Part shown: positions 1 to 64,000 of the stretch, piece after piece
Layout: each line of letters starts with the position of its first letter
Numbering within the stretch: the first letter of the stretch is position 1
Assembly (NCBI RefSeq): GCF_002995745.1
Contig: NZ_PVXQ01000015.1
Span: 1-64,000, forward strand
From: Clostridium vincentii
GTDB taxonomy: Bacteria; Bacillota; Clostridia; Clostridiales; Clostridiaceae
Length of the DNA: 64,000 nucleotides
Direction of reading: 5' to 3'
Translations under genes and position numbers: made by a program
The notes under the pieces: generated by a model
What the model saw: only the letters and a program-made list of their open reading frames with translations
What the model was told of the DNA's origin: nothing
The model's database searches: none

Positions 1-126
1 AATGATCCAGATTTATTTAAATCACTATTTCCATGGAGTAATCTTCCTGCTGAATGCTATTTAAATAAAAAGGATTGAAAATAAGCGGTTAATGACTGTC
101 AACGTGACGAGTTATTAACCGCTTAC
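1..126 (+). mobile_element. 3' end of an IS66-like insertion sequence (partial)
   Basis: A plus-strand reading frame is open from base 1 and stops at 76-78; its last residues contain SLFPWSNLPAECYLNKKD, resembling the C-terminus of Firmicute IS66 transposases (typically LLPWS..LP..). After the stop lies an 11-bp perfect inverted repeat (AAGCGGTTAAT/ATTAACCGCTT), and the sequence CCGCTTAC at 119-126 matches the inverse of the GTAAGCG terminus usual for IS66 elements. I read position 126 as the right end of the element. The assignment rests on a short C-terminal match and the terminus, so IS66 is likely but not certain. Confidence 0.45.
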
Positions 127-206
127 GTAATAACTAAATCCTCACTATTGTATAAGGCTACTTTCTGGCCTAGTAAATAATCCTTTATCTACATTATTAT
201 CAATTA

Positions 207-242
207 CCTTTGCGACGTGTTTTGCTAGTAGTACGACGCAAA
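207..242. repeat. Junction repeat with TTTGCGACGT / ACGACGCAAA inverted arms
   Basis: TTTGCGACGT (209-218) and ACGACGCAAA (233-242) form an imperfect 10-bp hairpin with one mismatch. The left arm is a variant copy of the junction element also found at 4989, 5145, 15658 and 17492. It lies just beyond the terminator of the DUF4830 gene. Confidence 0.55.
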
Positions 243-277
243 AAAATACCGCAAATTTATTTGAATACTACGGTATT
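241..277 (-). terminator. Terminator of the DUF4830 gene, family shared with 1949 and 5239
   Basis: AATACCG at 245-251 pairs with CGGTATT at 271-277, with an inner CAAAT/ATTTG stem, followed in minus-strand sense by a T-run. The same AATACCGC...CGGTATT design followed by TTTTTGCG recurs at 1949-1985, and in altered form at 5239-5276. Confidence 0.7.
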
Positions 278-330
278 CCAATTAATCTATTTTTTCAATA
301 ATACAACCATACATCTATTAAAAGAATAAA

Positions 331-768
331 TTACTTTTCCTCTAACGAACTAGCTAATATAGACCAAATAGGGTTTGAAGGTTCCCAATAACCAACAATC
401 TTTCCTAAATAGAAAATGCCAACAACTTGAACTTCCTTATTTTCTAATCCATATGCCTTTAATGTTACCTCTTTCCCTAAGTATGAAGAGAAGTCTAAGC
501 CTTCCACTTTAGAAAGTTCATTGGCTTCCTTCAATATTTCTCCTACATTAACATCGTCTCTAACCTCGTCAAAACCTTTAGGCAGTCTTATTGTAGCTTC
601 CGCCCCACTGTCTGACATCAATGTATATCCTTTACTCTTAAGAAAAGCTGCAAAGGAATACTTCTTGATAGTAGTTAATCCCACAGCTACAAACGCTAAA
701 ATAATAATTAATGTAATTAATAAACTTTTCACTCTAAATTTCTTGATTTTTAAAGTCATATTTCTCAT
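331..768 (-). CDS. Membrane-anchored DUF4830-like protein
   Basis: Function unknown. The 145-residue product starts with a basic segment and one hydrophobic helix (residues about 14-36), which should anchor it with the rest outside the membrane. The outer part (about 40-120) has the pattern of DUF4830, a small Firmicute domain: LKSKGY near the start, IRLP.GFDEVRDD, then LDFSSYLGKEVTLKAYGLEN. A ribosome site AGAGAGGATGAG precedes the ATG. It ends just upstream of a strong terminator and stands alone between junction repeats, so it is probably its own transcription unit. The family call is by eye. Confidence 0.55.
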   Translation of the reverse strand: MRNMTLKIKKFRVKSLLITLIIILAFVAVGLTTIKKYSFAAFLKSKGYTLMSDSGAEATIRLPKGFDEVRDDVNVGEILKEANELSKVEGLDFSSYLGKEVTLKAYGLENKEVQVVGIFYLGKIVGYWEPSNPIWSILASSLEEK

Positions 769-865
769 CCTCTCTACATTATTATAATTCTATTTTAAAC
801 TAAATTTACATATTGTTTATATATTTATCTCCTATTGAGTATCAACATAGATTTTCAAGTCTCCA

Positions 866-1288
866 CTAAATTTTTTTATTATTTTTAGACAAATAATAAA
901 AAAATGAAAAAATACGACTAATCCATAAAGCCAATATCGCAATTACAAATCCTACATTATTTAGATATATAGAATACACAGTAATACCCAATATAACAAA
1001 TGTTTCTATATCGAATGAAGATGATTTTGCATTTATAAGTATTCTATTATTTCTTTCGTCTTTAACCTCAATTTGTTCCTTATTATATTTTTTTGGATTT
1101 CTTGCAAAATCAATCACCCTTTTTAACTGAAATAACGAAAGTCCAATAGATGCTCCTGACACACCCAATAATGACAATGAATAATATTTATTTGGAATTA
1201 TAACATATCCTAATATAAAAAATGCAACAGCAATGACTATGAGCAATATAAGTTTTACTATTTCTTTAGACCATTTAATATTTTTCAT
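866..1288 (-). CDS. Small DUF2178-like membrane protein paired with XRE regulator
   Basis: 140 residues with four hydrophobic stretches (about 10-30, 34-55, 95-112, 115-132) separated by a charged loop (NPKKYNKEQIEVKDERN). Its ATG overlaps the TGA of the upstream XRE regulator by four bases (ATGA), so the two are translationally coupled. Small membrane proteins resembling DUF2178 are commonly found directly behind such 65-70 residue XRE regulators in Firmicutes. The loop motif DERN is typical of that group. The substrate or signal is unknown; a membrane partner for the regulator is an inference. Confidence 0.55.
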   Translation of the reverse strand: MKNIKWSKEIVKLILLIVIAVAFFILGYVIIPNKYYSLSLLGVSGASIGLSLFQLKRVIDFARNPKKYNKEQIEVKDERNNRILINAKSSSFDIETFVILGITVYSIYLNNVGFVIAILALWISRIFSFFYYLSKNNKKI

Positions 1289-1488
1289 TTTTCTTCCTCC
1301 TCATAAATAAAAATTTCTTCAATTGACATACGAAAATAACAAGCAATTTTAAATGCTAAAATAAGAGATGGGTTATATCGACCATTTTCAAGAGAACCAA
1401 TAGTTTGACGTGAAACCTCTAAATCATCTGCAAGTTCTTCTTGATTTATGCCACGCTCTTTTCGTAGTTCCTCTAATTTGTTTCGCAC
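1285..1488 (-). CDS. XRE-family transcriptional regulator (67 aa)
   Basis: A minimal Cro/C1-type helix-turn-helix protein: NQEELADDLEVSRQTIGSLENG (about 15-36) is the HTH, followed by NPSLILAFKIACYF and an acidic tail. Members of this YozG-like family are DNA-binding repressors with no ligand domain. It starts at a GTG behind AGGAGG. The promoter just upstream carries two palindromes of the form GGAAAGTNNNCTTTCC, suggesting autoregulation. It forms a two-gene operon with the downstream membrane protein (4-base overlap). Confidence 0.85.
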   Translation of the reverse strand: MRNKLEELRKERGINQEELADDLEVSRQTIGSLENGRYNPSLILAFKIACYFRMSIEEIFIYEEEEK

Positions 1489-1515
1489 AACAAAATATAC
1501 CTCCTATTAAATTAT

Positions 1516-1577
1516 GGAAAGCTTACTTTCCATCAACAGTATAGCATTTGCTGCTTTAAATGTAAAGTGTACTTTCC
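1516..1577 (-). promoter_or_regulatory. XRE-operon promoter with two operator palindromes
   Basis: In minus-strand sense TTTACA (1561-1566), a 17-base spacer and TATACT (1538-1543) preceded by TG make a near-ideal sigma-A promoter. GGAAAGTACACTTTAC (1562-1577) covers the -35 box and the near-perfect palindrome GGAAAGTAAGCTTTCC (1516-1531) lies just downstream of the -10. Both are plausible operators for the XRE protein they precede. Confidence 0.7.
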
Positions 1578-1720
1578 ATATATTCTTGATAGAAAGCAGA
1601 CTATTTTTCAAGTTTGCTAAGAATATAAATATGATACTTACATCGTCTTGCCTACAGATTATTCATGTAATTTCAAATCTATCCTGTTATAACAAGTTTA
1701 TTATGAGGAGTTGATACTTT

Positions 1721-1842
1721 ATGAAAGTTATTGCAAAACCTATAAAAATGATTGCATGGTTTACACAAGATGGGACACCGAAACCCGTTATGAATTGAAA
1801 TATGAGATTAATACTTGTAAATGGATGTTGTATAAAATGTAA
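1721..1842 (+). pseudogene. Internally deleted remnant of a small clostridial protein gene
   Basis: From an ATG at 1721 (GAGGAG at 1705-1710) frame 1 reads MKVIAKPIKMIAWFTQDGTP and then meets a stop. From 1780 a shifted frame reads ETRYELKYEINTCKWMLYKM and stops at 1842. I recall these as the two ends of one roughly 85-residue clostridial protein family of unknown function (start ..AKPIEMVAWF..G.P.P, end ..KYEL.TCKWML.K). About half of the gene is missing in the middle. It is the only plus-strand gene in the first 19 kb. Confidence 0.6.
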
Positions 1843-1881
1843 TAAAATACAGTATTAATCGTTTTTTATAAAGTTTAAAAG

Positions 1882-1948
1882 AAGCCTGTCCCTTAAATAG
1901 GAACTAAACTTCTCTTTCTGTCTTCCTTATCTAGTATTGTAACGCAAA
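1882..1948. repeat. AAGCCTGTCCCTTAAATAGG repeat next to a GTAACGCAAAA junction
   Basis: A 30-nt block beginning AAGCCTGTCCCTTAAATAGG (1882-1911) recurs almost identically at 13933-13962. It contains an internal hairpin (GTCCCT/AGGAAC with one G-T pair). It is followed by CTAGTATTGTAACGCAAAAA, the same ending that precedes the terminator at 5230-5240. The stretch 1489-2036 otherwise holds only the promoter, the remnant and this repeat. Confidence 0.55.
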
Positions 1949-1985
1949 AATACCGCATATTCTTTTTATTGAATAATACGGTATT
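1947..1985 (-). terminator. Terminator of the secreted-protein gene at 2037
   Basis: AATACCG (1949-1955) pairs with CGGTATT (1979-1985) and has an inner ATATTC/GAATAAT stem; a T-run follows in minus-strand sense. It is homologous to the terminator at 241-277. Confidence 0.7.
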
Positions 1986-2036
1986 AAAATCTATTTTTTA
2001 TTAAAGTTATGAATTATTATAGAAATAAAATCACTA

Positions 2037-2372
2037 TTAAGGTTCCTGCGGATAAAAATACATTTCTCCTTTACCAATTAATATAACTCTGTAAGTAGGA
2101 AGGATAGGTACTGTAATGTGTTTTTCTGACTTTGGTAGTAGTAGTATAGAATGCTGCATATTTAGATTTTCATCCATAATAATCATGTAGATTTTATCTG
2201 TTGAAGAAACGTTTGAAAATAAATAGATCTCATTTTTTGAAGGATTAAAATCAGATACGTTATAAATACCTTCCTTAAAAGTGTTACTAATTGCAAATAC
2301 AGGTTTTACTCCGATTACATTGAATATTAAACATAAAAAAATTAATGATAAAACAGTAAATCTCTTCATCAT
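2037..2372 (-). CDS. Small secreted protein of unknown function
   Basis: 111 residues with a classical signal peptide: MMKR, a hydrophobic core to about residue 23, and a probable AxA-type cleavage after PVFA (about 28). The mature part of about 83 residues has no motif I recognise and looks like an all-beta fold (alternating hydrophobics: EIYLFSNV, IYMIIMDEN, YRVILIGKG). It starts 44 bases after the stop of the PocR histidine kinase gene and precedes a terminator, so the two probably form one operon. A link to sensing is only an inference from position. Confidence 0.65.
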   Translation of the reverse strand: MMKRFTVLSLIFLCLIFNVIGVKPVFAISNTFKEGIYNVSDFNPSKNEIYLFSNVSSTDKIYMIIMDENLNMQHSILLLPKSEKHITVPILPTYRVILIGKGEMYFYPQEP

Positions 2373-2416
2373 TTACCCACCTTTCAGTTATATTATGCAC
2401 AATAAATATAATAATA

Positions 2417-3841
2417 TTAGTCAAAATATATATCAGAAAACTCAATTTCAGTATTTTCTACATTATAATTTAAATCATTAACTCTATGTTTATGTGTGTT
2501 AGCTTCACTTTCCATAAGCTTAATAGGTAACTTAATTATGAACTCACTACCAATACCTAATAGACTTCTTGCTGTAATTTCCCCTTCATGCATCTTCACA
2601 CAGGATTGTACAAGTGATAATCCAAGGCCACTACCTTCAGTGCGTCTTCTGAGTGAAGCATCTACTTTGGTAAAGGTATCAAAAATTTTTTCAAGCATAT
2701 CTTGCGGAATACCAACTCCAGTATCTTTCACAGAAATCAATATATGATCTTGTCTATCATATATTGTTACAGCTATATTTCCTCTTGGCTTAGTAAACTT
2801 AATTGAATTTGATAATAAATTCAACATAATTCTTTCAAATTTTTCTGCATCAAATGCAGTTATTTTTTCTTCTATTTCCGTATCAAAAACAACATTAATT
2901 CCCTTTAGACTTGCATATTCAACTATTGATAATGTAACATCTTCAATAATTTTAATAATATTGCCATTTTTTAAGTGCAGACTAAACAAATCTACTTCTA
3001 TTTTATTCATATCTATTACATTATTAATCAACCTAATCAATCTATGACAATTTTTTTTCATTATTTTTGAATATTTAAAAAATTCCTCAGCAGTATATAT
3101 AAATGAACTATCTTTATGAACTTTTTCTAATAACTGCAAGGCACTGTAGATAATATTAATAGGTGTCTTTAATTCATGTGATATAGTTGAAAAAAGTTGA
3201 GTCTTTAATTTATTATATTCATTAGATTCTTGTAGCAACAAATCTTTCTTTAACGCCTCAACCTCTAAGCTTTTCGAAATCCTCTTAAGCTTTAGTTCTT
3301 CGTAGCCTATTTTTGAAAGCGCATTTGCAACTATAAACAACACTTCTGCGGCAGCAATTACATTTTTTTCTGTAATAATTTTAATTTCCCTTATAGCCTC
3401 AATAAATTTAGCCTCATCGCCACCTATTTCTTTTGCTGTTTGTATATACCTTGATTTTTCAGGTTTCTTTGTTAAAACTTGTCCACCTAAGATAGTTCCA
3501 ATTTGTTTGCCCTCTACTAAAATAGGAGCTGCAAAATCAATTAGTCCAGCATGGCAGGTATAAATATAAGGCCTACTTGTTCGTGCTGCTTCCGCTCCAG
3601 CTTTTCTATGAGACTCTGCACATCTATTATCACCTATAGTGGTAGTATGTATAAGATCAGTACAAAAGCTTGTATAGGAGCTTGGGTTAGTCACTGGATT
3701 TCCACTTTTATCTACAGTTACACTTGCAATATCCATACTTTCAGCAAAGTTATCCTGGAATGTTTGTAGTATGTTAATATCTATAACATCTTTTATTTCA
3801 AGTGAATCTATATCAATATCGCAATTAGTGTTTCCAATCAT
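2417..3841 (-). CDS. Soluble PocR-domain sensor histidine kinase
   Basis: Autophosphorylating sensor kinase. Residues about 18-175 form a PocR-type sensory domain (C60, C74 and C96 in the family's cysteine pattern; YTCHAGLIDFAAPI), followed by a linker helix and HisKA (SHELKTP, phospho-acceptor H222). The catalytic domain has an N box (NLLSNSIKF), G1 (DTGVGIP, 373-379) and G2 (GSGLGLS). No transmembrane segment is visible, so it should be cytosolic. PocR domains are known or predicted to bind small hydrocarbon derivatives. No response regulator gene is adjacent. A secreted-protein gene follows 44 bases downstream. The start has GGAGG nearby. Confidence 0.85.
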   Translation of the reverse strand: MIGNTNCDIDIDSLEIKDVIDINILQTFQDNFAESMDIASVTVDKSGNPVTNPSSYTSFCTDLIHTTTIGDNRCAESHRKAGAEAARTSRPYIYTCHAGLIDFAAPILVEGKQIGTILGGQVLTKKPEKSRYIQTAKEIGGDEAKFIEAIREIKIITEKNVIAAAEVLFIVANALSKIGYEELKLKRISKSLEVEALKKDLLLQESNEYNKLKTQLFSTISHELKTPINIIYSALQLLEKVHKDSSFIYTAEEFFKYSKIMKKNCHRLIRLINNVIDMNKIEVDLFSLHLKNGNIIKIIEDVTLSIVEYASLKGINVVFDTEIEEKITAFDAEKFERIMLNLLSNSIKFTKPRGNIAVTIYDRQDHILISVKDTGVGIPQDMLEKIFDTFTKVDASLRRRTEGSGLGLSLVQSCVKMHEGEITARSLLGIGSEFIIKLPIKLMESEANTHKHRVNDLNYNVENTEIEFSDIYFD

Positions 3842-3910
3842 AGTTTAGATTTCCTCCAATGTTTTTAATTTAATTTTTATTTATTATAAGTTACCATTTC
3901 AGCTTAATTC

Positions 3911-3965
3911 AAACAATTATATTCATATTATAACATATTATGTAAATTCCTACTATTCTCTCAAA
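3911..3965 (-). repeat. 55-nt promoter-like repeat, copy 1
   Basis: 51 of 55 bases match 19341-19395. In minus-strand sense both copies lie 50-80 bases before a gene start and contain TTGAGA, 18 bases and TAATAT, and here also TATAAT, so they are candidate promoters. A 62-codon frame across this copy (3909-4097) lacks a ribosome site and I do not call it. Confidence 0.55.
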
Positions 3966-4162
3966 TAGCAGAGTTTTGATTTTTCTATTTAATCTATTCT
4001 TCTTAATATTGCGATTATTCATCCTCAAAGTACACTTATTACTTTGCTTATAAATTACCCCTACTCCCTCTTGATATGATCCCTCTAAAGTAGACAACGT
4101 AAATATAAAAACGTTACTACATTGGAGGATTTATTTTATAAGACTTCTTTCTAACCGAATAG

Positions 4163-4855
4163 TTAATATATATTTAGAACATCATAAAAGTAAGCATTAC
4201 TTCTAGATGCGCTAATAACAATCTTGAATGGATGATTTTGGTATCCATATATTATAATATTTCCAAAGTTATCTTTATATTTTTCTTTTATATCTTTAAA
4301 ATTAAAAATATAATATCCAATTATTATTCCATTTTTAAAGCTACCTGTTGCTCTATTTAAAATCTCATTACCATACATTACGTTGTGCTCTTTAATTTCA
4401 AATATTTCTACTCCATTACTAAAATATGGTCGTATAATTATTCCTGATATATTTGATGAAAAAGCAAACATTACAAGTACTATTAAACTAATAACCAAAA
4501 GTGTTTTATAAAAAATATCTATATCCACTTCTCTCAGATGTTGAAATATACTCACAACTCCAAAATAATCTAAAAATAAAGATAAGTATGTTCCAAAAAG
4601 CATTACTCCCGCAATTAATATTACAGTAATATCTTTATATTTAGGAAAATCAAGTTTTTCTAGTTTTTTTATTCTATTTAAAATAGAATAAGAATCTTTA
4701 ATTCTTACCAAGATAATAAAATTTATACTAGACATCAAAAAAAACTTAACTAAAAATATATAAGTAAAATTATCATTTTTCAAAAAAATAAATATGATAA
4801 GAAACATCATATTTATAGCAATTGGAACTCTTAGATTTTTAAATATTTTTTTCAT
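4163..4855 (-). CDS. Membrane protein of unknown function
   Basis: 230 residues. I do not recognise the family. Hydrophobic segments at about 10-26, 32-52, 77-97 and 117-145 suggest four membrane helices. The C-terminal third (about 150-230) is soluble with alternating beta-like segments (GIIIGYYIFNFKDI, GNIIIYGYQNHPFKIVIS), reminiscent of small regulatory or PH-like domains. It begins with a strong GGAGGAG site and stands alone, flanked on the upstream side by a junction repeat. Nothing in the neighbourhood fixes a role. Confidence 0.6.
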   Translation of the reverse strand: MKKIFKNLRVPIAINMMFLIIFIFLKNDNFTYIFLVKFFLMSSINFIILVRIKDSYSILNRIKKLEKLDFPKYKDITVILIAGVMLFGTYLSLFLDYFGVVSIFQHLREVDIDIFYKTLLVISLIVLVMFAFSSNISGIIIRPYFSNGVEIFEIKEHNVMYGNEILNRATGSFKNGIIIGYYIFNFKDIKEKYKDNFGNIIIYGYQNHPFKIVISASRSNAYFYDVLNIY

Positions 4856-4959
4856 TTCTCCTCCTCAACTAATATAGATAATCTTTACTTCTCTATGGTC
4901 TGCTATGCTAATAAATCCTGTTGTCTTTGCTGTTACATATATATAGTTATAAATTTTAA

Positions 4960-5100
4960 TCAAATCCCTTCTAATATGAATTTATATACCTTTGCAGCGT
5001 AGTTTGTGAAGATTATGAATTTATATATCACTACCAAAACTGCAACTAATAGTACAAGGTTAATAACTGACATAATAATTGTAGAATAGTCAATTCCCAT
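4960..5100 (-). CDS. 46-aa single-helix membrane protein
   Basis: Small gene with AAAGGA eight bases before the ATG at 5100 (an ATG at 5109 lies inside the ribosome site). The product is MGIDYSTIIMSV followed by a hydrophobic helix to about residue 30, then a short polar tail. The last 20 codons run through the TTTGCAGCGTAGTTTGTG junction repeat and its flanking ATGAATTTATATA direct repeats, so the natural C-terminus was probably different. Function unknown. The rest of the 4856-5364 interval holds only repeats and a terminator. Confidence 0.45.
   Translation of the reverse strand: MGIDYSTIIMSVINLVLLVAVLVVIYKFIIFTNYAAKVYKFILEGI
4976..5027. repeat. Junction repeat flanked by 13-bp direct repeats
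   Basis: CCTTTGCAGCGTAGTTTGTG (4989-5008, continuing to 5010) is a two-mismatch copy of the junction element. It is bracketed by perfect direct repeats ATGAATTTATATA at 4976-4988 and 5015-5027, which look like a duplication made on insertion of about 26 bases. Confidence 0.6.
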
Positions 5101-5144
5101 AAAAATCATCCTTTCTTATTTATAATTTTGTTATATTAAAAATG

Positions 5145-5276
5145 CCTTTGCGACGTAGTTTCTCTAACAATAGGAAAGCAACTTCAATTAAGCAAAACAT
5201 ACCCCATTAAATGTCGTCCTATCTTAGTATTGCGACAAAAATATACCTCATATTCATTTTTGAATATGGCATATTT
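5145..5276 (-). repeat. Junction element and terminator behind the GyrI-like gene
   Basis: CCTTTGCGACGTAGTTT (5145-5161) is followed by TCTCTAACAATAGGA, an imperfectly complementary TCCTATCTTAG (5216-5226), TTGCGAC (5230-5236) and a hairpin CATATTC/GAATATG (about 5249-5267) with a T-run in minus-strand sense. It appears to be the full-length form of the junction structure, of which 207-277 looks like a shortened version. The hairpin would terminate the gene at 5365. Confidence 0.55.
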
Positions 5277-5364
5277 TAGTTTTGTTATAAATCTTTAAGT
5301 ATTAATGTGACTTAGTTAAATTCTTATATCTAGCTGATAAATTGGAATTTGTTTTAATATTTTT

Positions 5365-5820
5365 TTATAATATTGGTACACAAATTTCACAATAATGCTT
5401 ATTTATCATCTGCATTGCATAGCGTTCAAGAATAGGTCTTCTATCATCAAATTCATAATTTCTTTTTGACAACTCCGAAAATATCTCCATCCATGCTTTT
5501 TGCATAGCATCTACTGTATGACTTATTTCAAATACGCAATATTTTCCACCGATAGTTTTTCCAAAATTAATATACTTATTATCAACCTTAAATTCATCCG
5601 AAACAACTAAACATGTATCATAACGACAATTTTTAGGTTCTGTAATTTGAGGGTTATCTTGAGCTATTCCTAATATGATTGAACTTTCATTAAATAAGTC
5701 TTTTTCTCTAGCCCAACTTTTTAATTGTTCCATTATTTGCACATTCTCAGAACCATAAGTACCTGTTTTTCGTATATAAGCAATTTTATATGATGATATC
5801 ATTTCAATATTAATATCCAT
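5365..5820 (-). CDS. GyrI-like small-molecule-binding protein
   Basis: 151 residues matching the GyrI-like (AraC effector-binding) fold throughout, without a DNA-binding domain. Visible hallmarks are VEMISSYKIAYIRKTGTYG-like opening (IAYIRKTGTYGS), a central LGIAQDNPQITEPKNCRYDTCL segment and FGKTIGGKYCVFEISHTVDAMQKAW. This family includes gyrase inhibitor SbmC and stand-alone multidrug-binding proteins. The sequence cannot show which ligand is bound. It is a single-gene unit with its own terminator in the array of unrelated genes. Confidence 0.8.
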   Translation of the reverse strand: MDINIEMISSYKIAYIRKTGTYGSENVQIMEQLKSWAREKDLFNESSIILGIAQDNPQITEPKNCRYDTCLVVSDEFKVDNKYINFGKTIGGKYCVFEISHTVDAMQKAWMEIFSELSKRNYEFDDRRPILERYAMQMINKHYCEICVPIL

Positions 5821-5910
5821 AACTTACCTTCTTTTTTAATAGAGTACATCGATGCCTGAAATCATCATATAATGCTTTAAAATGTATTTCAACTTGTTTT
5901 TTAAATTACT

Positions 5911-5956
5911 AAATTACTATTTTTATTACTCAGCCTTAAATTGAAATTTAGCTATT
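5911..5956 (-). repeat. 46-nt stop-codon-abutting repeat, copy 1
   Basis: AAATTACTATTTTTATTACT begins this copy; in minus-strand sense it starts at the stop of the VOC gene (AGCTAAATTTCAATTTAAGG, with TAA the stop). Copies at 6978-7023 and 7523-7568 have the same layout relative to their upstream genes. Confidence 0.65.
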
Positions 5957-6412
5957 CAAAAGTTTTTCTAAATCTTCAACAGAAGCGCTCATTTTTATTG
6001 AAATTTCGTCTATAGTTAAACCAATAGCAAAGAAACGGTTTATTACCATTTTCATATACTCTCCTACTTCAATTAGATGCCCATCCAAATCATAAAATCT
6101 AACAACACGCTGTCCCCAACTATGTTCTATAACATCACCTAAATATTTAATATTGGGATATTCTTTTAATTTTTCAATAAAATTATCAAAGTTTTCTTCT
6201 TCAAAACAAAGTTCAATATTGTTACTCTTTTCAAGAATTTCTTCTTTTGGAAGATTTATAAGCCAGTCAAATTCTTGTTGCAATGATAATCCACAAGTAA
6301 ATGATATGTTAATACCATAGTTCTGATATAATTCCACCTCAAACAAATCCTCATAGAATTTTCTTGATAAATTAATGTCTGCTACTGATATGACCGTACA
6401 AGTATATTTCAT
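5948..6412 (-). CDS. VOC (glyoxalase/bleomycin-resistance) family protein
   Basis: 154 residues. The first 120 form a VOC domain: TVISVADINLSRKFYEDLF at the start, a middle strand LSLQQEFDW, and the closing VVRFYDLDGHLIEVGEYM that supplies a metal-ligand Glu in this superfamily. After it comes a small helical tail (IGLTIDEISIKMSASVEDLEKLL) resembling a short HTH-like extension seen in some clostridial members. VOC proteins include lyases, dioxygenases and antibiotic-binding proteins; the substrate is not deducible. Its stop codon lies inside the 46-nt repeat. Confidence 0.8.
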   Translation of the reverse strand: MKYTCTVISVADINLSRKFYEDLFEVELYQNYGINISFTCGLSLQQEFDWLINLPKEEILEKSNNIELCFEEENFDNFIEKLKEYPNIKYLGDVIEHSWGQRVVRFYDLDGHLIEVGEYMKMVINRFFAIGLTIDEISIKMSASVEDLEKLLNS

Positions 6413-6502
6413 TCAAATTCTCCTTTCAAATTTCATAATATTACACTTCTAACTCAAGTACTATTCATAAAATAAGAAAATTGACTTTTGATTTCTATAA
6501 TT

Positions 6503-6910
6503 CTATTTTTCAGGCTGGAATGAAAAATGAGCATGAATAATTTCCCATCTATTATCCATACATTCCAAATATAATGTACTTCTTACTGCTGGAACAGGAA
6601 AACTTTTATATTTTGAAATAAAACATAAGCATGCAGCCTCTCCTTTATGAAAAATATTTATATTCTCTATAATAAGTGGCTCAACCTCTCCTGATTCAGT
6701 CGATTTTCCTTTTTTGAAAAAATCAGAAATTAATTCCAGATGTTCTTCTAAACTATATGTATCATTATTCTTATGATTATCAAAATATATTAAAACATTA
6801 CCTTTTGAGTCATAAAATTCTTTTAAACCTATTAAGTCTTTATTGTAAAAACACTCATTGTAAGCATTTAAGAAATCAATAAAAATATCATCAGTATTCC
6901 TACTTTCCAT
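6503..6910 (-). CDS. SnoaL/NTF2-like protein
   Basis: 135 residues with the cone-shaped NTF2-like pattern: helical FIDFLNAYNECFYNKDLIGLKEFY, a strand GNVLIYFDNH, LEEHLELISDFF, then beta strands and a closing W.I.HAHFSF. Such DUF4440/SnoaL-like proteins bind small ligands and only some are enzymes. The usual terminal HxS motif is present (IIHAHFS), but catalytic residues cannot be assigned. It begins behind AGGGAGGAATTAGG. Single-gene unit; 80 bases separate it from the VOC gene. Confidence 0.7.
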   Translation of the reverse strand: MESRNTDDIFIDFLNAYNECFYNKDLIGLKEFYDSKGNVLIYFDNHKNNDTYSLEEHLELISDFFKKGKSTESGEVEPLIIENINIFHKGEAACLCFISKYKSFPVPAVRSTLYLECMDNRWEIIHAHFSFQPEK

Positions 6911-6977
6911 CCTAATTCCTCCCTATCTATTTCTTTTGAATTATTAGTATGTGAATAATTTAAATAATCTCCTCTAC

Positions 6978-7023
6978 AAATTACTATTTATAATACTCAA
7001 CTTTAAATTAGAATTTGTATTTT
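6978..7023 (-). repeat. 46-nt stop-codon-abutting repeat, copy 2
   Basis: A diverged copy of 5911-5956. It begins 7 bases after the stop of the cysteine hydrolase gene in minus-strand sense and contains GTTGAGT. Confidence 0.55.
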
Positions 7024-7029
7024 TACAAC

Positions 7030-7506
7030 TCAAAAGGTGAAGATTACCGCACCCATTTTCTCTAATTTATCTTTCATCTTTTTGAACTTGCCATAATTTC
7101 CAATACCAATAAGCGATTCATTAAATAAAATCTTATATTGCTTCGTTATTCCATCAAGAGCTGAAGCACCTACACAGTAATTACCATCTACACCAACTAA
7201 CTCAAGTTCGCTTGCATTTATCTTTTGTAAATACTCCATTAACTGTTTATTAGAAAAACAACTTGCCTTTCTTTTTTCAAACACGTTATTAGATATGACC
7301 GAAAGTCCATCAACTAACCTTTTTGGCTTTCTTCCAAATTCCCAAAAGAATCTATTTACAATATAAATCACTGATTCATTAGGATATTCTAAAAATTTTT
7401 CATTGATAGACTCTATCAGTTCCTTAGTCTTATAAGGATATATTTTTACATTCCTAGAATCCCCTACATAGTCTTCCTGCATATCTATAACTAATAAACA
7501 TTTCAT
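7030..7506 (-). CDS. Isochorismatase-like cysteine hydrolase
   Basis: 158 residues of the isochorismatase-like (CSHase) superfamily. The catalytic triad is visible: Asp in LLVIDMQEDY (D8), a Lys in KRKASCF, and the nucleophilic Cys in GVDGNYCVGAS. Members hydrolyse small amides or esters such as nicotinamide, N-carbamoyl compounds or isochorismate; the substrate here is unknown. A broken paralogue sits at 12379-12911. The ATG follows GAGGTG, seven bases away. The 3' side carries copy 2 of the 46-nt repeat. Confidence 0.75.
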   Translation of the reverse strand: MKCLLVIDMQEDYVGDSRNVKIYPYKTKELIESINEKFLEYPNESVIYIVNRFFWEFGRKPKRLVDGLSVISNNVFEKRKASCFSNKQLMEYLQKINASELELVGVDGNYCVGASALDGITKQYKILFNESLIGIGNYGKFKKMKDKLEKMGAVIFTF

Positions 7507-7522
7507 TAAATCACCTCGTTAA

Positions 7523-7568
7523 AAATTACTATTTTTATTACTCAACCTTAAATTGGAATTTAGCTTTT
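7523..7568 (-). repeat. 46-nt stop-codon-abutting repeat, copy 3
   Basis: Nearly identical to 5911-5956. The upstream gene's stop codon (TAA at 7560-7562) lies in AGCTAAATTCCAATTTAAGG, exactly as at the VOC gene, although the coding sequences before it are unrelated. Confidence 0.65.
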
Positions 7569-7760
7569 ACTATTCTTTAATATTTTTACAGAACTATATA
7601 CAAGTACAGGAAGAGCAACAATCGTTATAACACCCACTACCCTTACTAATATATCTGGTAATTCAATCCCAAGAAGTGAAGAAAAAGCATTTATAATAGT
7701 TGCAATTCCAATAATGAATAAACTGATTCCCCACATTGTTCTATTTCTCTTATTATTCAT
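7560..7760 (-). CDS. 66-aa two-helix membrane protein
   Basis: A tiny membrane protein: MNNKRNRTMWG, a first helix (about 12-28), a short loop LLGIELPDILVR, and a second helix (about 37-58), then a basic tail ILKNSKS. No family is recognised. It has a GGAGGTAGG ribosome site. The 360 bases upstream of it (7761-8120) contain a 24-bp hairpin at 7977-8031 and no gene I can support. Confidence 0.55.
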   Translation of the reverse strand: MNNKRNRTMWGISLFIIGIATIINAFSSLLGIELPDILVRVVGVITIVALPVLVYSSVKILKNSKS

Positions 7761-7976
7761 TTAAACCTACCTCCAAATTACTATGTATCTTTTGGTTAAT
7801 TATAGCATATTTTGCAAATACCGTATCGTTCAATTTCCGAAGAACATTGTCGTCCTTTACACATATTCCATATTAATAATATACTTGTTGTACAAGCCTG
7901 CATTATTACAACGGGTTCACTTTAGAGGTGCAAAGTAAATAGCATAAGTATTGTCAACTAAATTAAAACCAAAATT

Positions 7977-8031
7977 TAAGTATAAAAACATCTCACATCA
8001 ATTCCTATGATGTGAGATGTTTTTATACTTA
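7977..8031. terminator. Perfect 24-bp stem-loop
   Basis: The arm TAAGTATAAAAACATCTCAC starting at 7977 and running to 8000 is exactly complementary to 8008-8031, with a 7-base loop. It can terminate transcription of the GNAT-YoaP gene, but lacks a simple T-run and is longer than most terminators here. It may belong to the junction structures. Confidence 0.5.
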
Positions 8032-8120
8032 TTTAGAATTTTATTTATTAGAGATCTCGTTGCTTTCAGGTTAATACGCACTTAATGAATAATATGCCTT
8101 AAAGAACCAAAAGATTAGGC

Positions 8121-8879
8121 TCAATTTGTTGATTTTTCAAGCATTTTTTTCAAATATCCTTCATTCAGCAAATGCACTGTTTCAAATTCACCTTTATAAA
8201 ACACAGCCCAGTTATTAAACACACAAGGAAGTCTCTTTGATTTCTCTAAACTGTCAACTGCTATTAACTCAATAGGAATGTCATTTGTCTTGCAATATGC
8301 TTCAATTTGTTTTATGCAATTCGGTATATACGGGCACTGTAAACCATAGTAGATAGTTAGAGTTTCACTATCTATTCTCTGTGTTTTTGCAGTTGGTGCA
8401 AACTGTGGTTTTGAGCCATCAAAAGATAACGCTAAAAGCTCATACTCGCCATCAATGGTATCTACCGTTTCAAATCCAAATTTTTGCATAAACTTTTTCT
8501 CTGCGAGAAAAGGTTTTTTCTTCTTAGCGCTAATAATGCAAACACCTGCCTTGCTTTGCTTTTTTGCGTCTGCTATACAATAATTAAGTAATTCTTTGCC
8601 ATAGCCCTTTCTTTTGAAACTTCCCGAAACCCAAAGACAATAGATATATATATAATTATCACCAACAATAGGCACCCAAGCTTTTTCAAGCAGTGTATAT
8701 TCAATAAATACCTTGCCCTTTTCATTGAGTTTCCTAAAAACATGGCCTTCCGCTATTCTATCTGCAATCCATGCTTTTTTTACATCAACACCATATTGAT
8801 GTTTTTTATCGGCAATAGCACAGCACAAATGTTCACTTGAAATATTGTCTGCGGTTAAATTTATAAAATCATTTTCCAC
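8121..8879 (-). CDS. GNAT acetyltransferase with C-terminal YoaP-like domain
   Basis: 252 residues. The N-terminal 150 are an acetyl-CoA-dependent GNAT domain; the motif A region is VSGSFKRKGYGKELLNYC (R/Q-x-x-G-x-G/A type) and a motif B Cys/Ser stretch follows. Residues about 165-250 match the YoaP-like domain, a thioredoxin-like fold (LTIYYGLQCPYIPNCIKQIEAY with a CxxxxxC pair). This GNAT-YoaP pairing is known in Firmicutes, of unknown substrate. The gene looks more GC-rich and uses GCG/GCC codons more than its neighbours, hinting at separate acquisition. Confidence 0.8.
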   Translation of the reverse strand: MENDFINLTADNISSEHLCCAIADKKHQYGVDVKKAWIADRIAEGHVFRKLNEKGKVFIEYTLLEKAWVPIVGDNYIYIYCLWVSGSFKRKGYGKELLNYCIADAKKQSKAGVCIISAKKKKPFLAEKKFMQKFGFETVDTIDGEYELLALSFDGSKPQFAPTAKTQRIDSETLTIYYGLQCPYIPNCIKQIEAYCKTNDIPIELIAVDSLEKSKRLPCVFNNWAVFYKGEFETVHLLNEGYLKKMLEKSTN

Positions 8880-8969
8880 CGTTTCATCCTCCTGTTATAT
8901 AAAATAGTCTTCGCACCACCATAAATTACTGTTGCGACACAAAACATTTATTTACCACTAATCCTATTA

Positions 8970-9503
8970 TTAGTTTTCAAGTATATATAAATAACCATTT
9001 TTTATTCTCTTAGGTATATCACCATTAAAGCCTAGTAACTTTAGCTCTTTAACTAAAGTTAGTAAAAAAAATCCATGAGATACTATAAGTATACTTTCTA
9101 ATTTATTAATATCTATCTGCTGCAAAAATGCTTTTGCCCTTTCCTTTGTATCATTTATTGTTTCTAATTGCGATTTATGATTTATTTCCCATGCAACCCT
9201 TGATAAAATACTCCATATAACACTTGGTATTTTAAACTTTAATTTCCACATTGGATACATTTCAACTTCTCTTAACAATTCAGTCCTTTGTAAATTCTTA
9301 TTATAAATACTCTCTGCGGTCTTAATAGCTCTTGTTAAATCACTGCAATAACATCTATCCCATTCATCACTGTTTATGTTGGTATCATTATATATTACAG
9401 TGGCATTATCATAACTAGTAACAAATTCATTAAAATCATTATGATTCATTAATTTCTTAGGTTTAAAATCAACTTTAAAATGCCTAACTATTCCTATCTT
9501 CAT
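8970..9503 (-). CDS. Histidine phosphatase superfamily protein
   Basis: 177 residues from the ATG at 9503; an ATG at 9515 is in frame but lies within the GGAGGAG ribosome site. The phosphatase core is visible: IGIVRHF in place of the usual RHG, a second active-site SHG (ILIVSHGFFLL), and CSDLTRAIKTAESI. These enzymes form a phospho-His intermediate and act on sugar phosphates, nucleotides or phosphoproteins. RHF rather than RHG occurs in some clostridial members, so activity is likely but untested. Its 3' flank carries TTGCGAC (8932-8938). Confidence 0.75.
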   Translation of the reverse strand: MKIGIVRHFKVDFKPKKLMNHNDFNEFVTSYDNATVIYNDTNINSDEWDRCYCSDLTRAIKTAESIYNKNLQRTELLREVEMYPMWKLKFKIPSVIWSILSRVAWEINHKSQLETINDTKERAKAFLQQIDINKLESILIVSHGFFLLTLVKELKLLGFNGDIPKRIKNGYLYILEN

Positions 9504-9593
9504 TTTCTCCTCCATTAAACTTCATTAAGTATATATATAATTATAGTTATTTGGTAATTGTTTACAAAATATTATTCTGGTAATAGCTCTTTA

Positions 9594-10727
9594 TTAATCA
9601 TCAGAATAATTACTTGTTTGATTTAAAATGTCCTCTGTCATAATACTAATAAATTTTTCAGGTTCTTCAAAAAGTGGACTATGGGCAGAATTTTTAAAGG
9701 TATAAAAACCTTTAATTGGAGCATCTAAGCTTTCATAATACTTCTTTGATAAAGAATAGTTTACTGTATAATCATATCCACCGCTAATAAAATAAACTGG
9801 AATATTTATCTTAGGAATCTTAGACGTTAAATCTATTGCTAGCATTTCACTAGATAAGTTACTATTCTTATTTAAATTAGCCTTACCTCTCCATATATTT
9901 ATTTTTTCACTTAAAGTATATCCCTGACACTGCATTACTGGAAAGAAAATTCCTGTAATGACAGATTTCATATTTCTCATAGTACCAATACCAGCTTTAT
10001 GCATTGCTTCATCTCTCAAAGAAGAAGCAAAAAATGAATATACTACCTTTTCTGATTCCATTACAGGAAATTTTTCTAACTTTGATACCATTGATAAATT
10101 GTTATTTTCTTTATAAAAGTCTATCATATATTGGTAAGCTAACTTTTCAGATTCAATCATATTTACGACTTGCCCAATGCCAATATAAGCATGATATAAT
10201 TCGGGGTTACTTGCAGATACTTGAATTCCAAGAAAGCTTCCCCATGAATGCCCCATAAGATAAATTTTATCTTGATTAAAACGCTGGCGTATATAATTAG
10301 TCACTTGTATAGTATCATTCAATAATTGCTTTAATGTTATAGAAGCATTACAAACGCTAGTATTATAAGATAATCCTACCCCCCTCTGCTCCCAATAGCA
10401 CACAATAAAGTGTTCCTCAAGATCTTTAGAATATTTCTCTGCAAGAAAATACTCAGGCATTCCTGGCCCACCATGAATAAATAATAACACAGGATTTTTA
10501 ACACTCTTTCCTTTAATAAACATTCCCTGTTTGACACCATTAATATTAATAAATATTTTTTCAGAAATACTCTCTTCAATAACCTCATTATTTTCATCTA
10601 AAAAAGGTTGTATAGTACCAGGACTTTCAAAATACAATACTAATGTACAAATAAATAAACAAACTACTACACTACCTATAACCATTCTCCCCTTTTCTAT
10701 AAATAATCCCCATTTGGTTTTTTTCAT
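9594..10727 (-). CDS. Membrane-anchored alpha/beta hydrolase (proline iminopeptidase-like)
   Basis: 377 residues. A single N-terminal helix (about 15-33) anchors the enzyme, with the catalytic part probably outside. From about residue 58 it is an alpha/beta hydrolase of the S33 type: oxyanion segment IHGGPGMPE, nucleophile elbow GHSWGS (S161), Asp in GGYDYTVNY and His in NSAHSPLF. The HGGPG motif is the hallmark of proline iminopeptidase-like hydrolases. The substrate may be a peptide or another ester or amide. It is a single-gene unit; about 290 bases separate it from the DUF3021 gene upstream. Confidence 0.8.
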   Translation of the reverse strand: MKKTKWGLFIEKGRMVIGSVVVCLFICTLVLYFESPGTIQPFLDENNEVIEESISEKIFININGVKQGMFIKGKSVKNPVLLFIHGGPGMPEYFLAEKYSKDLEEHFIVCYWEQRGVGLSYNTSVCNASITLKQLLNDTIQVTNYIRQRFNQDKIYLMGHSWGSFLGIQVSASNPELYHAYIGIGQVVNMIESEKLAYQYMIDFYKENNNLSMVSKLEKFPVMESEKVVYSFFASSLRDEAMHKAGIGTMRNMKSVITGIFFPVMQCQGYTLSEKINIWRGKANLNKNSNLSSEMLAIDLTSKIPKINIPVYFISGGYDYTVNYSLSKKYYESLDAPIKGFYTFKNSAHSPLFEEPEKFISIMTEDILNQTSNYSDD

Positions 10728-10897
10728 TTTTTAATCCCCAACTAATAAATAAATTCGATTCCACAAAAATTAACACCTTATAAAACCTATATATATCTAT
10801 TTTCTAACATATATTGTTATAACATATTTTTACATTTTTAATCTTGTTTTATTTATTACTTATAATCATTATTTTAACCCTTGGATTCTTGTTTTTT

Positions 10898-10949
10898 AAA
10901 CCTCATTTACTTGTGATATGGTTCTCCGTATCGGTTGCAAATGAGGTTT
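10898..10949. repeat. 52-nt nested stem-loop (repeat C, full copy)
   Basis: AAACCTCATTT (10898-10908) pairs with AAATGAGGTTT (10939-10949) and an inner GATATGG pairs with CCGTATC. The left 27 bases recur exactly at 12274-12300. It lies about 70 bases after the DUF3021 gene in minus-strand sense. It could be a terminator, but the T-run is poor on that strand. Confidence 0.6.
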
Positions 10950-11016
10950 TTATTTTATATGTTAAACGTTTAAATTAATATATAACAATCACCATAATGA
11001 TTTTTCACTACCTTTA

Positions 11017-11490
11017 TTAACGACTTTCAATGTCATCATCTAAAGTTTTTTGATAAATCTTAAGATATTTCATATATTGATTAGATGTAATTATTTGATA
11101 GATATACCAAGCCACACTGTTCGAAATTGTAACAAATAAAAACCAAATAGTGCAGATTGCAAACAGTTCTAAACTTTTAAATGGACTGATTGAAGTTTTA
11201 CTAAAATAGAGTAATGTTAAAATATATAACCCTAATCCAACTATAATTATTCTATAAACTTGTGGCACCTTTATGGAAATAATGTCCGTAAAACATATGA
11301 TGATCCCCAATGTAAGAATACCAACATACCATAGTATTTGCTCAATAAACCCTATTGGGAATATCTTGAAACCGTAATAACTCTTATAAAAATATGCCAT
11401 CACCATAATCACACCTATTAAGGCAAATGAAAATATTAGTGTGCTTATTATTTCTTTCACCTTTTTTAAAATTTTCTCTTTTTTGCTCAT
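11017..11490 (-). CDS. DUF3021 membrane protein
   Basis: 157 residues from the ATG at 11490, behind GGGAG; the 5' longer frame would overlap the LytTR gene and has no ribosome site. Four hydrophobic segments (about 16-36, 49-66, 80-98, 112-130) match DUF3021, a four-helix membrane family that almost always follows a stand-alone LytTR regulator, as here. The pair is thought to be a membrane sensor or inhibitor plus regulator. The LytTR stop lies four bases before this start, so the genes are co-transcribed. Confidence 0.75.
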   Translation of the reverse strand: MSKKEKILKKVKEIISTLIFSFALIGVIMVMAYFYKSYYGFKIFPIGFIEQILWYVGILTLGIIICFTDIISIKVPQVYRIIIVGLGLYILTLLYFSKTSISPFKSLELFAICTIWFLFVTISNSVAWYIYQIITSNQYMKYLKIYQKTLDDDIESR

Positions 11491-11494
11491 AGAA

Positions 11495-11935
11495 TCACTC
11501 CCATCCAATTAATATTTTAAATTCTTTTATATTACGTCTAGATATAATAAGTTTTTCTTTGTTTTTAAGAGTTACCATAAGATTTCTATTTATCATTGGC
11601 ACTACTTTTCTAATATATTTCGTATTAACAATGGTACTCTTAGTGGCACGAAAGAAAGAAAAGCCTTTATATTTCAACTCTATCTCATATAATCTTAGCG
11701 GACATTCTAAAATCATTTCTTTTAGATATACAAATGTTCTTTTATCTACACTTTCAAAATAATAAACTTCATCTGGATCTACCATAATATTTTCTTCATT
11801 TGAAGTAACCCAAAGCTTATAATCCATATTTTCAACAAACCCTTTTATCTTCTTTATTTTTCCATTCTCTACTGAACAATAAATAACCACTTCATCCTCT
11901 TCAAATTCTTCCTGGTTCTTAACAGTTACTTTCAA
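11495..11935 (-). CDS. LytTR-domain transcriptional regulator
   Basis: 146 residues. The N-terminal 45 are a short variable segment; residues about 45-140 are a LytTR DNA-binding domain (DPDEVYYFESVDKRTFVYL, FFRATKSTIVNTKYIRKVVP, LMVTLKNKEKLIISRRNIKEFK). There is no receiver domain, so it is not a classical response regulator; control probably comes through the DUF3021 membrane protein encoded next. Family members often autoregulate. It starts behind a GAGGAGGGG site, close to a TCCCTAAC sequence shared with other junctions. Confidence 0.8.
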   Translation of the reverse strand: MKVTVKNQEEFEEDEVVIYCSVENGKIKKIKGFVENMDYKLWVTSNEENIMVDPDEVYYFESVDKRTFVYLKEMILECPLRLYEIELKYKGFSFFRATKSTIVNTKYIRKVVPMINRNLMVTLKNKEKLIISRRNIKEFKILIGWE

Positions 11936-12007
11936 TTCATCCCCTCCTCGTCCCTAACAATAGTTTAATTAGAATCAAAAATCAATACCTTAGTTCCATG
12001 TGGTCAA

Positions 12008-12110
12008 ATAGCTATTCTATCAGGCCAAAAAACACATTCCCTAAAGACGTATTCTTCTGCAATCTTACCCTCCAATGATATATTCCCATTATTATGACAC
12101 CTCCGGATCA
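12008..12110 (-). pseudogene. Possible short coding remnant
   Basis: In minus-strand sense a frame reads HNNGNISLEGKIAEEY then VFRECVFWPDRIAI and a stop. It has protein-like composition but no complete start; a neighbouring frame has GGAGG plus ATG and only 18 codons. It may be the 3' end of a lost gene. I cannot name a family. The surrounding 11936-12378 interval holds this, the hairpin at 12180-12219 and repeat C. Confidence 0.25.
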
Positions 12111-12179
12111 AACCTTATACGAATTATTATTATAAATTTCATCCAATCTTTTATTTAGGCATCATAAAATAAACATATA

Positions 12180-12300
12180 AAAATCCATGTCCAATCTATC
12201 TCTAGATCGGCGTGGTTTTGACTAGTGGAGGCGAAACACACCTAACCACTGTTTTACCATCCAAATTTAGTAAAAACCTCATTTACTTGTGATATGGTTC
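12180..12300. repeat. Junction block: imperfect hairpins, CCTAAC core and half copy of repeat C
   Basis: 12180-12219 folds as AAAATCCATG/CGTGGTTTT with an inner CCAATCTA/TAGATCGG stem. AGTGG/CCACT then brackets a loop whose minus-strand sense is GTTAGGTGTG (GTTRRRY type, 12235-12246). 12274-12300 is an exact 27-base copy of the left half of the hairpin at 10898. Together this resembles a recombination-site structure more than a terminator. Confidence 0.5.
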
Positions 12301-12378
12301 AGCATTCATAATTCTAATTCTTCAATTACTTAATGCGCCCTAGCCTCCCAGTGTGACTCAATTTACAAATATTGTTCA

Positions 12379-12911
12379 TTAATTTATTAATCTTTCTATT
12401 GTATTATCTATTCCTTCTACAACACCAAATCTACCGTTAAATATCTTAAAGTTATAATACTCATATAAATCCTTTGCTAATATATTTCCATTATTAAATG
12501 TTGTATTTGTTTTCTCTGGAATAATTACCTTATACCCATACTCAAAAGCAATTTTACAAGTAGTATCAAAACAATATTCTGTTTGCATACCTGTGATTAT
12601 TAACTGATTTATACCTTTATTATCTAGATACTCTCTTAAACTTGTCTCCTTAAAAGCAGAATTATAATTTTTACATATTATCTTTTCAGTTGCGGTTGGA
12701 CTTATTTCTTCATAAATATTCCATCCATATGAATTTAGTTCTAATTCGCCACCGATTTTATCAGTATGTTGAATATAAATTATCTCTACATTTTTTCTCT
12801 ACATTTTTCAATTAATCTTTTTATATTACTTATAACTTCTTCTATTGCGAAAGGTTTTGCTAATACTAATGCATTTTGAACATCTACAACTAAAAGTGCT
12901 ATATTTCCCAT
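12379..12911 (-). pseudogene. Frameshifted isochorismatase-like cysteine hydrolase
   Basis: The gene starts with ATG at 12911 behind AAAGGAG and reads GNIALLVVDVQNALV (catalytic Asp in VVDVQ). It runs to REKM and stops near 12787 just after a six-A run at 12791-12796. One base more would restore REKNVEIIYIQHTDKIGGE and continue in frame to the catalytic Cys in GMQTEYCFDTT and to the stop at 12379. So a single-base deletion in a homopolymer has split a roughly 178-codon gene. It may be a true inactivation or a sequencing error. Only the 3' 69 codons survive as a clean frame. Confidence 0.75.
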
Positions 12912-12965
12912 CTCTCTGTCTCCTTTATATAAATTTATCTTAGTTTAAATATAAAATATCTAATT

Positions 12966-13097
12966 CTACAATTGTTTTAACTTAGAAAGGGATATCGGGC
13001 CATATTTCAATTGCCACAGAATTATTGATTTCCATTTTCCTTTAATTGTATCGTGCACTACTTCTAGAGGACATGTATACTCATCTCTTATCTTCAA
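12966..13097 (-). pseudogene. 5' fragment of an HxlR-family regulator
   Basis: Just after the CPBP gene (its stop at 13099-13101) a frame with a possible TTG start reads KIRDEYTCPLEVVHDTIKGK, then WKSIILWQLKYGPISLSKLK, and stops at 12966. This is the start of an HxlR winged-helix regulator (CPLE-V-HD-IKGKWK--ILW-L). Only about 43 of roughly 110 residues remain, without the recognition helix and wing, so it is not functional. Confidence 0.7.
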
Positions 13098-13098
13098 T

Positions 13099-13875
13099 TT
13101 ATATCACATCACACTCAAAATTCGTCTTTTTTTCTAAAAATAATTCTTTATTAAATATCACTACAAATAAACAAATTACTGTTAAAACAGCTACAAGTAC
13201 TGTAAATCCTTCCGCAGTTAACCTTCCTCTTAGGAGAAACTGATTAGTTGTATTTATTGATACATGCCAAATTGTCGTACATAATAAATTCCCATCTGTT
13301 TTGTAATATACCCATGTCATTAAAATAGATAGTTCCATTGCTGACACTATAAATATTAGAAATCCAAATATGCCAAGATTAAAAGACATATGCCAAAATC
13401 CCCACAAGAAACCAACGATTAGTGTACTAATAAACGGAGTATATTTTGTTCCAAGAGTTGGTAGTAAAAATCCACGCCAGCCTATTTCTTCAAACATACA
13501 TCCAAATATTATGGCAACTATATTTACTATATAAAATGCAATTGACCCTTCCCATGGATGATATGAAAAACCCAATAAAGACAAAATTCCCGCAGTCAAA
13601 GCAACTGATGTTATTGATATTCCTAAGATCACCGGAACCCATTTTGAATTTCTTGCAGCAATAGAAAAAGACTTTTTAATTTTTATCCATATATCTCTAT
13701 TCTTCGTAATAATGCATATACTAATCACAGCCAACGTTGGTGCCAACTGTGGAAACGACACCGAATAGTAACTAGCATTACTTAAAACATTCTGCGGAAT
13801 AATCAATACACCACTAATTACAAGAACAAAAATGTAATATAAAACTGCTGGATACTTTTCAATCACCTTTTTCAT
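13099..13875 (-). CDS. CPBP family intramembrane metalloprotease
   Basis: 258 residues from the ATG at 13875 behind AAGGAG; a longer open frame to 14022 runs through a repeat and has no ribosome site. About seven hydrophobic segments are visible. The CPBP (Abi) motifs are present: EEIGWRGFLLP, FLWGFWHM and a late His (IWHVSINTT). These are Glu/His metal-dependent membrane proteases of the Rce1 type, in Firmicutes often linked to bacteriocin self-immunity. A second family member is at 17974-18819. No bacteriocin gene is recognised nearby. Confidence 0.8.
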   Translation of the reverse strand: MKKVIEKYPAVLYYIFVLVISGVLIIPQNVLSNASYYSVSFPQLAPTLAVISICIITKNRDIWIKIKKSFSIAARNSKWVPVILGISITSVALTAGILSLLGFSYHPWEGSIAFYIVNIVAIIFGCMFEEIGWRGFLLPTLGTKYTPFISTLIVGFLWGFWHMSFNLGIFGFLIFIVSAMELSILMTWVYYKTDGNLLCTTIWHVSINTTNQFLLRGRLTAEGFTVLVAVLTVICLFVVIFNKELFLEKKTNFECDVI

Positions 13876-13932
13876 GTCTATCTCCTTTATTATAAAATGT
13901 TTATTTTGATTGTTTCCTATTAACCCTATGAT

Positions 13933-13962
13933 AAGCCTGTCCCTTAAATAGGAATTAAACTT
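13933..13962. repeat. Second copy of the AAGCCTGTCCC repeat
   Basis: AAGCCTGTCCCTTAAATAGG begins a 30-nt block that differs by one base from 1882-1911, with similarity extending into TTTCTTTATGTCC. It lies in the leader between the CPBP start and the ATC-hydrolase gene. Confidence 0.6.
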
Positions 13963-14040
13963 TTCTTTATGTCCTAATTTACGAATAAAGTGAATCAAAT
14001 AGTTAACTTCAGATTGTATCACAAGCCCTATTCAAACATA

Positions 14041-14646
14041 TTAATTGTTTTTAAAATGAAAATCACAAAATCTCTTTCCTTCAGCAATTGTACCACTTCG
14101 TTCAAACTTAACCTTGGGCAAATAACCGCTAAATGTTGTTGTATCATTAGCACAAAAAACTGTACATAGTTCAGGGTGCCCGTACTGACTTGTAACTTCA
14201 AAATAAACACATCTTTTAATATTTAAATGAACCTCTTTATTATCATATCTGATCCATTCTGTTTCCCAACCTTCATTAGGATAATTTTTGTTCATAACCT
14301 TTTTACATCCTATCTTAAATAGATAATAAAAAAACGGTATTTTTCCCAGTATCTGATTTTTCTTTTTCATAATCATAGCGTACTTTTGTGTTTCTTCAAG
14401 TATATTTTTATAAGCATTTTCAGTTGAAAAACCATACTCAAGTAAAGACATATAATATGCAAGGGCAGGAAAAATATACTTAGTCATATGCCATTTTATC
14501 ACGTCACTGTTTCTATAATCTGCTTCAATTTTCATTTTCCGAAAATTTTCTTCTGCTTTATTGTATATACATAGACCTTTTTCATTTCCGTACTTTTGAG
14601 TACATATAGATTTCAAATCTTTGAAATTAGTATCGCTGTAATTCAT
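14041..14646 (-). CDS. ATC hydrolase family protein
   Basis: 201 residues resembling clostridial members of the L-2-amino-thiazoline-4-carboxylate hydrolase family: ADYRNSDVIKWHMTK near residue 43, a middle GWETEWIRYDN, the Cys-rich CVYFEVTSQYGHPELCTVFC with ND following, and the closing GTIAEGKRFCDFHF. The founding enzyme opens a thiazoline ring on the way to cysteine, but most members are untested and the real substrate is unknown. It starts behind AGAGGGATATTAAAT with a moderate ribosome site. Single-gene unit. Confidence 0.75.
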   Translation of the reverse strand: MNYSDTNFKDLKSICTQKYGNEKGLCIYNKAEENFRKMKIEADYRNSDVIKWHMTKYIFPALAYYMSLLEYGFSTENAYKNILEETQKYAMIMKKKNQILGKIPFFYYLFKIGCKKVMNKNYPNEGWETEWIRYDNKEVHLNIKRCVYFEVTSQYGHPELCTVFCANDTTTFSGYLPKVKFERSGTIAEGKRFCDFHFKNN

Positions 14647-14746
14647 TATTTAATATCCCTCTCTTAAAAAGTATTTTTAGACTAAAATATAATTTATAAA
14701 CATATTATTCTTAAATTGTGTCGCAATAATCTACGATTGTTCATTA

Positions 14747-14778
14747 ATTTACTAAATATTTTTCAATACTCTCAGCTT
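14747..14778. repeat. ATTTACTAAATATTTTTCAA repeat (copy 1)
   Basis: This block after the stop of the 14779 gene matches 19096-19128 (ATTTACTAGATATTCTTCAA...) at most positions. TTGTGTCGCAATAATC follows at about 14717-14732 and has a weaker partner near 19150. The two loci share the same two short motifs in the opposite order. Confidence 0.45.
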
Positions 14779-15570
14779 CTATTTATCATTGAATAATTTC
14801 TCTACCCGGCTTAAAAAACCCTTGTCCAGATCTTTAGCATACCCTTCAAAATTTTCTTTATTTACACTCTTAATAACACCTTGGGCTTTTAACTCATTAT
14901 CTAAGTTAATTAATACATCTTCAAAATTCATATTTTTACTAGCTTGCATGCCGTCACTAAAAAAATTAACAGACTTATCATCATTAAATATAACCTTATA
15001 ATATGGTGAATAAGAGTTTTTATGCCCTTTTGCAACTCCAACATTAACACTATTTATATCACTATAATTATAAATAACACCTTTAGGAGTTATAGGTGTG
15101 CTTACCTTAATGCTGTTATGATATAAAATTGAATAACCTGTCATTCCACAATATATAGGTATTATTAGAACACATATATAGCAAATTTTTATTGCCTTAA
15201 ATATCTTTGTAATCTTATCATCAAATGATATAAGTCTATTTAATATCTTATAGAGAAACTTTTCAGGTTTACTAAGTGTTTCAATATCTACAGTTTCAGT
15301 ATCTTCTTCTATTATTTCTATTTGCTTATTTTTTCTTTCAGAAAACTTTTCCTTTATTCGAATAAAAGCATATGTAATTAAAATCAGAATCATAGTTATA
15401 GGTATCATGTCTAACTTGCCGGATACGAGCAACAAGTAGTCTCCTTTTGCAAATAAAAATAACTTCAAAAAATAGTAAGCTAAAAAGACTACCCCTGTAG
15501 TAACTAAAGCAAGTATAACAATTCCAATAAAATAAAAAATGCTAAGTACTATCCGTTTCATTTTTTTCAT
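14779..15570 (-). CDS. Membrane protein with a PH-like C-terminal part
   Basis: 263 residues, family not recognised. Hydrophobic helices at about 9-37 and 50-70, a charged cytosolic segment (KEKFSERKNKQIEIIEEDTETVDIE), and a third helix near 130-148. After this comes a soluble part (about 155-260) with alternating strands (SPYYKVIFNDDKSVNFFSDG) and an amphipathic helix, suggestive of a PH-like domain. Downstream bases still read EAESIEKYLVN in another frame, which might be the true end of a related gene. Single-gene unit. Confidence 0.6.
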   Translation of the reverse strand: MKKMKRIVLSIFYFIGIVILALVTTGVVFLAYYFLKLFLFAKGDYLLLVSGKLDMIPITMILILITYAFIRIKEKFSERKNKQIEIIEEDTETVDIETLSKPEKFLYKILNRLISFDDKITKIFKAIKICYICVLIIPIYCGMTGYSILYHNSIKVSTPITPKGVIYNYSDINSVNVGVAKGHKNSYSPYYKVIFNDDKSVNFFSDGMQASKNMNFEDVLINLDNELKAQGVIKSVNKENFEGYAKDLDKGFLSRVEKLFNDK

Positions 15571-15657
15571 TTATACCCCTCTCTTTATACTAACGCATCG
15601 TTTCCTATACATATCCCTAACACGCACCACCTATAAACTCACAAAGTTATTATTTCA

Positions 15658-15679
15658 CCTTTGCGACGTAGTTTGTGAA
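15658..15679. repeat. Best copy of the TTTGCGACGTAGTTTGTG junction element
   Basis: This copy is the closest to the consensus. TCACAAA (about 15639) and TTTGTGA (15672-15678) form inverted arms around it, and TCCCTAACAC lies at 15614-15623. It separates the small membrane-protein gene at 15696 from the 14779 gene. Confidence 0.6.
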
Positions 15680-15695
15680 TATTTTGTATTAAATG

Positions 15696-15920
15696 TTATG
15701 CTATCATTTTAATAATAACAAGAATAATAATGACTATACCTACAATGACTGAAAATATTCCAACTATTTTATTGCCCTTAGTAATTCCTTTTGAATCTCT
15801 CTGCTGTGCCATATTAATTTGACTTAATCCACCCCAAAATGTAGTAAGTCCTAAAAATATCATCATAATATCAATATTGCCATTAAAATAATTGAAAAAG
15901 TGTAAGATTCCTAAACAAAT
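15696..15920 (-). CDS. Small membrane protein, start uncertain
   Basis: A minus-strand frame reads ILHFFNYFNGNIDIMMIFLG, LTTFWGGLSQINMAQQRDSK and GITKGNKIVGIF then a hydrophobic helix to the stop at 15696. It has two membrane segments around a conserved-looking GGLSQINMAQQ loop. An in-frame ATG at 15866 would give 56 residues but cuts into the coding-like part and has no ribosome site. The nearest upstream AAGGA precedes an ATT codon at 15920. The 5' end may therefore be lost or use a rare start. Function unknown. Confidence 0.45.
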   Translation of the reverse strand: MCLGILHFFNYFNGNIDIMMIFLGLTTFWGGLSQINMAQQRDSKGITKGNKIVGIFSVIVGIVIIILVIIKMIA

Positions 15921-15991
15921 AGTGTCCTTTTATATTTGATTCTATTCTTTCCATAATTCAAATTTCTCCATATCTAATAGAATGCAATTAA

Positions 15992-16402
15992 CTATACCTG
16001 CATATTATGCTTATTTAAAAATATAAAACTTTTGTATTTTATTAAAATATAAATAGCAAAAAATCTAATTAGCAAACTTCCTATCGCCAATATATCTCCA
16101 AGTAAAATTGCAACAATACAACCCAAGGCATTAATAGAAAGTGTTATTATCGCAAACTTTATACCTATTCCTTTTTTAGTCAATAATAATACAGATGATA
16201 TTATTTCAAGCACAGCCATGAAAATTCCATATGCAACAGCGTAGGTAGGAATAACATCACTTTTAAACGTGCCACCCACTCTTAATAAATGACGAAAACT
16301 GAACCATGTCATATTTGGTATTAAACCTTTTACTATGCCCATAATTCCGCCAATGAGCATGGTGAATATTAGAACATATAATAAAATCTTGTTTCTCTTC
16401 AC
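15992..16402 (-). CDS. Four-helix membrane protein of unknown function
   Basis: 136 residues with hydrophobic segments at about 6-26, 52-73, 79-100 and 103-126 and a basic C-terminus. It resembles small DoxX- or DUF-like four-helix proteins only in general shape; no motif allows assignment. The ribosome site GAGGAG lies nine bases before the ATG. About 70 bases separate it from the epimerase gene, from which it could be co-transcribed. Confidence 0.5.
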   Translation of the reverse strand: MKRNKILLYVLIFTMLIGGIMGIVKGLIPNMTWFSFRHLLRVGGTFKSDVIPTYAVAYGIFMAVLEIISSVLLLTKKGIGIKFAIITLSINALGCIVAILLGDILAIGSLLIRFFAIYILIKYKSFIFLNKHNMQV

Positions 16403-16473
16403 TACTTAATCTCCTCACTATTTCTCCAAATAATATAGAAATAAACAAAGTTGCTTTTTAAGAATAATCTGTA

Positions 16474-17442
16474 TTACAAATAATTTAGTTCTCCTAATAT
16501 GTTTTGTTCATTCTGTGTTACATTCTCTTTGAAAAATATACTATCTACATTATTACAATACCATTCAAACGCGTTTTTTAAACCTATTGAAAAATCAGTT
16601 TCAATATTATAAAGTTTACTAATTTTCGATATATCAAGTACATTATTATAATTAAAAAATGGGAAGAAGTCTCGTTCTTTTCTGTTGTAATTATTATAAT
16701 CATACTCAATTACTTTTGCTTTCTTACCAACTACCTTCGCACAACATTCAATCCACTCTTTTATTGTAATAGCTTTCTTATTACCTACATTAAAAATGGA
16801 AATTCTATCAAGATTAGTATTTAGCAAATTTAAAATAATATTTGCTAAATCAGTTGTATAAATAAACTGTAAGCTTGTACTTCCGTTATAGGGTATAATA
16901 ATAGGCTTGTCGTTACAAATATGTTCAAATATAAGACTTTCTCTTTGAGCATAGTTATTTTCTCCATAAACATAAGGAGGTCTTAGAATTATCAAGTCTC
17001 TTTGTGTGTTTTGGAACTTTTCTATCAAAAAATATTCTGCTTCTATTTTGTTTGTTCCGTAGGATGTCCAATATTTATTTTCTTTCAACGGAGTTTCTTC
17101 ACTATATGGAATACTAAAATTTTCGACATCATAAACAGCGCTTGAACTGATAAATACAAACTGTTTTAGGTTTTCTTTATTCAAAGAATTATATAAAATT
17201 TCAACTTGTGATTCATTTAAGGCAGACACGTCTATAACAATATCAAATGAGTATTTGCTTAAAATAGTATTTATTTGCTCCGTGTCATTTCTATCACATT
17301 TTAAGTTGATTACTCTTTTATCATTATTTTCTCTTGTACCTCGATTAAGGGTGTATACTGAATAGTTATTATCCAACAAAGCATCAACTATTTTCTTACC
17401 AATAAAATAGCTTCCACCCATTACTAACACCTGCTTTATCAT
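16474..17442 (-). CDS. NAD-dependent epimerase/dehydratase (SDR)
   Basis: 322 residues from the ATG at 17442 behind GAGAGGAG; the ATG at 17460 lies in that ribosome site's leader. An extended SDR: the nucleotide-binding loop is VMGGSYFIGKK (a variant of GxxGxxG), with the acidic/CDRND strand end, the catalytic SS..Y...K set (FVFISSSAVYD, SYGTNK) and ILRPPYVYGENN. Members act on nucleotide sugars, reducing or epimerising them, but some are mere redox sensors. No glycan gene is nearby, so no pathway can be named. Confidence 0.75.
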   Translation of the reverse strand: MIKQVLVMGGSYFIGKKIVDALLDNNYSVYTLNRGTRENNDKRVINLKCDRNDTEQINTILSKYSFDIVIDVSALNESQVEILYNSLNKENLKQFVFISSSAVYDVENFSIPYSEETPLKENKYWTSYGTNKIEAEYFLIEKFQNTQRDLIILRPPYVYGENNYAQRESLIFEHICNDKPIIIPYNGSTSLQFIYTTDLANIILNLLNTNLDRISIFNVGNKKAITIKEWIECCAKVVGKKAKVIEYDYNNYNRKERDFFPFFNYNNVLDISKISKLYNIETDFSIGLKNAFEWYCNNVDSIFFKENVTQNEQNILGELNYL

Positions 17443-17491
17443 TTTATATTCTCCTCTCATTAATCAATAATTTTTATTTCGTTTAATTCTA

Positions 17492-17513
17492 CATTTGCAA
17501 CGTAGTTTACGAA
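17492..17513. repeat. Diverged copy of the junction element
   Basis: CATTTGCAACGTAGTTTACG starts this copy, at the same relative place (between one gene's stop and the next gene's ribosome site) as at 15658 and 4989. Confidence 0.5.
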
Positions 17514-17550
17514 GATCACGTCACATTATAAGAATATACTATAGATAAAT

Positions 17551-17924
17551 TCATATAATTTCCTTAAATTTTTCCAATCTAAAACAACCTTCATCATCTA
17601 CCTTTATTAGTCCATCTTTATAATCATATCCCATCTTTTTATAAAATTCACATGCAGTAATTGATGCTGGAATTTCGATTCTTTTTGCTCTTATAAAGTA
17701 TTCATCTTTCTCAAGTGTTTTAATTATTTCTTGTCCTATCCCTTTACCATGTAATTCTGGCAGAACAAATATTGTTAAAAGTATACTTTCATCTTCTTTT
17801 CCCCAAAAACTTGAAATTGCTCCGCACCCTACAATTCTCTCATTTATATATGCAACATACATATGTGCATAACTACTAATTTATATTACCTTATCTGAAT
17901 TATAAACCTCTGCTAATTTGTAAA
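17551..17924 (-). pseudogene. 5'-damaged GNAT acetyltransferase
   Basis: The clean frame (17551-17862, 103 codons) holds the acetyl-CoA-binding core LPELHGKGIGQEIIKTL and the typical end FYKKMGYDYKDG, but lacks the first 40-50 residues of a GNAT. Upstream, in the same frame, the sequence reads YKLAEVYNSDKVI, a TAA, then ISSYAHMYVAYINERIVG, which fits the missing part. So a nonsense codon and probable 5' loss have broken the gene. The internal ATG at 17862 has no ribosome site. Nonsense read-through is possible but unsupported. Confidence 0.6.
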
Positions 17925-17973
17925 CTTTCCATATTAAACCTCCAATTTAAAAATATGTTTATGTTTTTAAATT

Positions 17974-18819
17974 TCATTTTCTCTCCAATAGCCTATTTTC
18001 ATGTCTATTTGTGAGTTCGCCCTTATTAAGTAATATAATTAAAAAGATAAGAATCAGTCCCAAAAAAATAATTGACGAAGTATTATACCCGATTTTTCCT
18101 AACTCACCATTGTAAGAAGAATTAATTGCAGAATTAATTGCTGCATGCGATAATATTGCCATTAATATATTTCCATTAGTGTTGCTATATATCCATGAAA
18201 TATAAATTGAAAAAAGAACTACAGTCAGCATGAATATTGTTATTGATTTTAAGTCCTTTGTTCCTTCTGCTATTAGTTTAGGCAAATGCCACATTCCCCA
18301 TATAACTCCAAGTATCACAGAAGATGCTATTTGGCTATATGATTTCTCAAGTTTGGGTAATGCATAACCTCTCCACCCTACCTCTTCCATAGTTGCAAAT
18401 ATAATAAAGATAGGAAACGATTTAATATAGTTTTCAAACGAAAACACCTCTATTATAGAAAAATGTCTACCCTCTACCGTAAATGAAATCATAACCGATA
18501 ATATACTTATTATCATTATTGAAAAAATTGATAGTACGTACCACTTCTTATTTAAACCCTTTGGATTGAATCTTTTTAGTAATCCTTTTAATTCTCCTTT
18601 TCCACCTAACAATATTGTTAGGACTAAAGCCACTAATATTGGAAAAACCACGCCATATCCATATATGTATTTAATAAAATAAAGTGATTTGAAAATCTTA
18701 GTTGACCAACATATCCATGATAAAAGAAATGTTATTAAAAAATATAAAACTAATGATGATTTTTTAACATTTTTTACATATCTCCTTAAAAAAAGTCCCT
18801 GTATTAAGTCACAATTCAC
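17974..18819 (-). CDS. CPBP family intramembrane metalloprotease (second copy)
   Basis: 281 residues if the GTG at 18819 is used. Motifs EEVGWRGYALP, VIWGMWHLP and ILSHAAINS mark a CPBP (Abi) membrane protease with about eight helices. A strong AAGGAG lies inside the frame (near 18785), but the ATG behind it is out of frame; with one base changed it would start KNVKKSSLVLYF. So either the GTG start is right or the 5' end has mutated. It shares the family with 13099-13875 but is not closely similar. Confidence 0.75.
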   Translation of the reverse strand: MNCDLIQGLFLRRYVKNVKKSSLVLYFLITFLLSWICWSTKIFKSLYFIKYIYGYGVVFPILVALVLTILLGGKGELKGLLKRFNPKGLNKKWYVLSIFSIMIISILSVMISFTVEGRHFSIIEVFSFENYIKSFPIFIIFATMEEVGWRGYALPKLEKSYSQIASSVILGVIWGMWHLPKLIAEGTKDLKSITIFMLTVVLFSIYISWIYSNTNGNILMAILSHAAINSAINSSYNGELGKIGYNTSSIIFLGLILIFLIILLNKGELTNRHENRLLERK

Positions 18820-18841
18820 TACTATCTTGTTTTGAAAACCA

Positions 18842-19069
18842 CTATTTCGATCTACTGAAAAACATAACTACCATATCTACTATCCTGTAAATCCACTTCC
18901 ACAGTTTAGGTGTAAAACAAATCCCAACGGTGAGTAAACCTACACCTACTACAAATGTTAAAGCACCTTGGTCTCCTTCAAAATTGTTCAAGAATCCTAG
19001 AATCAGGGATATTATGATAAACAGTAACCCGCAAGTTGTCATTAGTATATTTCCTTTAATTTTTTTCAA
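18842..19069 (-). CDS. 75-aa membrane protein
   Basis: Starts at a TTG behind a perfect GGAGGTGA; an in-frame ATG at 19093 has no ribosome site. The product begins LKKIKGNILMTTCG, with a helix at about 10-28, a loop NNFEGDQGA, a helix at about 35-52, then KLWKWIYRIVDMVVMFF. The family is unknown. It is only 22 bases upstream of the CPBP gene in minus-strand sense and may be its operon partner. Confidence 0.5.
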   Translation of the reverse strand: MKKIKGNILMTTCGLLFIIISLILGFLNNFEGDQGALTFVVGVGLLTVGICFTPKLWKWIYRIVDMVVMFFSRSK

Positions 19070-19170
19070 AATTTTCACCTCCGATAAACACACTCATTTA
19101 CTAGATATTCTTCAATACTATCCGCTTCCTTTTTTTATTCTTGCTTAAAACTATTGCAATAATCCAAATC

Positions 19171-19323
19171 CTATTTGTTGTTATTTATAATATTCTGTAA
19201 TACATCTACATTTGATAACAAGTAATTATCTTGAATTACTTGATTAAAATTTCCTATGTCTTTTATCTCAATTAAATTTTTAACCATGGATCCAATTGAA
19301 TTTAAAATTGTATCATTGTTCAC
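19171..19323 (-). CDS. 50-aa protein, GTG start
   Basis: Frame with GGAGGAG nine bases before a GTG at 19323. The product reads MNNDTILNSIGSMVKNLIEI then KDIGNFNQVIQDNYLLSNVD and VLQNIINNNK; it is helical and soluble with no recognised family. The 55-nt promoter-like repeat lies directly upstream at 19341-19395. A real gene is likely because of the ribosome site and promoter. Confidence 0.5.
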   Translation of the reverse strand: MNNDTILNSIGSMVKNLIEIKDIGNFNQVIQDNYLLSNVDVLQNIINNNK

Positions 19324-19340
19324 CTTTATCTCCTCCATTT

Positions 19341-19395
19341 AAACAAGTATATTCATATTGTAGCATATTATGTAAATTCTTACTATTCTCTCAAA
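19341..19395 (-). repeat. 55-nt promoter-like repeat, copy 2
   Basis: Matches 3911-3965 at 51 of 55 positions and lies immediately after the licT terminator. It is probably the promoter of the 50-aa gene. Confidence 0.55.
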
Positions 19396-19427
19396 AAAAG
19401 CACTTAGCATTACTGCCAAGTGCTAAA
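19393..19427 (-). terminator. Terminator of the beta-glucoside operon
   Basis: AGCACTT (19399-19405) pairs with AAGTGCT (19418-19424) and a run of seven T follows in minus-strand sense, directly after the licT-type gene. Confidence 0.8.
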
Positions 19428-19445
19428 TATAACTTATTTCTTTAA

Positions 19446-20285
19446 TCAATTCTTTGATATAAGTCTTTGAATGTGAACTATTAAATATGTTAACTCTTCA
19501 TGTGGTAAATGTGTTTGGTATTTTTCATAAAAATAATTATCAATCTTAAGTGCACAAGAAAATGCTTCTTTATATTTACTGCTTACTTGATCGTAAAGAA
19601 TATCGTCGGTCTCATTTAACATTCTATCTGCAAAATATCGCTCTACAAAATACTTAATATGAGTAATGAATCTTGAATAGTGTATGCTTTCTGTGTCAAA
19701 TCCATCTTTTATTGAATACCTAACTACATTAACTATAACTCCCACTAATTTTGCAGCTTTCATTGTATCTAGAGATTCATCCTTTTCATCTTGAGCATTT
19801 ACTAGATGAAAAGCTATATTGGCACCTTCTTCTTCTGAGAGAGAAATATTAAATTTAGTATTCATTAACTTAATAGCATACAAACCTACTGCAAATTCCT
19901 TAGGATAGAAGTTCTTAATTTCCCAAAACACTCTATTTGTGATGTTAATATTCTCAATAAAACGCTTAATTGCAAAATTCAAATGGTCTGCTAATATAAA
20001 GTATATACTGTCTTTAAACTTAACATTTAATACATTCTTAGCATATGTTATTATATCATGTGTCACGTCTATAAGTTCTGGATGAATTGCATTCATCAAG
20101 TAGCTGACCTTCTCCAATTCATTGTTATCCACAGGTATAAAAGTCTGCTCAATACTCTGCTTTTCAATTATCATTCCAGTTTTCTTACCATAACCTATTC
20201 CTTTTCCAAGCAAAATAAAATTTTTACTTTTCTCGTCCTGTGCAAGAACTATACTTGAATTTAATACTTTCTCGATTGTATACAA
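19446..20285 (-). CDS. licT: BglG/LicT-family transcriptional antiterminator
   Basis: 279 residues. The N-terminal CAT domain (1-55) binds the RAT RNA hairpin; PRD1 (about 65-165) and PRD2 (about 175-279) are the PTS regulation domains. The expected phosphorylatable histidines appear as H101, H160, H209 and H271. In LicT systems EII phosphorylates PRD1 to inactivate and HPr phosphorylates PRD2 to activate the dimer. It is the last gene of the bgl operon whose leader holds the matching RAT, so the circuit is complete: sugar uptake by the EII relieves inhibition and transcription reads through the leader terminator. Confidence 0.9.
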   Translation of the reverse strand: MYTIEKVLNSSIVLAQDEKSKNFILLGKGIGYGKKTGMIIEKQSIEQTFIPVDNNELEKVSYLMNAIHPELIDVTHDIITYAKNVLNVKFKDSIYFILADHLNFAIKRFIENINITNRVFWEIKNFYPKEFAVGLYAIKLMNTKFNISLSEEEGANIAFHLVNAQDEKDESLDTMKAAKLVGVIVNVVRYSIKDGFDTESIHYSRFITHIKYFVERYFADRMLNETDDILYDQVSSKYKEAFSCALKIDNYFYEKYQTHLPHEELTYLIVHIQRLISKN

Positions 20286-20305
20286 AGCAACTCCTCCAAT
20301 ACTAT

Positions 20306-23625
<3,320 letters not shown>

Positions 23626-23682
23626 TTTAAATTCTCCTCTACTATTTAATAGGTTTACATTTTGGCCAAAATAATAACTAAC

Positions 23683-23753
23683 AAAAAAAGATCCCTAAAA
23701 ACGATATCATATCGCTCTTATGGATCCTGCCTGCATTACCAGTAACATGTCCC
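23683..23753 (-). promoter_or_regulatory. LicT-responsive RAT and overlapping terminator
   Basis: In minus-strand sense GGGACATGTTACTGGTAATG continues to GCAGGCAGGATCC (23753-23722), a classic ribonucleic antiterminator with the TTACTG...GCAGGC core. Its end overlaps the 5' arm of a terminator hairpin (GGATC at 23722-23726 with GATCC at 23690-23694) followed by seven T. The antiterminator protein would be the licT product of the same operon. Confidence 0.9.
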
Positions 23754-23773
23754 GTTCTTTAATTGTTAACTTA

Positions 23774-23802
23774 ATTATATTACATTTAGATGTAATTTAC
23801 AA
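23774..23802 (-). promoter_or_regulatory. bgl operon promoter
   Basis: TTGTAA (23797-23802), a 17-base spacer and TATAAT (23774-23779). The spacer contains a perfect inverted repeat TTACAT/ATGTAA. Confidence 0.75.
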
Positions 23803-23866
23803 GAGGTAAAAATTATTTTTGTAAACTTTTTCTTTAAGCCTATATCTACATGTTGGACATTATATT

Positions 23867-23900
23867 AAAAAGAAATCAGTTCCTCTATCATAGGGAACAA
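23867..23900 (-). terminator. Terminator behind the response regulator
   Basis: GTTCC/GGAAC arms (within 23880-23900) followed in minus-strand sense by TGATTTCTTTTTAAT. A moderate intrinsic terminator for the two-component operon. Confidence 0.5.
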
Positions 23901-23927
23901 TATTAATCTTTTCTTTTGTAAGTGATC

Positions 23928-24578
23928 TTATGTTATGACTTTCTTCCCAGTCAAATAGTATATTACTAATTGAGTTCTATGAGCCAAGTTACTCTTTCCC
24001 AATATGGTACTTATATGATTTTTTACCGTGCCCTCGCTTATAAATAACTTTAAGGATATATCTTTATTAGATAGCCCTTCTGCCATAGCCTTTACAATTT
24101 CTAATTCTCTTTTAGTATAAATACTATCATCGAAGTTTCCGCTCACATTATTAGCCTTTTGAGTTATTTTCTCAAAAATACTCTCCTCTAAAACATTAAC
24201 CCCGTTATATAAGGACTTTATCATTTGCTTTAACTTTTCAGGGGTGTGATTTTTGATTAAATATCCCTTTGCCCCATTTTGTATTGCCTTTTCTACTAAC
24301 TCATAATCATCAAAAGTAGTTAAAATCAACACTTTACCAAGATGTTTTTTTGCAATTTCCTTTGTAGCTTCTATTCCATCTTTATCAGGCATCTGAATGT
24401 CCATTAATATTATATCAACCTTATTTTTTGAACATAACTCTACTGCTTCTATTCCATTCTTTGCACATCCAACCACGTGAAAATCCTCATCCATACCTAA
24501 TATTATTCTTAGACCATCTCGAACAAAGTCACTGTCATCTGCAATTACAATTCTTATTTTATCCTTTATATCATCCAA
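23928..24578 (-). CDS. NarL/LuxR-type response regulator
   Basis: 216 residues. The receiver domain (about 8-125) has DD at 14-15, the phospho-acceptor D60 in IILMDIQMPD and K at 114-ish (GYLIKNH). The C-terminal LuxR-type HTH (about 150-210) shows YTKRELEIVKAMAEGLSNKD and GTVKNHISTIL. The cognate kinase gene is 32 bases upstream, and an ABC-2 exporter operon precedes that. In Bacillus such DesKR/YvfTU-like pairs regulate the neighbouring ABC exporter, so control of the genes at 25838-28922 is the likely role. Confidence 0.85.
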   Translation of the reverse strand: MDDIKDKIRIVIADDSDFVRDGLRIILGMDEDFHVVGCAKNGIEAVELCSKNKVDIILMDIQMPDKDGIEATKEIAKKHLGKVLILTTFDDYELVEKAIQNGAKGYLIKNHTPEKLKQMIKSLYNGVNVLEESIFEKITQKANNVSGNFDDSIYTKRELEIVKAMAEGLSNKDISLKLFISEGTVKNHISTILGKSNLAHRTQLVIYYLTGKKVIT

Positions 24579-24610
24579 TACGCTTGTCCCCTTTGATTGA
24601 TTTTTCAGTG

Positions 24611-25741
24611 TTACTTTATTGGCAGAAGCATGTTTATCTCAAAGCCAATCTCTGATCTAACACTAAAATTACCATGAGCAGCTTTTGTCCTTTCCTTCAT
24701 TCCAGCTAGTCCCATACCCTCTATAATGTTATTACAGACTCTTCCATCATCACTTATGCTACATCGAACTAATTTATTAAGAATTACTATATCAATTTTT
24801 ATAGTTTTGCATCCTGAGTATTTCAAGGCATTTGAAAAAGATTCTATAGTATTGTCTAATATAACTTGCCAACTGCTCTCTGGAACCATTTTAATTTCTC
24901 CATTACAGACTAGTTTTGCATTTATATTATAGTTGTCATTAAAATTCTCGCAAAGATTTTTCAGCTGCAAAAGTGCTAACTGTCCTTTATTTGGCTTTTC
25001 ATTTCTAAGAATTGCTCTAATTTCATCTAAACTTTTTCTTAAGGTATCTATTACAGCTTGAACAATTTTCTTAGAATCCGCGGGCTTACTTTCAATTAAA
25101 AGTTTACTAGCTTCAAGCTGATAAACAGATCCATTAATACTATGTCCAATTTTATCATGGAGAGCTTGGGATAACCTACCTTTCTCTTCAAGAAATAGAT
25201 TTTCAAAGGCTAAGGTTGATTTTTTCATATCAGCTTTAGACTTAACTTTCTGATTTTCAATATTTGTCTTTAAACTGCTCTCATTATCAATAAAACTACT
25301 TAAATTTATTTTGTAACCTTTTATTATATAATAATGCTGAAAATAGATAATATTACAACTCACACAGGAAATAATATATACTAATTCATATCCAGCTATA
25401 TGTACTATCCCTAAAAAAGTTAAAAAATATAAGTATCTAGAGAGGTGAAAATACTCCATTAAATCCAAAATCACCATGGGAATAAGTAAAAAATGAACCT
25501 CTCCTAAGCTGAAAATTAATATTCCACAAATAATTAAAGATAAGCTAAGTAAAATTATGCTCTTCTTCTCTAATAGCTCATATAAAATGGTAATTGCTGC
25601 AAATATAAATAGTAATCCTACTTCTAAAATATTTCTATTATAATTAACACTTCCACTTATATTAATGAAATATGTTATTAATGAAAATATATAAATTAGC
25701 TTACTAACTGGAAAGTAATACTCTGCTATCTTTTCCTTCAT
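24611..25741 (-). CDS. DesK-like sensor histidine kinase
   Basis: 376 residues. Residues about 10-145 contain five or six membrane helices with no sizeable outer loop, as in DesK-type sensors of membrane state. A coiled linker leads to HisKA_3 with LSQALHDKIGHSING (H195) and then a short HATPase domain (N-type box NTIESFSNALKYS, D box ISDDGRVCNN, G box GMGLAGMKER). It pairs with the NarL-type regulator 32 bases downstream. The signal may be membrane damage or the exported compound; this is an inference from the adjacent ABC genes. Confidence 0.85.
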   Translation of the reverse strand: MKEKIAEYYFPVSKLIYIFSLITYFINISGSVNYNRNILEVGLLFIFAAITILYELLEKKSIILLSLSLIICGILIFSLGEVHFLLIPMVILDLMEYFHLSRYLYFLTFLGIVHIAGYELVYIISCVSCNIIYFQHYYIIKGYKINLSSFIDNESSLKTNIENQKVKSKADMKKSTLAFENLFLEEKGRLSQALHDKIGHSINGSVYQLEASKLLIESKPADSKKIVQAVIDTLRKSLDEIRAILRNEKPNKGQLALLQLKNLCENFNDNYNINAKLVCNGEIKMVPESSWQVILDNTIESFSNALKYSGCKTIKIDIVILNKLVRCSISDDGRVCNNIIEGMGLAGMKERTKAAHGNFSVRSEIGFEINMLLPIK

Positions 25742-25796
25742 ATTATTACCTCGATTATAATATATTGTATCTTAATTACATTATAAAATATAAACA

Positions 25797-25838
25797 TAAG
25801 AATAAGAAGGGATATACTACCATATCCCTTCTTATTTT
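25797..25838 (-). terminator. Terminator between ABC exporter and two-component genes
   Basis: AATAAGAAGGGATA and TATCCCTTCTTATT form a 14-bp perfect stem with an 8-base loop and TTCTTAT after it. It should separate the exporter operon from the kinase operon. Confidence 0.7.
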
Positions 25839-27028
25839 TATTTACTATTAAATTTTAATCCTAAATATCCTATTGACATGAAAATTGATACAAAGGCCAT
25901 AACAATTACTCCAAATAAGATTATCCATCCACTAGTTCCTAGTAAAATTTGCTCTGCGGTTTTAACTATCCATGTCTGGGGCATAAGCAAGGAAATATTC
26001 TGCATCCACTTAGGGACAGTATCTATTGGAAAATACAAACCTGACATCAATGAACTAATTGTAACTATAAAGAAAGCTAGATAATTTGCTGTACTTACGC
26101 TTTCAAAAATAGTTCCTAAGGCTAATCTTAAGGTGTTAAATATCAACCCTAACCCAAATGTTAATATAGCAATCTCTCCTAAGTCCATACCTAAATCTAC
26201 ACTAACAAATAATTTTATACCAATAACCACCATAGTAGTTTGAATTATTAATATACCTAAAGAAGCTATGGCTTTTACAACTCCATAATTTAACATACTG
26301 CTCTTTGTAATTGTGATTCTTTTTAGTACCCTATTGTTTTTCTCCTCAATGAGTATATCTGATATAAAATTCCCACTGAATATCAAGGCAATTGACATAA
26401 TCGCTACAAAATATCCAAAATCATAAATTTTATTTTTACCTGTATTATCTAAAATCTTTTCACCTTCGGAAATAGATACTGATTCACCTACAGTTTTACC
26501 TAATTCTGCTCTTTCCATTAACTCTTTAAAAACTTCTTTATCTCCATTAGCTATCTTTGAATAGGAATTAAATCTTAATAATACCATGTCTATATTACTT
26601 TTTAATATATTAATCCTATCATCAGTTCCTGTAGTAAATATAGTAATTGTATTATCATCGATTCCATTAAATATTGTTTTAGAAAAATCTGAAGGAATAT
26701 AAATGAAGCCATTATTAATACTCTTATTTGCTAAATTTATTGATTTCTCTTTTGCATTCTCTAAGTTATTCATCATACCCTCTTCGACTTTTATATTATA
26801 GGCACTGTTATTTTTTAATACCTTTATTAATTCATCAGATTCTGAACTTGAAGAGTTATCAAATACTATTACGCTCATTCTAAGGGTATCCATAGTGTTC
26901 ATACTGCTAATTTGAATTCTCAAAATTAATGTTGAAAATAGTGGTATTAGAAAAATTAGGAAGATTGAAGCTTTATTTCTTAGCATAAGCTTTATGTTGC
27001 ATTTAAGCATTATAAAAAATCCTATCAA
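25838..27028 (-). CDS. ABC-2 type exporter permease
   Basis: 396 residues with the ABC-2 layout: an N-terminal helix (about 20-40, LIPLFSTLILRIQ), a large extracytoplasmic domain (about 45-205), then five helices from about 210. Conserved ISDILIEEKNNRVLKRI (the E-x-x-N-x-x-x-K-R type cytosolic motif after helix 2) marks it as an ABC-2/YhgE-like permease. It overlaps the upstream permease gene by four bases and is co-translated. The pair with the ATPase should export a lipid, peptide or drug; the substrate is unknown. Confidence 0.85.
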   Translation of the reverse strand: MIGFFIMLKCNIKLMLRNKASIFLIFLIPLFSTLILRIQISSMNTMDTLRMSVIVFDNSSSSESDELIKVLKNNSAYNIKVEEGMMNNLENAKEKSINLANKSINNGFIYIPSDFSKTIFNGIDDNTITIFTTGTDDRINILKSNIDMVLLRFNSYSKIANGDKEVFKELMERAELGKTVGESVSISEGEKILDNTGKNKIYDFGYFVAIMSIALIFSGNFISDILIEEKNNRVLKRITITKSSMLNYGVVKAIASLGILIIQTTMVVIGIKLFVSVDLGMDLGEIAILTFGLGLIFNTLRLALGTIFESVSTANYLAFFIVTISSLMSGLYFPIDTVPKWMQNISLLMPQTWIVKTAEQILLGTSGWIILFGVIVMAFVSIFMSIGYLGLKFNSK

Positions 27029-28152
27029 AGTGCTTCCCTCCTTTTAGCTGTAATTACTGTTCCTATAATTATTGTTACTATTGAAATTGCAATGAGTAAT
27101 ACTATGCACTTTACTGTATAATCACTACTCCCCTTTGTTGAAATTTCTACTAAAGATCTATTTATATAATATAAAGGTGACAACTTCGCAATGTTATCAC
27201 TAACATAACTGTACATATACATTTGAGTTGACCCTCCTATAAATCCAAAGAAGAATGCAGAAAAGAATATTATTACATTTGTTAATGACTGACTTTTAAA
27301 TATTATTGAAAGCACTATTGCTATAGATGAAGAAGCTATAATTTCTAATAATATTATCCCTGCTGAAAGAAAGGGAGTGTTTCCCCAATTTACATCCATC
27401 AAAATTATTGAAGCTAAGGTTGCTATTCCTATTTGAATGGATACCGTAATGACTGCTGGTATTACCTTCCCGAAAAGCAATGTTAGTGGACTGGCATTTG
27501 AAAGTCCAATTCTACGTGTTACTCCATATTTCCTTTCATTACATACCACAATTGATACTGTCATCATACTACACCAAACAATATAAGCTATTTCAACTAT
27601 CCCATAATATTGAATTGCAGTTGGGGTTGGATCAACAGTTATAGTTTCTAGCTTAACAAAGCTCTCATTATTTATTGCACTTTTAGAGTTTTCTTCAATA
27701 GCTATCCCTTTCTCTTGAAAATAACTCATTAATGCTTTATTCCCGTCAAAGACATACATCATTGACCCAATACTATTTTCAAATATAGTTGTATTTATGG
27801 AAAAACCCTCTTTTTTATAAATTGTATAGTCACTATTAGTTATATCTACATAAGCATTTATACTCTCATTATTAATCTGTTCTATAGACTCATCCTTTGT
27901 CATTTTGGAAAATGTAATATTATTTTCCTCAAAGTTTTTAATAAACCCAGGTAAGTTCTTTTCAATTTCACTTCCAGATTCTACACTATACCCTACCGTA
28001 AAAGGTTCTATAGTATAATTTTTATTAAGCAAATCAGAAAATGCACTGGATAATAATGCTATGAGTATAATAGGCAATCCTATTACAAGGAGCATTCCTA
28101 CTTTATCTCTAAGCATAAGCTTTAGATTGTTTTTCACTAAAGTTAGAAGCAT
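27025..28152 (-). CDS. ABC-2 type exporter permease
   Basis: 375 residues with the same architecture as the next gene: N-terminal helix (about 20-38), external domain (about 40-185), and five helices after GIVEIAYIVWCSMMTVSIV. The cytosolic motif NERKYGVTRRIGLSNASPL is the ABC-2 signature. The start is two bases after the ATPase stop. It is probably the first of two non-identical half-permeases forming a heterodimer. Confidence 0.85.
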   Translation of the reverse strand: MLLTLVKNNLKLMLRDKVGMLLVIGLPIILIALLSSAFSDLLNKNYTIEPFTVGYSVESGSEIEKNLPGFIKNFEENNITFSKMTKDESIEQINNESINAYVDITNSDYTIYKKEGFSINTTIFENSIGSMMYVFDGNKALMSYFQEKGIAIEENSKSAINNESFVKLETITVDPTPTAIQYYGIVEIAYIVWCSMMTVSIVVCNERKYGVTRRIGLSNASPLTLLFGKVIPAVITVSIQIGIATLASIILMDVNWGNTPFLSAGIILLEIIASSSIAIVLSIIFKSQSLTNVIIFFSAFFFGFIGGSTQMYMYSYVSDNIAKLSPLYYINRSLVEISTKGSSDYTVKCIVLLIAISIVTIIIGTVITAKRREAL

Positions 28153-28154
28153 TT

Positions 28155-28922
28155 TTAACAGTCCCCCTCCCCATAGTCTCTAAGACTTTTACCAGTTAGA
28201 GTTAAAAACACCTCTTCTAAGGACATATTTTTATCACTATCTGATACTAATGAAACAAGTTCTTCCTTTGTTCCTAGAGCAATTATTCTACCATTATCCA
28301 TAATTGCTATCCTGCTACAAATTGCTTCAACCTCTTCCATATAGTGACTAGTATATATAATTGTTGCTCCTTGTTTATTTATATATTTAATTTTTTCTAA
28401 TATATAATTTCTAGATTGAGGATCTATTCCAACTGTTGGTTCGTCAAATATTAAAAGTTCTGGCTTATGACTTAATGCACAGGCTATATTTAATCTTCTT
28501 TTCATTCCACCAGAGAAATTCTTAGCAAATCCATTCCTGTGTTCAGAAAGTCCTACTAAATTTAAAGATTCTTCTACTGCAGCTTTTAATTCCTTTCCCT
28601 TAAGTCCATAAAGGGCTGCAAAAAGCTCAACATTCTCCCATGCTTTAAGATTTCCATGAATAGCCAGCTCTTGTGGAATATACCCAAGTTTCGATTTTAT
28701 TTTATTCATGTCCTTCTTATTGTCATATCCAAATACATTTATTTTACCTGAAGTTAGTTTTACTAAGGAACAAATCATATCCATAGTTGTACTTTTCCCT
28801 GCTCCATTAGGTCCTAAAAATCCAAAAATTTCACCTTTTTCAATCTCAAATGATATATGGTCAACTACTGTTTTATTGTCATATTTTTTGCTTACTTTAT
28901 CTAAACATAATATTGCTGACAT
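28155..28922 (-). CDS. ABC transporter ATP-binding protein
   Basis: 255 residues from the ATG at 28922 behind GAAGGGGGA; the upstream frame to 28979 lacks a ribosome site. Walker A GPNGAGKST, Q loop GYIPQE, signature NFSGGMKRRL, Walker B LLIFDEPTVGID and the switch His (YTSHYMEE) are all intact. It powers the two permeases encoded next to it. Sequence is of the DRA/CcmA/NatA type typical for exporters of drugs or lipids. The ABC operon precedes the kinase/regulator pair likely to control it. Confidence 0.9.
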   Translation of the reverse strand: MSAILCLDKVSKKYDNKTVVDHISFEIEKGEIFGFLGPNGAGKSTTMDMICSLVKLTSGKINVFGYDNKKDMNKIKSKLGYIPQELAIHGNLKAWENVELFAALYGLKGKELKAAVEESLNLVGLSEHRNGFAKNFSGGMKRRLNIACALSHKPELLIFDEPTVGIDPQSRNYILEKIKYINKQGATIIYTSHYMEEVEAICSRIAIMDNGRIIALGTKEELVSLVSDSDKNMSLEEVFLTLTGKSLRDYGEGDC

Positions 28923-29060
28923 ATTTAATCCCCCTTCTATAATTATCCAGTACCTATGATTAAATAATATCATATCCATTTTCTATTTTTAAGTGTAGAA
29001 AGGTACATTAACCTATTACTAAAGTAATGAGTTAATATACTGGGATTATTCTGCTATGGT

Positions 29061-29143
29061 TTATTTAAAATCAAATAAAAAAGCACTTGTATACCACAAG
29101 TGCCAATTAGTCCTCATTTTTCTTTGTCTAACAAAGCCTTATT
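29061..29143 (-). repeat. Duplicated 3' end of the EAL gene (remnant plus terminator)
   Basis: This segment matches 31538-31620: the last codons (NKALLDKEK stop versus FEALLEKEK stop), the GCACTTG/CAAGTGC terminator and the following ATTTGATTTTAAATAA. Only the tail of a former EAL-type gene is present here. The terminator part (29076-29104) may serve the small ORF upstream. Confidence 0.65.
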
Positions 29144-29153
29144 CTCTATATAA

Positions 29154-29399
29154 TTAAACCCCATATAAGATAAATGCAACCCCTATTACTAATAGAATTC
29201 TCACAAAGATTTTTATATGCTTAGCATATTTGTTATTAAGTTTATCTAATTAAAAATTAACAAAAATATACATTAAACTTATCCATATTGGTGATACCAT
29301 TAGCCATATATGGTTAGTCTGAAATATCAAAACAATCCACACAGGAATTGCAAGTGAAATAAGTGAGATAATACATGGTTGTTTTATACTTTTATTCAT
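29154..29399 (-). pseudogene. Small membrane protein gene with an in-frame stop
   Basis: An ATG at 29399 overlaps the end of the hydrolase gene (ATGAATAA) and has GGAGG. The frame reads MNKSIKQPCIISLISLAIPV and further to NF, with a TAA at 29250-29252 after 49 codons. The same frame then continues LDKLNNKYAKHIKIFVRILL and VIGVAFILYGV to a stop at 29154. It looks like an 81-residue two-helix protein interrupted by one nonsense codon. The first 49 codons may still be translated. Family unknown. Confidence 0.5.
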
Positions 29400-30426
29400 C
29401 CTTTACCTCCTGTAAATGCTCTTCTACTTTTTCTAAAACCTCTATTTGCCCCCAAAAATCATTATGTTTAAAACCTTCATATGTTATCAAATTAGAACCG
29501 CAGGGAAATTGATTTGAAAGTTTAAATGAAGAACTATATGGTATTAATTCATCATCCTTTGACGCTAAAATTAATGGTTTAACTTTTACTGATTTTGCAT
29601 ATTCTATTGATTCGAATTTATATTTAACCAAATATTTTAACGGACCATAAAAAATATTCACTTGACTATTATATAAAGTAATACCTTCATCATATGGTGC
29701 TAACAAAATTAATGATTTTATATCTCTTTGTGATGCGAGATATGTAGCTACCCCAGTCCCAATACTATACCCCATTATAACAATATTTTTTTGGTCAACA
29801 TCTTCACGTGATACTGCATAATCATATGTTTTCAAAGCATTTTCAAACATTGTTTTATCACTTGGAGTACCACTTGTATTCCCATACCCCGGATAATCAA
29901 CCATCATAAAGTTATATTCTTCAAAATAACCCCATTTTTTCGAAACAAAATTATTATCAAATCTTCTAGCAGAACACTCACCATTTCCACCAAAATAAAT
30001 AATTAACGGTGCTTTTCCCTCAATATTTTTCAATAACCAACCATTTAATATATCATCGTCTTTCGTAATTTTGATTTCTTCATAGTTCTCATTTTTAAGG
30101 TTTTTATTATACGCTTCTTTGTCTTGATTAGGATAAAAAAACATTTGGTCTGATAACAAAGAAATAGTAGTTGAAGCTGATACTATTATATTAATTAAAA
30201 TTAAAACAGTTAAAAAGCATGTTTTTATTCGCTTACTCTTAACAAATCTATTTAGTAACTTACAAAATAGAATATTTAATATTAACAACAAAATTGCCAT
30301 TACTACAAGTCCGAGCACTAAATCATCAAACTTTACTAATAAAAATAAAGTAAGCATTGTCAATATGCACATAAAACACGATAACATAAAATATTTTTTC
30401 CATATATCTTTAATCTTTTCTAACAT
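29392..30426 (-). CDS. Membrane-anchored alpha/beta hydrolase
   Basis: 344 residues. Three N-terminal helices (about 13-32, 37-57, 70-92) are followed by an alpha/beta hydrolase domain: YFGGNGECSARR near the oxyanion hole, YPGYGNTSG, nucleophile elbow GYSIGTG (S221), Asp in SKDDELIPY and His in FKHNDFW. It resembles the BEM46/serine aminopeptidase S33 group, whose members act on lipids or small esters. The start has AGGGGGA. Its stop overlaps the start of the small membrane ORF downstream. Confidence 0.8.
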   Translation of the reverse strand: MLEKIKDIWKKYFMLSCFMCILTMLTLFLLVKFDDLVLGLVVMAILLLILNILFCKLLNRFVKSKRIKTCFLTVLILINIIVSASTTISLLSDQMFFYPNQDKEAYNKNLKNENYEEIKITKDDDILNGWLLKNIEGKAPLIIYFGGNGECSARRFDNNFVSKKWGYFEEYNFMMVDYPGYGNTSGTPSDKTMFENALKTYDYAVSREDVDQKNIVIMGYSIGTGVATYLASQRDIKSLILLAPYDEGITLYNSQVNIFYGPLKYLVKYKFESIEYAKSVKVKPLILASKDDELIPYSSSFKLSNQFPCGSNLITYEGFKHNDFWGQIEVLEKVEEHLQEVKDE

Positions 30427-30517
30427 TCAAAATCCCCCTATAAGTAAAGCAATATATAAATCTCCTTTAATTACCATTGTAACAGGTTTTATAATTCCAT
30501 ATATATTAATTGACATA

Positions 30518-30563
30518 AAGAAATAGAAGCAACTATGTGAAAACATAATCGCTTCTATTTCTT
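30518..30563. terminator. Terminator behind the HD-domain gene
   Basis: AAGAAATAGAAGC (30518-30530) is complementary to GCTTCTATTTCTT (30551-30563), with an inner ATGT/ACAT stem. Confidence 0.65.
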
Positions 30564-30601
30564 AACATTATTTTGCATCTGAAAAAGTGACTAAACAACT
30601 A

Positions 30602-31381
30602 TCATTGAATATTTTTCTCTATGTATAACTCCAGATACTCTGAAATTCTATTAATCTGTTCATCTTTAGGCAAACAATTAACTAAGGATTTTAAAATATT
30701 TTTATTCTTTATATAACTCAAAGAAAAAGAAAAATTTAAATCTGTTATCCATCCTAATTCATATAATTTTCTATCATTATAATTCTTCAATGAATTATTA
30801 CTAATTTTTCTATTCAAAAGGATATCTTTAAGCAATTCTTTATTATATCCTGATGTAAAAGGTAAATTATCTATAGCCGGATTTGGATTGTTTTGCCGTT
30901 CTTTTTCATATTCAATAACCACTCTAAAAATATCAAGTTTGTCAGCATCTCTTATTAATTTACAATACAATGCTTCTTCTTCATTTAAATTACTTGGAAG
31001 CTCTTTTGTGTTATGAAGACTTATAGCTTTAACTATAAGCTTTTGAGCACCGTCATCTAAATCTTCTAATATTTTATTTTCTTTCAATACTTTAATGCCT
31101 AGAGTAGCATGATTTTCTGAAAGGGCATCACTAAATGTTTTATATGTTCTAAATTGTTCAAATCTTCCTATATCATGAAATAAACCTATTATTTCTGCAG
31201 TATTAACTTCTTCTTCTGACAAATTTAAAGATTTTGCAATATTTACAGCATGCTTCGTAACCTTTAAAGTATGTTTTTCTTTAAGTTCAATATTTTGATT
31301 TACTACATAGTCTTCTCCATAGAATTTTTTCACATAAGACTTGAACCAGTTATAATATTCTTTAACTAATATACTTTCCAT
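30602..31381 (-). CDS. HD-domain phosphohydrolase
   Basis: 259 residues. A metal-binding HD domain spans about 35-150: H37 (EKHTLKV), HD at 69-70 in GLFHDIGRFEQF, H91 in SENHATLG and the Asp in LIRDADKLDI. Such proteins hydrolyse phosphomonoesters or phosphodiesters of nucleotides; this compact clostridial type has no assigned substrate. Not an HD-GYP (no GYP motif). It follows the GGDEF/EAL gene, with a 200-base gap that holds the EAL terminator. Confidence 0.8.
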   Translation of the reverse strand: MESILVKEYYNWFKSYVKKFYGEDYVVNQNIELKEKHTLKVTKHAVNIAKSLNLSEEEVNTAEIIGLFHDIGRFEQFRTYKTFSDALSENHATLGIKVLKENKILEDLDDGAQKLIVKAISLHNTKELPSNLNEEEALYCKLIRDADKLDIFRVVIEYEKERQNNPNPAIDNLPFTSGYNKELLKDILLNRKISNNSLKNYNDRKLYELGWITDLNFSFSLSYIKNKNILKSLVNCLPKDEQINRISEYLELYIEKNIQ

Positions 31382-31537
31382 TTAAACTCCCTCTTTCAAG
31401 CCTCTCTAATATCATCTTTGACATATAAAATTTGGACTTTCACTTAATCATAGTATACTGGTTAATCAGCTATATTTCCACATAAATATGCATGTAGAAA
31501 TCCAATATAAGAATTTTTAACTTAATCACTTGAGGTC

Positions 31538-31620
31538 TTATTTAAAATCAAATGAAAAAGCACTTGCATCCGCAAGTGCTAATTATTTCTTATTTTTCTT
31601 TTTCTAATAAGGCCTCAAAC
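31538..31620 (-). repeat. Original copy of the EAL 3' end repeat, with terminator
   Basis: Includes the terminator AGCACTTGC/GCAAGTGCT (31559-31580) followed by TTTTTC. It is the source or sister of 29061-29143. Confidence 0.65.
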
Positions 31621-33365
31621 TCTGTAATTGTCATAGGCTTTGCATAGTAATACCCTTGTGCTAAATCACAACCAATCTCGCGCAAAAACTCAGCCTGTTC
31701 CTTTGTTTCAACTCCCTCAGCTACTGTTTCTATTCCTAAATCTTTTGCCAACATAACAATATTTTCAATTATCTTTTTACCACGAACTAAATTTGAAGTT
31801 TCTTTGAAGAATTCACGATCAAGCTTTACTACATCTATAAAAATATCCTTTAACATATTCAAAGCAGAATATCCTGATCCAAAATCATCTATTGATAGTC
31901 TAAATCCAATGTTATGAAGCCTTCTTGTAATATCAAGAATAATATTCATATTGCAAGAAAATGCACTTTCAGTTAGCTCAAGTTCCAAGATTCCAGGCTT
32001 TATATCATATTTCTCAACAATTGCTTTTAATGTATCTACATATTCTGGGTTATGCAGATGTAATCTTGACTGATTTACAGATACAACAATTGGCTTTTGT
32101 CCTTGTTCTTCCCACTCCCTCTGCTTTTTACATATTTCTTCTAAAACATACATATCAATTTTAGTGACAAAACCATTTTTTTCAAATATAGGGATAAACC
32201 TATCCGGCATTATAATTCCTTTTTTTTGGTGATACCAGCGAATTAGAGCTTCTGATCCTACTATTTTTTCTGTTTTAAACTCATATTTAGGCTGCAAATA
32301 TACCTTAAAGTCTCTATTATCGAGGGCTTCTTGCATTTCGGTTTCTATTTCATTCTCCTGAATTATCTGATTACGTATATCATCATTATAAAAAAAGTGT
32401 GCACTAGTATAACTTCCCTTTATCATCTTAGCTGCAAGGCTTGCTCTATCGCTGATAATATCAATTGTAATATCAATATTCTTTATTACAAAAATACCAG
32501 CACATACAACCATATTAAACCGTGAATCGTGGTTTAACTTAAAGCTTAAAATATCTTCTGTAATTTTCTCCAACCGACTTTCAACTTCCTCTTTAACCAC
32601 ATATTCAAGGAGTATATAAAATTTATCGCCTGTAATACGTGCAAATGCTTCATCCTGATTTATCTGATGGGATAATACATTAGCCATATGCTTTAAAAGC
32701 AAATCACCCTGAGCATAACCAAAAAGGTCATTAATTAACTTAAATCTATCAATATCAAGCAGGATAAAAACATATTGCTTTCTATTGGATTTAATAAGTT
32801 TTTCAGCTTTTATTCTAAAGAAGTTTTTATTTGGGGCACCAGTTAAATCATCAATATGTTTACGATCGTTTTCCCTCTTTAAATCAAGTTCTTGTTCTTT
32901 CTTGTCAGTTATGTCAAAAACTATTCCAGCTGCAAATAAAGGCTTTCCATTAATATCTCTTTGTGTTATCTTGCCACGATCATAAAACCATTTCCAGCTC
33001 TTATCCTTAGCCTGAATACGGTATTCAACCTCGTAAACCTCCTCTTTACCCTGCATATGATTAAGCATTGCATTCATTGTATTCTGGTAGTCATCTGGAT
33101 GTAATTTTTCCGTGAAAAATCCATAATGTACTTTTTTCGGTAATTCATCCATTGTATATCCCAGTGCAGTTACCTTTAACTTATTAAAAACAACAGAATT
33201 AGTTTTAATATTCCAGTACCAGTGACCTAATTTTCCAGACCAAGCAAAATCAAGCCTGTTTTCCTGCTCTTTCTCTGACAAGAGCTCCTTGTTAAGCATT
33301 TCAAGCTCAGTTATTCTCTCAATTAGCTGCTCACAAGTGTATTTTGAATGATCCATGTGCTTCAC
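31590..33365 (-). CDS. PAS-GGDEF-EAL protein, probable c-di-GMP phosphodiesterase
   Basis: 591 residues, cytosolic. A coiled start (11-35), a PAS fold (about 40-155, ending IVFDITDKKEQ), a GGDEF domain (about 170-320) and an EAL domain (about 340-585). The GGDEF site reads RITGDKFY (243-250), so the cyclase signature is lost; it may still bind GTP as an activator. The EAL residues look complete: SEALIRW (E372), LTES, DDFGSGYS, VVKLD and AEGVE. So degradation of c-di-GMP is the probable activity. The ATG is preceded by a GAGAGGTG site. Confidence 0.85.
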   Translation of the reverse strand: MKHMDHSKYTCEQLIERITELEMLNKELLSEKEQENRLDFAWSGKLGHWYWNIKTNSVVFNKLKVTALGYTMDELPKKVHYGFFTEKLHPDDYQNTMNAMLNHMQGKEEVYEVEYRIQAKDKSWKWFYDRGKITQRDINGKPLFAAGIVFDITDKKEQELDLKRENDRKHIDDLTGAPNKNFFRIKAEKLIKSNRKQYVFILLDIDRFKLINDLFGYAQGDLLLKHMANVLSHQINQDEAFARITGDKFYILLEYVVKEEVESRLEKITEDILSFKLNHDSRFNMVVCAGIFVIKNIDITIDIISDRASLAAKMIKGSYTSAHFFYNDDIRNQIIQENEIETEMQEALDNRDFKVYLQPKYEFKTEKIVGSEALIRWYHQKKGIIMPDRFIPIFEKNGFVTKIDMYVLEEICKKQREWEEQGQKPIVVSVNQSRLHLHNPEYVDTLKAIVEKYDIKPGILELELTESAFSCNMNIILDITRRLHNIGFRLSIDDFGSGYSALNMLKDIFIDVVKLDREFFKETSNLVRGKKIIENIVMLAKDLGIETVAEGVETKEQAEFLREIGCDLAQGYYYAKPMTITEFEALLEKEK

Positions 33366-33451
33366 CTCTCATAATTCTATGTAGCGGTATTGTTTATTAT
33401 TCAGAACAACATAAGACCCATTACAAGTTGAGATTTATTGAAGGTGGGTAT

Positions 33452-33486
33452 AAAAAAAAGGACTTGTTTCAAACAAGCCCTTCATT
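33452..33486 (-). terminator. Terminator of the TPR gene
   Basis: GGACTTGTTT (33460-33469) pairs with AAACAAGCCC (33471-33480), followed by eight T in minus-strand sense. Confidence 0.8.
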
Positions 33487-33492
33487 TTTTCA

Positions 33493-34236
33493 TTATAGAG
33501 TTAACCCCAGATTTTTTGCATATAAATCTACATATTTATATACTTTATCTACATCAAATACTCTTTTAATATATTCTTTTGCTTCTGTATCTTTATCCAA
33601 ATGATAGCATGCTATCCCAACAAAATAACAATATTCTAAAGACTCACCCTTTAATTCATCCATTTTTATATCCGCTTTTTTTAATGCCTCTAAGGATTTT
33701 TCATATTCTTCAAGCTCTGAGTAAGCTCTTCCTAATGTAAATAATCTGTCTTTTTCAAGTTTAGATCCCTCTTGATACTCTACCATTTCAAGATATCTAA
33801 CAGCTATATCATAATTTTCAGTATGATAATAGCATCTTCCAAGGGCAAATGTAAGACTTGGATCCTTCGCTTCATCTACACCACCTAATTTTAAATACTC
33901 TAATGCATTTGTATAATCCTGTTCATCAAAATATAAGCATCCTAGGAAAAAATATGCTTCCTTATTACATCTATTAAGTGAGATTGCTTTAGTTAAAGCA
34001 GCCTTAGCCTTATTAGAATCTCCAGCTTGTAAAGTCTTGATTGCATAATTGTAAAACATAGCTGAATTATTTTCAGGATCTCTTTTAAATTTTAAAAATA
34101 ATATTACACCAATTGCTGCAGAAACAATTCCTGCGTACATATTTAAGAAGCTTAGTACCATTGATGCCATTAACAGATAAATTACCCATCCGCCTTTAAG
34201 TGTCTGATATTTAACTTTATATGTGCTTTTCTCCAA
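33493..34236 (-). CDS. TPR-repeat membrane protein
   Basis: 247 residues. One or two helices at about 15-45 (WVIYLLMASMVLSFLNMYAG) anchor the protein; from about 60 to 240 come five or so tetratricopeptide repeats (AKAALTKAISLNRCNKEAYF, ALEYLKLGGVDEAKDPSLTF, AVRYLEMVEYQEGSK, YEKSLEALKKADI). TPRs act as docking surfaces for proteins. No enzymatic motif is seen, and the partner is unknown. The small membrane protein 34276 is 40 bases upstream and could be in the same operon. Confidence 0.75.
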   Translation of the reverse strand: MEKSTYKVKYQTLKGGWVIYLLMASMVLSFLNMYAGIVSAAIGVILFLKFKRDPENNSAMFYNYAIKTLQAGDSNKAKAALTKAISLNRCNKEAYFFLGCLYFDEQDYTNALEYLKLGGVDEAKDPSLTFALGRCYYHTENYDIAVRYLEMVEYQEGSKLEKDRLFTLGRAYSELEEYEKSLEALKKADIKMDELKGESLEYCYFVGIACYHLDKDTEAKEYIKRVFDVDKVYKYVDLYAKNLGLTL

Positions 34237-34275
34237 AGTAAATAATTCCTCCTGTCATTTTATTGTGTACAACCT

Positions 34276-34560
34276 TTATTTTTTTACTACAAATAAAGAA
34301 TCAAATCCATATCCAATATAAAATAAAGTTGTCATTATTAATGTTCCTATAATTAAAAAGTTAGAACTTAAATCTATACCTACAGACTGACAAAATATAA
34401 ATATAGTCAATAGTACAGTAGTAATTACTCCAATTAAATGAAGAACAACTTTTTTATTTTCCTTTTTATTTATTCCCCTTATAAATAAACCTACTTGTAG
34501 CATAAAAAACACCATTAATAATACAGCTATAAAAAGCCCTATATACGAAATATCACTCAT
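34276..34560 (-). CDS. Three-helix membrane protein of unknown function
   Basis: 94 residues: helix about 5-27 (IGLFIAVLLMVFFMLQVGLFI), a basic loop GINKKENKK, helix about 38-56 and helix about 65-85. No family recognised. It is likely part of a two-gene operon with the TPR protein (40 bases apart). No strong ribosome site: AGGAG lies 11 bases before the ATG (GTTAGGAGTGAAGCTAAAATATG). Confidence 0.55.
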   Translation of the reverse strand: MSDISYIGLFIAVLLMVFFMLQVGLFIRGINKKENKKVVLHLIGVITTVLLTIFIFCQSVGIDLSSNFLIIGTLIMTTLFYIGYGFDSLFVVKK

Positions 34561-34629
34561 ATTTTAGCTTCACTCCTAACTTTAATTAAACCTAAATTAA
34601 TTATATCATCATTACAAGTCCCAATAAAG

Positions 34630-35385
34630 TTATTTTATAATTAACTCTACAGGACAATGATCTGATCCTAAAATTTCACTGTGAATTATAGCACTTTCTA
34701 ATCTATTCTCAAGTACTTCTGAGGCTAAGAAATAATCAATTCTCCATCCTGCATTATTCTTTCTTGCATTAAATCTATACGACCACCAAGAATATGCTCC
34801 TTCTTGTTCTGGATAAAAATATCTAAATGTATCAATAAATCCATTTTCTAATAACTCTGAGCACTTATTTCTTTCTTCATCACTAAAACCAGCATTTTTT
34901 CTATTAGCTTTAGGATTTTTCAAATCTATTTCCTTGTGGGCTACGTTTAAATCTCCACAAACTATAACAGGCTTATTCTTCTCAAGGTTCTTTAAATAAT
35001 TTTTAAAATCATCTTCCCAAGTCATTCTATAATCTAATCTAGCGAGTTCTGCTTTAGAATTTGGTGTATAGACAGTTATTACATAATATTCTTCGAATTC
35101 TAAAGTTATAACTCTACCTTCCTGATCATGTTCCTCAATACCCATTCCTAATGCTACAGATAAAGGTTCCTCCTTAGTAAAAATTGCTGTACCTGAATAA
35201 CCTTTCTTCTGTGCATAATTCCAATACTTAAAATAACCTGGAAGCTGAAGGTCTATTTGACCCTCTTGAAGTTTTATTTCTTGAAGGCAGAATATATCTG
35301 CATCTATATCATTAAAAATATCAACAAACCCTTTAGTTACTATTGCTCTTAATCCATTTACATTCCATGAAATCATTTTTTTCAT
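34630..35385 (-). CDS. xth: Exodeoxyribonuclease III / AP endonuclease
   Basis: 251 residues, full length for ExoA/XthA-type enzymes. It cuts DNA 5' to abasic sites and degrades 3' ends in base excision repair. Visible residues: metal Glu in FCLQEIKLQEGQ, catalytic VYTPN and CGDLNVAHKEIDLKNPK (Asp/Asn pair), the YSWWSYRFNARKNN loop and the terminal SDHCPVEL His. Start ATG behind GGGAGGT. Unlinked to other repair genes here, although an alkyladenine glycosylase gene lies at 38487. Confidence 0.9.
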   Translation of the reverse strand: MKKMISWNVNGLRAIVTKGFVDIFNDIDADIFCLQEIKLQEGQIDLQLPGYFKYWNYAQKKGYSGTAIFTKEEPLSVALGMGIEEHDQEGRVITLEFEEYYVITVYTPNSKAELARLDYRMTWEDDFKNYLKNLEKNKPVIVCGDLNVAHKEIDLKNPKANRKNAGFSDEERNKCSELLENGFIDTFRYFYPEQEGAYSWWSYRFNARKNNAGWRIDYFLASEVLENRLESAIIHSEILGSDHCPVELIIK

Positions 35386-35438
35386 AGGTAATACCTCCCT
35401 ATTTTTTATGTTATTATAACATATAATAACATAAAAAA

Positions 35439-35473
35439 AAGTAGTGAAGAGTTTTTATCTCTTCACTACTTTT
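35439..35473 (-). terminator. Terminator of the ACT/UPF0210 operon
   Basis: AAGTAGTGAAGAG and CTCTTCACTACTT form a 13-bp stem with a 7-base loop and T-run on both sides; it can serve minus-strand transcripts leaving the UPF0210 gene. Confidence 0.8.
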
Positions 35474-35484
35474 AAATTTAATTC

Positions 35485-36852
35485 TTAATTTTTAAATGAA
35501 TGTATAGGAGCTGGAATTCTACCACCTCTAGCAATAAATAATTCTGAAGATTTTTTATTAACCTTCATAACTGGCGCTCTACCAAGTAGTCCACCAAATT
35601 CAACCATTCCTCCAACCTCTAATCCAATGGCTGGAATAACTCTTACTGCTGTTGTCTTGTTGTTTATAACCCCTATTGCAGCTTCATCTGCTATCATCGC
35701 TGAAATAGTTGATGCTGGAGTATCTCCTGGAATTGCTATCATGTCAAGTCCAACTGAGCATACACAAGTCATGCCTTCTAGCTTTTCAAGGTTTAATGAA
35801 CCATTTTGTACTGCCTCTATCATTCCTGCGTCCTCAGAAACCGGAATAAAAGCACCACTTAATCCACCAACGTGACTACAAGCCATAACTCCACCCTTTT
35901 TAACTGCATCATTTAACATTGCTAGGGCTGCTATTGTACCATGAGTACCTACTGATTCTAATCCCATTTCTTCTAAAATATGTGCAACTGAGTCTCCAAC
36001 AGCTGGTGTTGGAGCTAGAGATAAATCAACTATACCAAATGGTACACCTAATCTTTTAGAAGCTTCATTACCTACAAGTTCACCCATTCTAGTTATCTTA
36101 AAAGCAGTATTTTTAATAGTGTCTGCTAAAACATCAAATGATTCTCCTCTAACCTTTTCAATAGCTCTTTGAACTACTCCAGGTCCACTAATACCAACAT
36201 TTATAACCTTATCTGCTTCACCAACACCGTGGAAAGCTCCTGCCATAAATGGATTGTCTTCAACTGCATTTGCAAATACAACTAATTTACCACAACCAGA
36301 ACCATGTGTATCAGCTGTAAGCTCTGCAGTTCTTTTAACAACTTCTCCCATATCGCGAATAGCATTCATGTTAATACCACATTTAGATGTTCCTACATTA
36401 ACTGAAGCACAAACCTTTTTAGTACTTGCTAGTGCTTCAGGGATTGAGCTTATTAATATTTTATCTCCCTTAGTGCAACCTTTATGTACTAATGCTGAGA
36501 AACCTCCAATAAAATCGATTCCTAAAGTTTCTGCAGCTCTATCTAAAGTCTTTGCAAACTCTACATAACTTGTTTCATCAGTTGCTCCACCAATCATTGC
36601 AATTGGAGTAACAGATACTCTTTTATTAACTATAGGAATACCAAATTCCATTTCTATATCCTTAGCAACCTTAACTAAATCCTTAGCTGATTCAGTTATT
36701 TTTTTATAAATTTTTTCTCTTGCCTTATCTCCATCTGAATCTATACAATCAAGTAAAGATATACCCATGGTAATAGTTCTTATGTCAAGATTTTCTTCTT
36801 CTATCATCTTTATTGTTTCTAATACTTTTTGAGCTGTTAAATTTAAAGACAT
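35485..36852 (-). CDS. UPF0210/PFL-like (DUF711) protein
   Basis: 455 residues, full length for the UPF0210 family. The fold is related to pyruvate formate-lyase-type barrels, but no glycyl-radical motif (RVxG[FWY]) is present; function is unknown. Characteristic stretches: [57 protein letters not shown] and [18 protein letters not shown]. It is 13 bases downstream of the ACT-domain gene, an arrangement seen in many Firmicutes. The T-box leader upstream suggests a role tied to one amino acid. Confidence 0.9.
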
Positions 36853-36865
36853 CTTGTACCTCCTC

Positions 36866-37135
36866 TTATAATGAATGCATTGTATTAAAAATTTCTTCTC
36901 TTTGGATCTTTACGTCAACTTTTAGTTCTTTTCCTTTTGCTGATAATGCATTTTTAATATCTTCAATGTTGGCATTGGCATTGCTTTGATCTAATAACAT
37001 AATCATTGTAAAATATTCATCCATAATTGTCTGTGTAACATTTAAAATGTTTATATTTAATTTTTGTAATTCAGCACTAACTCCTGCTATAATTCCTACC
37101 TGATCCTTACCTATAACTGTTAATATTGATTTCAT
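36866..37135 (-). CDS. ACT-domain protein (UPF0237)
   Basis: 89 residues consisting of a single ACT domain ([39 protein letters not shown]) plus a short helical end. ACT domains bind amino acids and regulate partner enzymes; this GcvR-like subgroup usually sits directly before a UPF0210 gene, as here. The start follows AGGAGATGAC. A T-box leader lies in the 200 bases upstream, so uncharged tRNA controls the operon. Confidence 0.9.
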
Positions 37136-37149
37136 AACGTCATCTCCTA

Positions 37150-37350
37150 AAATAAATTTTTACAAAATAAAAAAGCTCTACCAAATAAAGGGACGAAATT
37201 AAATTCCGCGGTTCCACCCTTCTTGACATTAGCCCTACTTTTCCCATCCTGCTCCAAGGCTCCCTTCATAATATCCCCTTAACTACTCACACCAATACAT
37301 AGTCTCTCTTTAAAGTTGTATATTATTACTATTCCTCTTCTTAGCATTAT
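37150..37350 (-). ncRNA. T-box riboswitch leader of the ACT/UPF0210 operon
   Basis: The T-box AAGGGTGGAACCGCGG is at 37206-37221 (minus-strand sense), with the conserved CCTTGGAGC region near 37250-37260, AGAGAG (about 37305), GGTGTGAG (about 37288-37295) and a 5' AGTA (about 37327-37331) of stem I. The UGGA of the T-box pairs with UCCA, so the tRNA should have a U discriminator base, as in tRNA-Gly, -Cys or -Thr. The specifier triplet is not resolved; the stretch 37262-37278 (GGGGATATTATGAAGGG) is the likely region. The terminator half (CGTCCC...) is poorly complementary and ends in GCTTTTTT. Confidence 0.85.
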
Positions 37351-37363
37351 TCATTTAATATAT

Positions 37364-37392
37364 ATATTATATATTTTAGACTTATTTGTCAA
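37364..37392 (-). promoter_or_regulatory. Promoter of the T-box operon
   Basis: TTGACA (37387-37392), a 17-base spacer and TAATAT (37364-37369); TATAAT is also present at a 15-base spacing. Confidence 0.7.
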
Positions 37393-37429
37393 TTATAATT
37401 TTATTTTGTTATATTATATTAATAATAGT

Positions 37430-37463
37430 AATACCTGCATAAGAATTTCTTATGCAGGTATTG
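37430..37463 (-). terminator. Stem-loop behind the 37472 gene
   Basis: AATACCTGCATAAG and CTTATGCAGGTATT form a perfect 14-bp stem with a 5-base loop. The T-run is weak (ATTACTATT), so termination may be partial. Confidence 0.6.
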
Positions 37464-37471
37464 CAAAATCT

Positions 37472-38413
37472 TTACATACGAATGCTAATTGGAATAACTA
37501 CTAATGATATTCCTTCACATTTTAATCTGGGCTTTTCAGGAATTATAATCCCATTAGAATCCAGTATATTGCAATAATTATTGCAATTATCTAATATTTT
37601 TTCATAGTAATTATGCTGTGCTGTTTTTCTAAGAAGGCTAATACACTGACCATTAGGTGCTACTTTAATTACCTTTCCAAAAACTGTACAAGGACAATCT
37701 ACCTTATCAAACTTATAAGCATTATTATTCATAAAAAAATTATCATTAACATTAACTACTATAGGGGTATTGCCACACATTAATATCATATCCTCTGTAG
37801 CATTTTTATTTAATAGCTCATTCAAATGCCCTAGAATACCATTCATAGATGTAAAATTCATTATGCTACTGTTTTTAGTAGTAAGCATTTTATTTAAATT
37901 ATCACAACCAAAACAATTAAAAACTGTAAGGAGCGAATCTAAATAGGAATTAATAGATTCCGTTGTTAAATTACCACGAAGTTTAACATATTCACCTTCT
38001 TTTATCTGACCTTCATTAATGGTTACATTATCAAAACTCTTAACTGCATTTGCTGTATTTAAATTACTTAAAATCTGACTATGTAGGGAAAAGCTAGTGA
38101 ATATAGTCTTTATCTCCTCTTCTCGTCGTATAAACTCTCTATCCTCAAGGCCTGTTGTATTAGAATTGCCTACATCACTTTGATCAACTTTTGATGTATT
38201 ACATGTTTTAAATCCTTCTCTAGCATCCTCGGCAAATCTATCTTCACCGAAAATCCTTTCTCTATTATCAAACCCAGCTCTGGCCGTAAAGGTCTTATCC
38301 TGTATTATTCTTGAGGTCCTTATATCTATATATCCCTTTAACATTAAAGAAGATAAATTTTTGATTAATCCTTCATCTAGGTACATTAAAAGAGCAAGAG
38401 CATCTTCATCCAT
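37472..38413 (-). CDS. Uncharacterised cytosolic protein (DUF6414-like?)
   Basis: 313 residues. Family not firmly recognised; the opening LMYLDEGLIKNLSSLMLKGY recalls the YLD...L start of DUF6414 proteins. No signal peptide or membrane helix. The centre is polar and acidic/basic (RIFGEDRFAEDAREGFK), and the C-terminal half has beta-rich segments with cysteines (VDCPCTVFGKVIKVAPNGQC). Stand-alone gene behind a moderate ribosome site, between the glycosylase gene and its own stem-loop. No neighbour suggests a role. Confidence 0.55.
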   Translation of the reverse strand: MDEDALALLMYLDEGLIKNLSSLMLKGYIDIRTSRIIQDKTFTARAGFDNRERIFGEDRFAEDAREGFKTCNTSKVDQSDVGNSNTTGLEDREFIRREEEIKTIFTSFSLHSQILSNLNTANAVKSFDNVTINEGQIKEGEYVKLRGNLTTESINSYLDSLLTVFNCFGCDNLNKMLTTKNSSIMNFTSMNGILGHLNELLNKNATEDMILMCGNTPIVVNVNDNFFMNNNAYKFDKVDCPCTVFGKVIKVAPNGQCISLLRKTAQHNYYEKILDNCNNYCNILDSNGIIIPEKPRLKCEGISLVVIPISIRM

Positions 38414-38486
38414 AAATCCACTTCCTACGTTAATGGTTTCATAGTATTTCTACTCGATATTTTCTAGTTTTATGACAACATTAAAT

Positions 38487-39155
38487 TTATTTATCTAATA
38501 ATTTAACTTTATCCTTTTTAGATACATAAGGATTATCCTCATAATAAAATCTATATAAATAATCTCTAGCTTCCTGCGCATAATCGATACCTACACGTTT
38601 ACTTTTAGTAATTTTGCCACAAACGATTTCGTTTATTTCAAAAAGTGCTTCAAGATTCTCATCCTTTTCAGCTATATACATTTCTCCACCCCAAAACAAG
38701 GTGTTATTAAGACTCTTTGTAATATCAAGGGCCATACAAAGCTTAGAAGGTCCTGAAGTTAGATTTAATACTTCTTTATTTAAAAGCTGCTTATAATCTT
38801 TCCCATTTCTTTTAATGGCCATAAAATCTAATCCTATTAATGGCTCAATGGCACGAATCAAAACCCCTTGAGGTTCTCCTTCCTTCTCTGTTATAGCATT
38901 TAAGCATAGATACATCCCATAAATACTATAAAGGTATATAGTTCCTTCTTGTCCATATAGAGGCATAGTTCGCAAGGTTTTCTTTCCACCATAAACATGA
39001 GCTCCTTTATCAGTAATGCCACAATATGCCTCTGTTTCAACTATCTTTCCTCCAATTATATGACCATTAACTTCATGGATTAAGTACTTACCTAAAAGAT
39101 CCTTTGCAACTTTTAAAGTATTTCTTCCATAAAACTCTTGCTCTAATATATTCAT
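38487..39155 (-). CDS. 3-methyladenine DNA glycosylase (AAG/MPG family)
   Basis: 222 residues from the ATG at 39155, which has a perfect GGAGGTGG seven bases before it; a GTG at 39164 is within the ribosome site. The family removes alkylated purines from DNA. Visible motifs: FYGRNTLKVAKDLLGK, the catalytic IVETEAYCG (Glu), DKGAHVYGGKKT, TIYLYSIYGMYLCLN and GEPQGVLIRAIEP, then the LTSGPSKLCMALDI loop. Length and order are normal. Single-gene unit. Confidence 0.9.
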   Translation of the reverse strand: MNILEQEFYGRNTLKVAKDLLGKYLIHEVNGHIIGGKIVETEAYCGITDKGAHVYGGKKTLRTMPLYGQEGTIYLYSIYGMYLCLNAITEKEGEPQGVLIRAIEPLIGLDFMAIKRNGKDYKQLLNKEVLNLTSGPSKLCMALDITKSLNNTLFWGGEMYIAEKDENLEALFEINEIVCGKITKSKRVGIDYAQEARDYLYRFYYEDNPYVSKKDKVKLLDK

Positions 39156-39280
39156 AAAATCCACCTCCGCTAAGTTTATTATTCTACAATAAACTTTAAA
39201 TTATTTTATAAATTTTCTATAACATAGTATAAAAGTCCTTTATATTATACATATTAATAGTGTGAAAGGAAGTGCTTATT

Positions 39281-39451
39281 ATGATTATAAAAAATGAATC
39301 TGATTCTCACGAACCTATCATTAGTAATACTTTAGATCAAACAAAAGAGTTAGATCCTAAAGGAACAGGACCATTAACTGAACATTATGAGGTACCGGGA
39401 TTCGCAGGTGTGGGTAATCGTAAAAAAGCCACCGATTATAGCGTACATTAA
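39281..39451 (+). CDS. 56-aa plus-strand protein of unknown function
   Basis: ATG at 39281 with GAAAGGAAGTG about 8 bases before it. The product has a polar, helix-poor composition (IIKNESDSHEPIISNTLDQT, ELDPKGTGPLTEHYEVPGFA, GVGNRKKATDYSVH) with no hydrophobic segment. It lies on the opposite strand to its neighbours and ends 12 bases before a perfect bidirectional terminator. I do not recognise the family. Similar small polar plus-strand genes at 44362 and 47176 suggest a shared class, perhaps sporulation-related. Confidence 0.6.
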   Translation: MIIKNESDSHEPIISNTLDQTKELDPKGTGPLTEHYEVPGFAGVGNRKKATDYSVH

Positions 39452-39460
39452 TTCCAAAAA

Positions 39461-39500
39461 AAACTGCCACAAAGAATTTAAATTCTTTGTGGCAGTTAAT
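39461..39500. terminator. Bidirectional terminator
   Basis: AACTGCCACAAAGAATTT (39462-39479) is exactly complementary to 39480-39497, with A-runs and T-runs on both sides. It terminates the 56-aa gene and hisC, which converge here. Confidence 0.9.
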
Positions 39501-39502
39501 TT

Positions 39503-40558
39503 TTATAATATATCTCTTATTGATTTTATTAATTTGTCTATTTCTTCTTTTGTGCCAATACTAATTCTTAATTTATCATCTAGCATTTCACTACTAAAAT
39601 ATCTTATATAAATTTTAACTTTTATTAATTCATTCATTATTTCTGATGCTATTTTATTTTTTGGAGGCTTACATAATAAAAAGTTTGTTTGTGAAGGTAT
39701 AACTTCAAAGCCTAACTCTATAAGCTTTTCACTTAAATATCTCCTATTTTCTATTACCTTTTTAACTGTCTCCTTATGATAAACCTCATCTTGCATTGCA
39801 GCACAGGCAATTGTCTGACTAATATAATTTAAATTATATGAATCCCGACATTTATCCATATATGCAATTAGTTTTTCACAGGCAAAACAATATCCAACCC
39901 TGGCCCCACATAGTGAATAGGATTTTGACATTGTTCTTAAAACTATTAAATTATCATATTCATTTATATATTTAATCATAGTTGCATCTTCAGTGCAGAA
40001 GTCCATATATGCTTCATCAATTACAAGCAATCCATCATAGGTATTTAAAAGTGTTTTAATTTCTCCTATTGATAAAAAGACTCCTGTAGGTGCATTTGGA
40101 TTAACAATAAAAATAGCTTCAGCATTTTCCTTTAATAATCCAGGAATATCGATTTTGAATTCATTATCAGTTTTTACAAATACGCATTTAACCCCTTCCA
40201 TAGAAGCGGAGGATTTATATACTGTATATGTAGGATAAGGAGTTGCTAGCTTCTCTCCTTCTGCTAAAAACACCTTTATAATAAGGCCAATAATTTCATC
40301 AGAACCATTTCCACATAAAACTTCACTACTCTTCACATTATATACTTTCGCTATAGCCTTACGTAACTCTTCGCTTCTAGCCTCAGGATAAAGCCTTAAT
40401 TTATTTGGTTCTAGATTTTTAAGTGCTTCAAAAACCTTTGGTGATGGTAAAAATGCATTTTCATTTGCATTTAATTTAATAACCTCTTCATCATTCGAAT
40501 CTGGTTGAAATCCAGGTATATAGGAATCAAGTTTTTCAATATAATCTTTAATTTTCAT
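39503..40558 (-). CDS. hisC: Histidinol-phosphate aminotransferase
   Basis: 351 residues, a fold-type I PLP aminotransferase converting imidazole acetol phosphate and glutamate to histidinol phosphate. It reads LNANENAFLPSP near the start, GNGSDEII, VNPNAPTGV, DEAYMDF and the PLP lysine in MSKSYSLCGARVGY (K212). It is alone, not in a his operon, so it could also serve aromatic amino acid transamination or another amine; HisC-like paralogues such as CobD/tyrosine types exist. ATG with TGGGGTGACAC before it. Confidence 0.8.
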   Translation of the reverse strand: MKIKDYIEKLDSYIPGFQPDSNDEEVIKLNANENAFLPSPKVFEALKNLEPNKLRLYPEARSEELRKAIAKVYNVKSSEVLCGNGSDEIIGLIIKVFLAEGEKLATPYPTYTVYKSSASMEGVKCVFVKTDNEFKIDIPGLLKENAEAIFIVNPNAPTGVFLSIGEIKTLLNTYDGLLVIDEAYMDFCTEDATMIKYINEYDNLIVLRTMSKSYSLCGARVGYCFACEKLIAYMDKCRDSYNLNYISQTIACAAMQDEVYHKETVKKVIENRRYLSEKLIELGFEVIPSQTNFLLCKPPKNKIASEIMNELIKVKIYIRYFSSEMLDDKLRISIGTKEEIDKLIKSIRDIL

Positions 40559-40649
40559 ATAGTGTCACCCCAAATTTTTTTATATCTCTTAGTAATTATT
40601 TGTATTATACCAACTTTAGTATAGATATGTCCATTATTTATAGCCATAA

Positions 40650-40687
40650 AAAATGACTTCCATACCCTATGGAAGTCATTTTTTTCT
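40650..40687 (-). terminator. Terminator of the 40686 gene
   Basis: AAATGACTTCCATA and TATGGAAGTCATTT form a strong stem with a T-run of seven on the minus-strand side. Confidence 0.85.
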
Positions 40688-41045
40688 AACCTATAAGAAG
40701 TTCTTCAATTAATTCTTCTAAAACATATTTAATATCTGCTGCTCCTTTATAATAAAGATACATGTCTACATCATCATCTCTATTTATTATGTCCTTTAAA
40801 AGCATATTTTCATCATAGAAACCTTTATATTGTTTGGACATACTATCAAATACTGCTACAGCTTTATACCTATCCCATAAAACCCACATTGCCTTCTTTT
40901 CCTTGACCTCTGGACAGTAACTTTTACTGAGTATTTGAATAAAATCTTTTAATCTGCAGTTCTCTAAAATTTCAATTCTCATTTCATTTGGTGCCCTTTT
41001 ATCATCTCTTGTAGACACACTCTGTCGTTCCATACGTACTTTCAT
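40686..41045 (-). CDS. Uncharacterised small cytosolic protein
   Basis: 119 residues from the ATG at 41045 behind GGGAGATAACA; the ORF can be extended to 41069 but without a ribosome site. Family not recognised. It begins KVRMERQSVSTRDDKRAPNE and has a middle MWVLWDRYKAVAVFDSMSKQ followed by an acidic segment INRDDDVDMYLYYKG and a helical end. Stands alone between a small protein gene and the hisC promoter. Confidence 0.55.
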   Translation of the reverse strand: MKVRMERQSVSTRDDKRAPNEMRIEILENCRLKDFIQILSKSYCPEVKEKKAMWVLWDRYKAVAVFDSMSKQYKGFYDENMLLKDIINRDDDVDMYLYYKGAADIKYVLEELIEELLIG

Positions 41046-41200
41046 TGTTATCTCCCATAGTTCCCTCACGTACTAATTTGTATTACCCTATACAAACTGC
41101 AAATCAATTGTATATCTTTTCCATATATTTGTAAATATATTTATTTGAAATTTCAATATAAAAAATTTTCTAAACTATTTCATAGTTTTTTCTTATAATT

Positions 41201-41344
41201 TTATTTTTTCTTAGATATGTTCTTAAATATTTTAGCCTTTGTCATTAAATTCATACTATCCTCCGCCATTTCCATTAGCAAACTTCCCCTTGTAATAACC
41301 TTTCTCATTGTACGCTTCATGTTTTCCATATTGTATTTTTTCAT
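41201..41344 (-). CDS. 47-aa basic protein
   Basis: A small gene with TAGGAGG eight bases before its ATG at 41344. The product is strongly basic and Met-rich: MKKYNMENMKRTMRKVITRG then SLLMEMAEDSMNLMTKAKIF, ending ISKKK. It resembles nothing I can name; a regulatory or spore-associated role is possible. The rest of 41070-41460 contains no gene I can support. Confidence 0.5.
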   Translation of the reverse strand: MKKYNMENMKRTMRKVITRGSLLMEMAEDSMNLMTKAKIFKNISKKK

Positions 41345-41422
41345 AGCTTATACCTCCTAAAAATTACTTCTTAAATAGTTTGTACAAAATATGAAAAAAT
41401 ACACTATGATAATAATATAATT

Positions 41423-41452
41423 AAAAGGTCACTAAAAATTTAGTGACCTTTT
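41423..41452 (-). terminator. Terminator of the DUF1540 gene
   Basis: AAAAGGTCACTAAA and TTTAGTGACCTTTT: 14-bp stem ending in T4. Confidence 0.8.
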
Positions 41453-41460
41453 AATTTTAC

Positions 41461-41778
41461 CTATTTTAATTCAAAGCTTTGACAAGCAGTTCTATCATAC
41501 ATATTAGCCTCAACTCCAGATATTTCTATTTGTTCTAGATCACACATAGAATTAGAATTATGTTTGCATGTTTCAACGTAACAAATTAATGAATCACAAG
41601 ATCCACCGCTAAAAACATTATTTGTAAGATCACTATATAACAATTTATTTAAAAAGGAACCACAACAGGTTTGTTCATTATTCTCAGCTGCTTTTCCACT
41701 TACGTTTACTCTATTAGCATAACAACTACTTTTTTTATTGTGCGAACAATTTGAAACAGAACATTCTATTTTACTCAT
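41461..41778 (-). CDS. DUF1540 protein with two domains
   Basis: 105 residues made of two DUF1540 repeats, each with a four-cysteine pattern: IECSVSNCSHNKKSSCYANR ... QTCCGSF (about 4-42) and ICYVETCKHNSNSMCDLEQI ... TACQSF (about 65-102). The domain probably binds a metal. It is a common small clostridial protein, unknown in function and often expressed in spore formers. 15 bases upstream lies the reverse rubrerythrin gene; the two may be one operon, suggesting an oxidative-stress setting. Confidence 0.85.
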   Translation of the reverse strand: MSKIECSVSNCSHNKKSSCYANRVNVSGKAAENNEQTCCGSFLNKLLYSDLTNNVFSGGSCDSLICYVETCKHNSNSMCDLEQIEISGVEANMYDRTACQSFELK

Positions 41779-41792
41779 TATATATTCCTCCT

Positions 41793-42338
41793 TTAACCTT
41801 TAAAATATCTCTCAAGTAAACCCTTAAAAGCTCTACCATGACGTGCTTCGTCTTTACACATTTCATGTACTGTATCATGAATTGCATCTAAATTTTCTTT
41901 TTTTGCTTTAGTAGCTAAGATTTTCTTCCCTTCACATGCTCCATATTCAGCCTCAACTCTAGCCTGAAGATTTGCTTTTGTATCTGCTACTACCACATCT
42001 CCTAATATTTCTGCAAAGCGAGAAGAATGGTCTGCCTCTTCATAAGCAATTCTCTTATAAGCCTCGCCAACTTCTGGATAACCTTCTCTATCAGCTTGCC
42101 TAGCCATTGCAATGTACATTCCAACTTCTGTACATTCACCCATAAAATTAGCTCTTAAATCATCAATAATATCAGGAGCTAAATCCTTTGAAATACCAAT
42201 ATGATGTTCATCTGCCCAGTGAAGTTCCTCACTCTTTTCCTTAAACTTGCTACTTGGGGCTTTACAAATAGGACAAAATTCTGGTGGCTTATCACCTTCA
42301 TGAATATAACCACATACTAGACATATATACTTTTTCAC
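41793..42338 (-). CDS. Reverse rubrerythrin (NADH peroxidase)
   Basis: 181 residues. An N-terminal rubredoxin (C6-x-x-C9 and C22-x-x-C25: [18 protein letters not shown]) precedes a ferritin-like di-iron four-helix domain (about 45-181) with Glu/His ligands in [28 protein letters not shown] and [10 protein letters not shown]. The order rubredoxin then ferritin defines reverse rubrerythrins, which in Clostridium acetobutylicum reduce hydrogen peroxide and oxygen. Probably cytosolic defence against oxygen. Usually under PerR; I did not find a clear PerR box in the short leader. Confidence 0.9.
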
Positions 42339-42425
42339 TTAATAACCTCCTAAAATAAGTAGTATAGTTTTATTATTGCTATATTTGCACATTTAATTCA
42401 CTATCTATAAAATTTTACAAAATAA

Positions 42426-42454
42426 AAAGGATGTAACTTTAAGTTACATCCTTT
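42426..42454 (-). terminator. Terminator of the 42460 gene
   Basis: AAAGGATGTAACTT / AAGTTACATCCTTT perfect stem, with short T-run. Confidence 0.75.
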
Positions 42455-42459
42455 AATTT

Positions 42460-42678
42460 CTATAAAAATTTATATATTACTATTGCTGTTATTCCTACTA
42501 GACATATAAGAAGGGATAATACAACCGAAATCATAATATATTTCATACCTTTGTCATAGTTCTTTGTTGACTTATCATCTTCACCTTTTGCATTATTTAA
42601 ATATTTTCTGCTTTTTAAAAAACAAGTGAAATTAAATATCATCATTATAAATATAATAGCTATAAATACTATTTTCAT
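42460..42678 (-). CDS. 72-aa two-helix membrane protein
   Basis: Helix about 2-17 (IVFIAIIFIMMIFNFTCFL), a charged loop KSRKYLNNAKGEDDKSTKNY and a second helix about 48-70. No family named. The start is behind AAAGGAAG and it has its own terminator, so it is probably expressed as a single-gene unit. Confidence 0.55.
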   Translation of the reverse strand: MKIVFIAIIFIMMIFNFTCFLKSRKYLNNAKGEDDKSTKNYDKGMKYIMISVVLSLLICLVGITAIVIYKFL

Positions 42679-42804
42679 TTTAACTTCCTTTCTAATCTAT
42701 AAAATACATCCTAACTAGATTTAAAATTATTATATCACCTTAATAGTCTATTTTCCATAAACATATATTAATATACAAAATTAAAAAACTACTGGAGGCA
42801 TTTT

Positions 42805-43782
42805 ATGATAAGATTTTTTCTCTATAGATTTTTTAAAGCTTTTGGGAAACCTATGAAAACTTTAACTAAATCTGTGTTATCAAAATTTATATCAAATGAT
42901 GATTTACTAAAAACAATATTACTAGATAAAACATTCCATACCCTTTGGAGAAAAAAAATTGCTAATACCATAACTGACGAAAAATATAAAATTAAGAAAT
43001 TGAAAATAGCGAAAATTAATACTAACTATCGAGCTTTAGTAACAGTCGTTCATTCCTTCACTTTAATAAATTCCAAAAATATACGAAACTCTAAAGAAGT
43101 TATGTCTTTCATAATTATTATAAAAAAGGAAGCTAGAAAATATTGTATTATAAATTTATGTGATAAAGAATATTCTCCATCTCAGTATGAAAGAACTTTA
43201 TGTAACTGTGATAGCTACATAGATAAAGAAAATAGAATAAAATATTTAGAAGAAAAGATAAAGAAAATAGATATTATTTCAAAGGATTTTTCAGAATTTA
43301 AAGATGTAATTTTTAGAAATAATAAAGTTCTTTCTAAAAACAAATATTCAACCGCTGATGCTGTTACCTATGCTAGGAAATATGCTTTATCCTACAATAA
43401 CAAATATAAAAGTTTTTCGAATTCTGGAGGAGATTGCACAAACTTTGTCTCTCAATGTGTTCATGCTGGTGGACTTCCTCTATCCTTAACTTGGAGACCT
43501 TACTCTACAACATGGATTAGGGTAAATGAATTATATTATTATATATTAAGAAAGGGTCTAGGAAAAAATTTATCCTCAGTTGAAAATAGTGAACTAGGAT
43601 CAATACTTCAATTTTTTTCTGAGTCAAAGGGATTTTATTCCCACTCTGGTGTTATTACAGAAATTCTATCGGATGAAGATTGTCTATATTGCTGCCACAG
43701 TTACGATAAACTTGATTACCCCTTAAGTGAAATCTACCCATCAATTTATACAAAAATTAGAATTCTTAATATTACTTACTAA
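42805..43782 (+). CDS. Amidase domain (amidase_6) protein
   Basis: 325 residues on the plus strand, with GGAGGC before the ATG. Residues about 180-325 form an amidase_6 domain (NlpC/P60-like fold): GGDCTNFVSQCVHAGGLPL with the candidate nucleophile C211, YSTTWIRVNELYYYI, and FYSHSGVITEIL with the candidate His. The first 170 residues are a basic and mixed helical-beta region without a signal peptide. Such proteins are found in sporulating clostridia and probably act on peptidoglycan or peptides. Role uncertain. Confidence 0.8.
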   Translation: MIRFFLYRFFKAFGKPMKTLTKSVLSKFISNDDLLKTILLDKTFHTLWRKKIANTITDEKYKIKKLKIAKINTNYRALVTVVHSFTLINSKNIRNSKEVMSFIIIIKKEARKYCIINLCDKEYSPSQYERTLCNCDSYIDKENRIKYLEEKIKKIDIISKDFSEFKDVIFRNNKVLSKNKYSTADAVTYARKYALSYNNKYKSFSNSGGDCTNFVSQCVHAGGLPLSLTWRPYSTTWIRVNELYYYILRKGLGKNLSSVENSELGSILQFFSESKGFYSHSGVITEILSDEDCLYCCHSYDKLDYPLSEIYPSIYTKIRILNITY

Positions 43783-43790
43783 AAAATTAA

Positions 43791-43818
43791 GAGCTAGAAA
43801 GATAATCTTATCTAGCTC
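43791..43818. terminator. Bidirectional stem-loop between convergent genes
   Basis: GAGCTAGA and TCTAGCTC form an 8-bp stem with an inner AGAT/ATCT pairing; lies between the amidase gene (+) and the NUDIX-like gene (-). Confidence 0.55.
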
Positions 43819-43824
43819 CAACTT

Positions 43825-44214
43825 TCAACTTGCAAAGAAATCCTTTAACATTTCTTTTTCACACTCAATAAAATTGTAATCCTGGAAATTTCTAATACTC
43901 ACCCACTTACTATCTTTATATTTTTTACTATCTAGAATAAATCTTTCTCTAATTTCCCCTGTGCAAACCATAATCGACTCATCAGTTTCTTTATTAAATA
44001 TGTATTCTTTAAATTCTTTAACATCAAATACTAATGCTTTCAAGTTTTCTTTAGCACATCTAGTTATACATTTATCATGAATTTCTTTTCCCTTAATCTT
44101 TTGATTTAATATAGACCAAGTTTCTATTTCTCCACGCTTGACCCTCTTATTCAAAATCAATACATTATTAAAATCATCTTTAATTATTAAGCTACAAGCA
44201 ATTATTTTAGCCAC
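43825..44214 (-). CDS. Degenerate NUDIX-like protein
   Basis: 129 residues with a NUDIX-fold pattern: IIACSLIIKDDFNNVLILNKR opens strand A, ETWSILNQKIKGKE stands where a NUDIX box would begin, and KWVSIRNFQDYNF closes. The catalytic box (G-x5-E-x7-REUxEExGU) is not conserved: GKEIHDKCITRCAKENLKAL lacks the metal-binding glutamates. It is therefore probably not a hydrolase of the normal type. The assignment is tentative. Confidence 0.45.
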   Translation of the reverse strand: MAKIIACSLIIKDDFNNVLILNKRVKRGEIETWSILNQKIKGKEIHDKCITRCAKENLKALVFDVKEFKEYIFNKETDESIMVCTGEIRERFILDSKKYKDSKWVSIRNFQDYNFIECEKEMLKDFFAS

Positions 44215-44361
44215 AAAAGTCTCCCCCTAAATAGTTATTACAAAATACTTTTTACATGGTGATATTCTATCATTATTTTTAAAGATTTTCCATTAAAAAA
44301 AATCTTTTTTAGGTTTATTAAAAAATATATCGACCATACTAATGTTAAAGGGAGGTGTGTT

Positions 44362-44517
44362 ATGAGTAAAAATAAGAAAAAAGAAATTATAGATGGAGTA
44401 ATTAACTCAAAAGGAATAAAATTTCCTGCACCGATGAAATCATATAATTCCCCTACTTCAGATTATGAATTTACAGATCAAGATAAAATTGAAATTACCA
44501 CACATACTAGATACTAA
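44362..44517 (+). CDS. 51-aa plus-strand protein of unknown function
   Basis: ATG at 44362 with a good GGGAGGTG 7 bases before. The product is polar: SKNKKKEIIDGVINSKGIKF then PAPMKSYNSPTSDYEFTDQD and KIEITTHTRY. No helix long enough for a membrane. It lies between the divergent NUDIX-like gene and a bidirectional terminator shared with recQ. Same style as the small plus-strand genes at 39281 and 47176. Confidence 0.6.
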   Translation: MSKNKKKEIIDGVINSKGIKFPAPMKSYNSPTSDYEFTDQDKIEITTHTRY

Positions 44518-44522
44518 TAAAA

Positions 44523-44566
44523 AAACTCAATGTAATTTAAATATTTTTAAATTACATTGAGTTTGA
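44523..44566. terminator. Bidirectional terminator
   Basis: ACTCAATGTAATTTAAA and TTTAAATTACATTGAGT form a 17-bp stem around a short loop, with A- and T-runs, between the 51-aa gene and recQ. Confidence 0.85.
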
Positions 44567-44573
44567 TTGTATC

Positions 44574-47003
44574 TTATGCTATATTATAGAAATTTTTTAA
44601 TATTACTGCCCTAATAGCTTGATAATTTATACTTGGGTTAAGTGTTTTCTTAATATCTGACACTTTATCAATACCTATCTTATTGCAGGCTTTAAGTATT
44701 ACCTCTTCCTCTTCTTCTTCATAAAATTCTTTAAGGTTAAGATTGAAACTTACATCCCCTGTCTCTTTAATATAATCTGTAACATAACCTAAAATACTTG
44801 ATACTGATACTTCAATATCTAAAGATATTTTTTTTATATGATGACCCTCTTCAAGCATAGAAATAGCAATTTCTTCATTTTTTCTGTCTTCCCCATCAAT
44901 TACTAACTTTAGCTTGTTTCTCTCACTCCAGTTAACTTCTATGTTTTTCTCTTCTACATACGCTTTAACAAGATTTATTATTTTCTTACCATAAGTTTCA
45001 ACTTTCTTAGGTCCTAGACCTGTAATATCCTTAAGGTCTGCTAAATTTATTGGATATCGTCCACTTATTTCTTTTAATGTATTTTGAGAAATAATAGAAT
45101 ATGGGATTTTACTTTCCTTGGCTGCAAATTTTTCTCTAAGTTCCCTAAGCTTTAAGTAAAGATTCTCATCTGTACTTACATTAAAGTTACTAGGTAATTT
45201 CTTCTCAACTTCAATCTTAGGGCCCTTTACTATATTATTTGTACTAACATATTCAGCTATTACCTTTATAAAGGCCTCTCCATATTTTTCATACTTCATT
45301 TCTCCCACCCCTGATATTTCTAACATTTGTTCTTTAGTTAATGGATAGTCATTACTCATTTCTTTTAATGTCCTATCACCAAACACAACATAAGGTGGAA
45401 CTTTCTGCTCAGTTGCAATGTTAAATCTTAACGCCTTTAGCTTGTTAAATAAATCACTATAATCAAAGGAAGTATCCTTTACCTTTATATTTTTAAATAT
45501 TACCTTTTCCTCTCCTTTAAGCACTTTTACAGAGAGTGGATTTAATCTTAGTATGGGGTAAGTACCCTCAACTTGTTCCATAAACCCATGAGAAATCAAG
45601 GTGTTAATAAATCCTACTAAATCATCTTTTTTGTAATCTTTCATAATTCCATAGGTAGAAATATTATTGAAATCCAAACTTATTATCTTTTGATTTTTAG
45701 ATCCTCTTAATACATCCACTAATATAGTAGCTCCATATCCTCTTTTCATTCTTCCAATACAGGATAATACTTTTTGAGCATCTATTGTTCTATCTTGTTC
45801 TTCTCCATCACTTAAGCAATTACTACAGTTATTACAGTCTTCCTTTAATTCTTCTCCAAAATAATTAAGTATGAACTTTCTATAACATCCAGATGAATGT
45901 ACCAAAGCCACCATCTCTTGAAGTTTTTTGTATGCAATAGCCTTTCTATCTTCACTTTTTAAACCTACATCAATTAAATATTTTTGCATATGTATATCTC
46001 CCGGTGTAAAAAGCAATATACACTCACTCTTTTCTCCATCACGACCAGCTCTACCTATCTCCTGATAATATCCCTCTATACTTTGAGGCATATTATTATG
46101 TATTACAAATCTAACATTAGGTTTATCTATCCCCATACCAAAGGCATTAGTTGCTACCATTATATTCTTTTTATCTTTAATAAAAAGATCTTGATATTCT
46201 TTCCTCTCTTTATCTGAAAGCCCAGCATGGTATTTACAAGCAGAATATCCAAGCGCCTTTACATCCTCGTATATAGAATTCACTTCTTTTCTAGTTGCGC
46301 AATATATAATTCCAGACGCCTGAGAATTCTTCTTTAAATACTCCTTTAAAAATCTATCTTTTCGTCCTTCTTTAATAACATTTATCTCCAAGTTTTCTCT
46401 GTCAAAACCACTAACAAAGACCTCTGGATCTCTAAGCCTTAGTAATTTAACTATGTCTTTTTGAACTTCTTGAGATGCTGTGGCTGTAAATGCAGTTATT
46501 ACTGGCCTAGCTGTAAAACTTTCAATAAAATCTCCGATTTTTCTATAGCTAACCCTAAAATCATGCCCCCATTGTGAAACACAGTGAGCTTCATCAATTG
46601 CAATTTGAGATATGGAAATAGAATTAATAGTATCCAAAAATACTCTTGAGTCTAATCTTTCAGGTGCAATATAAATCATTTTGTATTCATTATTTTTTAA
46701 GCCATATAAAACTTCATTAAATTCATTAGTATCTAATGTACTATTAAGAAAAGCTGCCTTTATACCTACAGAACTCAATGCATCAACCTGATCCTTCATT
46801 AAGGATACTAATGGTGATACAACTAATGTCACACCGTCAAGTAATAAAGCTGGTATCTGAAAGCATATAGATTTACCTGCCCCTGTAGGCATTACTGCAA
46901 GCAAATCTTTTTTATTTAAAATATTAGATATAATTTTTTCTTGACCTGGTCTAAAATCTTTATATCCATAGTACTTTTCTAAAATTTTTCTAATTTCTTT
47001 CAT
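44574..47003 (-). CDS. recQ: RecQ-type DNA helicase with two HRDC domains and a C-terminal HTH
   Basis: 809 residues, longer than usual RecQ (about 600). Helicase motor: Walker A MPTGAGKS, DEAH box IDEAHCVSQWG, motif VI QEIGRAGRDG. A zinc-binding part CYRKFILNYFGE...DCNNCSNC and winged helix follow (about 370-510). Then two HRDC domains (FNKLKALRFNIATEQKVPPY; LKLRELREKFAAKESKIPYS) and an HTH_40-like tail (about 705-800). It unwinds DNA during recombination repair. Dual HRDC plus HTH is a Firmicute variant; the extra domains presumably bind branched DNA. Confidence 0.9.
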   Translation of the reverse strand: MKEIRKILEKYYGYKDFRPGQEKIISNILNKKDLLAVMPTGAGKSICFQIPALLLDGVTLVVSPLVSLMKDQVDALSSVGIKAAFLNSTLDTNEFNEVLYGLKNNEYKMIYIAPERLDSRVFLDTINSISISQIAIDEAHCVSQWGHDFRVSYRKIGDFIESFTARPVITAFTATASQEVQKDIVKLLRLRDPEVFVSGFDRENLEINVIKEGRKDRFLKEYLKKNSQASGIIYCATRKEVNSIYEDVKALGYSACKYHAGLSDKERKEYQDLFIKDKKNIMVATNAFGMGIDKPNVRFVIHNNMPQSIEGYYQEIGRAGRDGEKSECILLFTPGDIHMQKYLIDVGLKSEDRKAIAYKKLQEMVALVHSSGCYRKFILNYFGEELKEDCNNCSNCLSDGEEQDRTIDAQKVLSCIGRMKRGYGATILVDVLRGSKNQKIISLDFNNISTYGIMKDYKKDDLVGFINTLISHGFMEQVEGTYPILRLNPLSVKVLKGEEKVIFKNIKVKDTSFDYSDLFNKLKALRFNIATEQKVPPYVVFGDRTLKEMSNDYPLTKEQMLEISGVGEMKYEKYGEAFIKVIAEYVSTNNIVKGPKIEVEKKLPSNFNVSTDENLYLKLRELREKFAAKESKIPYSIISQNTLKEISGRYPINLADLKDITGLGPKKVETYGKKIINLVKAYVEEKNIEVNWSERNKLKLVIDGEDRKNEEIAISMLEEGHHIKKISLDIEVSVSSILGYVTDYIKETGDVSFNLNLKEFYEEEEEEVILKACNKIGIDKVSDIKKTLNPSINYQAIRAVILKNFYNIA

Positions 47004-47175
47004 TTAAATATTCACTCCTATCCCGTTATAGTTCCATATTAACATAATTAACAAGAAGTTCTGTTCTTATTCAAGAATTAATTTTAATATTTAAAAGGTT
47101 ACTTTACACAACAAATATTATTTTTCTTATTGGTTAAACTATTTAGGTATACAGTTAATAAAGGAGGCTTATATT

Positions 47176-47346
47176 TTGGACAATAATAAAAACCGTGAAA
47201 AGGATAGACCAAAATCAAATGCAGAAAAAAGAAAAATGTATTCTGAAGCTGGTGCAGATATAGGAATTGAAAATGGAGAAAAAATTGGTAGTGATGCTAA
47301 CGGTAGTAAATTTACTAAAAGGTCAAAATTATCTCATAACAAATAG
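47176..47346 (+). CDS. 56-aa plus-strand polar protein
   Basis: TTG start at 47176 behind AAGGAGGC (7-base spacing). The product is very polar and Lys/Asn-rich: DNNKNREKDRPKSNAEKRKM then YSEAGADIGIENGEKIGSDA and NGSKFTKRSKLSHNK. A small acid-soluble-type spore protein would look similar, but I cannot name a family. It ends before a perfect terminator. The upstream AT-rich leader (47004-47175) holds its promoter. Confidence 0.6.
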   Translation: MDNNKNREKDRPKSNAEKRKMYSEAGADIGIENGEKIGSDANGSKFTKRSKLSHNK

Positions 47347-47358
47347 AAGTTTAATAAA

Positions 47359-47393
47359 AAAAGGTAATCTATAAATTATAGATTACCTTTTTC
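47359..47393. terminator. Bidirectional terminator
   Basis: GGTAATCTATAA and TTATAGATTACC stem with T-run, between the convergent 56-aa (+) and 47-aa (-) genes. Confidence 0.85.
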
Positions 47394-47397
47394 TTAC

Positions 47398-47541
47398 CTA
47401 CCCCTCTATTTTTCTTTCATTAATAAATTCTTCTTCTCCTAACTGTAATTTTTCACAAGCCTCTTCAAATGAGCACCCTTCCTCATCCATATATTTTGCT
47501 ACATAGTTATCTAGCGACGGTATACAATTTTTAAATTCCAT
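47398..47541 (-). CDS. 47-aa acidic protein
   Basis: ATG at 47541 with GGGAGG about 9 bases before. The product: MEFKNCIPSLDNYVAKYMDE then EGCSFEEACEKLQLGEEEFI and NERKIEG. It is acidic, helical and soluble with three cysteines (C6, C23, C29). The family is unknown. Its start is 143 bases downstream of the DUF1667 gene, beyond a stem-loop. Confidence 0.5.
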   Translation of the reverse strand: MEFKNCIPSLDNYVAKYMDEEGCSFEEACEKLQLGEEEFINERKIEG

Positions 47542-47634
47542 TCATAATCCTCCCTTTATTGGTTTAATAATTATTCTTTGCATAATTACATAGTTTTAAA
47601 CTCGATTTTGTAATTTTAATAATCTCTTAATAAA

Positions 47635-47683
47635 TAAATATAAATTCTATAAAACTCGCTATGAATTTTATAGAACTTATATT
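47635..47683 (-). terminator. Terminator of the glycerol operon
   Basis: AATATAAATTCTATAAAA and TTTTATAGAACTTATATT form an 18-bp imperfect stem directly after the DUF1667 gene. Confidence 0.65.
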
Positions 47684-47684
47684 C

Positions 47685-48032
47685 TTAATCTATATTTTTA
47701 CAGGCAATTACGTTAACTCCTGTATCTAATATATTCTTAACTATAATGTCCCCAGCCTTAATTGGTGCATTTATCGCCAAACTATTTAAAATTTCCATAC
47801 ATTTAAATTTCATATTTTTTGGTATTGCCTTTTCAGTTTTAACTGGAAGAAGCTTATGATCTCCTTCAATAACTTTAACTGTGGTTGTTATTATTCTCAC
47901 AGGGTTTGTGACCTCATTTAAGCCATATTCTTTACCTTTTATACAGCTATTGCCTTCAACCGTGAGTCTGTCTATGTCAACGTTTAAATAACATCCCCTA
48001 GGACAGTTAATACAAATTAATCTTTTTATCAT
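47685..48032 (-). CDS. DUF1667 protein of the glycerol-3-phosphate oxidation operon
   Basis: 115 residues from the ATG at 48032, one base after the stop of the upstream gene and behind GGGGAG; the longer frame overlaps that gene. The N-terminus has CINCPRGCYLNVDID and C at GNSCIKGKEYG, a CxxCxxxC-type set that could hold a metal or FeS centre. DUF1667 is regularly encoded after two FAD oxidoreductases in Firmicutes as the small third part of a GlpABC-like glycerol-3-phosphate dehydrogenase. Here the order is the same. Confidence 0.85.
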   Translation of the reverse strand: MIKRLICINCPRGCYLNVDIDRLTVEGNSCIKGKEYGLNEVTNPVRIITTTVKVIEGDHKLLPVKTEKAIPKNMKFKCMEILNSLAINAPIKAGDIIVKNILDTGVNVIACKNID

Positions 48033-48033
48033 T

Positions 48034-49287
48034 CTACTCCCCATCCTCAAGATATATAACAATATCTTCATTAATATTTTCCAAGAGTTTCTTATTTAAA
48101 ATAATTTTCTCCATTTCAGAGGGAGCTAAATGTACACGTTTAAATATTGCTATAACTTTTTCTCCACTTGTAACCTTTATAACTTTATTTTTATATATAC
48201 TATTAACTCTCATAAATATAGTTACATCTTTTTCCACACTTTTAGGTGAAATTCTTTGAGGAACAGTATAATTAATATTTTTCCCATTAATTATATTAAT
48301 TGTTTTACCCTGAAGATCTTTACCTTTTAAATATTTTGCTGCCCCTCTGCCTGCATGTTTAGATTCTTCTGTAACAAAATCCACTAAGTCATGGACATGA
48401 ACTACATTTCCACAAGCAAATACACCTTCCATAGAAGTTTCCATATTTTCATTTACAATAAGTCCATTTATTCTTCTGTCTCCTTTAATACCTGCCTTAT
48501 AAGAAAGCTCATTTTCAGGTATTAGCCCTACAGATAATAGTAAAGTATCACACTTAAACACCTTTTCTGTGCCCTTTATTGGTTTTTTATCTTCACCAAC
48601 CTGAGCAATAGCAACTTCCTCTAATCTCTTCTTACCCCTAATTTCTACTATAGTATGAGAAAGATATAAAGGAATATTATAATCCTCTAAGCATTGAACT
48701 ATATTTCTATTTAATCCATTAGAATAAGGCATAAGCTCTACTACAGCCTTAACCTTAGCACCCTCTAAAGTCATTCTTCTAGCCATAATAAGTCCAATAT
48801 CACCAGAACCTAATATAACAACTTCACGTCCTGGCATATAACCCTCTATATTTATAAATCTCTGAGCTACACCTGCACTAAATATACCAGAGGGTCTATC
48901 TCCGGGTATTGCTATAGCTCCCCTAGTTCTTTCTCTACATCCCATTGCTAGCACAACAGCCGCAGCTTCCACAGTGAAATATCCCTCTTGTGAATTAACA
49001 ACCTGTATAATTTTATTTTCTCCTATATTAAGAACCATGCTATCTAAAAGTATCTCAATTTTAGTTTCCTTTACCATTCTAATAAATCTCCCTGCATATT
49101 CAGGGCCTGTAAGTTCCTCATTAAAAGTATGAAGTCCAAAACCATTATGTATACATTGATTTAATATTCCTCCAAGCTCCTTATCTCGCTCTATAATAAG
49201 TATGTTTTTTATTCCATTATTATAAGCTTCATAAGCCGCTGCTAAACCTGCCGGACCTCCACCAATTACAACTAAATCATATTTCAT
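48034..49287 (-). CDS. FAD/NAD-dependent oxidoreductase, GlpB-like partner
   Basis: 417 residues of the pyridine-nucleotide disulfide oxidoreductase fold: FAD motif VIGGGPAGLAAAYEA, NAD motif VILGSGDIGLIMARR and the C-terminal FAD motif GVFACGNVVHVHDL. No redox-active CxxC is seen. It sits between a GlpA-like gene and the DUF1667 gene with 1-13 base gaps, so it is part of an anaerobic glycerol-3-phosphate dehydrogenase complex that passes electrons onward. Start behind GGGGGAAG. Confidence 0.85.
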   Translation of the reverse strand: MKYDLVVIGGGPAGLAAAYEAYNNGIKNILIIERDKELGGILNQCIHNGFGLHTFNEELTGPEYAGRFIRMVKETKIEILLDSMVLNIGENKIIQVVNSQEGYFTVEAAAVVLAMGCRERTRGAIAIPGDRPSGIFSAGVAQRFINIEGYMPGREVVILGSGDIGLIMARRMTLEGAKVKAVVELMPYSNGLNRNIVQCLEDYNIPLYLSHTIVEIRGKKRLEEVAIAQVGEDKKPIKGTEKVFKCDTLLLSVGLIPENELSYKAGIKGDRRINGLIVNENMETSMEGVFACGNVVHVHDLVDFVTEESKHAGRGAAKYLKGKDLQGKTINIINGKNINYTVPQRISPKSVEKDVTIFMRVNSIYKNKVIKVTSGEKVIAIFKRVHLAPSEMEKIILNKKLLENINEDIVIYLEDGE

Positions 49288-49299
49288 CCATCTTCCCCC

Positions 49300-50727
49300 C
49301 TACTTTGTCCTTCCTACTAAAATATAAGAGCCTTCTTTTTCTTGGCATATCTCTACCATATCCTTATTTAATTCTCTAGCTATTATCTCCTGGACCTTAG
49401 GTCCACAAAAGCTACCTTGACATCTCCCCATACCAGGTCTACATCGTCTTTTAACACCATCAACTGTAATATTTCCAAAGGATCTATGTATCGCATCTAT
49501 AATTTCACCTTCAGTAATATTTTCACATCTACAAATAATCCTTCCATAGGTACTATCTTTTTTTATCAGCTCATTCTTTTCTTCATCATTAAGTTCCATA
49601 AATACCACTGATTTTCTAGATCCTTTGAAATCCTTATTCTTTTGAACCTTAAGCCCGGAATCTTTCAATAATTTAATTACTTCTAAAGCAATAGCTGGAG
49701 CTGAAGATAACCCTGGCGATTTCATTCCAGCTGCATCAATAAATCCTTTTACATCCTTAGCTTCTTCAATTATAAAATCTCCCCTATCTGAGGTTGCACG
49801 AAGACCAGCAAAGGTTCTAATTGATTCTCTAAAATTTATATTATCAGTTGTTTTAAGTGCAGCTTCTTTAATATTATTCAAAGCTTTTGCTGTAGTTCTT
49901 AGATCTTCCTTGTCTTCTATATCAACTGCATTTGGACCTACAATAAGATTACCATGGATTGTTGGAGTAACTAATATTCCCTTTCCGCATTTAGATGGAC
50001 ATTGAAATAGAGTATGCTTAAATAGTCTTCCTTGGCTTTTATCTAGAACATAATACTCTCCCTTTCTTGGAATAATAGTAAATTCTTTTTTACATATTAA
50101 GTCGTGAACCTTATCTGCATATAATCCAGCAGCATTAACAATATATTTACTTTTTAGAATTTCCCCTGAGGACAGAGTAATTTTGAAATTTTCATCCTTT
50201 TCAATTTTTATTACTCTAGAATTCAGTAATATTTCTCCCCCATTTTCTACCCCATTTTCAGCTAATGCAATGGTATATTCATAGGGACTTACAATGGCTC
50301 CTGTTTTAGCATATAAAGCCCCTAAAACCTTCTTAGATACATTTGGTTCCATTTCTAAAACCTTTTGCTTATTAATTATTTCAAGGCCGGTTACCCCGAT
50401 TAATAATCCATTCTCATATAATTTTTTTATATTTATCATGTCTTCATCTGAAAATGCTAATACTAAAGAACCATTTCTCTTAAAGGATATCTTTAATTCT
50501 GCGCAAATATCTTCAAATAAAATATTTCCCTCTAAATTGAGTTTTGCCATAAGAGTCCCAACCTTAGGATCATAGCCTGCATGAACTATAGCAGAATTAG
50601 CTTTAGTTGTTCCAACCGATACATCATTCTCCATATCAACCATGGTAACCTTTCCATTATATTTAGTTAGTTCTCTAAATATAGATGTTCCTATAACTCC
50701 TGCTCCAATTATTATTACATCCTGCAT
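49300..50727 (-). CDS. GlpA-like FAD-dependent glycerol-3-phosphate dehydrogenase
   Basis: 475 residues. A DAO-type FAD domain (IIGAGVIGTSIFRELTKY; ANSAIVHAGYDP; RGDFIIEEAK) is followed from about 395 by a BFD-like [2Fe-2S] domain with CRCENITEGEI and CRPGMGRCQGSFCGPKV. It oxidises glycerol 3-phosphate to dihydroxyacetone phosphate. It is downstream of glpK by 27 bases and followed by the partner flavoprotein and the DUF1667 protein, together giving a complete path from glycerol to DHAP. Confidence 0.85.
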   Translation of the reverse strand: MQDVIIIGAGVIGTSIFRELTKYNGKVTMVDMENDVSVGTTKANSAIVHAGYDPKVGTLMAKLNLEGNILFEDICAELKISFKRNGSLVLAFSDEDMINIKKLYENGLLIGVTGLEIINKQKVLEMEPNVSKKVLGALYAKTGAIVSPYEYTIALAENGVENGGEILLNSRVIKIEKDENFKITLSSGEILKSKYIVNAAGLYADKVHDLICKKEFTIIPRKGEYYVLDKSQGRLFKHTLFQCPSKCGKGILVTPTIHGNLIVGPNAVDIEDKEDLRTTAKALNNIKEAALKTTDNINFRESIRTFAGLRATSDRGDFIIEEAKDVKGFIDAAGMKSPGLSSAPAIALEVIKLLKDSGLKVQKNKDFKGSRKSVVFMELNDEEKNELIKKDSTYGRIICRCENITEGEIIDAIHRSFGNITVDGVKRRCRPGMGRCQGSFCGPKVQEIIARELNKDMVEICQEKEGSYILVGRTK

Positions 50728-50754
50728 CTTTACCTCTCCTTATAAATCCATCTA

Positions 50755-52248
50755 TTACTCTTCCCACAACTTAGCTCTTTCAACAGCCTTTTTCCAACCC
50801 TTATATAACTTTTCTCTTTCTTCGCCTTCCATTCTAGACTCATATTCCTTTGCAAGAAACCATCTTTTAGCAAGTTCTTCTTTATCCTTCCAAAAGCCTA
50901 CAGCAAGACCAGCTAAATATGCCGCACCAAGGGCTGTAGTTTCTGAAATAATAGGTTTCAATACATTAACATCCATAATATCCGATTGAAATTGCATTAA
51001 AAAATTATTACTACTTGCTCCACCATCAACCTTTAAGTTTACAATTGGAATACCAGAATCAATCCGCATAGTTTCTAATAAATCCTTTGATTGATAAGCT
51101 ATAGATTCTAAGGCAGCTCTAATTATATGATTTTTATTTGATCCTCGTGTTAATCCAAATATTGCTCCTCTAGCATACATGTCCCAATAGGGAGCTCCAA
51201 GACCTACAAATGCTGGAACTAAGTAAACACCACCATTATCCTTTACCTTCTTTGCACACTCTTCAGTATCAGCTGCGTTACTAATAAGTTCTAATTCATC
51301 CCTTAACCATTGAACAACTGCTCCACCTACAAAAACTGACCCTTCTAAGGCATATTGAACCTTATTATCTATCCCTATAGCAATTGTTGAGAGTAACCCA
51401 TTCTTACTTTTAATTAGCTCATCCCCTGTATTCATTAATAAAAAGCACCCAGTTCCATAGGTATTTTTTACATCTCCTTTATTAAATGCAACTTGCCCAA
51501 AAAGAGCAGCTTGTTGATCCCCAGCCATACCCGCAATTGGCACCTCATCTATTGTATTTCCATCTTCATTTAAGTACCCATAAATCTCAGATGAATTTTT
51601 AACCTTTGGTAACATTTCTTTAGGTATATTAAGTTCATTTAATATCTTATCATCCCATTTAAGATTCTTAATATCATAAAGCATAGTCCTTGATGCATTA
51701 GTATAATCTGTTGCATGGACCTTTCCTTTAGTTAGTTTCCATAGTATCCATGTATCTACGGTTCCAAATAGTAATTCTCCTCTTTTTGCTCTTTCTCTAG
51801 AACCTTCTACATTGTCCAATATCCACTTTATCTTGGTTGCTGAAAAATAAGCATCAGGAATTAACCCTGTAGTTTCTTTTATATATTCTTCAAATCCTTT
51901 TTCCTTAAGTCTATCTACAATATATGCTGTTCTTCTGCATTGCCAAACAATAGCATTATAAATCGGTTGCCCAGTTTTCTTATCCCACACTATAGTAGTT
52001 TCCCTTTGATTTGTTATTCCTATTGCTGCAATGTCCTTATAATAAATGTTAGCCTTTGCCATAACCTCTTGAAGGACCCCATATTGACTGGCCCATATTT
52101 CCATAGGGTTATGTTCAACCCAGCCTTCCTTTGGATAAATTTGATTAATCTCCTTTTGACTAATTCCTATTATATTTTGATCTCTATCAAAAATCACAGC
52201 TCTTGAGCTTGTAGTTCCTTGATCCAAGGCAATAATATACTCTTTCAT
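50755..52248 (-). CDS. glpK: Glycerol kinase
   Basis: 497 residues from the ATG at 52248 behind GGAGTGATAG. An FGGY-family kinase phosphorylating glycerol to glycerol 3-phosphate with ATP. Family signatures: [17 protein letters not shown] at the start, GITNQRETT, a middle [26 protein letters not shown] and [13 protein letters not shown]. In Firmicutes a phosphorylated His in the loop after [11 protein letters not shown] often allows PTS regulation. It is the first gene of the glycerol operon; no GlpP-type antiterminator gene or leader was seen. Confidence 0.95.
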
Positions 52249-52316
52249 AACTATCACTCCAATTTTTTCCTATATAATTATATAGTAGCATATTACTCTA
52301 CCTCTTTCTAATGTAT

Positions 52317-52352
52317 AAAAAAAAGGTAAGATGGAGACCATCTTACCTTTTT
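52317..52352. terminator. Terminator of purB
   Basis: AAAAGGTAAGATG and CATCTTACCTTTT, 13-bp stem with a 5-base loop and long T-runs on both sides. It separates purB from the glp operon. Confidence 0.85.
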
Positions 52353-52375
52353 TCTGTAGAATTTTCTATATTTCT

Positions 52376-53806
52376 TTATACATTTATTTCGCTATGAACT
52401 TCAATTGCGTCTTTATTTGCTTCTATTATTGGAGCTACATATTCTTCAATAAATTCTATAACTTGATTTGGAGCTCTTCCAACAAATTTTGTAGGATCTA
52501 TTATATCTATTATTTCTTTCTTTGAAAGATTAAATGAACCATCTTCTATAATTCTTTTAATTAAATCATTATCAAGACCTTCACCCTTAACTCTTTGTGC
52601 TGCTGCCATAGAATGTTCTCGGATTTTCTCATGAAGTTCTTGTCTGTCTCCACCTCTTTTAACTGATTCCATCATTATGTTCTCAGTTGCCATAAATGGT
52701 AGTTCATTATTAACATGAGCTGCTATAACCTTATCATATACAACCATATTTTCAGCTATGTTAATATATAAATTTAATACCCCATCTAAAGCTAAGAAAG
52801 CCTCAGCTACTGCTATTCTCTTATTTGCTGAATCATCTAATGTTCTTTCAAACCATTGAGTTGCAGCTGTAATTGCAGGGTTTAATGAATCTATTATTAC
52901 ATATCTAGCTAAAGAACTTATTCTTTCACTTCTCATAGGGTTTCTCTTATATGCCATAGCTGATGATCCTATTTGATTTTTTTCAAATGGTTCTTCAACT
53001 TCCTTCATACTTTGTAACAACCTTAGATCATTTGAGAACTTATAAGCGCTTTGAGCCACTTCAGATAATGTGTTAAGTACAATTGAATCTAACTTTCTTG
53101 GATAAGTTTGACCAGTTACACCATAGCTTTTTTCAAAGCCCATATTTTTTGCAACCATGGTGTCTAGTTTCTTAACCTTTTCTTCATCTCCGTCAAAAAG
53201 AGTCATAAAACTTGCTTGAGTACCTGTCGTTCCCTTAACTCCTCTTAGCTTTAATGTAGATAAAACATGGTCTATATTCTCTATATCCATTACTAAATCT
53301 TGCATCCAAAGACTAGCTCTCTTACCAACAGTTGTTAACTGTGCAGGTTGAAGATGAGTAAACCCTAAGGTTGGCATATCCTTATACTTCACTGCAAACT
53401 TACTTAATCTATGTAAAACAGTTACAATCTTCTTCTTAGTTAATAGTATTGCGTCTCTCATAATTATTACGTCTGTATTATCACCTACATAACAGCTTGT
53501 AGCACCTAGGTGTATTATTCCTTTTGCACTTGGACATTGAAGTCCATAAGCATATACATGACTCATTACATCGTGTCTTACTTCCTTTTCTCTCTTAGTT
53601 GCTTCATCATAGTTAATATCATTTATATGAGCCTTAAGTTCGGATATTTGCTCATCTGTAATATTTAAACCTAATTCTTTTTCAGATTCTGCTAAAGAAA
53701 TCCAAAGCTTTCTCCATGTTGAAAATTTCATATCATCAGAAAAAATGTAGCTCATTTCCTTTGATGCATATCTTGAGTTTAATGGTGAACTGTATAAATT
53801 TCTCAT
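52376..53806 (-). CDS. purB: Adenylosuccinate lyase
   Basis: 476 residues from the ATG at 53806 behind a perfect GGAGGTCTATA; the frame extends to 53833 without a site. The enzyme cleaves SAICAR and adenylosuccinate in purine synthesis. Fumarase/aspartase superfamily motifs: HDVMSHVYAYG, HLGATSCYVGDNTD (His), GFTHLQPAQ and the signature GSSAMAYKRNPMRSE. Isolated from a pur operon. The promoter region carries an ATACGAAT/ATTCGTAT inverted repeat. Confidence 0.95.
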   Translation of the reverse strand: MRNLYSSPLNSRYASKEMSYIFSDDMKFSTWRKLWISLAESEKELGLNITDEQISELKAHINDINYDEATKREKEVRHDVMSHVYAYGLQCPSAKGIIHLGATSCYVGDNTDVIIMRDAILLTKKKIVTVLHRLSKFAVKYKDMPTLGFTHLQPAQLTTVGKRASLWMQDLVMDIENIDHVLSTLKLRGVKGTTGTQASFMTLFDGDEEKVKKLDTMVAKNMGFEKSYGVTGQTYPRKLDSIVLNTLSEVAQSAYKFSNDLRLLQSMKEVEEPFEKNQIGSSAMAYKRNPMRSERISSLARYVIIDSLNPAITAATQWFERTLDDSANKRIAVAEAFLALDGVLNLYINIAENMVVYDKVIAAHVNNELPFMATENIMMESVKRGGDRQELHEKIREHSMAAAQRVKGEGLDNDLIKRIIEDGSFNLSKKEIIDIIDPTKFVGRAPNQVIEFIEEYVAPIIEANKDAIEVHSEINV

Positions 53807-53817
53807 TATAGACCTCC

Positions 53818-53861
53818 ATACGAATATATTCATTAAATTTGTTTATATCATTCGTATTATA
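53818..53861 (-). promoter_or_regulatory. purB promoter with inverted repeat
   Basis: TATAAT lies at 53856-53861. ATACGAAT (53818-53825) and ATTCGTAT (53850-53857) form an inverted repeat around the start of transcription. It may be a repressor site; I cannot link it to PurR with certainty. Confidence 0.45.
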
Positions 53862-53977
53862 TCATAAGAAATAAAATCTTTCATGTTTATTTAATAAAAG
53901 TGGTTCACATAGTAATATTTATGGAATGAAAACATATAAATTAATAACGAAATATTTTTATTAAGGAAGTGAATTAT

Positions 53978-54196
53978 ATGTATAAAGTGACTATTATAGA
54001 TAAGATTTCTTTTCTGTTCTGCATTCTAGGTTGCTTAATTTTAGGCTTAGTAGGACTTTTTAATTTTAATGTTGCCATTTTTCTTACTGGGGGCTCTATA
54101 TTTTTACAAAGAATAATATATACATTGGTTTTTTTAGGATGCATTGATATTATTATTCTACTTTTCAGATGTGGCTTTCTAGTAACTGAAAAGTGA
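53978..54196 (+). CDS. DUF378 membrane protein
   Basis: 72 residues from the ATG at 53978 (AAGGAAGTG before it). Two membrane helices with the DUF378 pattern: FCILGCLILGLVGLFNFNVA and a short hinge (LTGGSIFLQ) then RIIYTLVFLGCIDIIILL. DUF378 is a small two-helix family (YuzA-like in Bacillus) of unknown function. Plus strand, ending at a bidirectional terminator shared with ptsH. Confidence 0.8.
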   Translation: MYKVTIIDKISFLFCILGCLILGLVGLFNFNVAIFLTGGSIFLQRIIYTLVFLGCIDIIILLFRCGFLVTEK

Positions 54197-54232
54197 TTTT
54201 TAGTTACATATCATAAATTTTTTTTCTAGAAA

Positions 54233-54266
54233 GCAAAAAAAGGTTCCAAATGGAACCTTTTTTTTA
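54233..54266. terminator. Bidirectional terminator between DUF378 gene and ptsH
   Basis: AAAAAAAGGTTCC and GGAACCTTTTTTT stem with a three- to four-base loop. Confidence 0.85.
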
Positions 54267-54267
54267 A

Positions 54268-54528
54268 TTAATCTTCAAGATTTTGAATTAGCTTTGCAAT
54301 TTCTTCAGCAGCTAGTGCTTCGTCATCGCCGTTAGCTATTACATTAATTAATGAATCTTTAGTAATTGCTAATGATAAAACTCCAATTAGACTTTTTACA
54401 TTTGCTTTTTTACCGTTAAATTCAATGCTTACATCGGACTTAAAAGATGAAGCCTTCTTAACTAATAACGTTGCTGGTCTAGCATGTAAGCCAGTACCAT
54501 TCTTTACTAAAACTTCTTTTGAAACCAT
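54268..54528 (-). CDS. ptsH: Phosphocarrier protein HPr
   Basis: 86 residues from the ATG at 54528 behind AGAGGTG, which sets the phospho-His at exactly H15 (TGLHARPA) and the regulatory serine at S46 (NVKSLIGVLSL). It passes phosphate from enzyme I to the EIIs, including the beta-glucoside EII at 21754, and to PRD2 of the licT product. S46 phosphorylation by HPr kinase would support CcpA-type repression. No enzyme I gene is adjacent. Confidence 0.95.
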   Translation of the reverse strand: MVSKEVLVKNGTGLHARPATLLVKKASSFKSDVSIEFNGKKANVKSLIGVLSLAITKDSLINVIANGDDEALAAEEIAKLIQNLED

Positions 54529-54718
54529 TATGTTCACCTCTTTTTATATACTTGAGTATCTACTTAACTTTTATAATTATATAGGACTTTCAAAATAATT
54601 TCAATACTTTTTTTCCTTATTCATTACAATTAATTTCCATATATCGAAATTAGATTTGATTTTGTTAATACTTGTAATAGATTGTCTTTTAAATTATTAT
54701 AATTTTTTATATTTAATA

Positions 54719-54755
54719 AAAAAAGGACACATTTTGAAACCAAAATGTATCCTTT
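54719..54755 (-). terminator. Terminator of rny
   Basis: AAAGGACACATTTTG and CAAAATGTATCCTTT form a 15-bp stem with one mismatch and a T-run downstream in minus-strand sense. Confidence 0.8.
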
Positions 54756-54764
54756 AACTTTCTA

Positions 54765-56312
54765 TTATTTTGCAAAATCAACAGCTCTGGTTTCCCTGAT
54801 AACATTGATTTTTATTTGACCTGGGTATTCTAATTGTTCCTCGACGCTCTTAACAATATTCCGTGCTAGTTCAACTGCTCCGAGATCGTCAATATGATCT
54901 GGTTTAACAATAATTCTAATTTCTCTACCAGCTTGAATCGCATATGACTTCTCTACACCTTCATAAGAATTTGCAATTTCTTCCAACTTCTCTAAACGTT
55001 TGATGTACGCTTCTAGTGTTTCTCTTCTAGCTCCTGGTCTAGCAGCTGATATAGCATCTGCCGCTTGAACCAAAATAGCTTCAAAAGATTCCATCTCTAC
55101 ATCTCCATGATGAGCTGCAATAGCATTTACTATCACCGCAGATTCATGATACCTTTTAGCTATATCTCCTCCAATTAGAGCATGAGGCCCCTCTTGTTCT
55201 TGATCAACAGCTTTACCGATATCATGTAGCAAACCAGCTCTTTTAGCTAGAGTAACATCTAAACCCAATTCTGACGCCATTAAACCAGCTAAATATGAAA
55301 CTTCTATGGAATGCTTTAAAACATTTTGTCCATAACTAGTTCTATATTTCAATCTTCCAAGTAATCTAACTACCTCTGGATGTAATCCATGTACTGAAGT
55401 TTCAAGAGTTGCTTGTTCTCCTTCTTCTTTAATATCATTTTCCACATCTTTTTTGGCTTTTTCAACCATCTCTTCAATTCTAGCTGGATGTATTCTTCCA
55501 TCAACTATTAACTTTTCCAACGCCATTCTAGCTACTTCTCTTCTAATTGGATCGAAGCTTGATAAAATAACTGCTTCTGGAGTATCATCTATAATTAAAT
55601 CTACTCCCGTTAAAGTTTCAAGGGTTCTAATATTTCTACCTTCTCTACCTATAATCCTACCCTTCATTTCGTCATTAGGTAAAGCAACAACATGAACAGT
55701 TGACTCGGATACATGATCTGCAGCACATCTTTGAATAGCTGTAGTTACAATTTCCCTCGCCTTTTTATCTGCTTCTTCTTTTGCTTTACTTTCGATGTCC
55801 TTAATCATTAAGGCTGCTTCATGAGTAACTTCTCTCTTAATTTCTTCTAATAAGATTTGTTTAGCTTCTTCCCCTGTAAGACCAGCTACTCTTTCTAATT
55901 CTTCTCGTCTTTGGTTTGTAAGTTCTTGAATCTTAGTTTCCTTATTATCGACTTCAGCTAATCTCTCATTTAATGCATCATCTTTCTTTTGAAGAGAATC
56001 ACTTTTTTTGTCTAATGCCTCTTCTCTTTGTATTAATCTTCTTTCAAGCCTTTGAATTTCATTTCTTCTTTCACGTGAATCCCTATCCAAATCAGTTCTT
56101 AATCTATGAACCTCTTCTTTCGCTTCTAGTATAGATTCCTTATTAGTAGCCTCTGCTTCTTTTTTAGCAGCTTCTAATTCAGTTTTCGCATCTTTTTCTA
56201 GTGATTCAAGTTTCTTTTTTGATGTTGTTTGTATGCCTTTGTATAGGATTACTCCTGTAACACCAAAAACAAAAATATATATTATAGCCATTATTAAATA
56301 CGTTGTTTGCAC
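54765..56312 (-). CDS. rny: Ribonuclease Y
   Basis: 515 residues, full length. An N-terminal membrane helix (about 5-24) followed by a long charged coiled coil (about 30-185), a KH RNA-binding domain (about 195-260, [16 protein letters not shown]) and an HD domain (about 330-425, [19 protein letters not shown]). It initiates mRNA decay in Firmicutes at the membrane. It lies downstream of recA as in many clostridia. Start behind GGAGGTG. Confidence 0.95.
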
Positions 56313-56584
56313 GTAAACACCTCCTACTTTTTTTTCATTTATTTATTACAATAAATATTACTGCGTAGTAGGAGTCATATCCTTTCACTGAATAATAAGA
56401 ATATGATAAACCAGTATTTGTTATTATTTTATCTGAAAAATAGAATTATGTCAAGTTACACAACTATGAACAAATATGATGTAAATATATACTATTTTCA
56501 TCTGTTTACTTCATTTTTCTCTCCATTATTAATGTAAACTTGACATTTTTCTTTAAATTTTTCAATAATATGTTTAATTAAATT

Positions 56585-57691
56585 CTATTTTTTTGCCTTA
56601 GCCTCTTCTTTAACGACTTTAGCTTCTTCTTTTGCAGCTTTAACATCTTCTTTTATAGCCTTAGCATCTTCTTTTACTACCTTAACCACAGCTAAAGGAA
56701 GTTTATATTTTGCTCTAATTTGATTTTCTATATCTAAAGCTACTTCAGGATTATCCTTTAAATAAAGCTTAGCATTTTCTCTTCCTTGTCCTAACCTGAT
56801 TTCTCCATATGAAAACCATGATCCACCCTTTTGAACAATACCTTCCTTTACACCTACATCTACTATATTACCATTTCTAGAAATACCCTCATTGTACATG
56901 ATATCAAATTCTGCTATTTTAAATGGAGGTGCAACCTTATTTTTTGTAACCTTAATCCTAGTTCTATTTCCTATAATTGCATCCGCGGATTTTATTGAAT
57001 CGATACGTCTAATATCTAATCTAACAGAGGCATAGAATTTTAAAGCTCTTCCTCCAGTAGTAGTCTCAGGACTACCAAACATAACACCAATTTTTTCCCT
57101 TAATTGATTGATAAAAATAGCAACACAATTAGTTTTACTAATTGCTCCTGCTAATTTTCTCAAAGCTTGGGACATAAGTCTAGCTTGAAGACCCATATGA
57201 GAATCTCCCATTTCCCCTTCAATTTCAGCCCTTGGAACTAAGGCTGCAACTGAATCGATTATCAATACATCTATAGCTCCTGAACGTACTAAAGCTTCTG
57301 CAATTTCAAGACCTTGTTCTCCTGTATCTGGTTGAGATACTATTAAACTTTCTGTATCAACACCAATTTTCCTTGCATAACTTGGATCTAAAGCATGTTC
57401 TGCATCAATAAATCCTACAGCTCCACCATTTTTTTGTGATTCTGCTGCTATATGTAATGCAATAGTAGTTTTTCCTGAACTTTCAGGCCCATATATTTCT
57501 ATTATTCTTCCTTTAGGTACACCACCAATTCCCAAAGCTATATCTAAATCTAAACATCCTGTAGAAATAGCATCAATGTTTAAATGGCTATCCTCTCCTA
57601 ATCTCATAACTGACCCTTTACCAAATTGCTTTTCTATTTGACCTATGGCATTTTCTATTGCCTTTAATTTATCTACATTAATCTTACTCAT
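56585..57691 (-). CDS. recA: Recombinase RecA
   Basis: 368 residues. Walker [13 protein letters not shown]-type loops L1/L2 ([32 protein letters not shown]) and the oligomerisation start ([13 protein letters not shown]) are intact. The C-terminus is an unusual tail of near-repeats ([20 protein letters not shown]...), Lys/Glu/Ala-rich and probably a single helix. It promotes strand exchange and LexA cleavage. Expected SOS box: none recognised with confidence in the short leader. rny is downstream; cinA, often next to recA, is absent here. Confidence 0.95.
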
Positions 57692-57853
57692 TTATTTACA
57701 CCTCTTTCTTTCATTCCGAACCTATGTTCTATCCATATTATAAGCCATGAATTTTATATAGTCAACATTAAATACTATTATATTCCATTTAAAATTTGAA
57801 TACTTTTATAAGTCTATCCAATATACCATATAATAAACATAAATTTCCAATTA

Positions 57854-57886
57854 AAAAGAGGCCTTCTTAATTGAAGGCCTCTAAAT
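57854..57886 (-). terminator. Terminator of pgsA
   Basis: AGAGGCCTTC / GAAGGCCTCT stem with TTTTT downstream in minus-strand sense. Confidence 0.85.
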
Positions 57887-57887
57887 A

Positions 57888-58478
57888 TTATTTATCAGTG
57901 GATATATTATGCTTATTTTTGTTAAAATAATCATAGCCAGATACTAAAGTAATAATAACTGCTCCATATAAAAACCACTCTGGTACATATTCAAAAAATA
58001 ATTTAAAAAACTCTACATTTGTTACTAAATCCGTTAAATAAGAAGATGCCGATATATTCAATTCCAATAACAAAAGTATAATTGCTATTATTTGTATAAC
58101 AGTCTTTAGTTTACCCCACCAACTTGCAGCAATTACCTTACCATCTGATGCTGCAATGGTTCTTAATCCTGTTACAGCAAATTCACGTGCTATAATAATC
58201 ATAGCAGCCCAACCTGGAACCACTTGAAGTTCTACTAACGATATTAGTGCAGCTGTTACAAGGAGCTTATCTGCAAGGGGATCCATAAACTTCCCAAAGT
58301 TAGTAATTTGATTTCTACTTCTTGCAATATATCCATCTAGCTTATCTGTTAAGGAAGCTAATATGAATATACCCGTTGCAATGAACGTGCCATATGGAAT
58401 ATCCTTAACTGCTATAAATAATAAAAATACAGGAACTAAAAACATCCTTCCTATAGTTAATTTATTGGCAAGATTCAT
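57888..58478 (-). CDS. pgsA: CDP-diacylglycerol-glycerol-3-phosphate phosphatidyltransferase
   Basis: 196 residues, membrane enzyme making phosphatidylglycerol phosphate. The CDP-alcohol phosphotransferase motif DG-x2-AR-x8-G-x3-D-x3-D is visible as [18 protein letters not shown] with [10 protein letters not shown] following (first D replaced by the family's usual variations). Four to five helices. The ATG overlaps the stop of rimO by 17 bases, so the two are translationally coupled. Confidence 0.92.
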
Positions 58479-59799
58479 AAGCTACAACTCCTATTAAATC
58501 ATATTCTGTACAATCATTTATCTTTACTTTTACAATTGTACCTTTACTTATTTCTATACTACTTTTAAAAAACACATTACCATCAATGTCAGGAACCATT
58601 TCATAATTTCTTCCATAGTAATATTCTCCATCATATCCTTCAACAAGAATATCATAAACATTATTAATTTTCAATGCATTTTTTTCTTGTGATATTTCTT
58701 TTTGAAGAAGCATAATTTCTTTTTCTCGAAAAGCCTTTGTTTCTTCTTCGATTTGATTTTCCATAATAGCTGCCGGAGTTCCCTCTTCTCTTGAATATTT
58801 AAAAACTCCAACTTTCTCAAGTCTATATTCCTTTACGAAATTCTTAAGTTCCGTAAACTCTTCTTCATTTTCTCCAGGAAATCCAACAATTAAAGTAGTT
58901 CTTAATGTAATATTTTTAACTCTATCTCTTAAACTAATAATCTTTTTTATTATATCCTCTTTAGTTGTCTTTCTTCCCATAAGTTTTAATATTTTATTAC
59001 TAATATGCTGAATTGGTAAATCAAGATATTTTACAACTTTAGGATTTTGTGAGATTTCGTCTATAAGCTCATCGTATATTTCTTCTGGATAGCAATAAAG
59101 CACTCTAATCCACTCTAATCCATCTATCTTTGCTAATTCCTTTAATAAAATATGCAATCTTTTTTCTCCATAAATATCACTACCATAAAGAGTTGTATCC
59201 TGTGCTATTAAAATTAATTCCTTAACGCCCCTGTCACTTAATGATTTCGCTTCATTTATAATATTATCCATTTCTCTACTTCTAAACTTCCCTCTAATTT
59301 TAGGTATTATGCAATATGTACAGAAATTATTACACCCTTCTGCTATTCGAATATATGCTGTATGGCTATCTGTAGTTAAAATTCTTTCACCTTCATTAAT
59401 GTTTTCATCAGAATAATTAACTTCGATAGATTTTTTTTCATTGTTTATATAATCATTAATAAACTCGTTTATTTTCTTATAATCATTAACCCCCAGCATT
59501 ATATCTATTTCTGGCATTAACTCTGTTAAGTCCTTACCATATCTTTGAGTTAAACATCCAGTTGCAATCAGCAATGTACAATTATAGTCTTTTTTATATT
59601 TTGCCATTTCAAGTATAGTATCTATAGATTCCTGCTTTGCGGTTTCAATAAAACCACATGTATTTACTATAATTATATCCGCTTCCTTCGCATTATTTGT
59701 TATTTCATATTCCTTATTCATGGATGCTAAAATAATTTCTGAATCTACTCTATTTTTATCGCAACCAAGACTTACCATTCCCACTTTATATTTTTTCAA
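58462..59799 (-). CDS. rimO: Ribosomal protein S12 methylthiotransferase
   Basis: 445 residues. An N-terminal UPF0004 domain (three Cys; [30 protein letters not shown]), a radical SAM domain with [17 protein letters not shown] (CxxxCxxC), and a C-terminal TRAM domain (about 375-440). It adds a methylthio group to Asp of ribosomal protein S12 using two [4Fe-4S] clusters. Order rimO-pgsA-recA-rny is typical of clostridia. Start behind AGGAGGATTTTG. Confidence 0.95.
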
Positions 59800-59886
59800 G
59801 TCAAAATCCTCCTGCTATTCTCTATCTAGATTAAAAGTTTATAGAATTATATTTTATAACTCTTTCTACTGTATTACAAGGTAATT

Positions 59887-62286
59887 TTAATTATCTTCCT
59901 GCGAATTACCTATCAATTGATCCTTTGTTACCAACACTTGTCTTGGCCTACTTCCATCCTTAGAAGATATAATTCCTCTCTCTTCTAATTGATCCATAAT
60001 TCTAGACGCCCTATTAAATCCTACTCTAAGCCTTCTTTGAATAAAAGATATAGATGCTTGTTCAAAGTCAACCACTAAATTAACAGCTTCTGAAAGAAGT
60101 TCATCAGTGTCCTCTCCTTCTTCAACATACTTGTCGTCAGTTTCTTTGTTGATATGCTCAATTATAGATTCTTCATATATAATTTCCTTTTCATCATTTT
60201 TAATAAAATTAACAACACTTTCTACTTCCTCTTCTGATATAAAACAGCCTTGAACTCTAAGCGGCTTATTTTCTCCCACAGGTGAGTAAAGCATATCCCC
60301 CTTACCAAGAAGTTTTTCAGCCCCTCCAGTATCTAAAATAGTTCGTGAATCTACTTGAGATGATACAGAAAAGGATATTCTTGATGGAATATTGGCCTTA
60401 ATTACACCTGTGATAACATCCACAGAGGGTCTTTGGGTTGCAATAACAAGATGCATCCCCGCAGCTCTAGCCATCTGTGCTAGTCGTCCAATATAATCTT
60501 CAACATCATTTGGGCATACCATCATTAAATCTGCAAGCTCATCTACTATTATTACTATATAGGGTAGCTTTTTATCTATAGTCCCCTTATCAAGCAGGCC
60601 ATTATAGGAGTCAATATTTCTAACACCCATCTCAGCAAACAAATTATATCTCTTTGTCATTTCATTAACTGCCCAATTAAGAGCTGCTGCTGCTTTTTTA
60701 GGATCTGTAACCACAGGTATTAATAAATGGGGTATTCCATTATAGACATTTAATTCTACAACTTTTGGATCTACCATTAAAAGTTTAACCTCATCTGGAG
60801 TATATTTATATAATATACTTATTATTAATGAATTAATGCATACGCTCTTTCCAGAACCAGTTGCTCCTGCAATAAGAGTATGAGGCATTTTACTTAAATC
60901 TCCAATAACGCAAGCTCCAGCTATATCCTTGCCTAGTGCAAAGGCCAACTTATTAGTTGAATTTTGAAACTCATTAGAATCAAGAACTTCCCTTAGAAAT
61001 ACCGGAGTTTGCTTTTTATTAGGTACTTCTATCCCCACAGCCGCTTTCCCTGGAATTGGAGCTTCTATCCTAACTCCAGAGGATGCAAGTCCTAAAGCAA
61101 TATCATCTGCTAAATTTACTATTTTGCTTACTTTAACTCCAGGACTTGGCTGAATTTCATATCTTGTTACAGAAGGTCCCTTTGTTACCTGTGCAACCTT
61201 TGCATCAACACCAAAGCTACCTAATATTTCTTCAAGTTTACTTGCGCTGTTAATCAATTCTTTCTTATCCTCACTATTTAACTTAGTTGTACCATTAATA
61301 TTTAAAAGATCAATTTTAGGGAATATATACTCCTTTATCTCTTGAATTTCCTTACCTTCACTAATAGTCGCATCAATTTCCTTATTAACCACATCTTTTA
61401 TATTATTATCTAACTTACCTTTTTTAGTAGTTCTCTCTGGAAACTCCATATTATCTACAAAGTCACTTATTGGCCTATCTAGATTTTCTTCAATAGCTAG
61501 TTCAAACTCACTATCTTCATCAACGTTTGAATTCTTCATAAAATCTAATATCTTAATCTTATGATTTACTCCCTTTAAGAATTCATCCTTAGATTTATCT
61601 ACTTCATCACTCTTTGTAAGAACCTTAATATAATCATCTTTATTCTTATTCTTATTCTTATTCTCTGAAACTTTCTTTTTAGCTTTTTCTTTTTCTCTGA
61701 ATTCCATACCTTTAATTTTAGCCATTTGTCCAGCCTTCAAAGGTGAAAAGTTAAATACTAATATACAAGAAATTATTATTAAAGCTCCGTAAAGAATATA
61801 AGAACCTAACCCTCCTATAAATTTATATAATGGAAAAGCTATAACATATCCTATTACTCCTCCATTGAGATCTCTTTTCCCATCAGCTACAGCATTAATT
61901 AAATCCATAAAGTTATTTCCAAAATTATTAGGAACTTCTTTTCCTTGAATATAGATTGTCCCAAAAATTAAAATTATTACGCCTATAAATATAGTTAGCC
62001 CGTGAAAGTTTTTCCCAAGTGAAATATTGCCTCTTCCTTTAAAATAATTATATCCTAGATATAAAAGATAAATTGGAAGTATGTATGACCCTATTCCAAT
62101 TAATAGATGACAAATTTTCTGAGCGAAGCTTGATAAAAATCCTGCAAGATCTGTATATATAGCAATTGAGCTTAATAAGCCAATGGCAATAATTATAATT
62201 CCTTTTATCTCCATTTTACTGGTTTGGTCGTCATCTGAAGATTTTTTATTATTTTTTCTTTTATTCTGTCTGTTCACTAAAATCAC
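59887..62286 (-). CDS. ftsK: DNA translocase FtsK/SpoIIIE
   Basis: 799 residues. Four or five N-terminal helices (about 27-185), a low-complexity Lys/Asn linker (KKKVSENKNKNKNKDDYIK), then the ATPase motor with Walker A IAGATGSGKSV and Walker B IIVDELADLMM. The C-terminal gamma winged helix (about 725-790, QRRLRVGFNRASRIMDQLEE) recognises KOPS/SRS DNA. It pumps DNA through the division or sporulation septum. The start has GGGGTG. rimO follows 87 bases downstream. Confidence 0.93.
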   Translation of the reverse strand: MILVNRQNKRKNNKKSSDDDQTSKMEIKGIIIIAIGLLSSIAIYTDLAGFLSSFAQKICHLLIGIGSYILPIYLLYLGYNYFKGRGNISLGKNFHGLTIFIGVIILIFGTIYIQGKEVPNNFGNNFMDLINAVADGKRDLNGGVIGYVIAFPLYKFIGGLGSYILYGALIIISCILVFNFSPLKAGQMAKIKGMEFREKEKAKKKVSENKNKNKNKDDYIKVLTKSDEVDKSKDEFLKGVNHKIKILDFMKNSNVDEDSEFELAIEENLDRPISDFVDNMEFPERTTKKGKLDNNIKDVVNKEIDATISEGKEIQEIKEYIFPKIDLLNINGTTKLNSEDKKELINSASKLEEILGSFGVDAKVAQVTKGPSVTRYEIQPSPGVKVSKIVNLADDIALGLASSGVRIEAPIPGKAAVGIEVPNKKQTPVFLREVLDSNEFQNSTNKLAFALGKDIAGACVIGDLSKMPHTLIAGATGSGKSVCINSLIISILYKYTPDEVKLLMVDPKVVELNVYNGIPHLLIPVVTDPKKAAAALNWAVNEMTKRYNLFAEMGVRNIDSYNGLLDKGTIDKKLPYIVIIVDELADLMMVCPNDVEDYIGRLAQMARAAGMHLVIATQRPSVDVITGVIKANIPSRISFSVSSQVDSRTILDTGGAEKLLGKGDMLYSPVGENKPLRVQGCFISEEEVESVVNFIKNDEKEIIYEESIIEHINKETDDKYVEEGEDTDELLSEAVNLVVDFEQASISFIQRRLRVGFNRASRIMDQLEERGIISSKDGSRPRQVLVTKDQLIGNSQEDN

Positions 62287-62336
62287 CCCACCCTAGTTAT
62301 TTCTCCACAGTTTATTTATTTCCTCTTATTAAAGAG

Positions 62337-62363
62337 AAAAAATAGGGTAATACCCTATTTTTT
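62337..62363 (-). terminator. Terminator after tepA
   Basis: AAATAGGGTA / TACCCTATTT palindrome at 62340-62360, lying between the end of tepA and the ftsK start. Confidence 0.6.
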
Positions 62364-62402
62364 ATTACTCTTTTCTATTACTCTTTTCTATTACTCTTTT
62401 CT
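62364..62402. repeat. Three tandem 13-bp repeats at the end of tepA
   Basis: ATTACTCTTTTCT occurs three times in a row at 62364-62376, 62377-62389 and 62390-62402. The tepA stop codon lies in the middle unit. Because 13 is not a multiple of three, gain or loss of a unit would change the reading of the last codons. Confidence 0.85.
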
Positions 62403-63085
62403 ATTAAAGAATTAAGTTTTGCTAAGGCATTACTTATTCCTCCAACTTCATTAATAAGTCCACAATCTACAGCGTCCTTTCCAATAAGCATAGTTCCTAC
62501 GTCATTTAGCAACGCATCTGTCTGCATCATAAAATTATGTAAATCTTCATGGGATACACTTGATGTTCTAACTATAAAATCATCAATTCTCTCCTGCATC
62601 TTTTTAAAGTATTGGAAAGTTTGATCTACACCTATAATAAATCCATTCATACGTACTGGATGAATTATCATAGTAGCTGAAGGGGTAATAAACGAATAGT
62701 CCGATGAGGTTGCAAGTGGAACCCCTATAGAGTGTCCTCCACCTATTACAATGGAAACTGTAGGTTTCGAAATTGAGTTTATCATTTCAGAAATAGCTAA
62801 ACCCGCTTCCACATCTCCACCTACTGTATTTAATACTATTAGGACACCTTCTACCTCATCATTTTGTTCCATAGCTATAAGTTGCGGTATTATATGTTCA
62901 TACTTAGTAGCCTTTGTTTGCGGCGGTGATACCATATGTCCTTCTATTTGCCCAATTATAGATAATACTTGTATCTTTTCATTAGGCGAAGCCATAGACG
63001 TATTACCAAACTCCTTTACAGCCTTCATCTTTTCTTTATTCTCTTTTATTTCTTCTTCCTTATCTATTTTCTTTTTATCGTTCAT
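62378..63085 (-). CDS. tepA: ClpP-class peptidase TepA
   Basis: 235 residues of the ClpP-like TepA/YmfB family, known in Bacillus as a protein linked to signal-peptide processing and spore formation. The N-terminal 40 residues are charged. The core shows VLSIIGQIEGHM, VLNTVGGDVEAGL (oxyanion), GGGHSIGVPLA with the candidate Ser and TMIIHPVRMNG with the His. Preceded by the dapG gene and followed by ftsK, as in B. subtilis (dapG-tepA-spoIIIE). Soluble or membrane-attached. Confidence 0.88.
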   Translation of the reverse strand: MNDKKKIDKEEEIKENKEKMKAVKEFGNTSMASPNEKIQVLSIIGQIEGHMVSPPQTKATKYEHIIPQLIAMEQNDEVEGVLIVLNTVGGDVEAGLAISEMINSISKPTVSIVIGGGHSIGVPLATSSDYSFITPSATMIIHPVRMNGFIIGVDQTFQYFKKMQERIDDFIVRTSSVSHEDLHNFMMQTDALLNDVGTMLIGKDAVDCGLINEVGGISNALAKLNSLIEKSNRKE

Positions 63086-63146
63086 AAAATATTCCTCCTG
63101 TACATTTTTATTTTGCTCAGGAGGATTTATTTTATACTATTTATTA

Positions 63147-64000
63147 TTATAATTTAAAAGTTTTGTGCAATGCATTAATTGCCTGCTCCAAATTCTTTGT
63201 ATGAATTAAACACCATATAGTCATGTGAGAATCTGCAGTTTGTAGTACTTCTATATTATTCTCATAAAGAGATTTATAAATTTTAGCCATAACTCCGGGT
63301 ATTCCTCTCATGCCTGCGCCTACTAAAGATATAGTACTACAATTTTCTTTGATATCATAGACAATATTTAATTCTTTAAATATTTTAACTACCTTATCCT
63401 TCATAGAAGATTCAACAGTAAAAACTTGTGTTTTCGGAAAAATGTTTATTAAATCCAAAGAAATTTTATTATCAGCTATTATTTCAAGCACTTTTGTATA
63501 ATTTTCATTTTCCCAATTATCATCTAATTTAATCGCTATTTGGACCCTATTATTCTGGCTTGTAATACTAGTAATGAGCCTTTTATTGTTTTTATCTCCA
63601 ATTGAATTAATTATAGTTCCTTCACACTCATTCATAGTGTTCTTTATAATTATTGGTATATTTCCTATTTTTGCTATTTCAACAGCATTAGGATGAATAA
63701 CCTTAGCCCCATGATCCGCAAGTTGAAACACCTCATCATAACTTAAAATATTTATTAACGATGCGTCTTTAACTATCCTTGGATCTGCAGTCATTACTCC
63801 ATCAACATCTTTATATATCTCAATACACTGAGCTTCTAGTGCTACTCCTAGTATGGCGGCTGTAGTATCACTTCCACCTCTACCTAGTGTTGTAAAAAAT
63901 CCATCTTTAGTCATTCCTTGGAATCCTGCAACTACCGGAACCTTCCCTTGAGTTAAAATATCTAAGATTTTTTTATCATCCACATCTATTAATGATGCAT
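63147..64000 (-). CDS. dapG: Aspartate kinase, C-terminal part (partial)
   Basis: The frame is open to base 64000, so the start, including the KFGG motif, lies outside; 284 codons are present. Kinase-domain features: PVVAGFQGMTKDGFFTTLGR, GGSDTTAAILG, EIYKDVDGVMTADPRIV. Two ACT domains follow (about 150-280: AIKLDDNWENENYTKVLEII, ISLVGAGMRGIPGVMAKIYK). It phosphorylates aspartate, opening the lysine/diaminopimelate branch. In Bacillus DapG is the DAP-sensitive isozyme, and its place before tepA supports this. The symbol rests on context. Confidence 0.85.
   Translation of the reverse strand, partial: ASLIDVDDKKILDILTQGKVPVVAGFQGMTKDGFFTTLGRGGSDTTAAILGVALEAQCIEIYKDVDGVMTADPRIVKDASLINILSYDEVFQLADHGAKVIHPNAVEIAKIGNIPIIIKNTMNECEGTIINSIGDKNNKRLITSITSQNNRVQIAIKLDDNWENENYTKVLEIIADNKISLDLINIFPKTQVFTVESSMKDKVVKIFKELNIVYDIKENCSTISLVGAGMRGIPGVMAKIYKSLYENNIEVLQTADSHMTIWCLIHTKNLEQAINALHKTFKL

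Follow-up and report, generated by a model that had tools for sequence, protein, structure and literature searches.

Integrons are defined by three parts, IntI, attI and attC, and the attC sites carry the R boxes RYYYAAC and GTTRRRY. In the pdif modules of Acinetobacter plasmids, sites of 28 bp stand inversely oriented around the module. These dif modules are small gene modules with short bounding sites, served in trans by the host recombinases XerC/XerD. In Firmicutes, integrons are very rare: the IntegronFinder 2.0 survey reports one complete case, and a few attC clusters without an integrase, called CALIN (PMC9024848). Here we compare these systems with a locus in the window, that is, the whole stretch of 64,000 nucleotides of Clostridium vincentii that was analysed. 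Positions 5236-7855 are a mini-array of a leader, five genes, three sites and a terminator-like hairpin; they are read in this way because of the site, its orientation and spacing, the ends of shared blocks, the breakpoints and the half-site leader. The parts are as follows:

7774..7855, minus strand: leader, with a promoter-like TATGCTATAAT (extended -10 shape), then, immediately ahead of the first gene, the half-site CATAGTAATTTG
7560..7760, minus strand: cassette 1, 66-aa membrane protein; unit 7550-7765 found in another species, 89% identity
7522..7561, minus strand: 40-bp cassette site 1 (PWM 54.0; pattern match with 1 mismatch)
7030..7506, minus strand: cassette 2, isochorismatase-like hydrolase (PF00857)
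6977..7016, minus strand: 40-bp cassette site 2 (PWM 54.1; pattern match with 0 mismatches)
6503..6910, minus strand: SnoaL-like gene (PF13474, barely over the cut-off)
5948..6412, minus strand: cassette, VOC/glyoxalase gene (PF12681)
5910..5949, minus strand: 40-bp cassette site 3 (PWM 48.0; pattern match with 3 mismatches)
5337..5932, minus strand: mobile GyrI unit, gene 5365-5820 (PF06445 and PF14526 'Cass2')
5236..5279, minus strand: terminator-like hairpin that closes the mini-array (sequence and fold)

The mini-array probably belongs to a gene-cassette system that is found in one bacterial family, that of Clostridium, and that acts as proposed here. A cassette would be one gene with its ribosome-binding site, usually followed by a directional site of 40 bp. 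A recombinase acting in trans would exchange strands at the 3' arm of this site, AATAGTAATTTG, and the cassette would be inserted just after another site, or just after a promoter-like leader that has the same half-site at its end. Reading of the array would start at the leader, with the terminator at the far end; a dedicated enzyme and a circular intermediate are presumed. What sequence comparison showed is the site with its orientation and spacing, the reordered cassettes, the half-site breakpoints and the recurrent leader. Like integrons, these arrays have single genes with a 3' site, one orientation, a shuffled order, a promoter-like first site and accessory functions; like CALINs, they have no linked integrase. 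In contrast to the dif modules, the sites are direct (one site direction in 27 of 27 multi-site loci), 40 bp long, about one per gene, and lie on chromosomal or unplaced contigs. The mini-array looks like something that may work as an integron does, built on different parts.

The leader appears promoter-like and occupies a position resembling that of attI/Pc. Its pattern has a sole match in the own genome (G000:C15:7774-7809), with similarity extending to 7855, and was found in 24 of 200 family genomes (control, 0). In integrons an integrase gene is expected beside this element; in the loci read, leader and half-site were seen with no integrase gene adjoining, and some species have several leaders per genome. 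The counterpart of unit 7550-7765 (L051:4860-5075) stands between unlike neighbours. The gene of cassette 2 occurs in five genomes of the fetched array set, with an upstream site in four of the five copies and a downstream site in two. A related repeated hairpin element is present in the G011 array in 7 aligned copies, one of them partial. RNAalifold supported the terminator stem of this repeat; the second stem that we had drawn by eye contained broken pairs and was discarded, a different one being predicted.

The 40-bp site consists of two dyad-related arms (AAATTCCAATTTA and TAAATAGTAATTTG) around an asymmetric centre (AGGTTGAGTATTA). With the family taken as that of Clostridium, as inferred from named relatives, and one genome counted per species, the site pattern occurs in 61 of 206 family genomes and 22 of 46 genera, with 0 matches of the reversed control in every genome. 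It was absent from the 396 genomes sampled outside the family. The own genome has four matches (reversed, 0), all in array pieces: three in the window and one on contig C52. The position matrix, built from 27 of 36 genus matches, revealed no further copy of at least 10 bits over the whole 64-kb window. For this site, the repeats are not equally common elsewhere in the genome, the possibility that the preliminary description had named as speaking against cassettes. In 413 kb the matrix gave 46-49 matches versus 1-2 in the reversed sequence; the loci were fetched for holding pattern matches, so that the number of sites counted in them partly follows from how they were chosen. Over the 756 kb of loci fetched, the 3' arm AATAGTAATTTG occurs 59 times, at sites, at leaders and in a few lone places, versus twice in the reversed control. 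Genes for PD-(D/E)XK nucleases lie near some sites (read for one copy).

The fetched loci contain 112 sites, 92 of them between co-oriented genes. An upstream gene on the same strand precedes 101 sites, and 67 of these lie at most 30 bp past its stop codon; the median distance from stop codon to site is 14 bp. Arrays of co-oriented genes, each with one 3' site, were found, although some array genes have no recognisable site; we read the junction at 6413-6502, between the SnoaL-like and VOC genes, and saw none. As a short dispersed repeat with dyad symmetry, the site might be the footprint of a non-autonomous, MITE-like transposable element inserting between genes. Its position close behind the stop of a same-strand gene, in the orientation of the gene, does not fit this, nor was there a pair of genomes differing by the site alone, where the comparison took in only gaps of at least 150 bp and a 40-bp insertion would escape it. 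We consider a MITE-like footprint very improbable.

The preliminary description had taken the junctions for attC-like folded sites and had named failure to fold as a ground for giving this up. The junctions largely did fail to fold. The 40-bp site has no R-box pair, its consensus fold reaches -1.3 kcal/mol, and no covariation above shuffles was found: the proportion of paired cells between the arms was 0.850, against a shuffle mean of 0.856. Since slid controls gave 0.39-0.54, the symmetry of the arms is real, and covariation is absent. An attC-like folded site was ruled out by the weak fold and the missing covariation. A true integron, or a CALIN, with diverged attC would still explain the shared layout (a gene with a 3' site, a promoter-like first site) and the cassette-type genes, one of which matches the Cass2 family. 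Of the two R boxes, the consensus built from 27 aligned sites has a match to GTTRRRY, namely GTTGAGT, but the RYYYAAC partner is absent, the outer arms being AAATT and AATTT. The site is also AT-rich, and it is at AATAGTAATTTG that its breakpoints fall, rather than at GTTGAGT. The defining feature of CALINs is attC, whereas the sites here fail both the box and the fold tests. A search of the own genome with the IntI model (TIGR02249) gave seven matches, the best at 59.3 bits with a cut-off of 265; among them are three tyrosine recombinases and a fragment, all outside the stretch and below the cut-off. That no integrase is visible in the stretch was correctly noted. The integron or CALIN reading, already weakened, is in our view very unlikely to hold.

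The cassette-system reading draws on breakpoints between genomes. Shared cassettes stand in a different order in different genera, as judged by sequence comparison, and in other species the same genes turn up at different loci, between flanks that lack colinearity. Ends of homologous blocks shared between genomes fall within 40 bp of a site in 141 of 496 cases (13.2 expected; about 10 times the value for random positions), a count that includes non-independent blocks. In sister genomes, differing blocks break at the 3' end of the 40-bp site, ATAGTAATTTG; an unchanged gene order without junction-precise gain or loss, which the preliminary description would have counted against cassettes, was not what we saw. 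Between G031 and G049, 2715 bp are present or absent with the junction at ATAGTAATTTG, and the stretch shared there is 12 bp. Of 25 empty/filled pairs listed, 11 (G031/G049 and ten others) break, as read from the junctions, at ATAGTAATTTG, a close variant or a stretch containing it; most of these involve the same three g9 genomes and are hence not independent. The other 14 pairs break off the core: seven in terminator-type repeats, one in a leader repeat, one in a ribosome-binding-site repeat, AAGGAGTT, and five elsewhere. These 14 count against our explanation.

Such breaks suit an alternative with no dedicated enzyme, in which conserved sequences of a regulatory or terminator/promoter kind make up the site and leader, and homologous or short-repeat recombination between such repeats accounts for the exchange or loss of genes. 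The breakpoints in terminator-type repeats, the leader repeat and AAGGAGTT agree with it, as does a -10-like TATAAA stretch seen by eye inside the 40-bp site. However, the junction of G031 and G049 shares just 12 bp, and sites with an upstream gene on the same strand and a downstream gene on the opposite one number nine, versus three in the reverse situation, which is ill-suited to a promoter. The recombinase searches are on the side of this alternative. With the three own-genome tyrosine recombinases as seeds, only themselves and the fragment beside one of them were found. The seeds were then extended by the g9 tyrosine recombinase (L168:500-1456) and by a serine recombinase of the IS607 type, each noticed by eye; this brought up one more weak match, which was to the serine seed. 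This search is insensitive, and the absence of a recombinase near the arrays is weakly shown, since the three tyrosine seeds missed the g9 enzyme. At that sensitivity the arrays of the window's genus yielded no accompanying recombinase, which argues against our explanation and for the enzyme-free one. The only candidate carries PF00589 and a C-terminal MerR-like HTH (E 1e-30) and was seen in one genus, g9, while the sites occur in 22 genera. Plasmid, phage and viral-contig records had no 40-bp site at the sensitivity used, which also counts against the cassette system.

The GyrI unit bears on both readings. By eye, a promoter-like TTGAAA-N17-TATGAT belongs to the unit itself, whose 3' tail ends in AAATTCCAATTT. 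Copies in nine fetched loci are 85-95% identical to that of the window, and the same sharp left end is seen in ten aligned copies; the flanks are not colinear between loci, with one sister pair excepted. Repeat-mediated loss would not easily produce such free-standing units of one gene, which keep the same left end amid unlike flanks. The right ends of free-standing copies vary, in favour of the enzyme-free alternative. Against the cassette system, these copies do not bear a complete site, and in many of them each side has no more than an arm-like stretch; L048, L060, L080, L085, L088 and L089 have a poor left stretch or none, and no right stretch is present in L042, L060, L080, L082, L084, L085, L087, L088 and L090. 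The unit also occurs in named Clostridium, Sedimentibacter and Tissierella records, and one distant relative lies on a Brevibacillus plasmid. On balance, we regard recombination with no dedicated enzyme as a rather unlikely explanation.

For the wider claim the chances seem to us evenly balanced: an integron-independent cassette system across the Clostridium family, with a new class of 40-bp site, half-site leaders as platforms, and a putative trans-acting recombinase moving single genes within and between genera. A literature search, with subscription papers mostly and preprints wholly outside its coverage, found no description of this site or of such a system. A separate cassette system, if it is one, would show that in Firmicutes the capture of single genes as modules arose from other components, and the site and leader would be a searchable mark for mobile accessory genes in clostridia. 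Which enzyme, if any, acts at AATAGTAATTTG becomes a directly testable question.

The preliminary description was largely right in what it observed and half right in its interpretation. It had reported about 27 short genes in 19 kb, nearly all on the minus strand, which is the case. Their kinds are unrelated wherever Pfam gives a match (several genes have none): GyrI-like, VOC, SnoaL, isochorismatase, GNAT, histidine phosphatase, alpha/beta hydrolase, CPBP, ATC hydrolase, epimerase, LytTR and histidine kinase. The cassette array proposed for the whole stretch stands for 5236-7855, with its single-gene units, directional site and gain or loss of units at the site; elsewhere, where some 20 other genes lie, it is unsupported. 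Shared sequences do occur near the junctions reported, but they belong to at least four unrelated families and not to one kind of recombination site. A common site for all 12 junctions was ruled out, the conserved 40-bp site being at three only. The Rfam search of the window gave no match reaching the gathering score. Other elements of the stretch are:

5146..5161, plus strand: sequence shared by junction family (b), TTTGCGACGTAGTTT / CTTTGCGACGTAGTTT; other copies at 208, 4990, 15659 and 17493
4168..4892, minus strand: g230 unit, 97% duplicate on contig C52
14020..14692, minus strand: ATC-hydrolase unit, 81% identity to a unit in the G011 array
14745..15690, minus strand: g263 unit, 93% block duplicate elsewhere in the same genome, in a further array piece (L036:3192-4137)

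Family (a), at 5910, 6977 and 7522 (first given as 5911, 6978 and 7523), is the 40-bp site AAATTCCAATTTAAGGTTGAGTATTATAAATAGTAATTTG. The family (b) copy at 4989 lies within a small ORF (by eye); its pattern CTTTGCRRCGTAGTTT, at up to 2 mismatches, has 11 matches in the own genome versus 3 reversed, and five of the 11 are in the 19-kb stretch. The TTTGCGACG family, at up to 1 mismatch, is not above chance in relatives: 8 of 67 other genus genomes have one match each, and the reversed control has 10 matches over 68 genus genomes. At the same threshold the own genome has two matches outside the window, one reading as coding by eye and the other in an array piece on contig C21. Family (c) is a 27-bp identity at 10898 and 12274 (first given as 12180). 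The family (d) junctions, 14747 and 19096, are possibly coding, since they read by eye as a shared C-terminus, EA-E/D-SIE-K/E-YLVN. Positions 1-126 recur at or near many contig ends and are presumably the end of an IS66-like element, so that the array may continue past the end of the contig. In its duplicate, the g263 unit has a different neighbour from that in the window.

In the 3.5-Mb genome of C. vincentii (99 contigs), some 27 small genes occupy about 330 to 19,338 of the window, on the minus strand nearly throughout, and a beta-glucoside-type operon starts at 19,446, right after them. Where Pfam gives a match, the families of these genes are unrelated, as the preliminary description had it. 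The junction repeats that it named were also found, but they belong to several unrelated families rather than to one. At 1-126 lies one end of a repeated element, presumably IS66-like, further copies of which are found at many contig ends or close to them. This element probably breaks the assembly, and therefore the array may extend past position 1. Positions 1640-1817 hold a shortened remnant of a small gene, with a longer version on contig C72 (L035:2693-2941). The cysteine-hydrolase-type gene at 12379-12920 appears disrupted by eye; in another genome, G011, a stretch (L061) is related to it at 82%.

Single-gene units were compared between species. Nine fetched loci, all from other species, carry the GyrI unit (5337-5932) in copies 85-95% identical to that of the window. 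Its flanks are colinear in one sister pair only, besides some short or partial matches. Ten aligned copies have a common left end and variable right ends. Among 18 of the 20 named GyrI loci, which include those of Sedimentibacter and Tissierella (genera that we take to lie outside the Clostridium family), the left end is missing in one and about half are without the right-hand AAATTCCAATTT tail. Array loci of different genomes share 126 homologous blocks (minimum 250 bp and 75% identity); the highest identities are 97% for genomes of one genus and 95% across genera. Of 496 block ends, 141 are no more than 40 bp away from a site, whereas random positions give 13.2. Among the recurring genes whose order varies from genus to genus are isochorismatase, GNAT, HD-domain and metallo-beta-lactamase-fold genes.

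The comparison of single-gene units between species singled out the repeats at 5911, 6978 and 7523, which are copies of one 40-bp site. Its consensus in 27 aligned copies is AAATTCCAATTTAAGGTTGAGTATTATAAATAGTAATTT, and a literature search found no description of it. We searched with the degenerate pattern AATTCYAATTTAARGTTGAGTANTATAAAT, allowing at most three mismatches, and used the reversed pattern as a control. In the genus, 36 matches were found in 15 of 67 genomes (reversed pattern, 0). In the family, the pattern occurs in 61 of 206 genomes and 22 of 46 genera (159 matches, summed from the table; control, 0), and in the phylum sample it occurs in one of 398 genomes, that of C. vincentii itself. 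First cassettes are often preceded by a promoter-like leader, TATGYTATAATT...ATAAATAGTAATTTG, which ends in a half-site. Matches to the leader pattern come from 24 of 200 family genomes and 7 of 46 genera (52 among those listed; control, 0), and the C. vincentii genome has just one, at 7774-7809. The fetched loci, 756 kb in total, contain 59 copies of the exact 12-mer AATAGTAATTTG, of which most belong to sites and leaders; the reversed control contains two. Thus, from the site and leader findings, we read a mini-array on the minus strand.

Mini-array of the window, in reading order
7855-7774, minus strand: leader
minus strand: 66-aa membrane protein gene, then a site
minus strand: isochorismatase gene, then a site
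minus strand: SnoaL-like gene, VOC gene, then a site
minus strand: GyrI gene
5279-5236, minus strand: terminator-like hairpin, end of the mini-array

No recognisable site was found at the SnoaL-like/VOC junction. Just upstream of the leader, 7977-8031 is a perfect 24-bp inverted repeat with a 7-bp loop.

At a score of at least 16 bits, 112 sites were found in the fetched array loci, and G is their commonest last base. Most (92) lie between genes on the strand of the site. In nine only the upstream gene is on that strand and in three only the downstream gene; seven sites are inside an ORF and one is without a neighbour pair. The median distance from stop codon to site is 14 bp (n=101; at most 30 bp in 67), and from site to next ORF start 30 bp (n=95). 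Wherever a locus has at least two sites (27 loci), they are all on one strand, and a fetched piece holds at most seven (G007 L130, G093 L166 and G096 L169). In L134 and L135 the cassette sites adjoin genes that are phage-like by eye, tail-type in L135.

The sister genomes G031 and G049, with 93-96% identity at the compared locus, differ by 2715 bp with isochorismatase, 108-aa, 285-aa and 255-aa ORFs. This block is present in G031, with AATAGTAATTTG at both ends; in G049 the flank junction reads ...AAATAGTAATTTG followed directly by AAAGG.... The difference may be either a gain in G031 or a loss in G049. They also differ by a 1.48-kb stretch whose break is at AAGGAGTT, a non-site sequence. Scanning the fetched loci gave 25 empty/filled pairs, whose breaks were classed by reading the junctions. 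In eleven the break falls on the (A)TAGTAATTT core, on a variant close to it or within a stretch that includes the core; ten of these come from comparisons of G093, G094 and G096. Terminator-type repeats hold the break in seven pairs and a leader repeat in one; six break elsewhere, including the AAGGAGTT case. The main rival explanation, enzyme-free recombination between conserved repeats, we regard as rather unlikely. We favour, as fairly probable, a site-specific recombinase that would act in trans at the 3' arm of the site.

At E 1e-30, six of 200 family genomes, each belonging to genus g9, proved to encode a tyrosine recombinase that carries an HTH_17/MerR-like domain at its C-terminal end (L168:500-1456 in G096:C25; also L186-L191). 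Seven g9 genomes were in the family site scan, and G098 alone is without the site; it is not among the listed recombinase matches and may not have been among the 200 genomes. Since the other site-bearing genera are without this enzyme at E 1e-30, the g9 recombinase is a candidate, only a lead, for the enzyme of the system. Genes of the PD-(D/E)XK nuclease family transposase type are near cassette sites in L132, where they were assigned by sequence likeness, and in L168 (PF12784).

The site system resembles integrons in its layout and its cassette-wise differences. The IntegronFinder 2.0 paper gives one complete integron and a few CALINs for Firmicutes (PMC9024848), and The Natural History of Integrons counts Firmicutes among the integron-bearing phyla (PMC8618304). 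The site arms are symmetric (0.85 paired versus 0.39-0.54 in slid controls). The suggestion of folded, attC-like junction sites did not hold for the 40-bp site: the fold is weak, covariation in the arms does not exceed that of shuffled controls, and the attC box pair is absent from the site sequence. For these reasons, and because no integron integrase scores over the cut-off in the C. vincentii genome, we do not class the system as an integron or CALIN.

Between the other gene blocks of the 19 kb, which are perhaps part of the same system, lie terminator-like hairpins, TTTGCGACG repeats and a 59-bp promoter-like element (3907-3965 and 19337-19395, 92% identity between copies). The C. vincentii genome has further copies of this element on contigs C21 and C72, and a full or partial one on C52. 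Elsewhere in this genome, array pieces hold a 93% copy of the unit at 14745..15690 (minus strand) with a different neighbour, a 97% duplicate of that at 4168..4892 (minus strand), and part of the 83-aa membrane gene at 98%. The ATC-hydrolase unit has an 81% match in a G011 array, where a terminator-plus-repeat element is present in seven aligned copies. In the array on G011 contig C40 (L053/L062), a repeat some 90-190 bp long stands between co-oriented small genes and is composed of a terminator hairpin, a second repeat and a promoter-like part; this array is probably a different but related arrangement.
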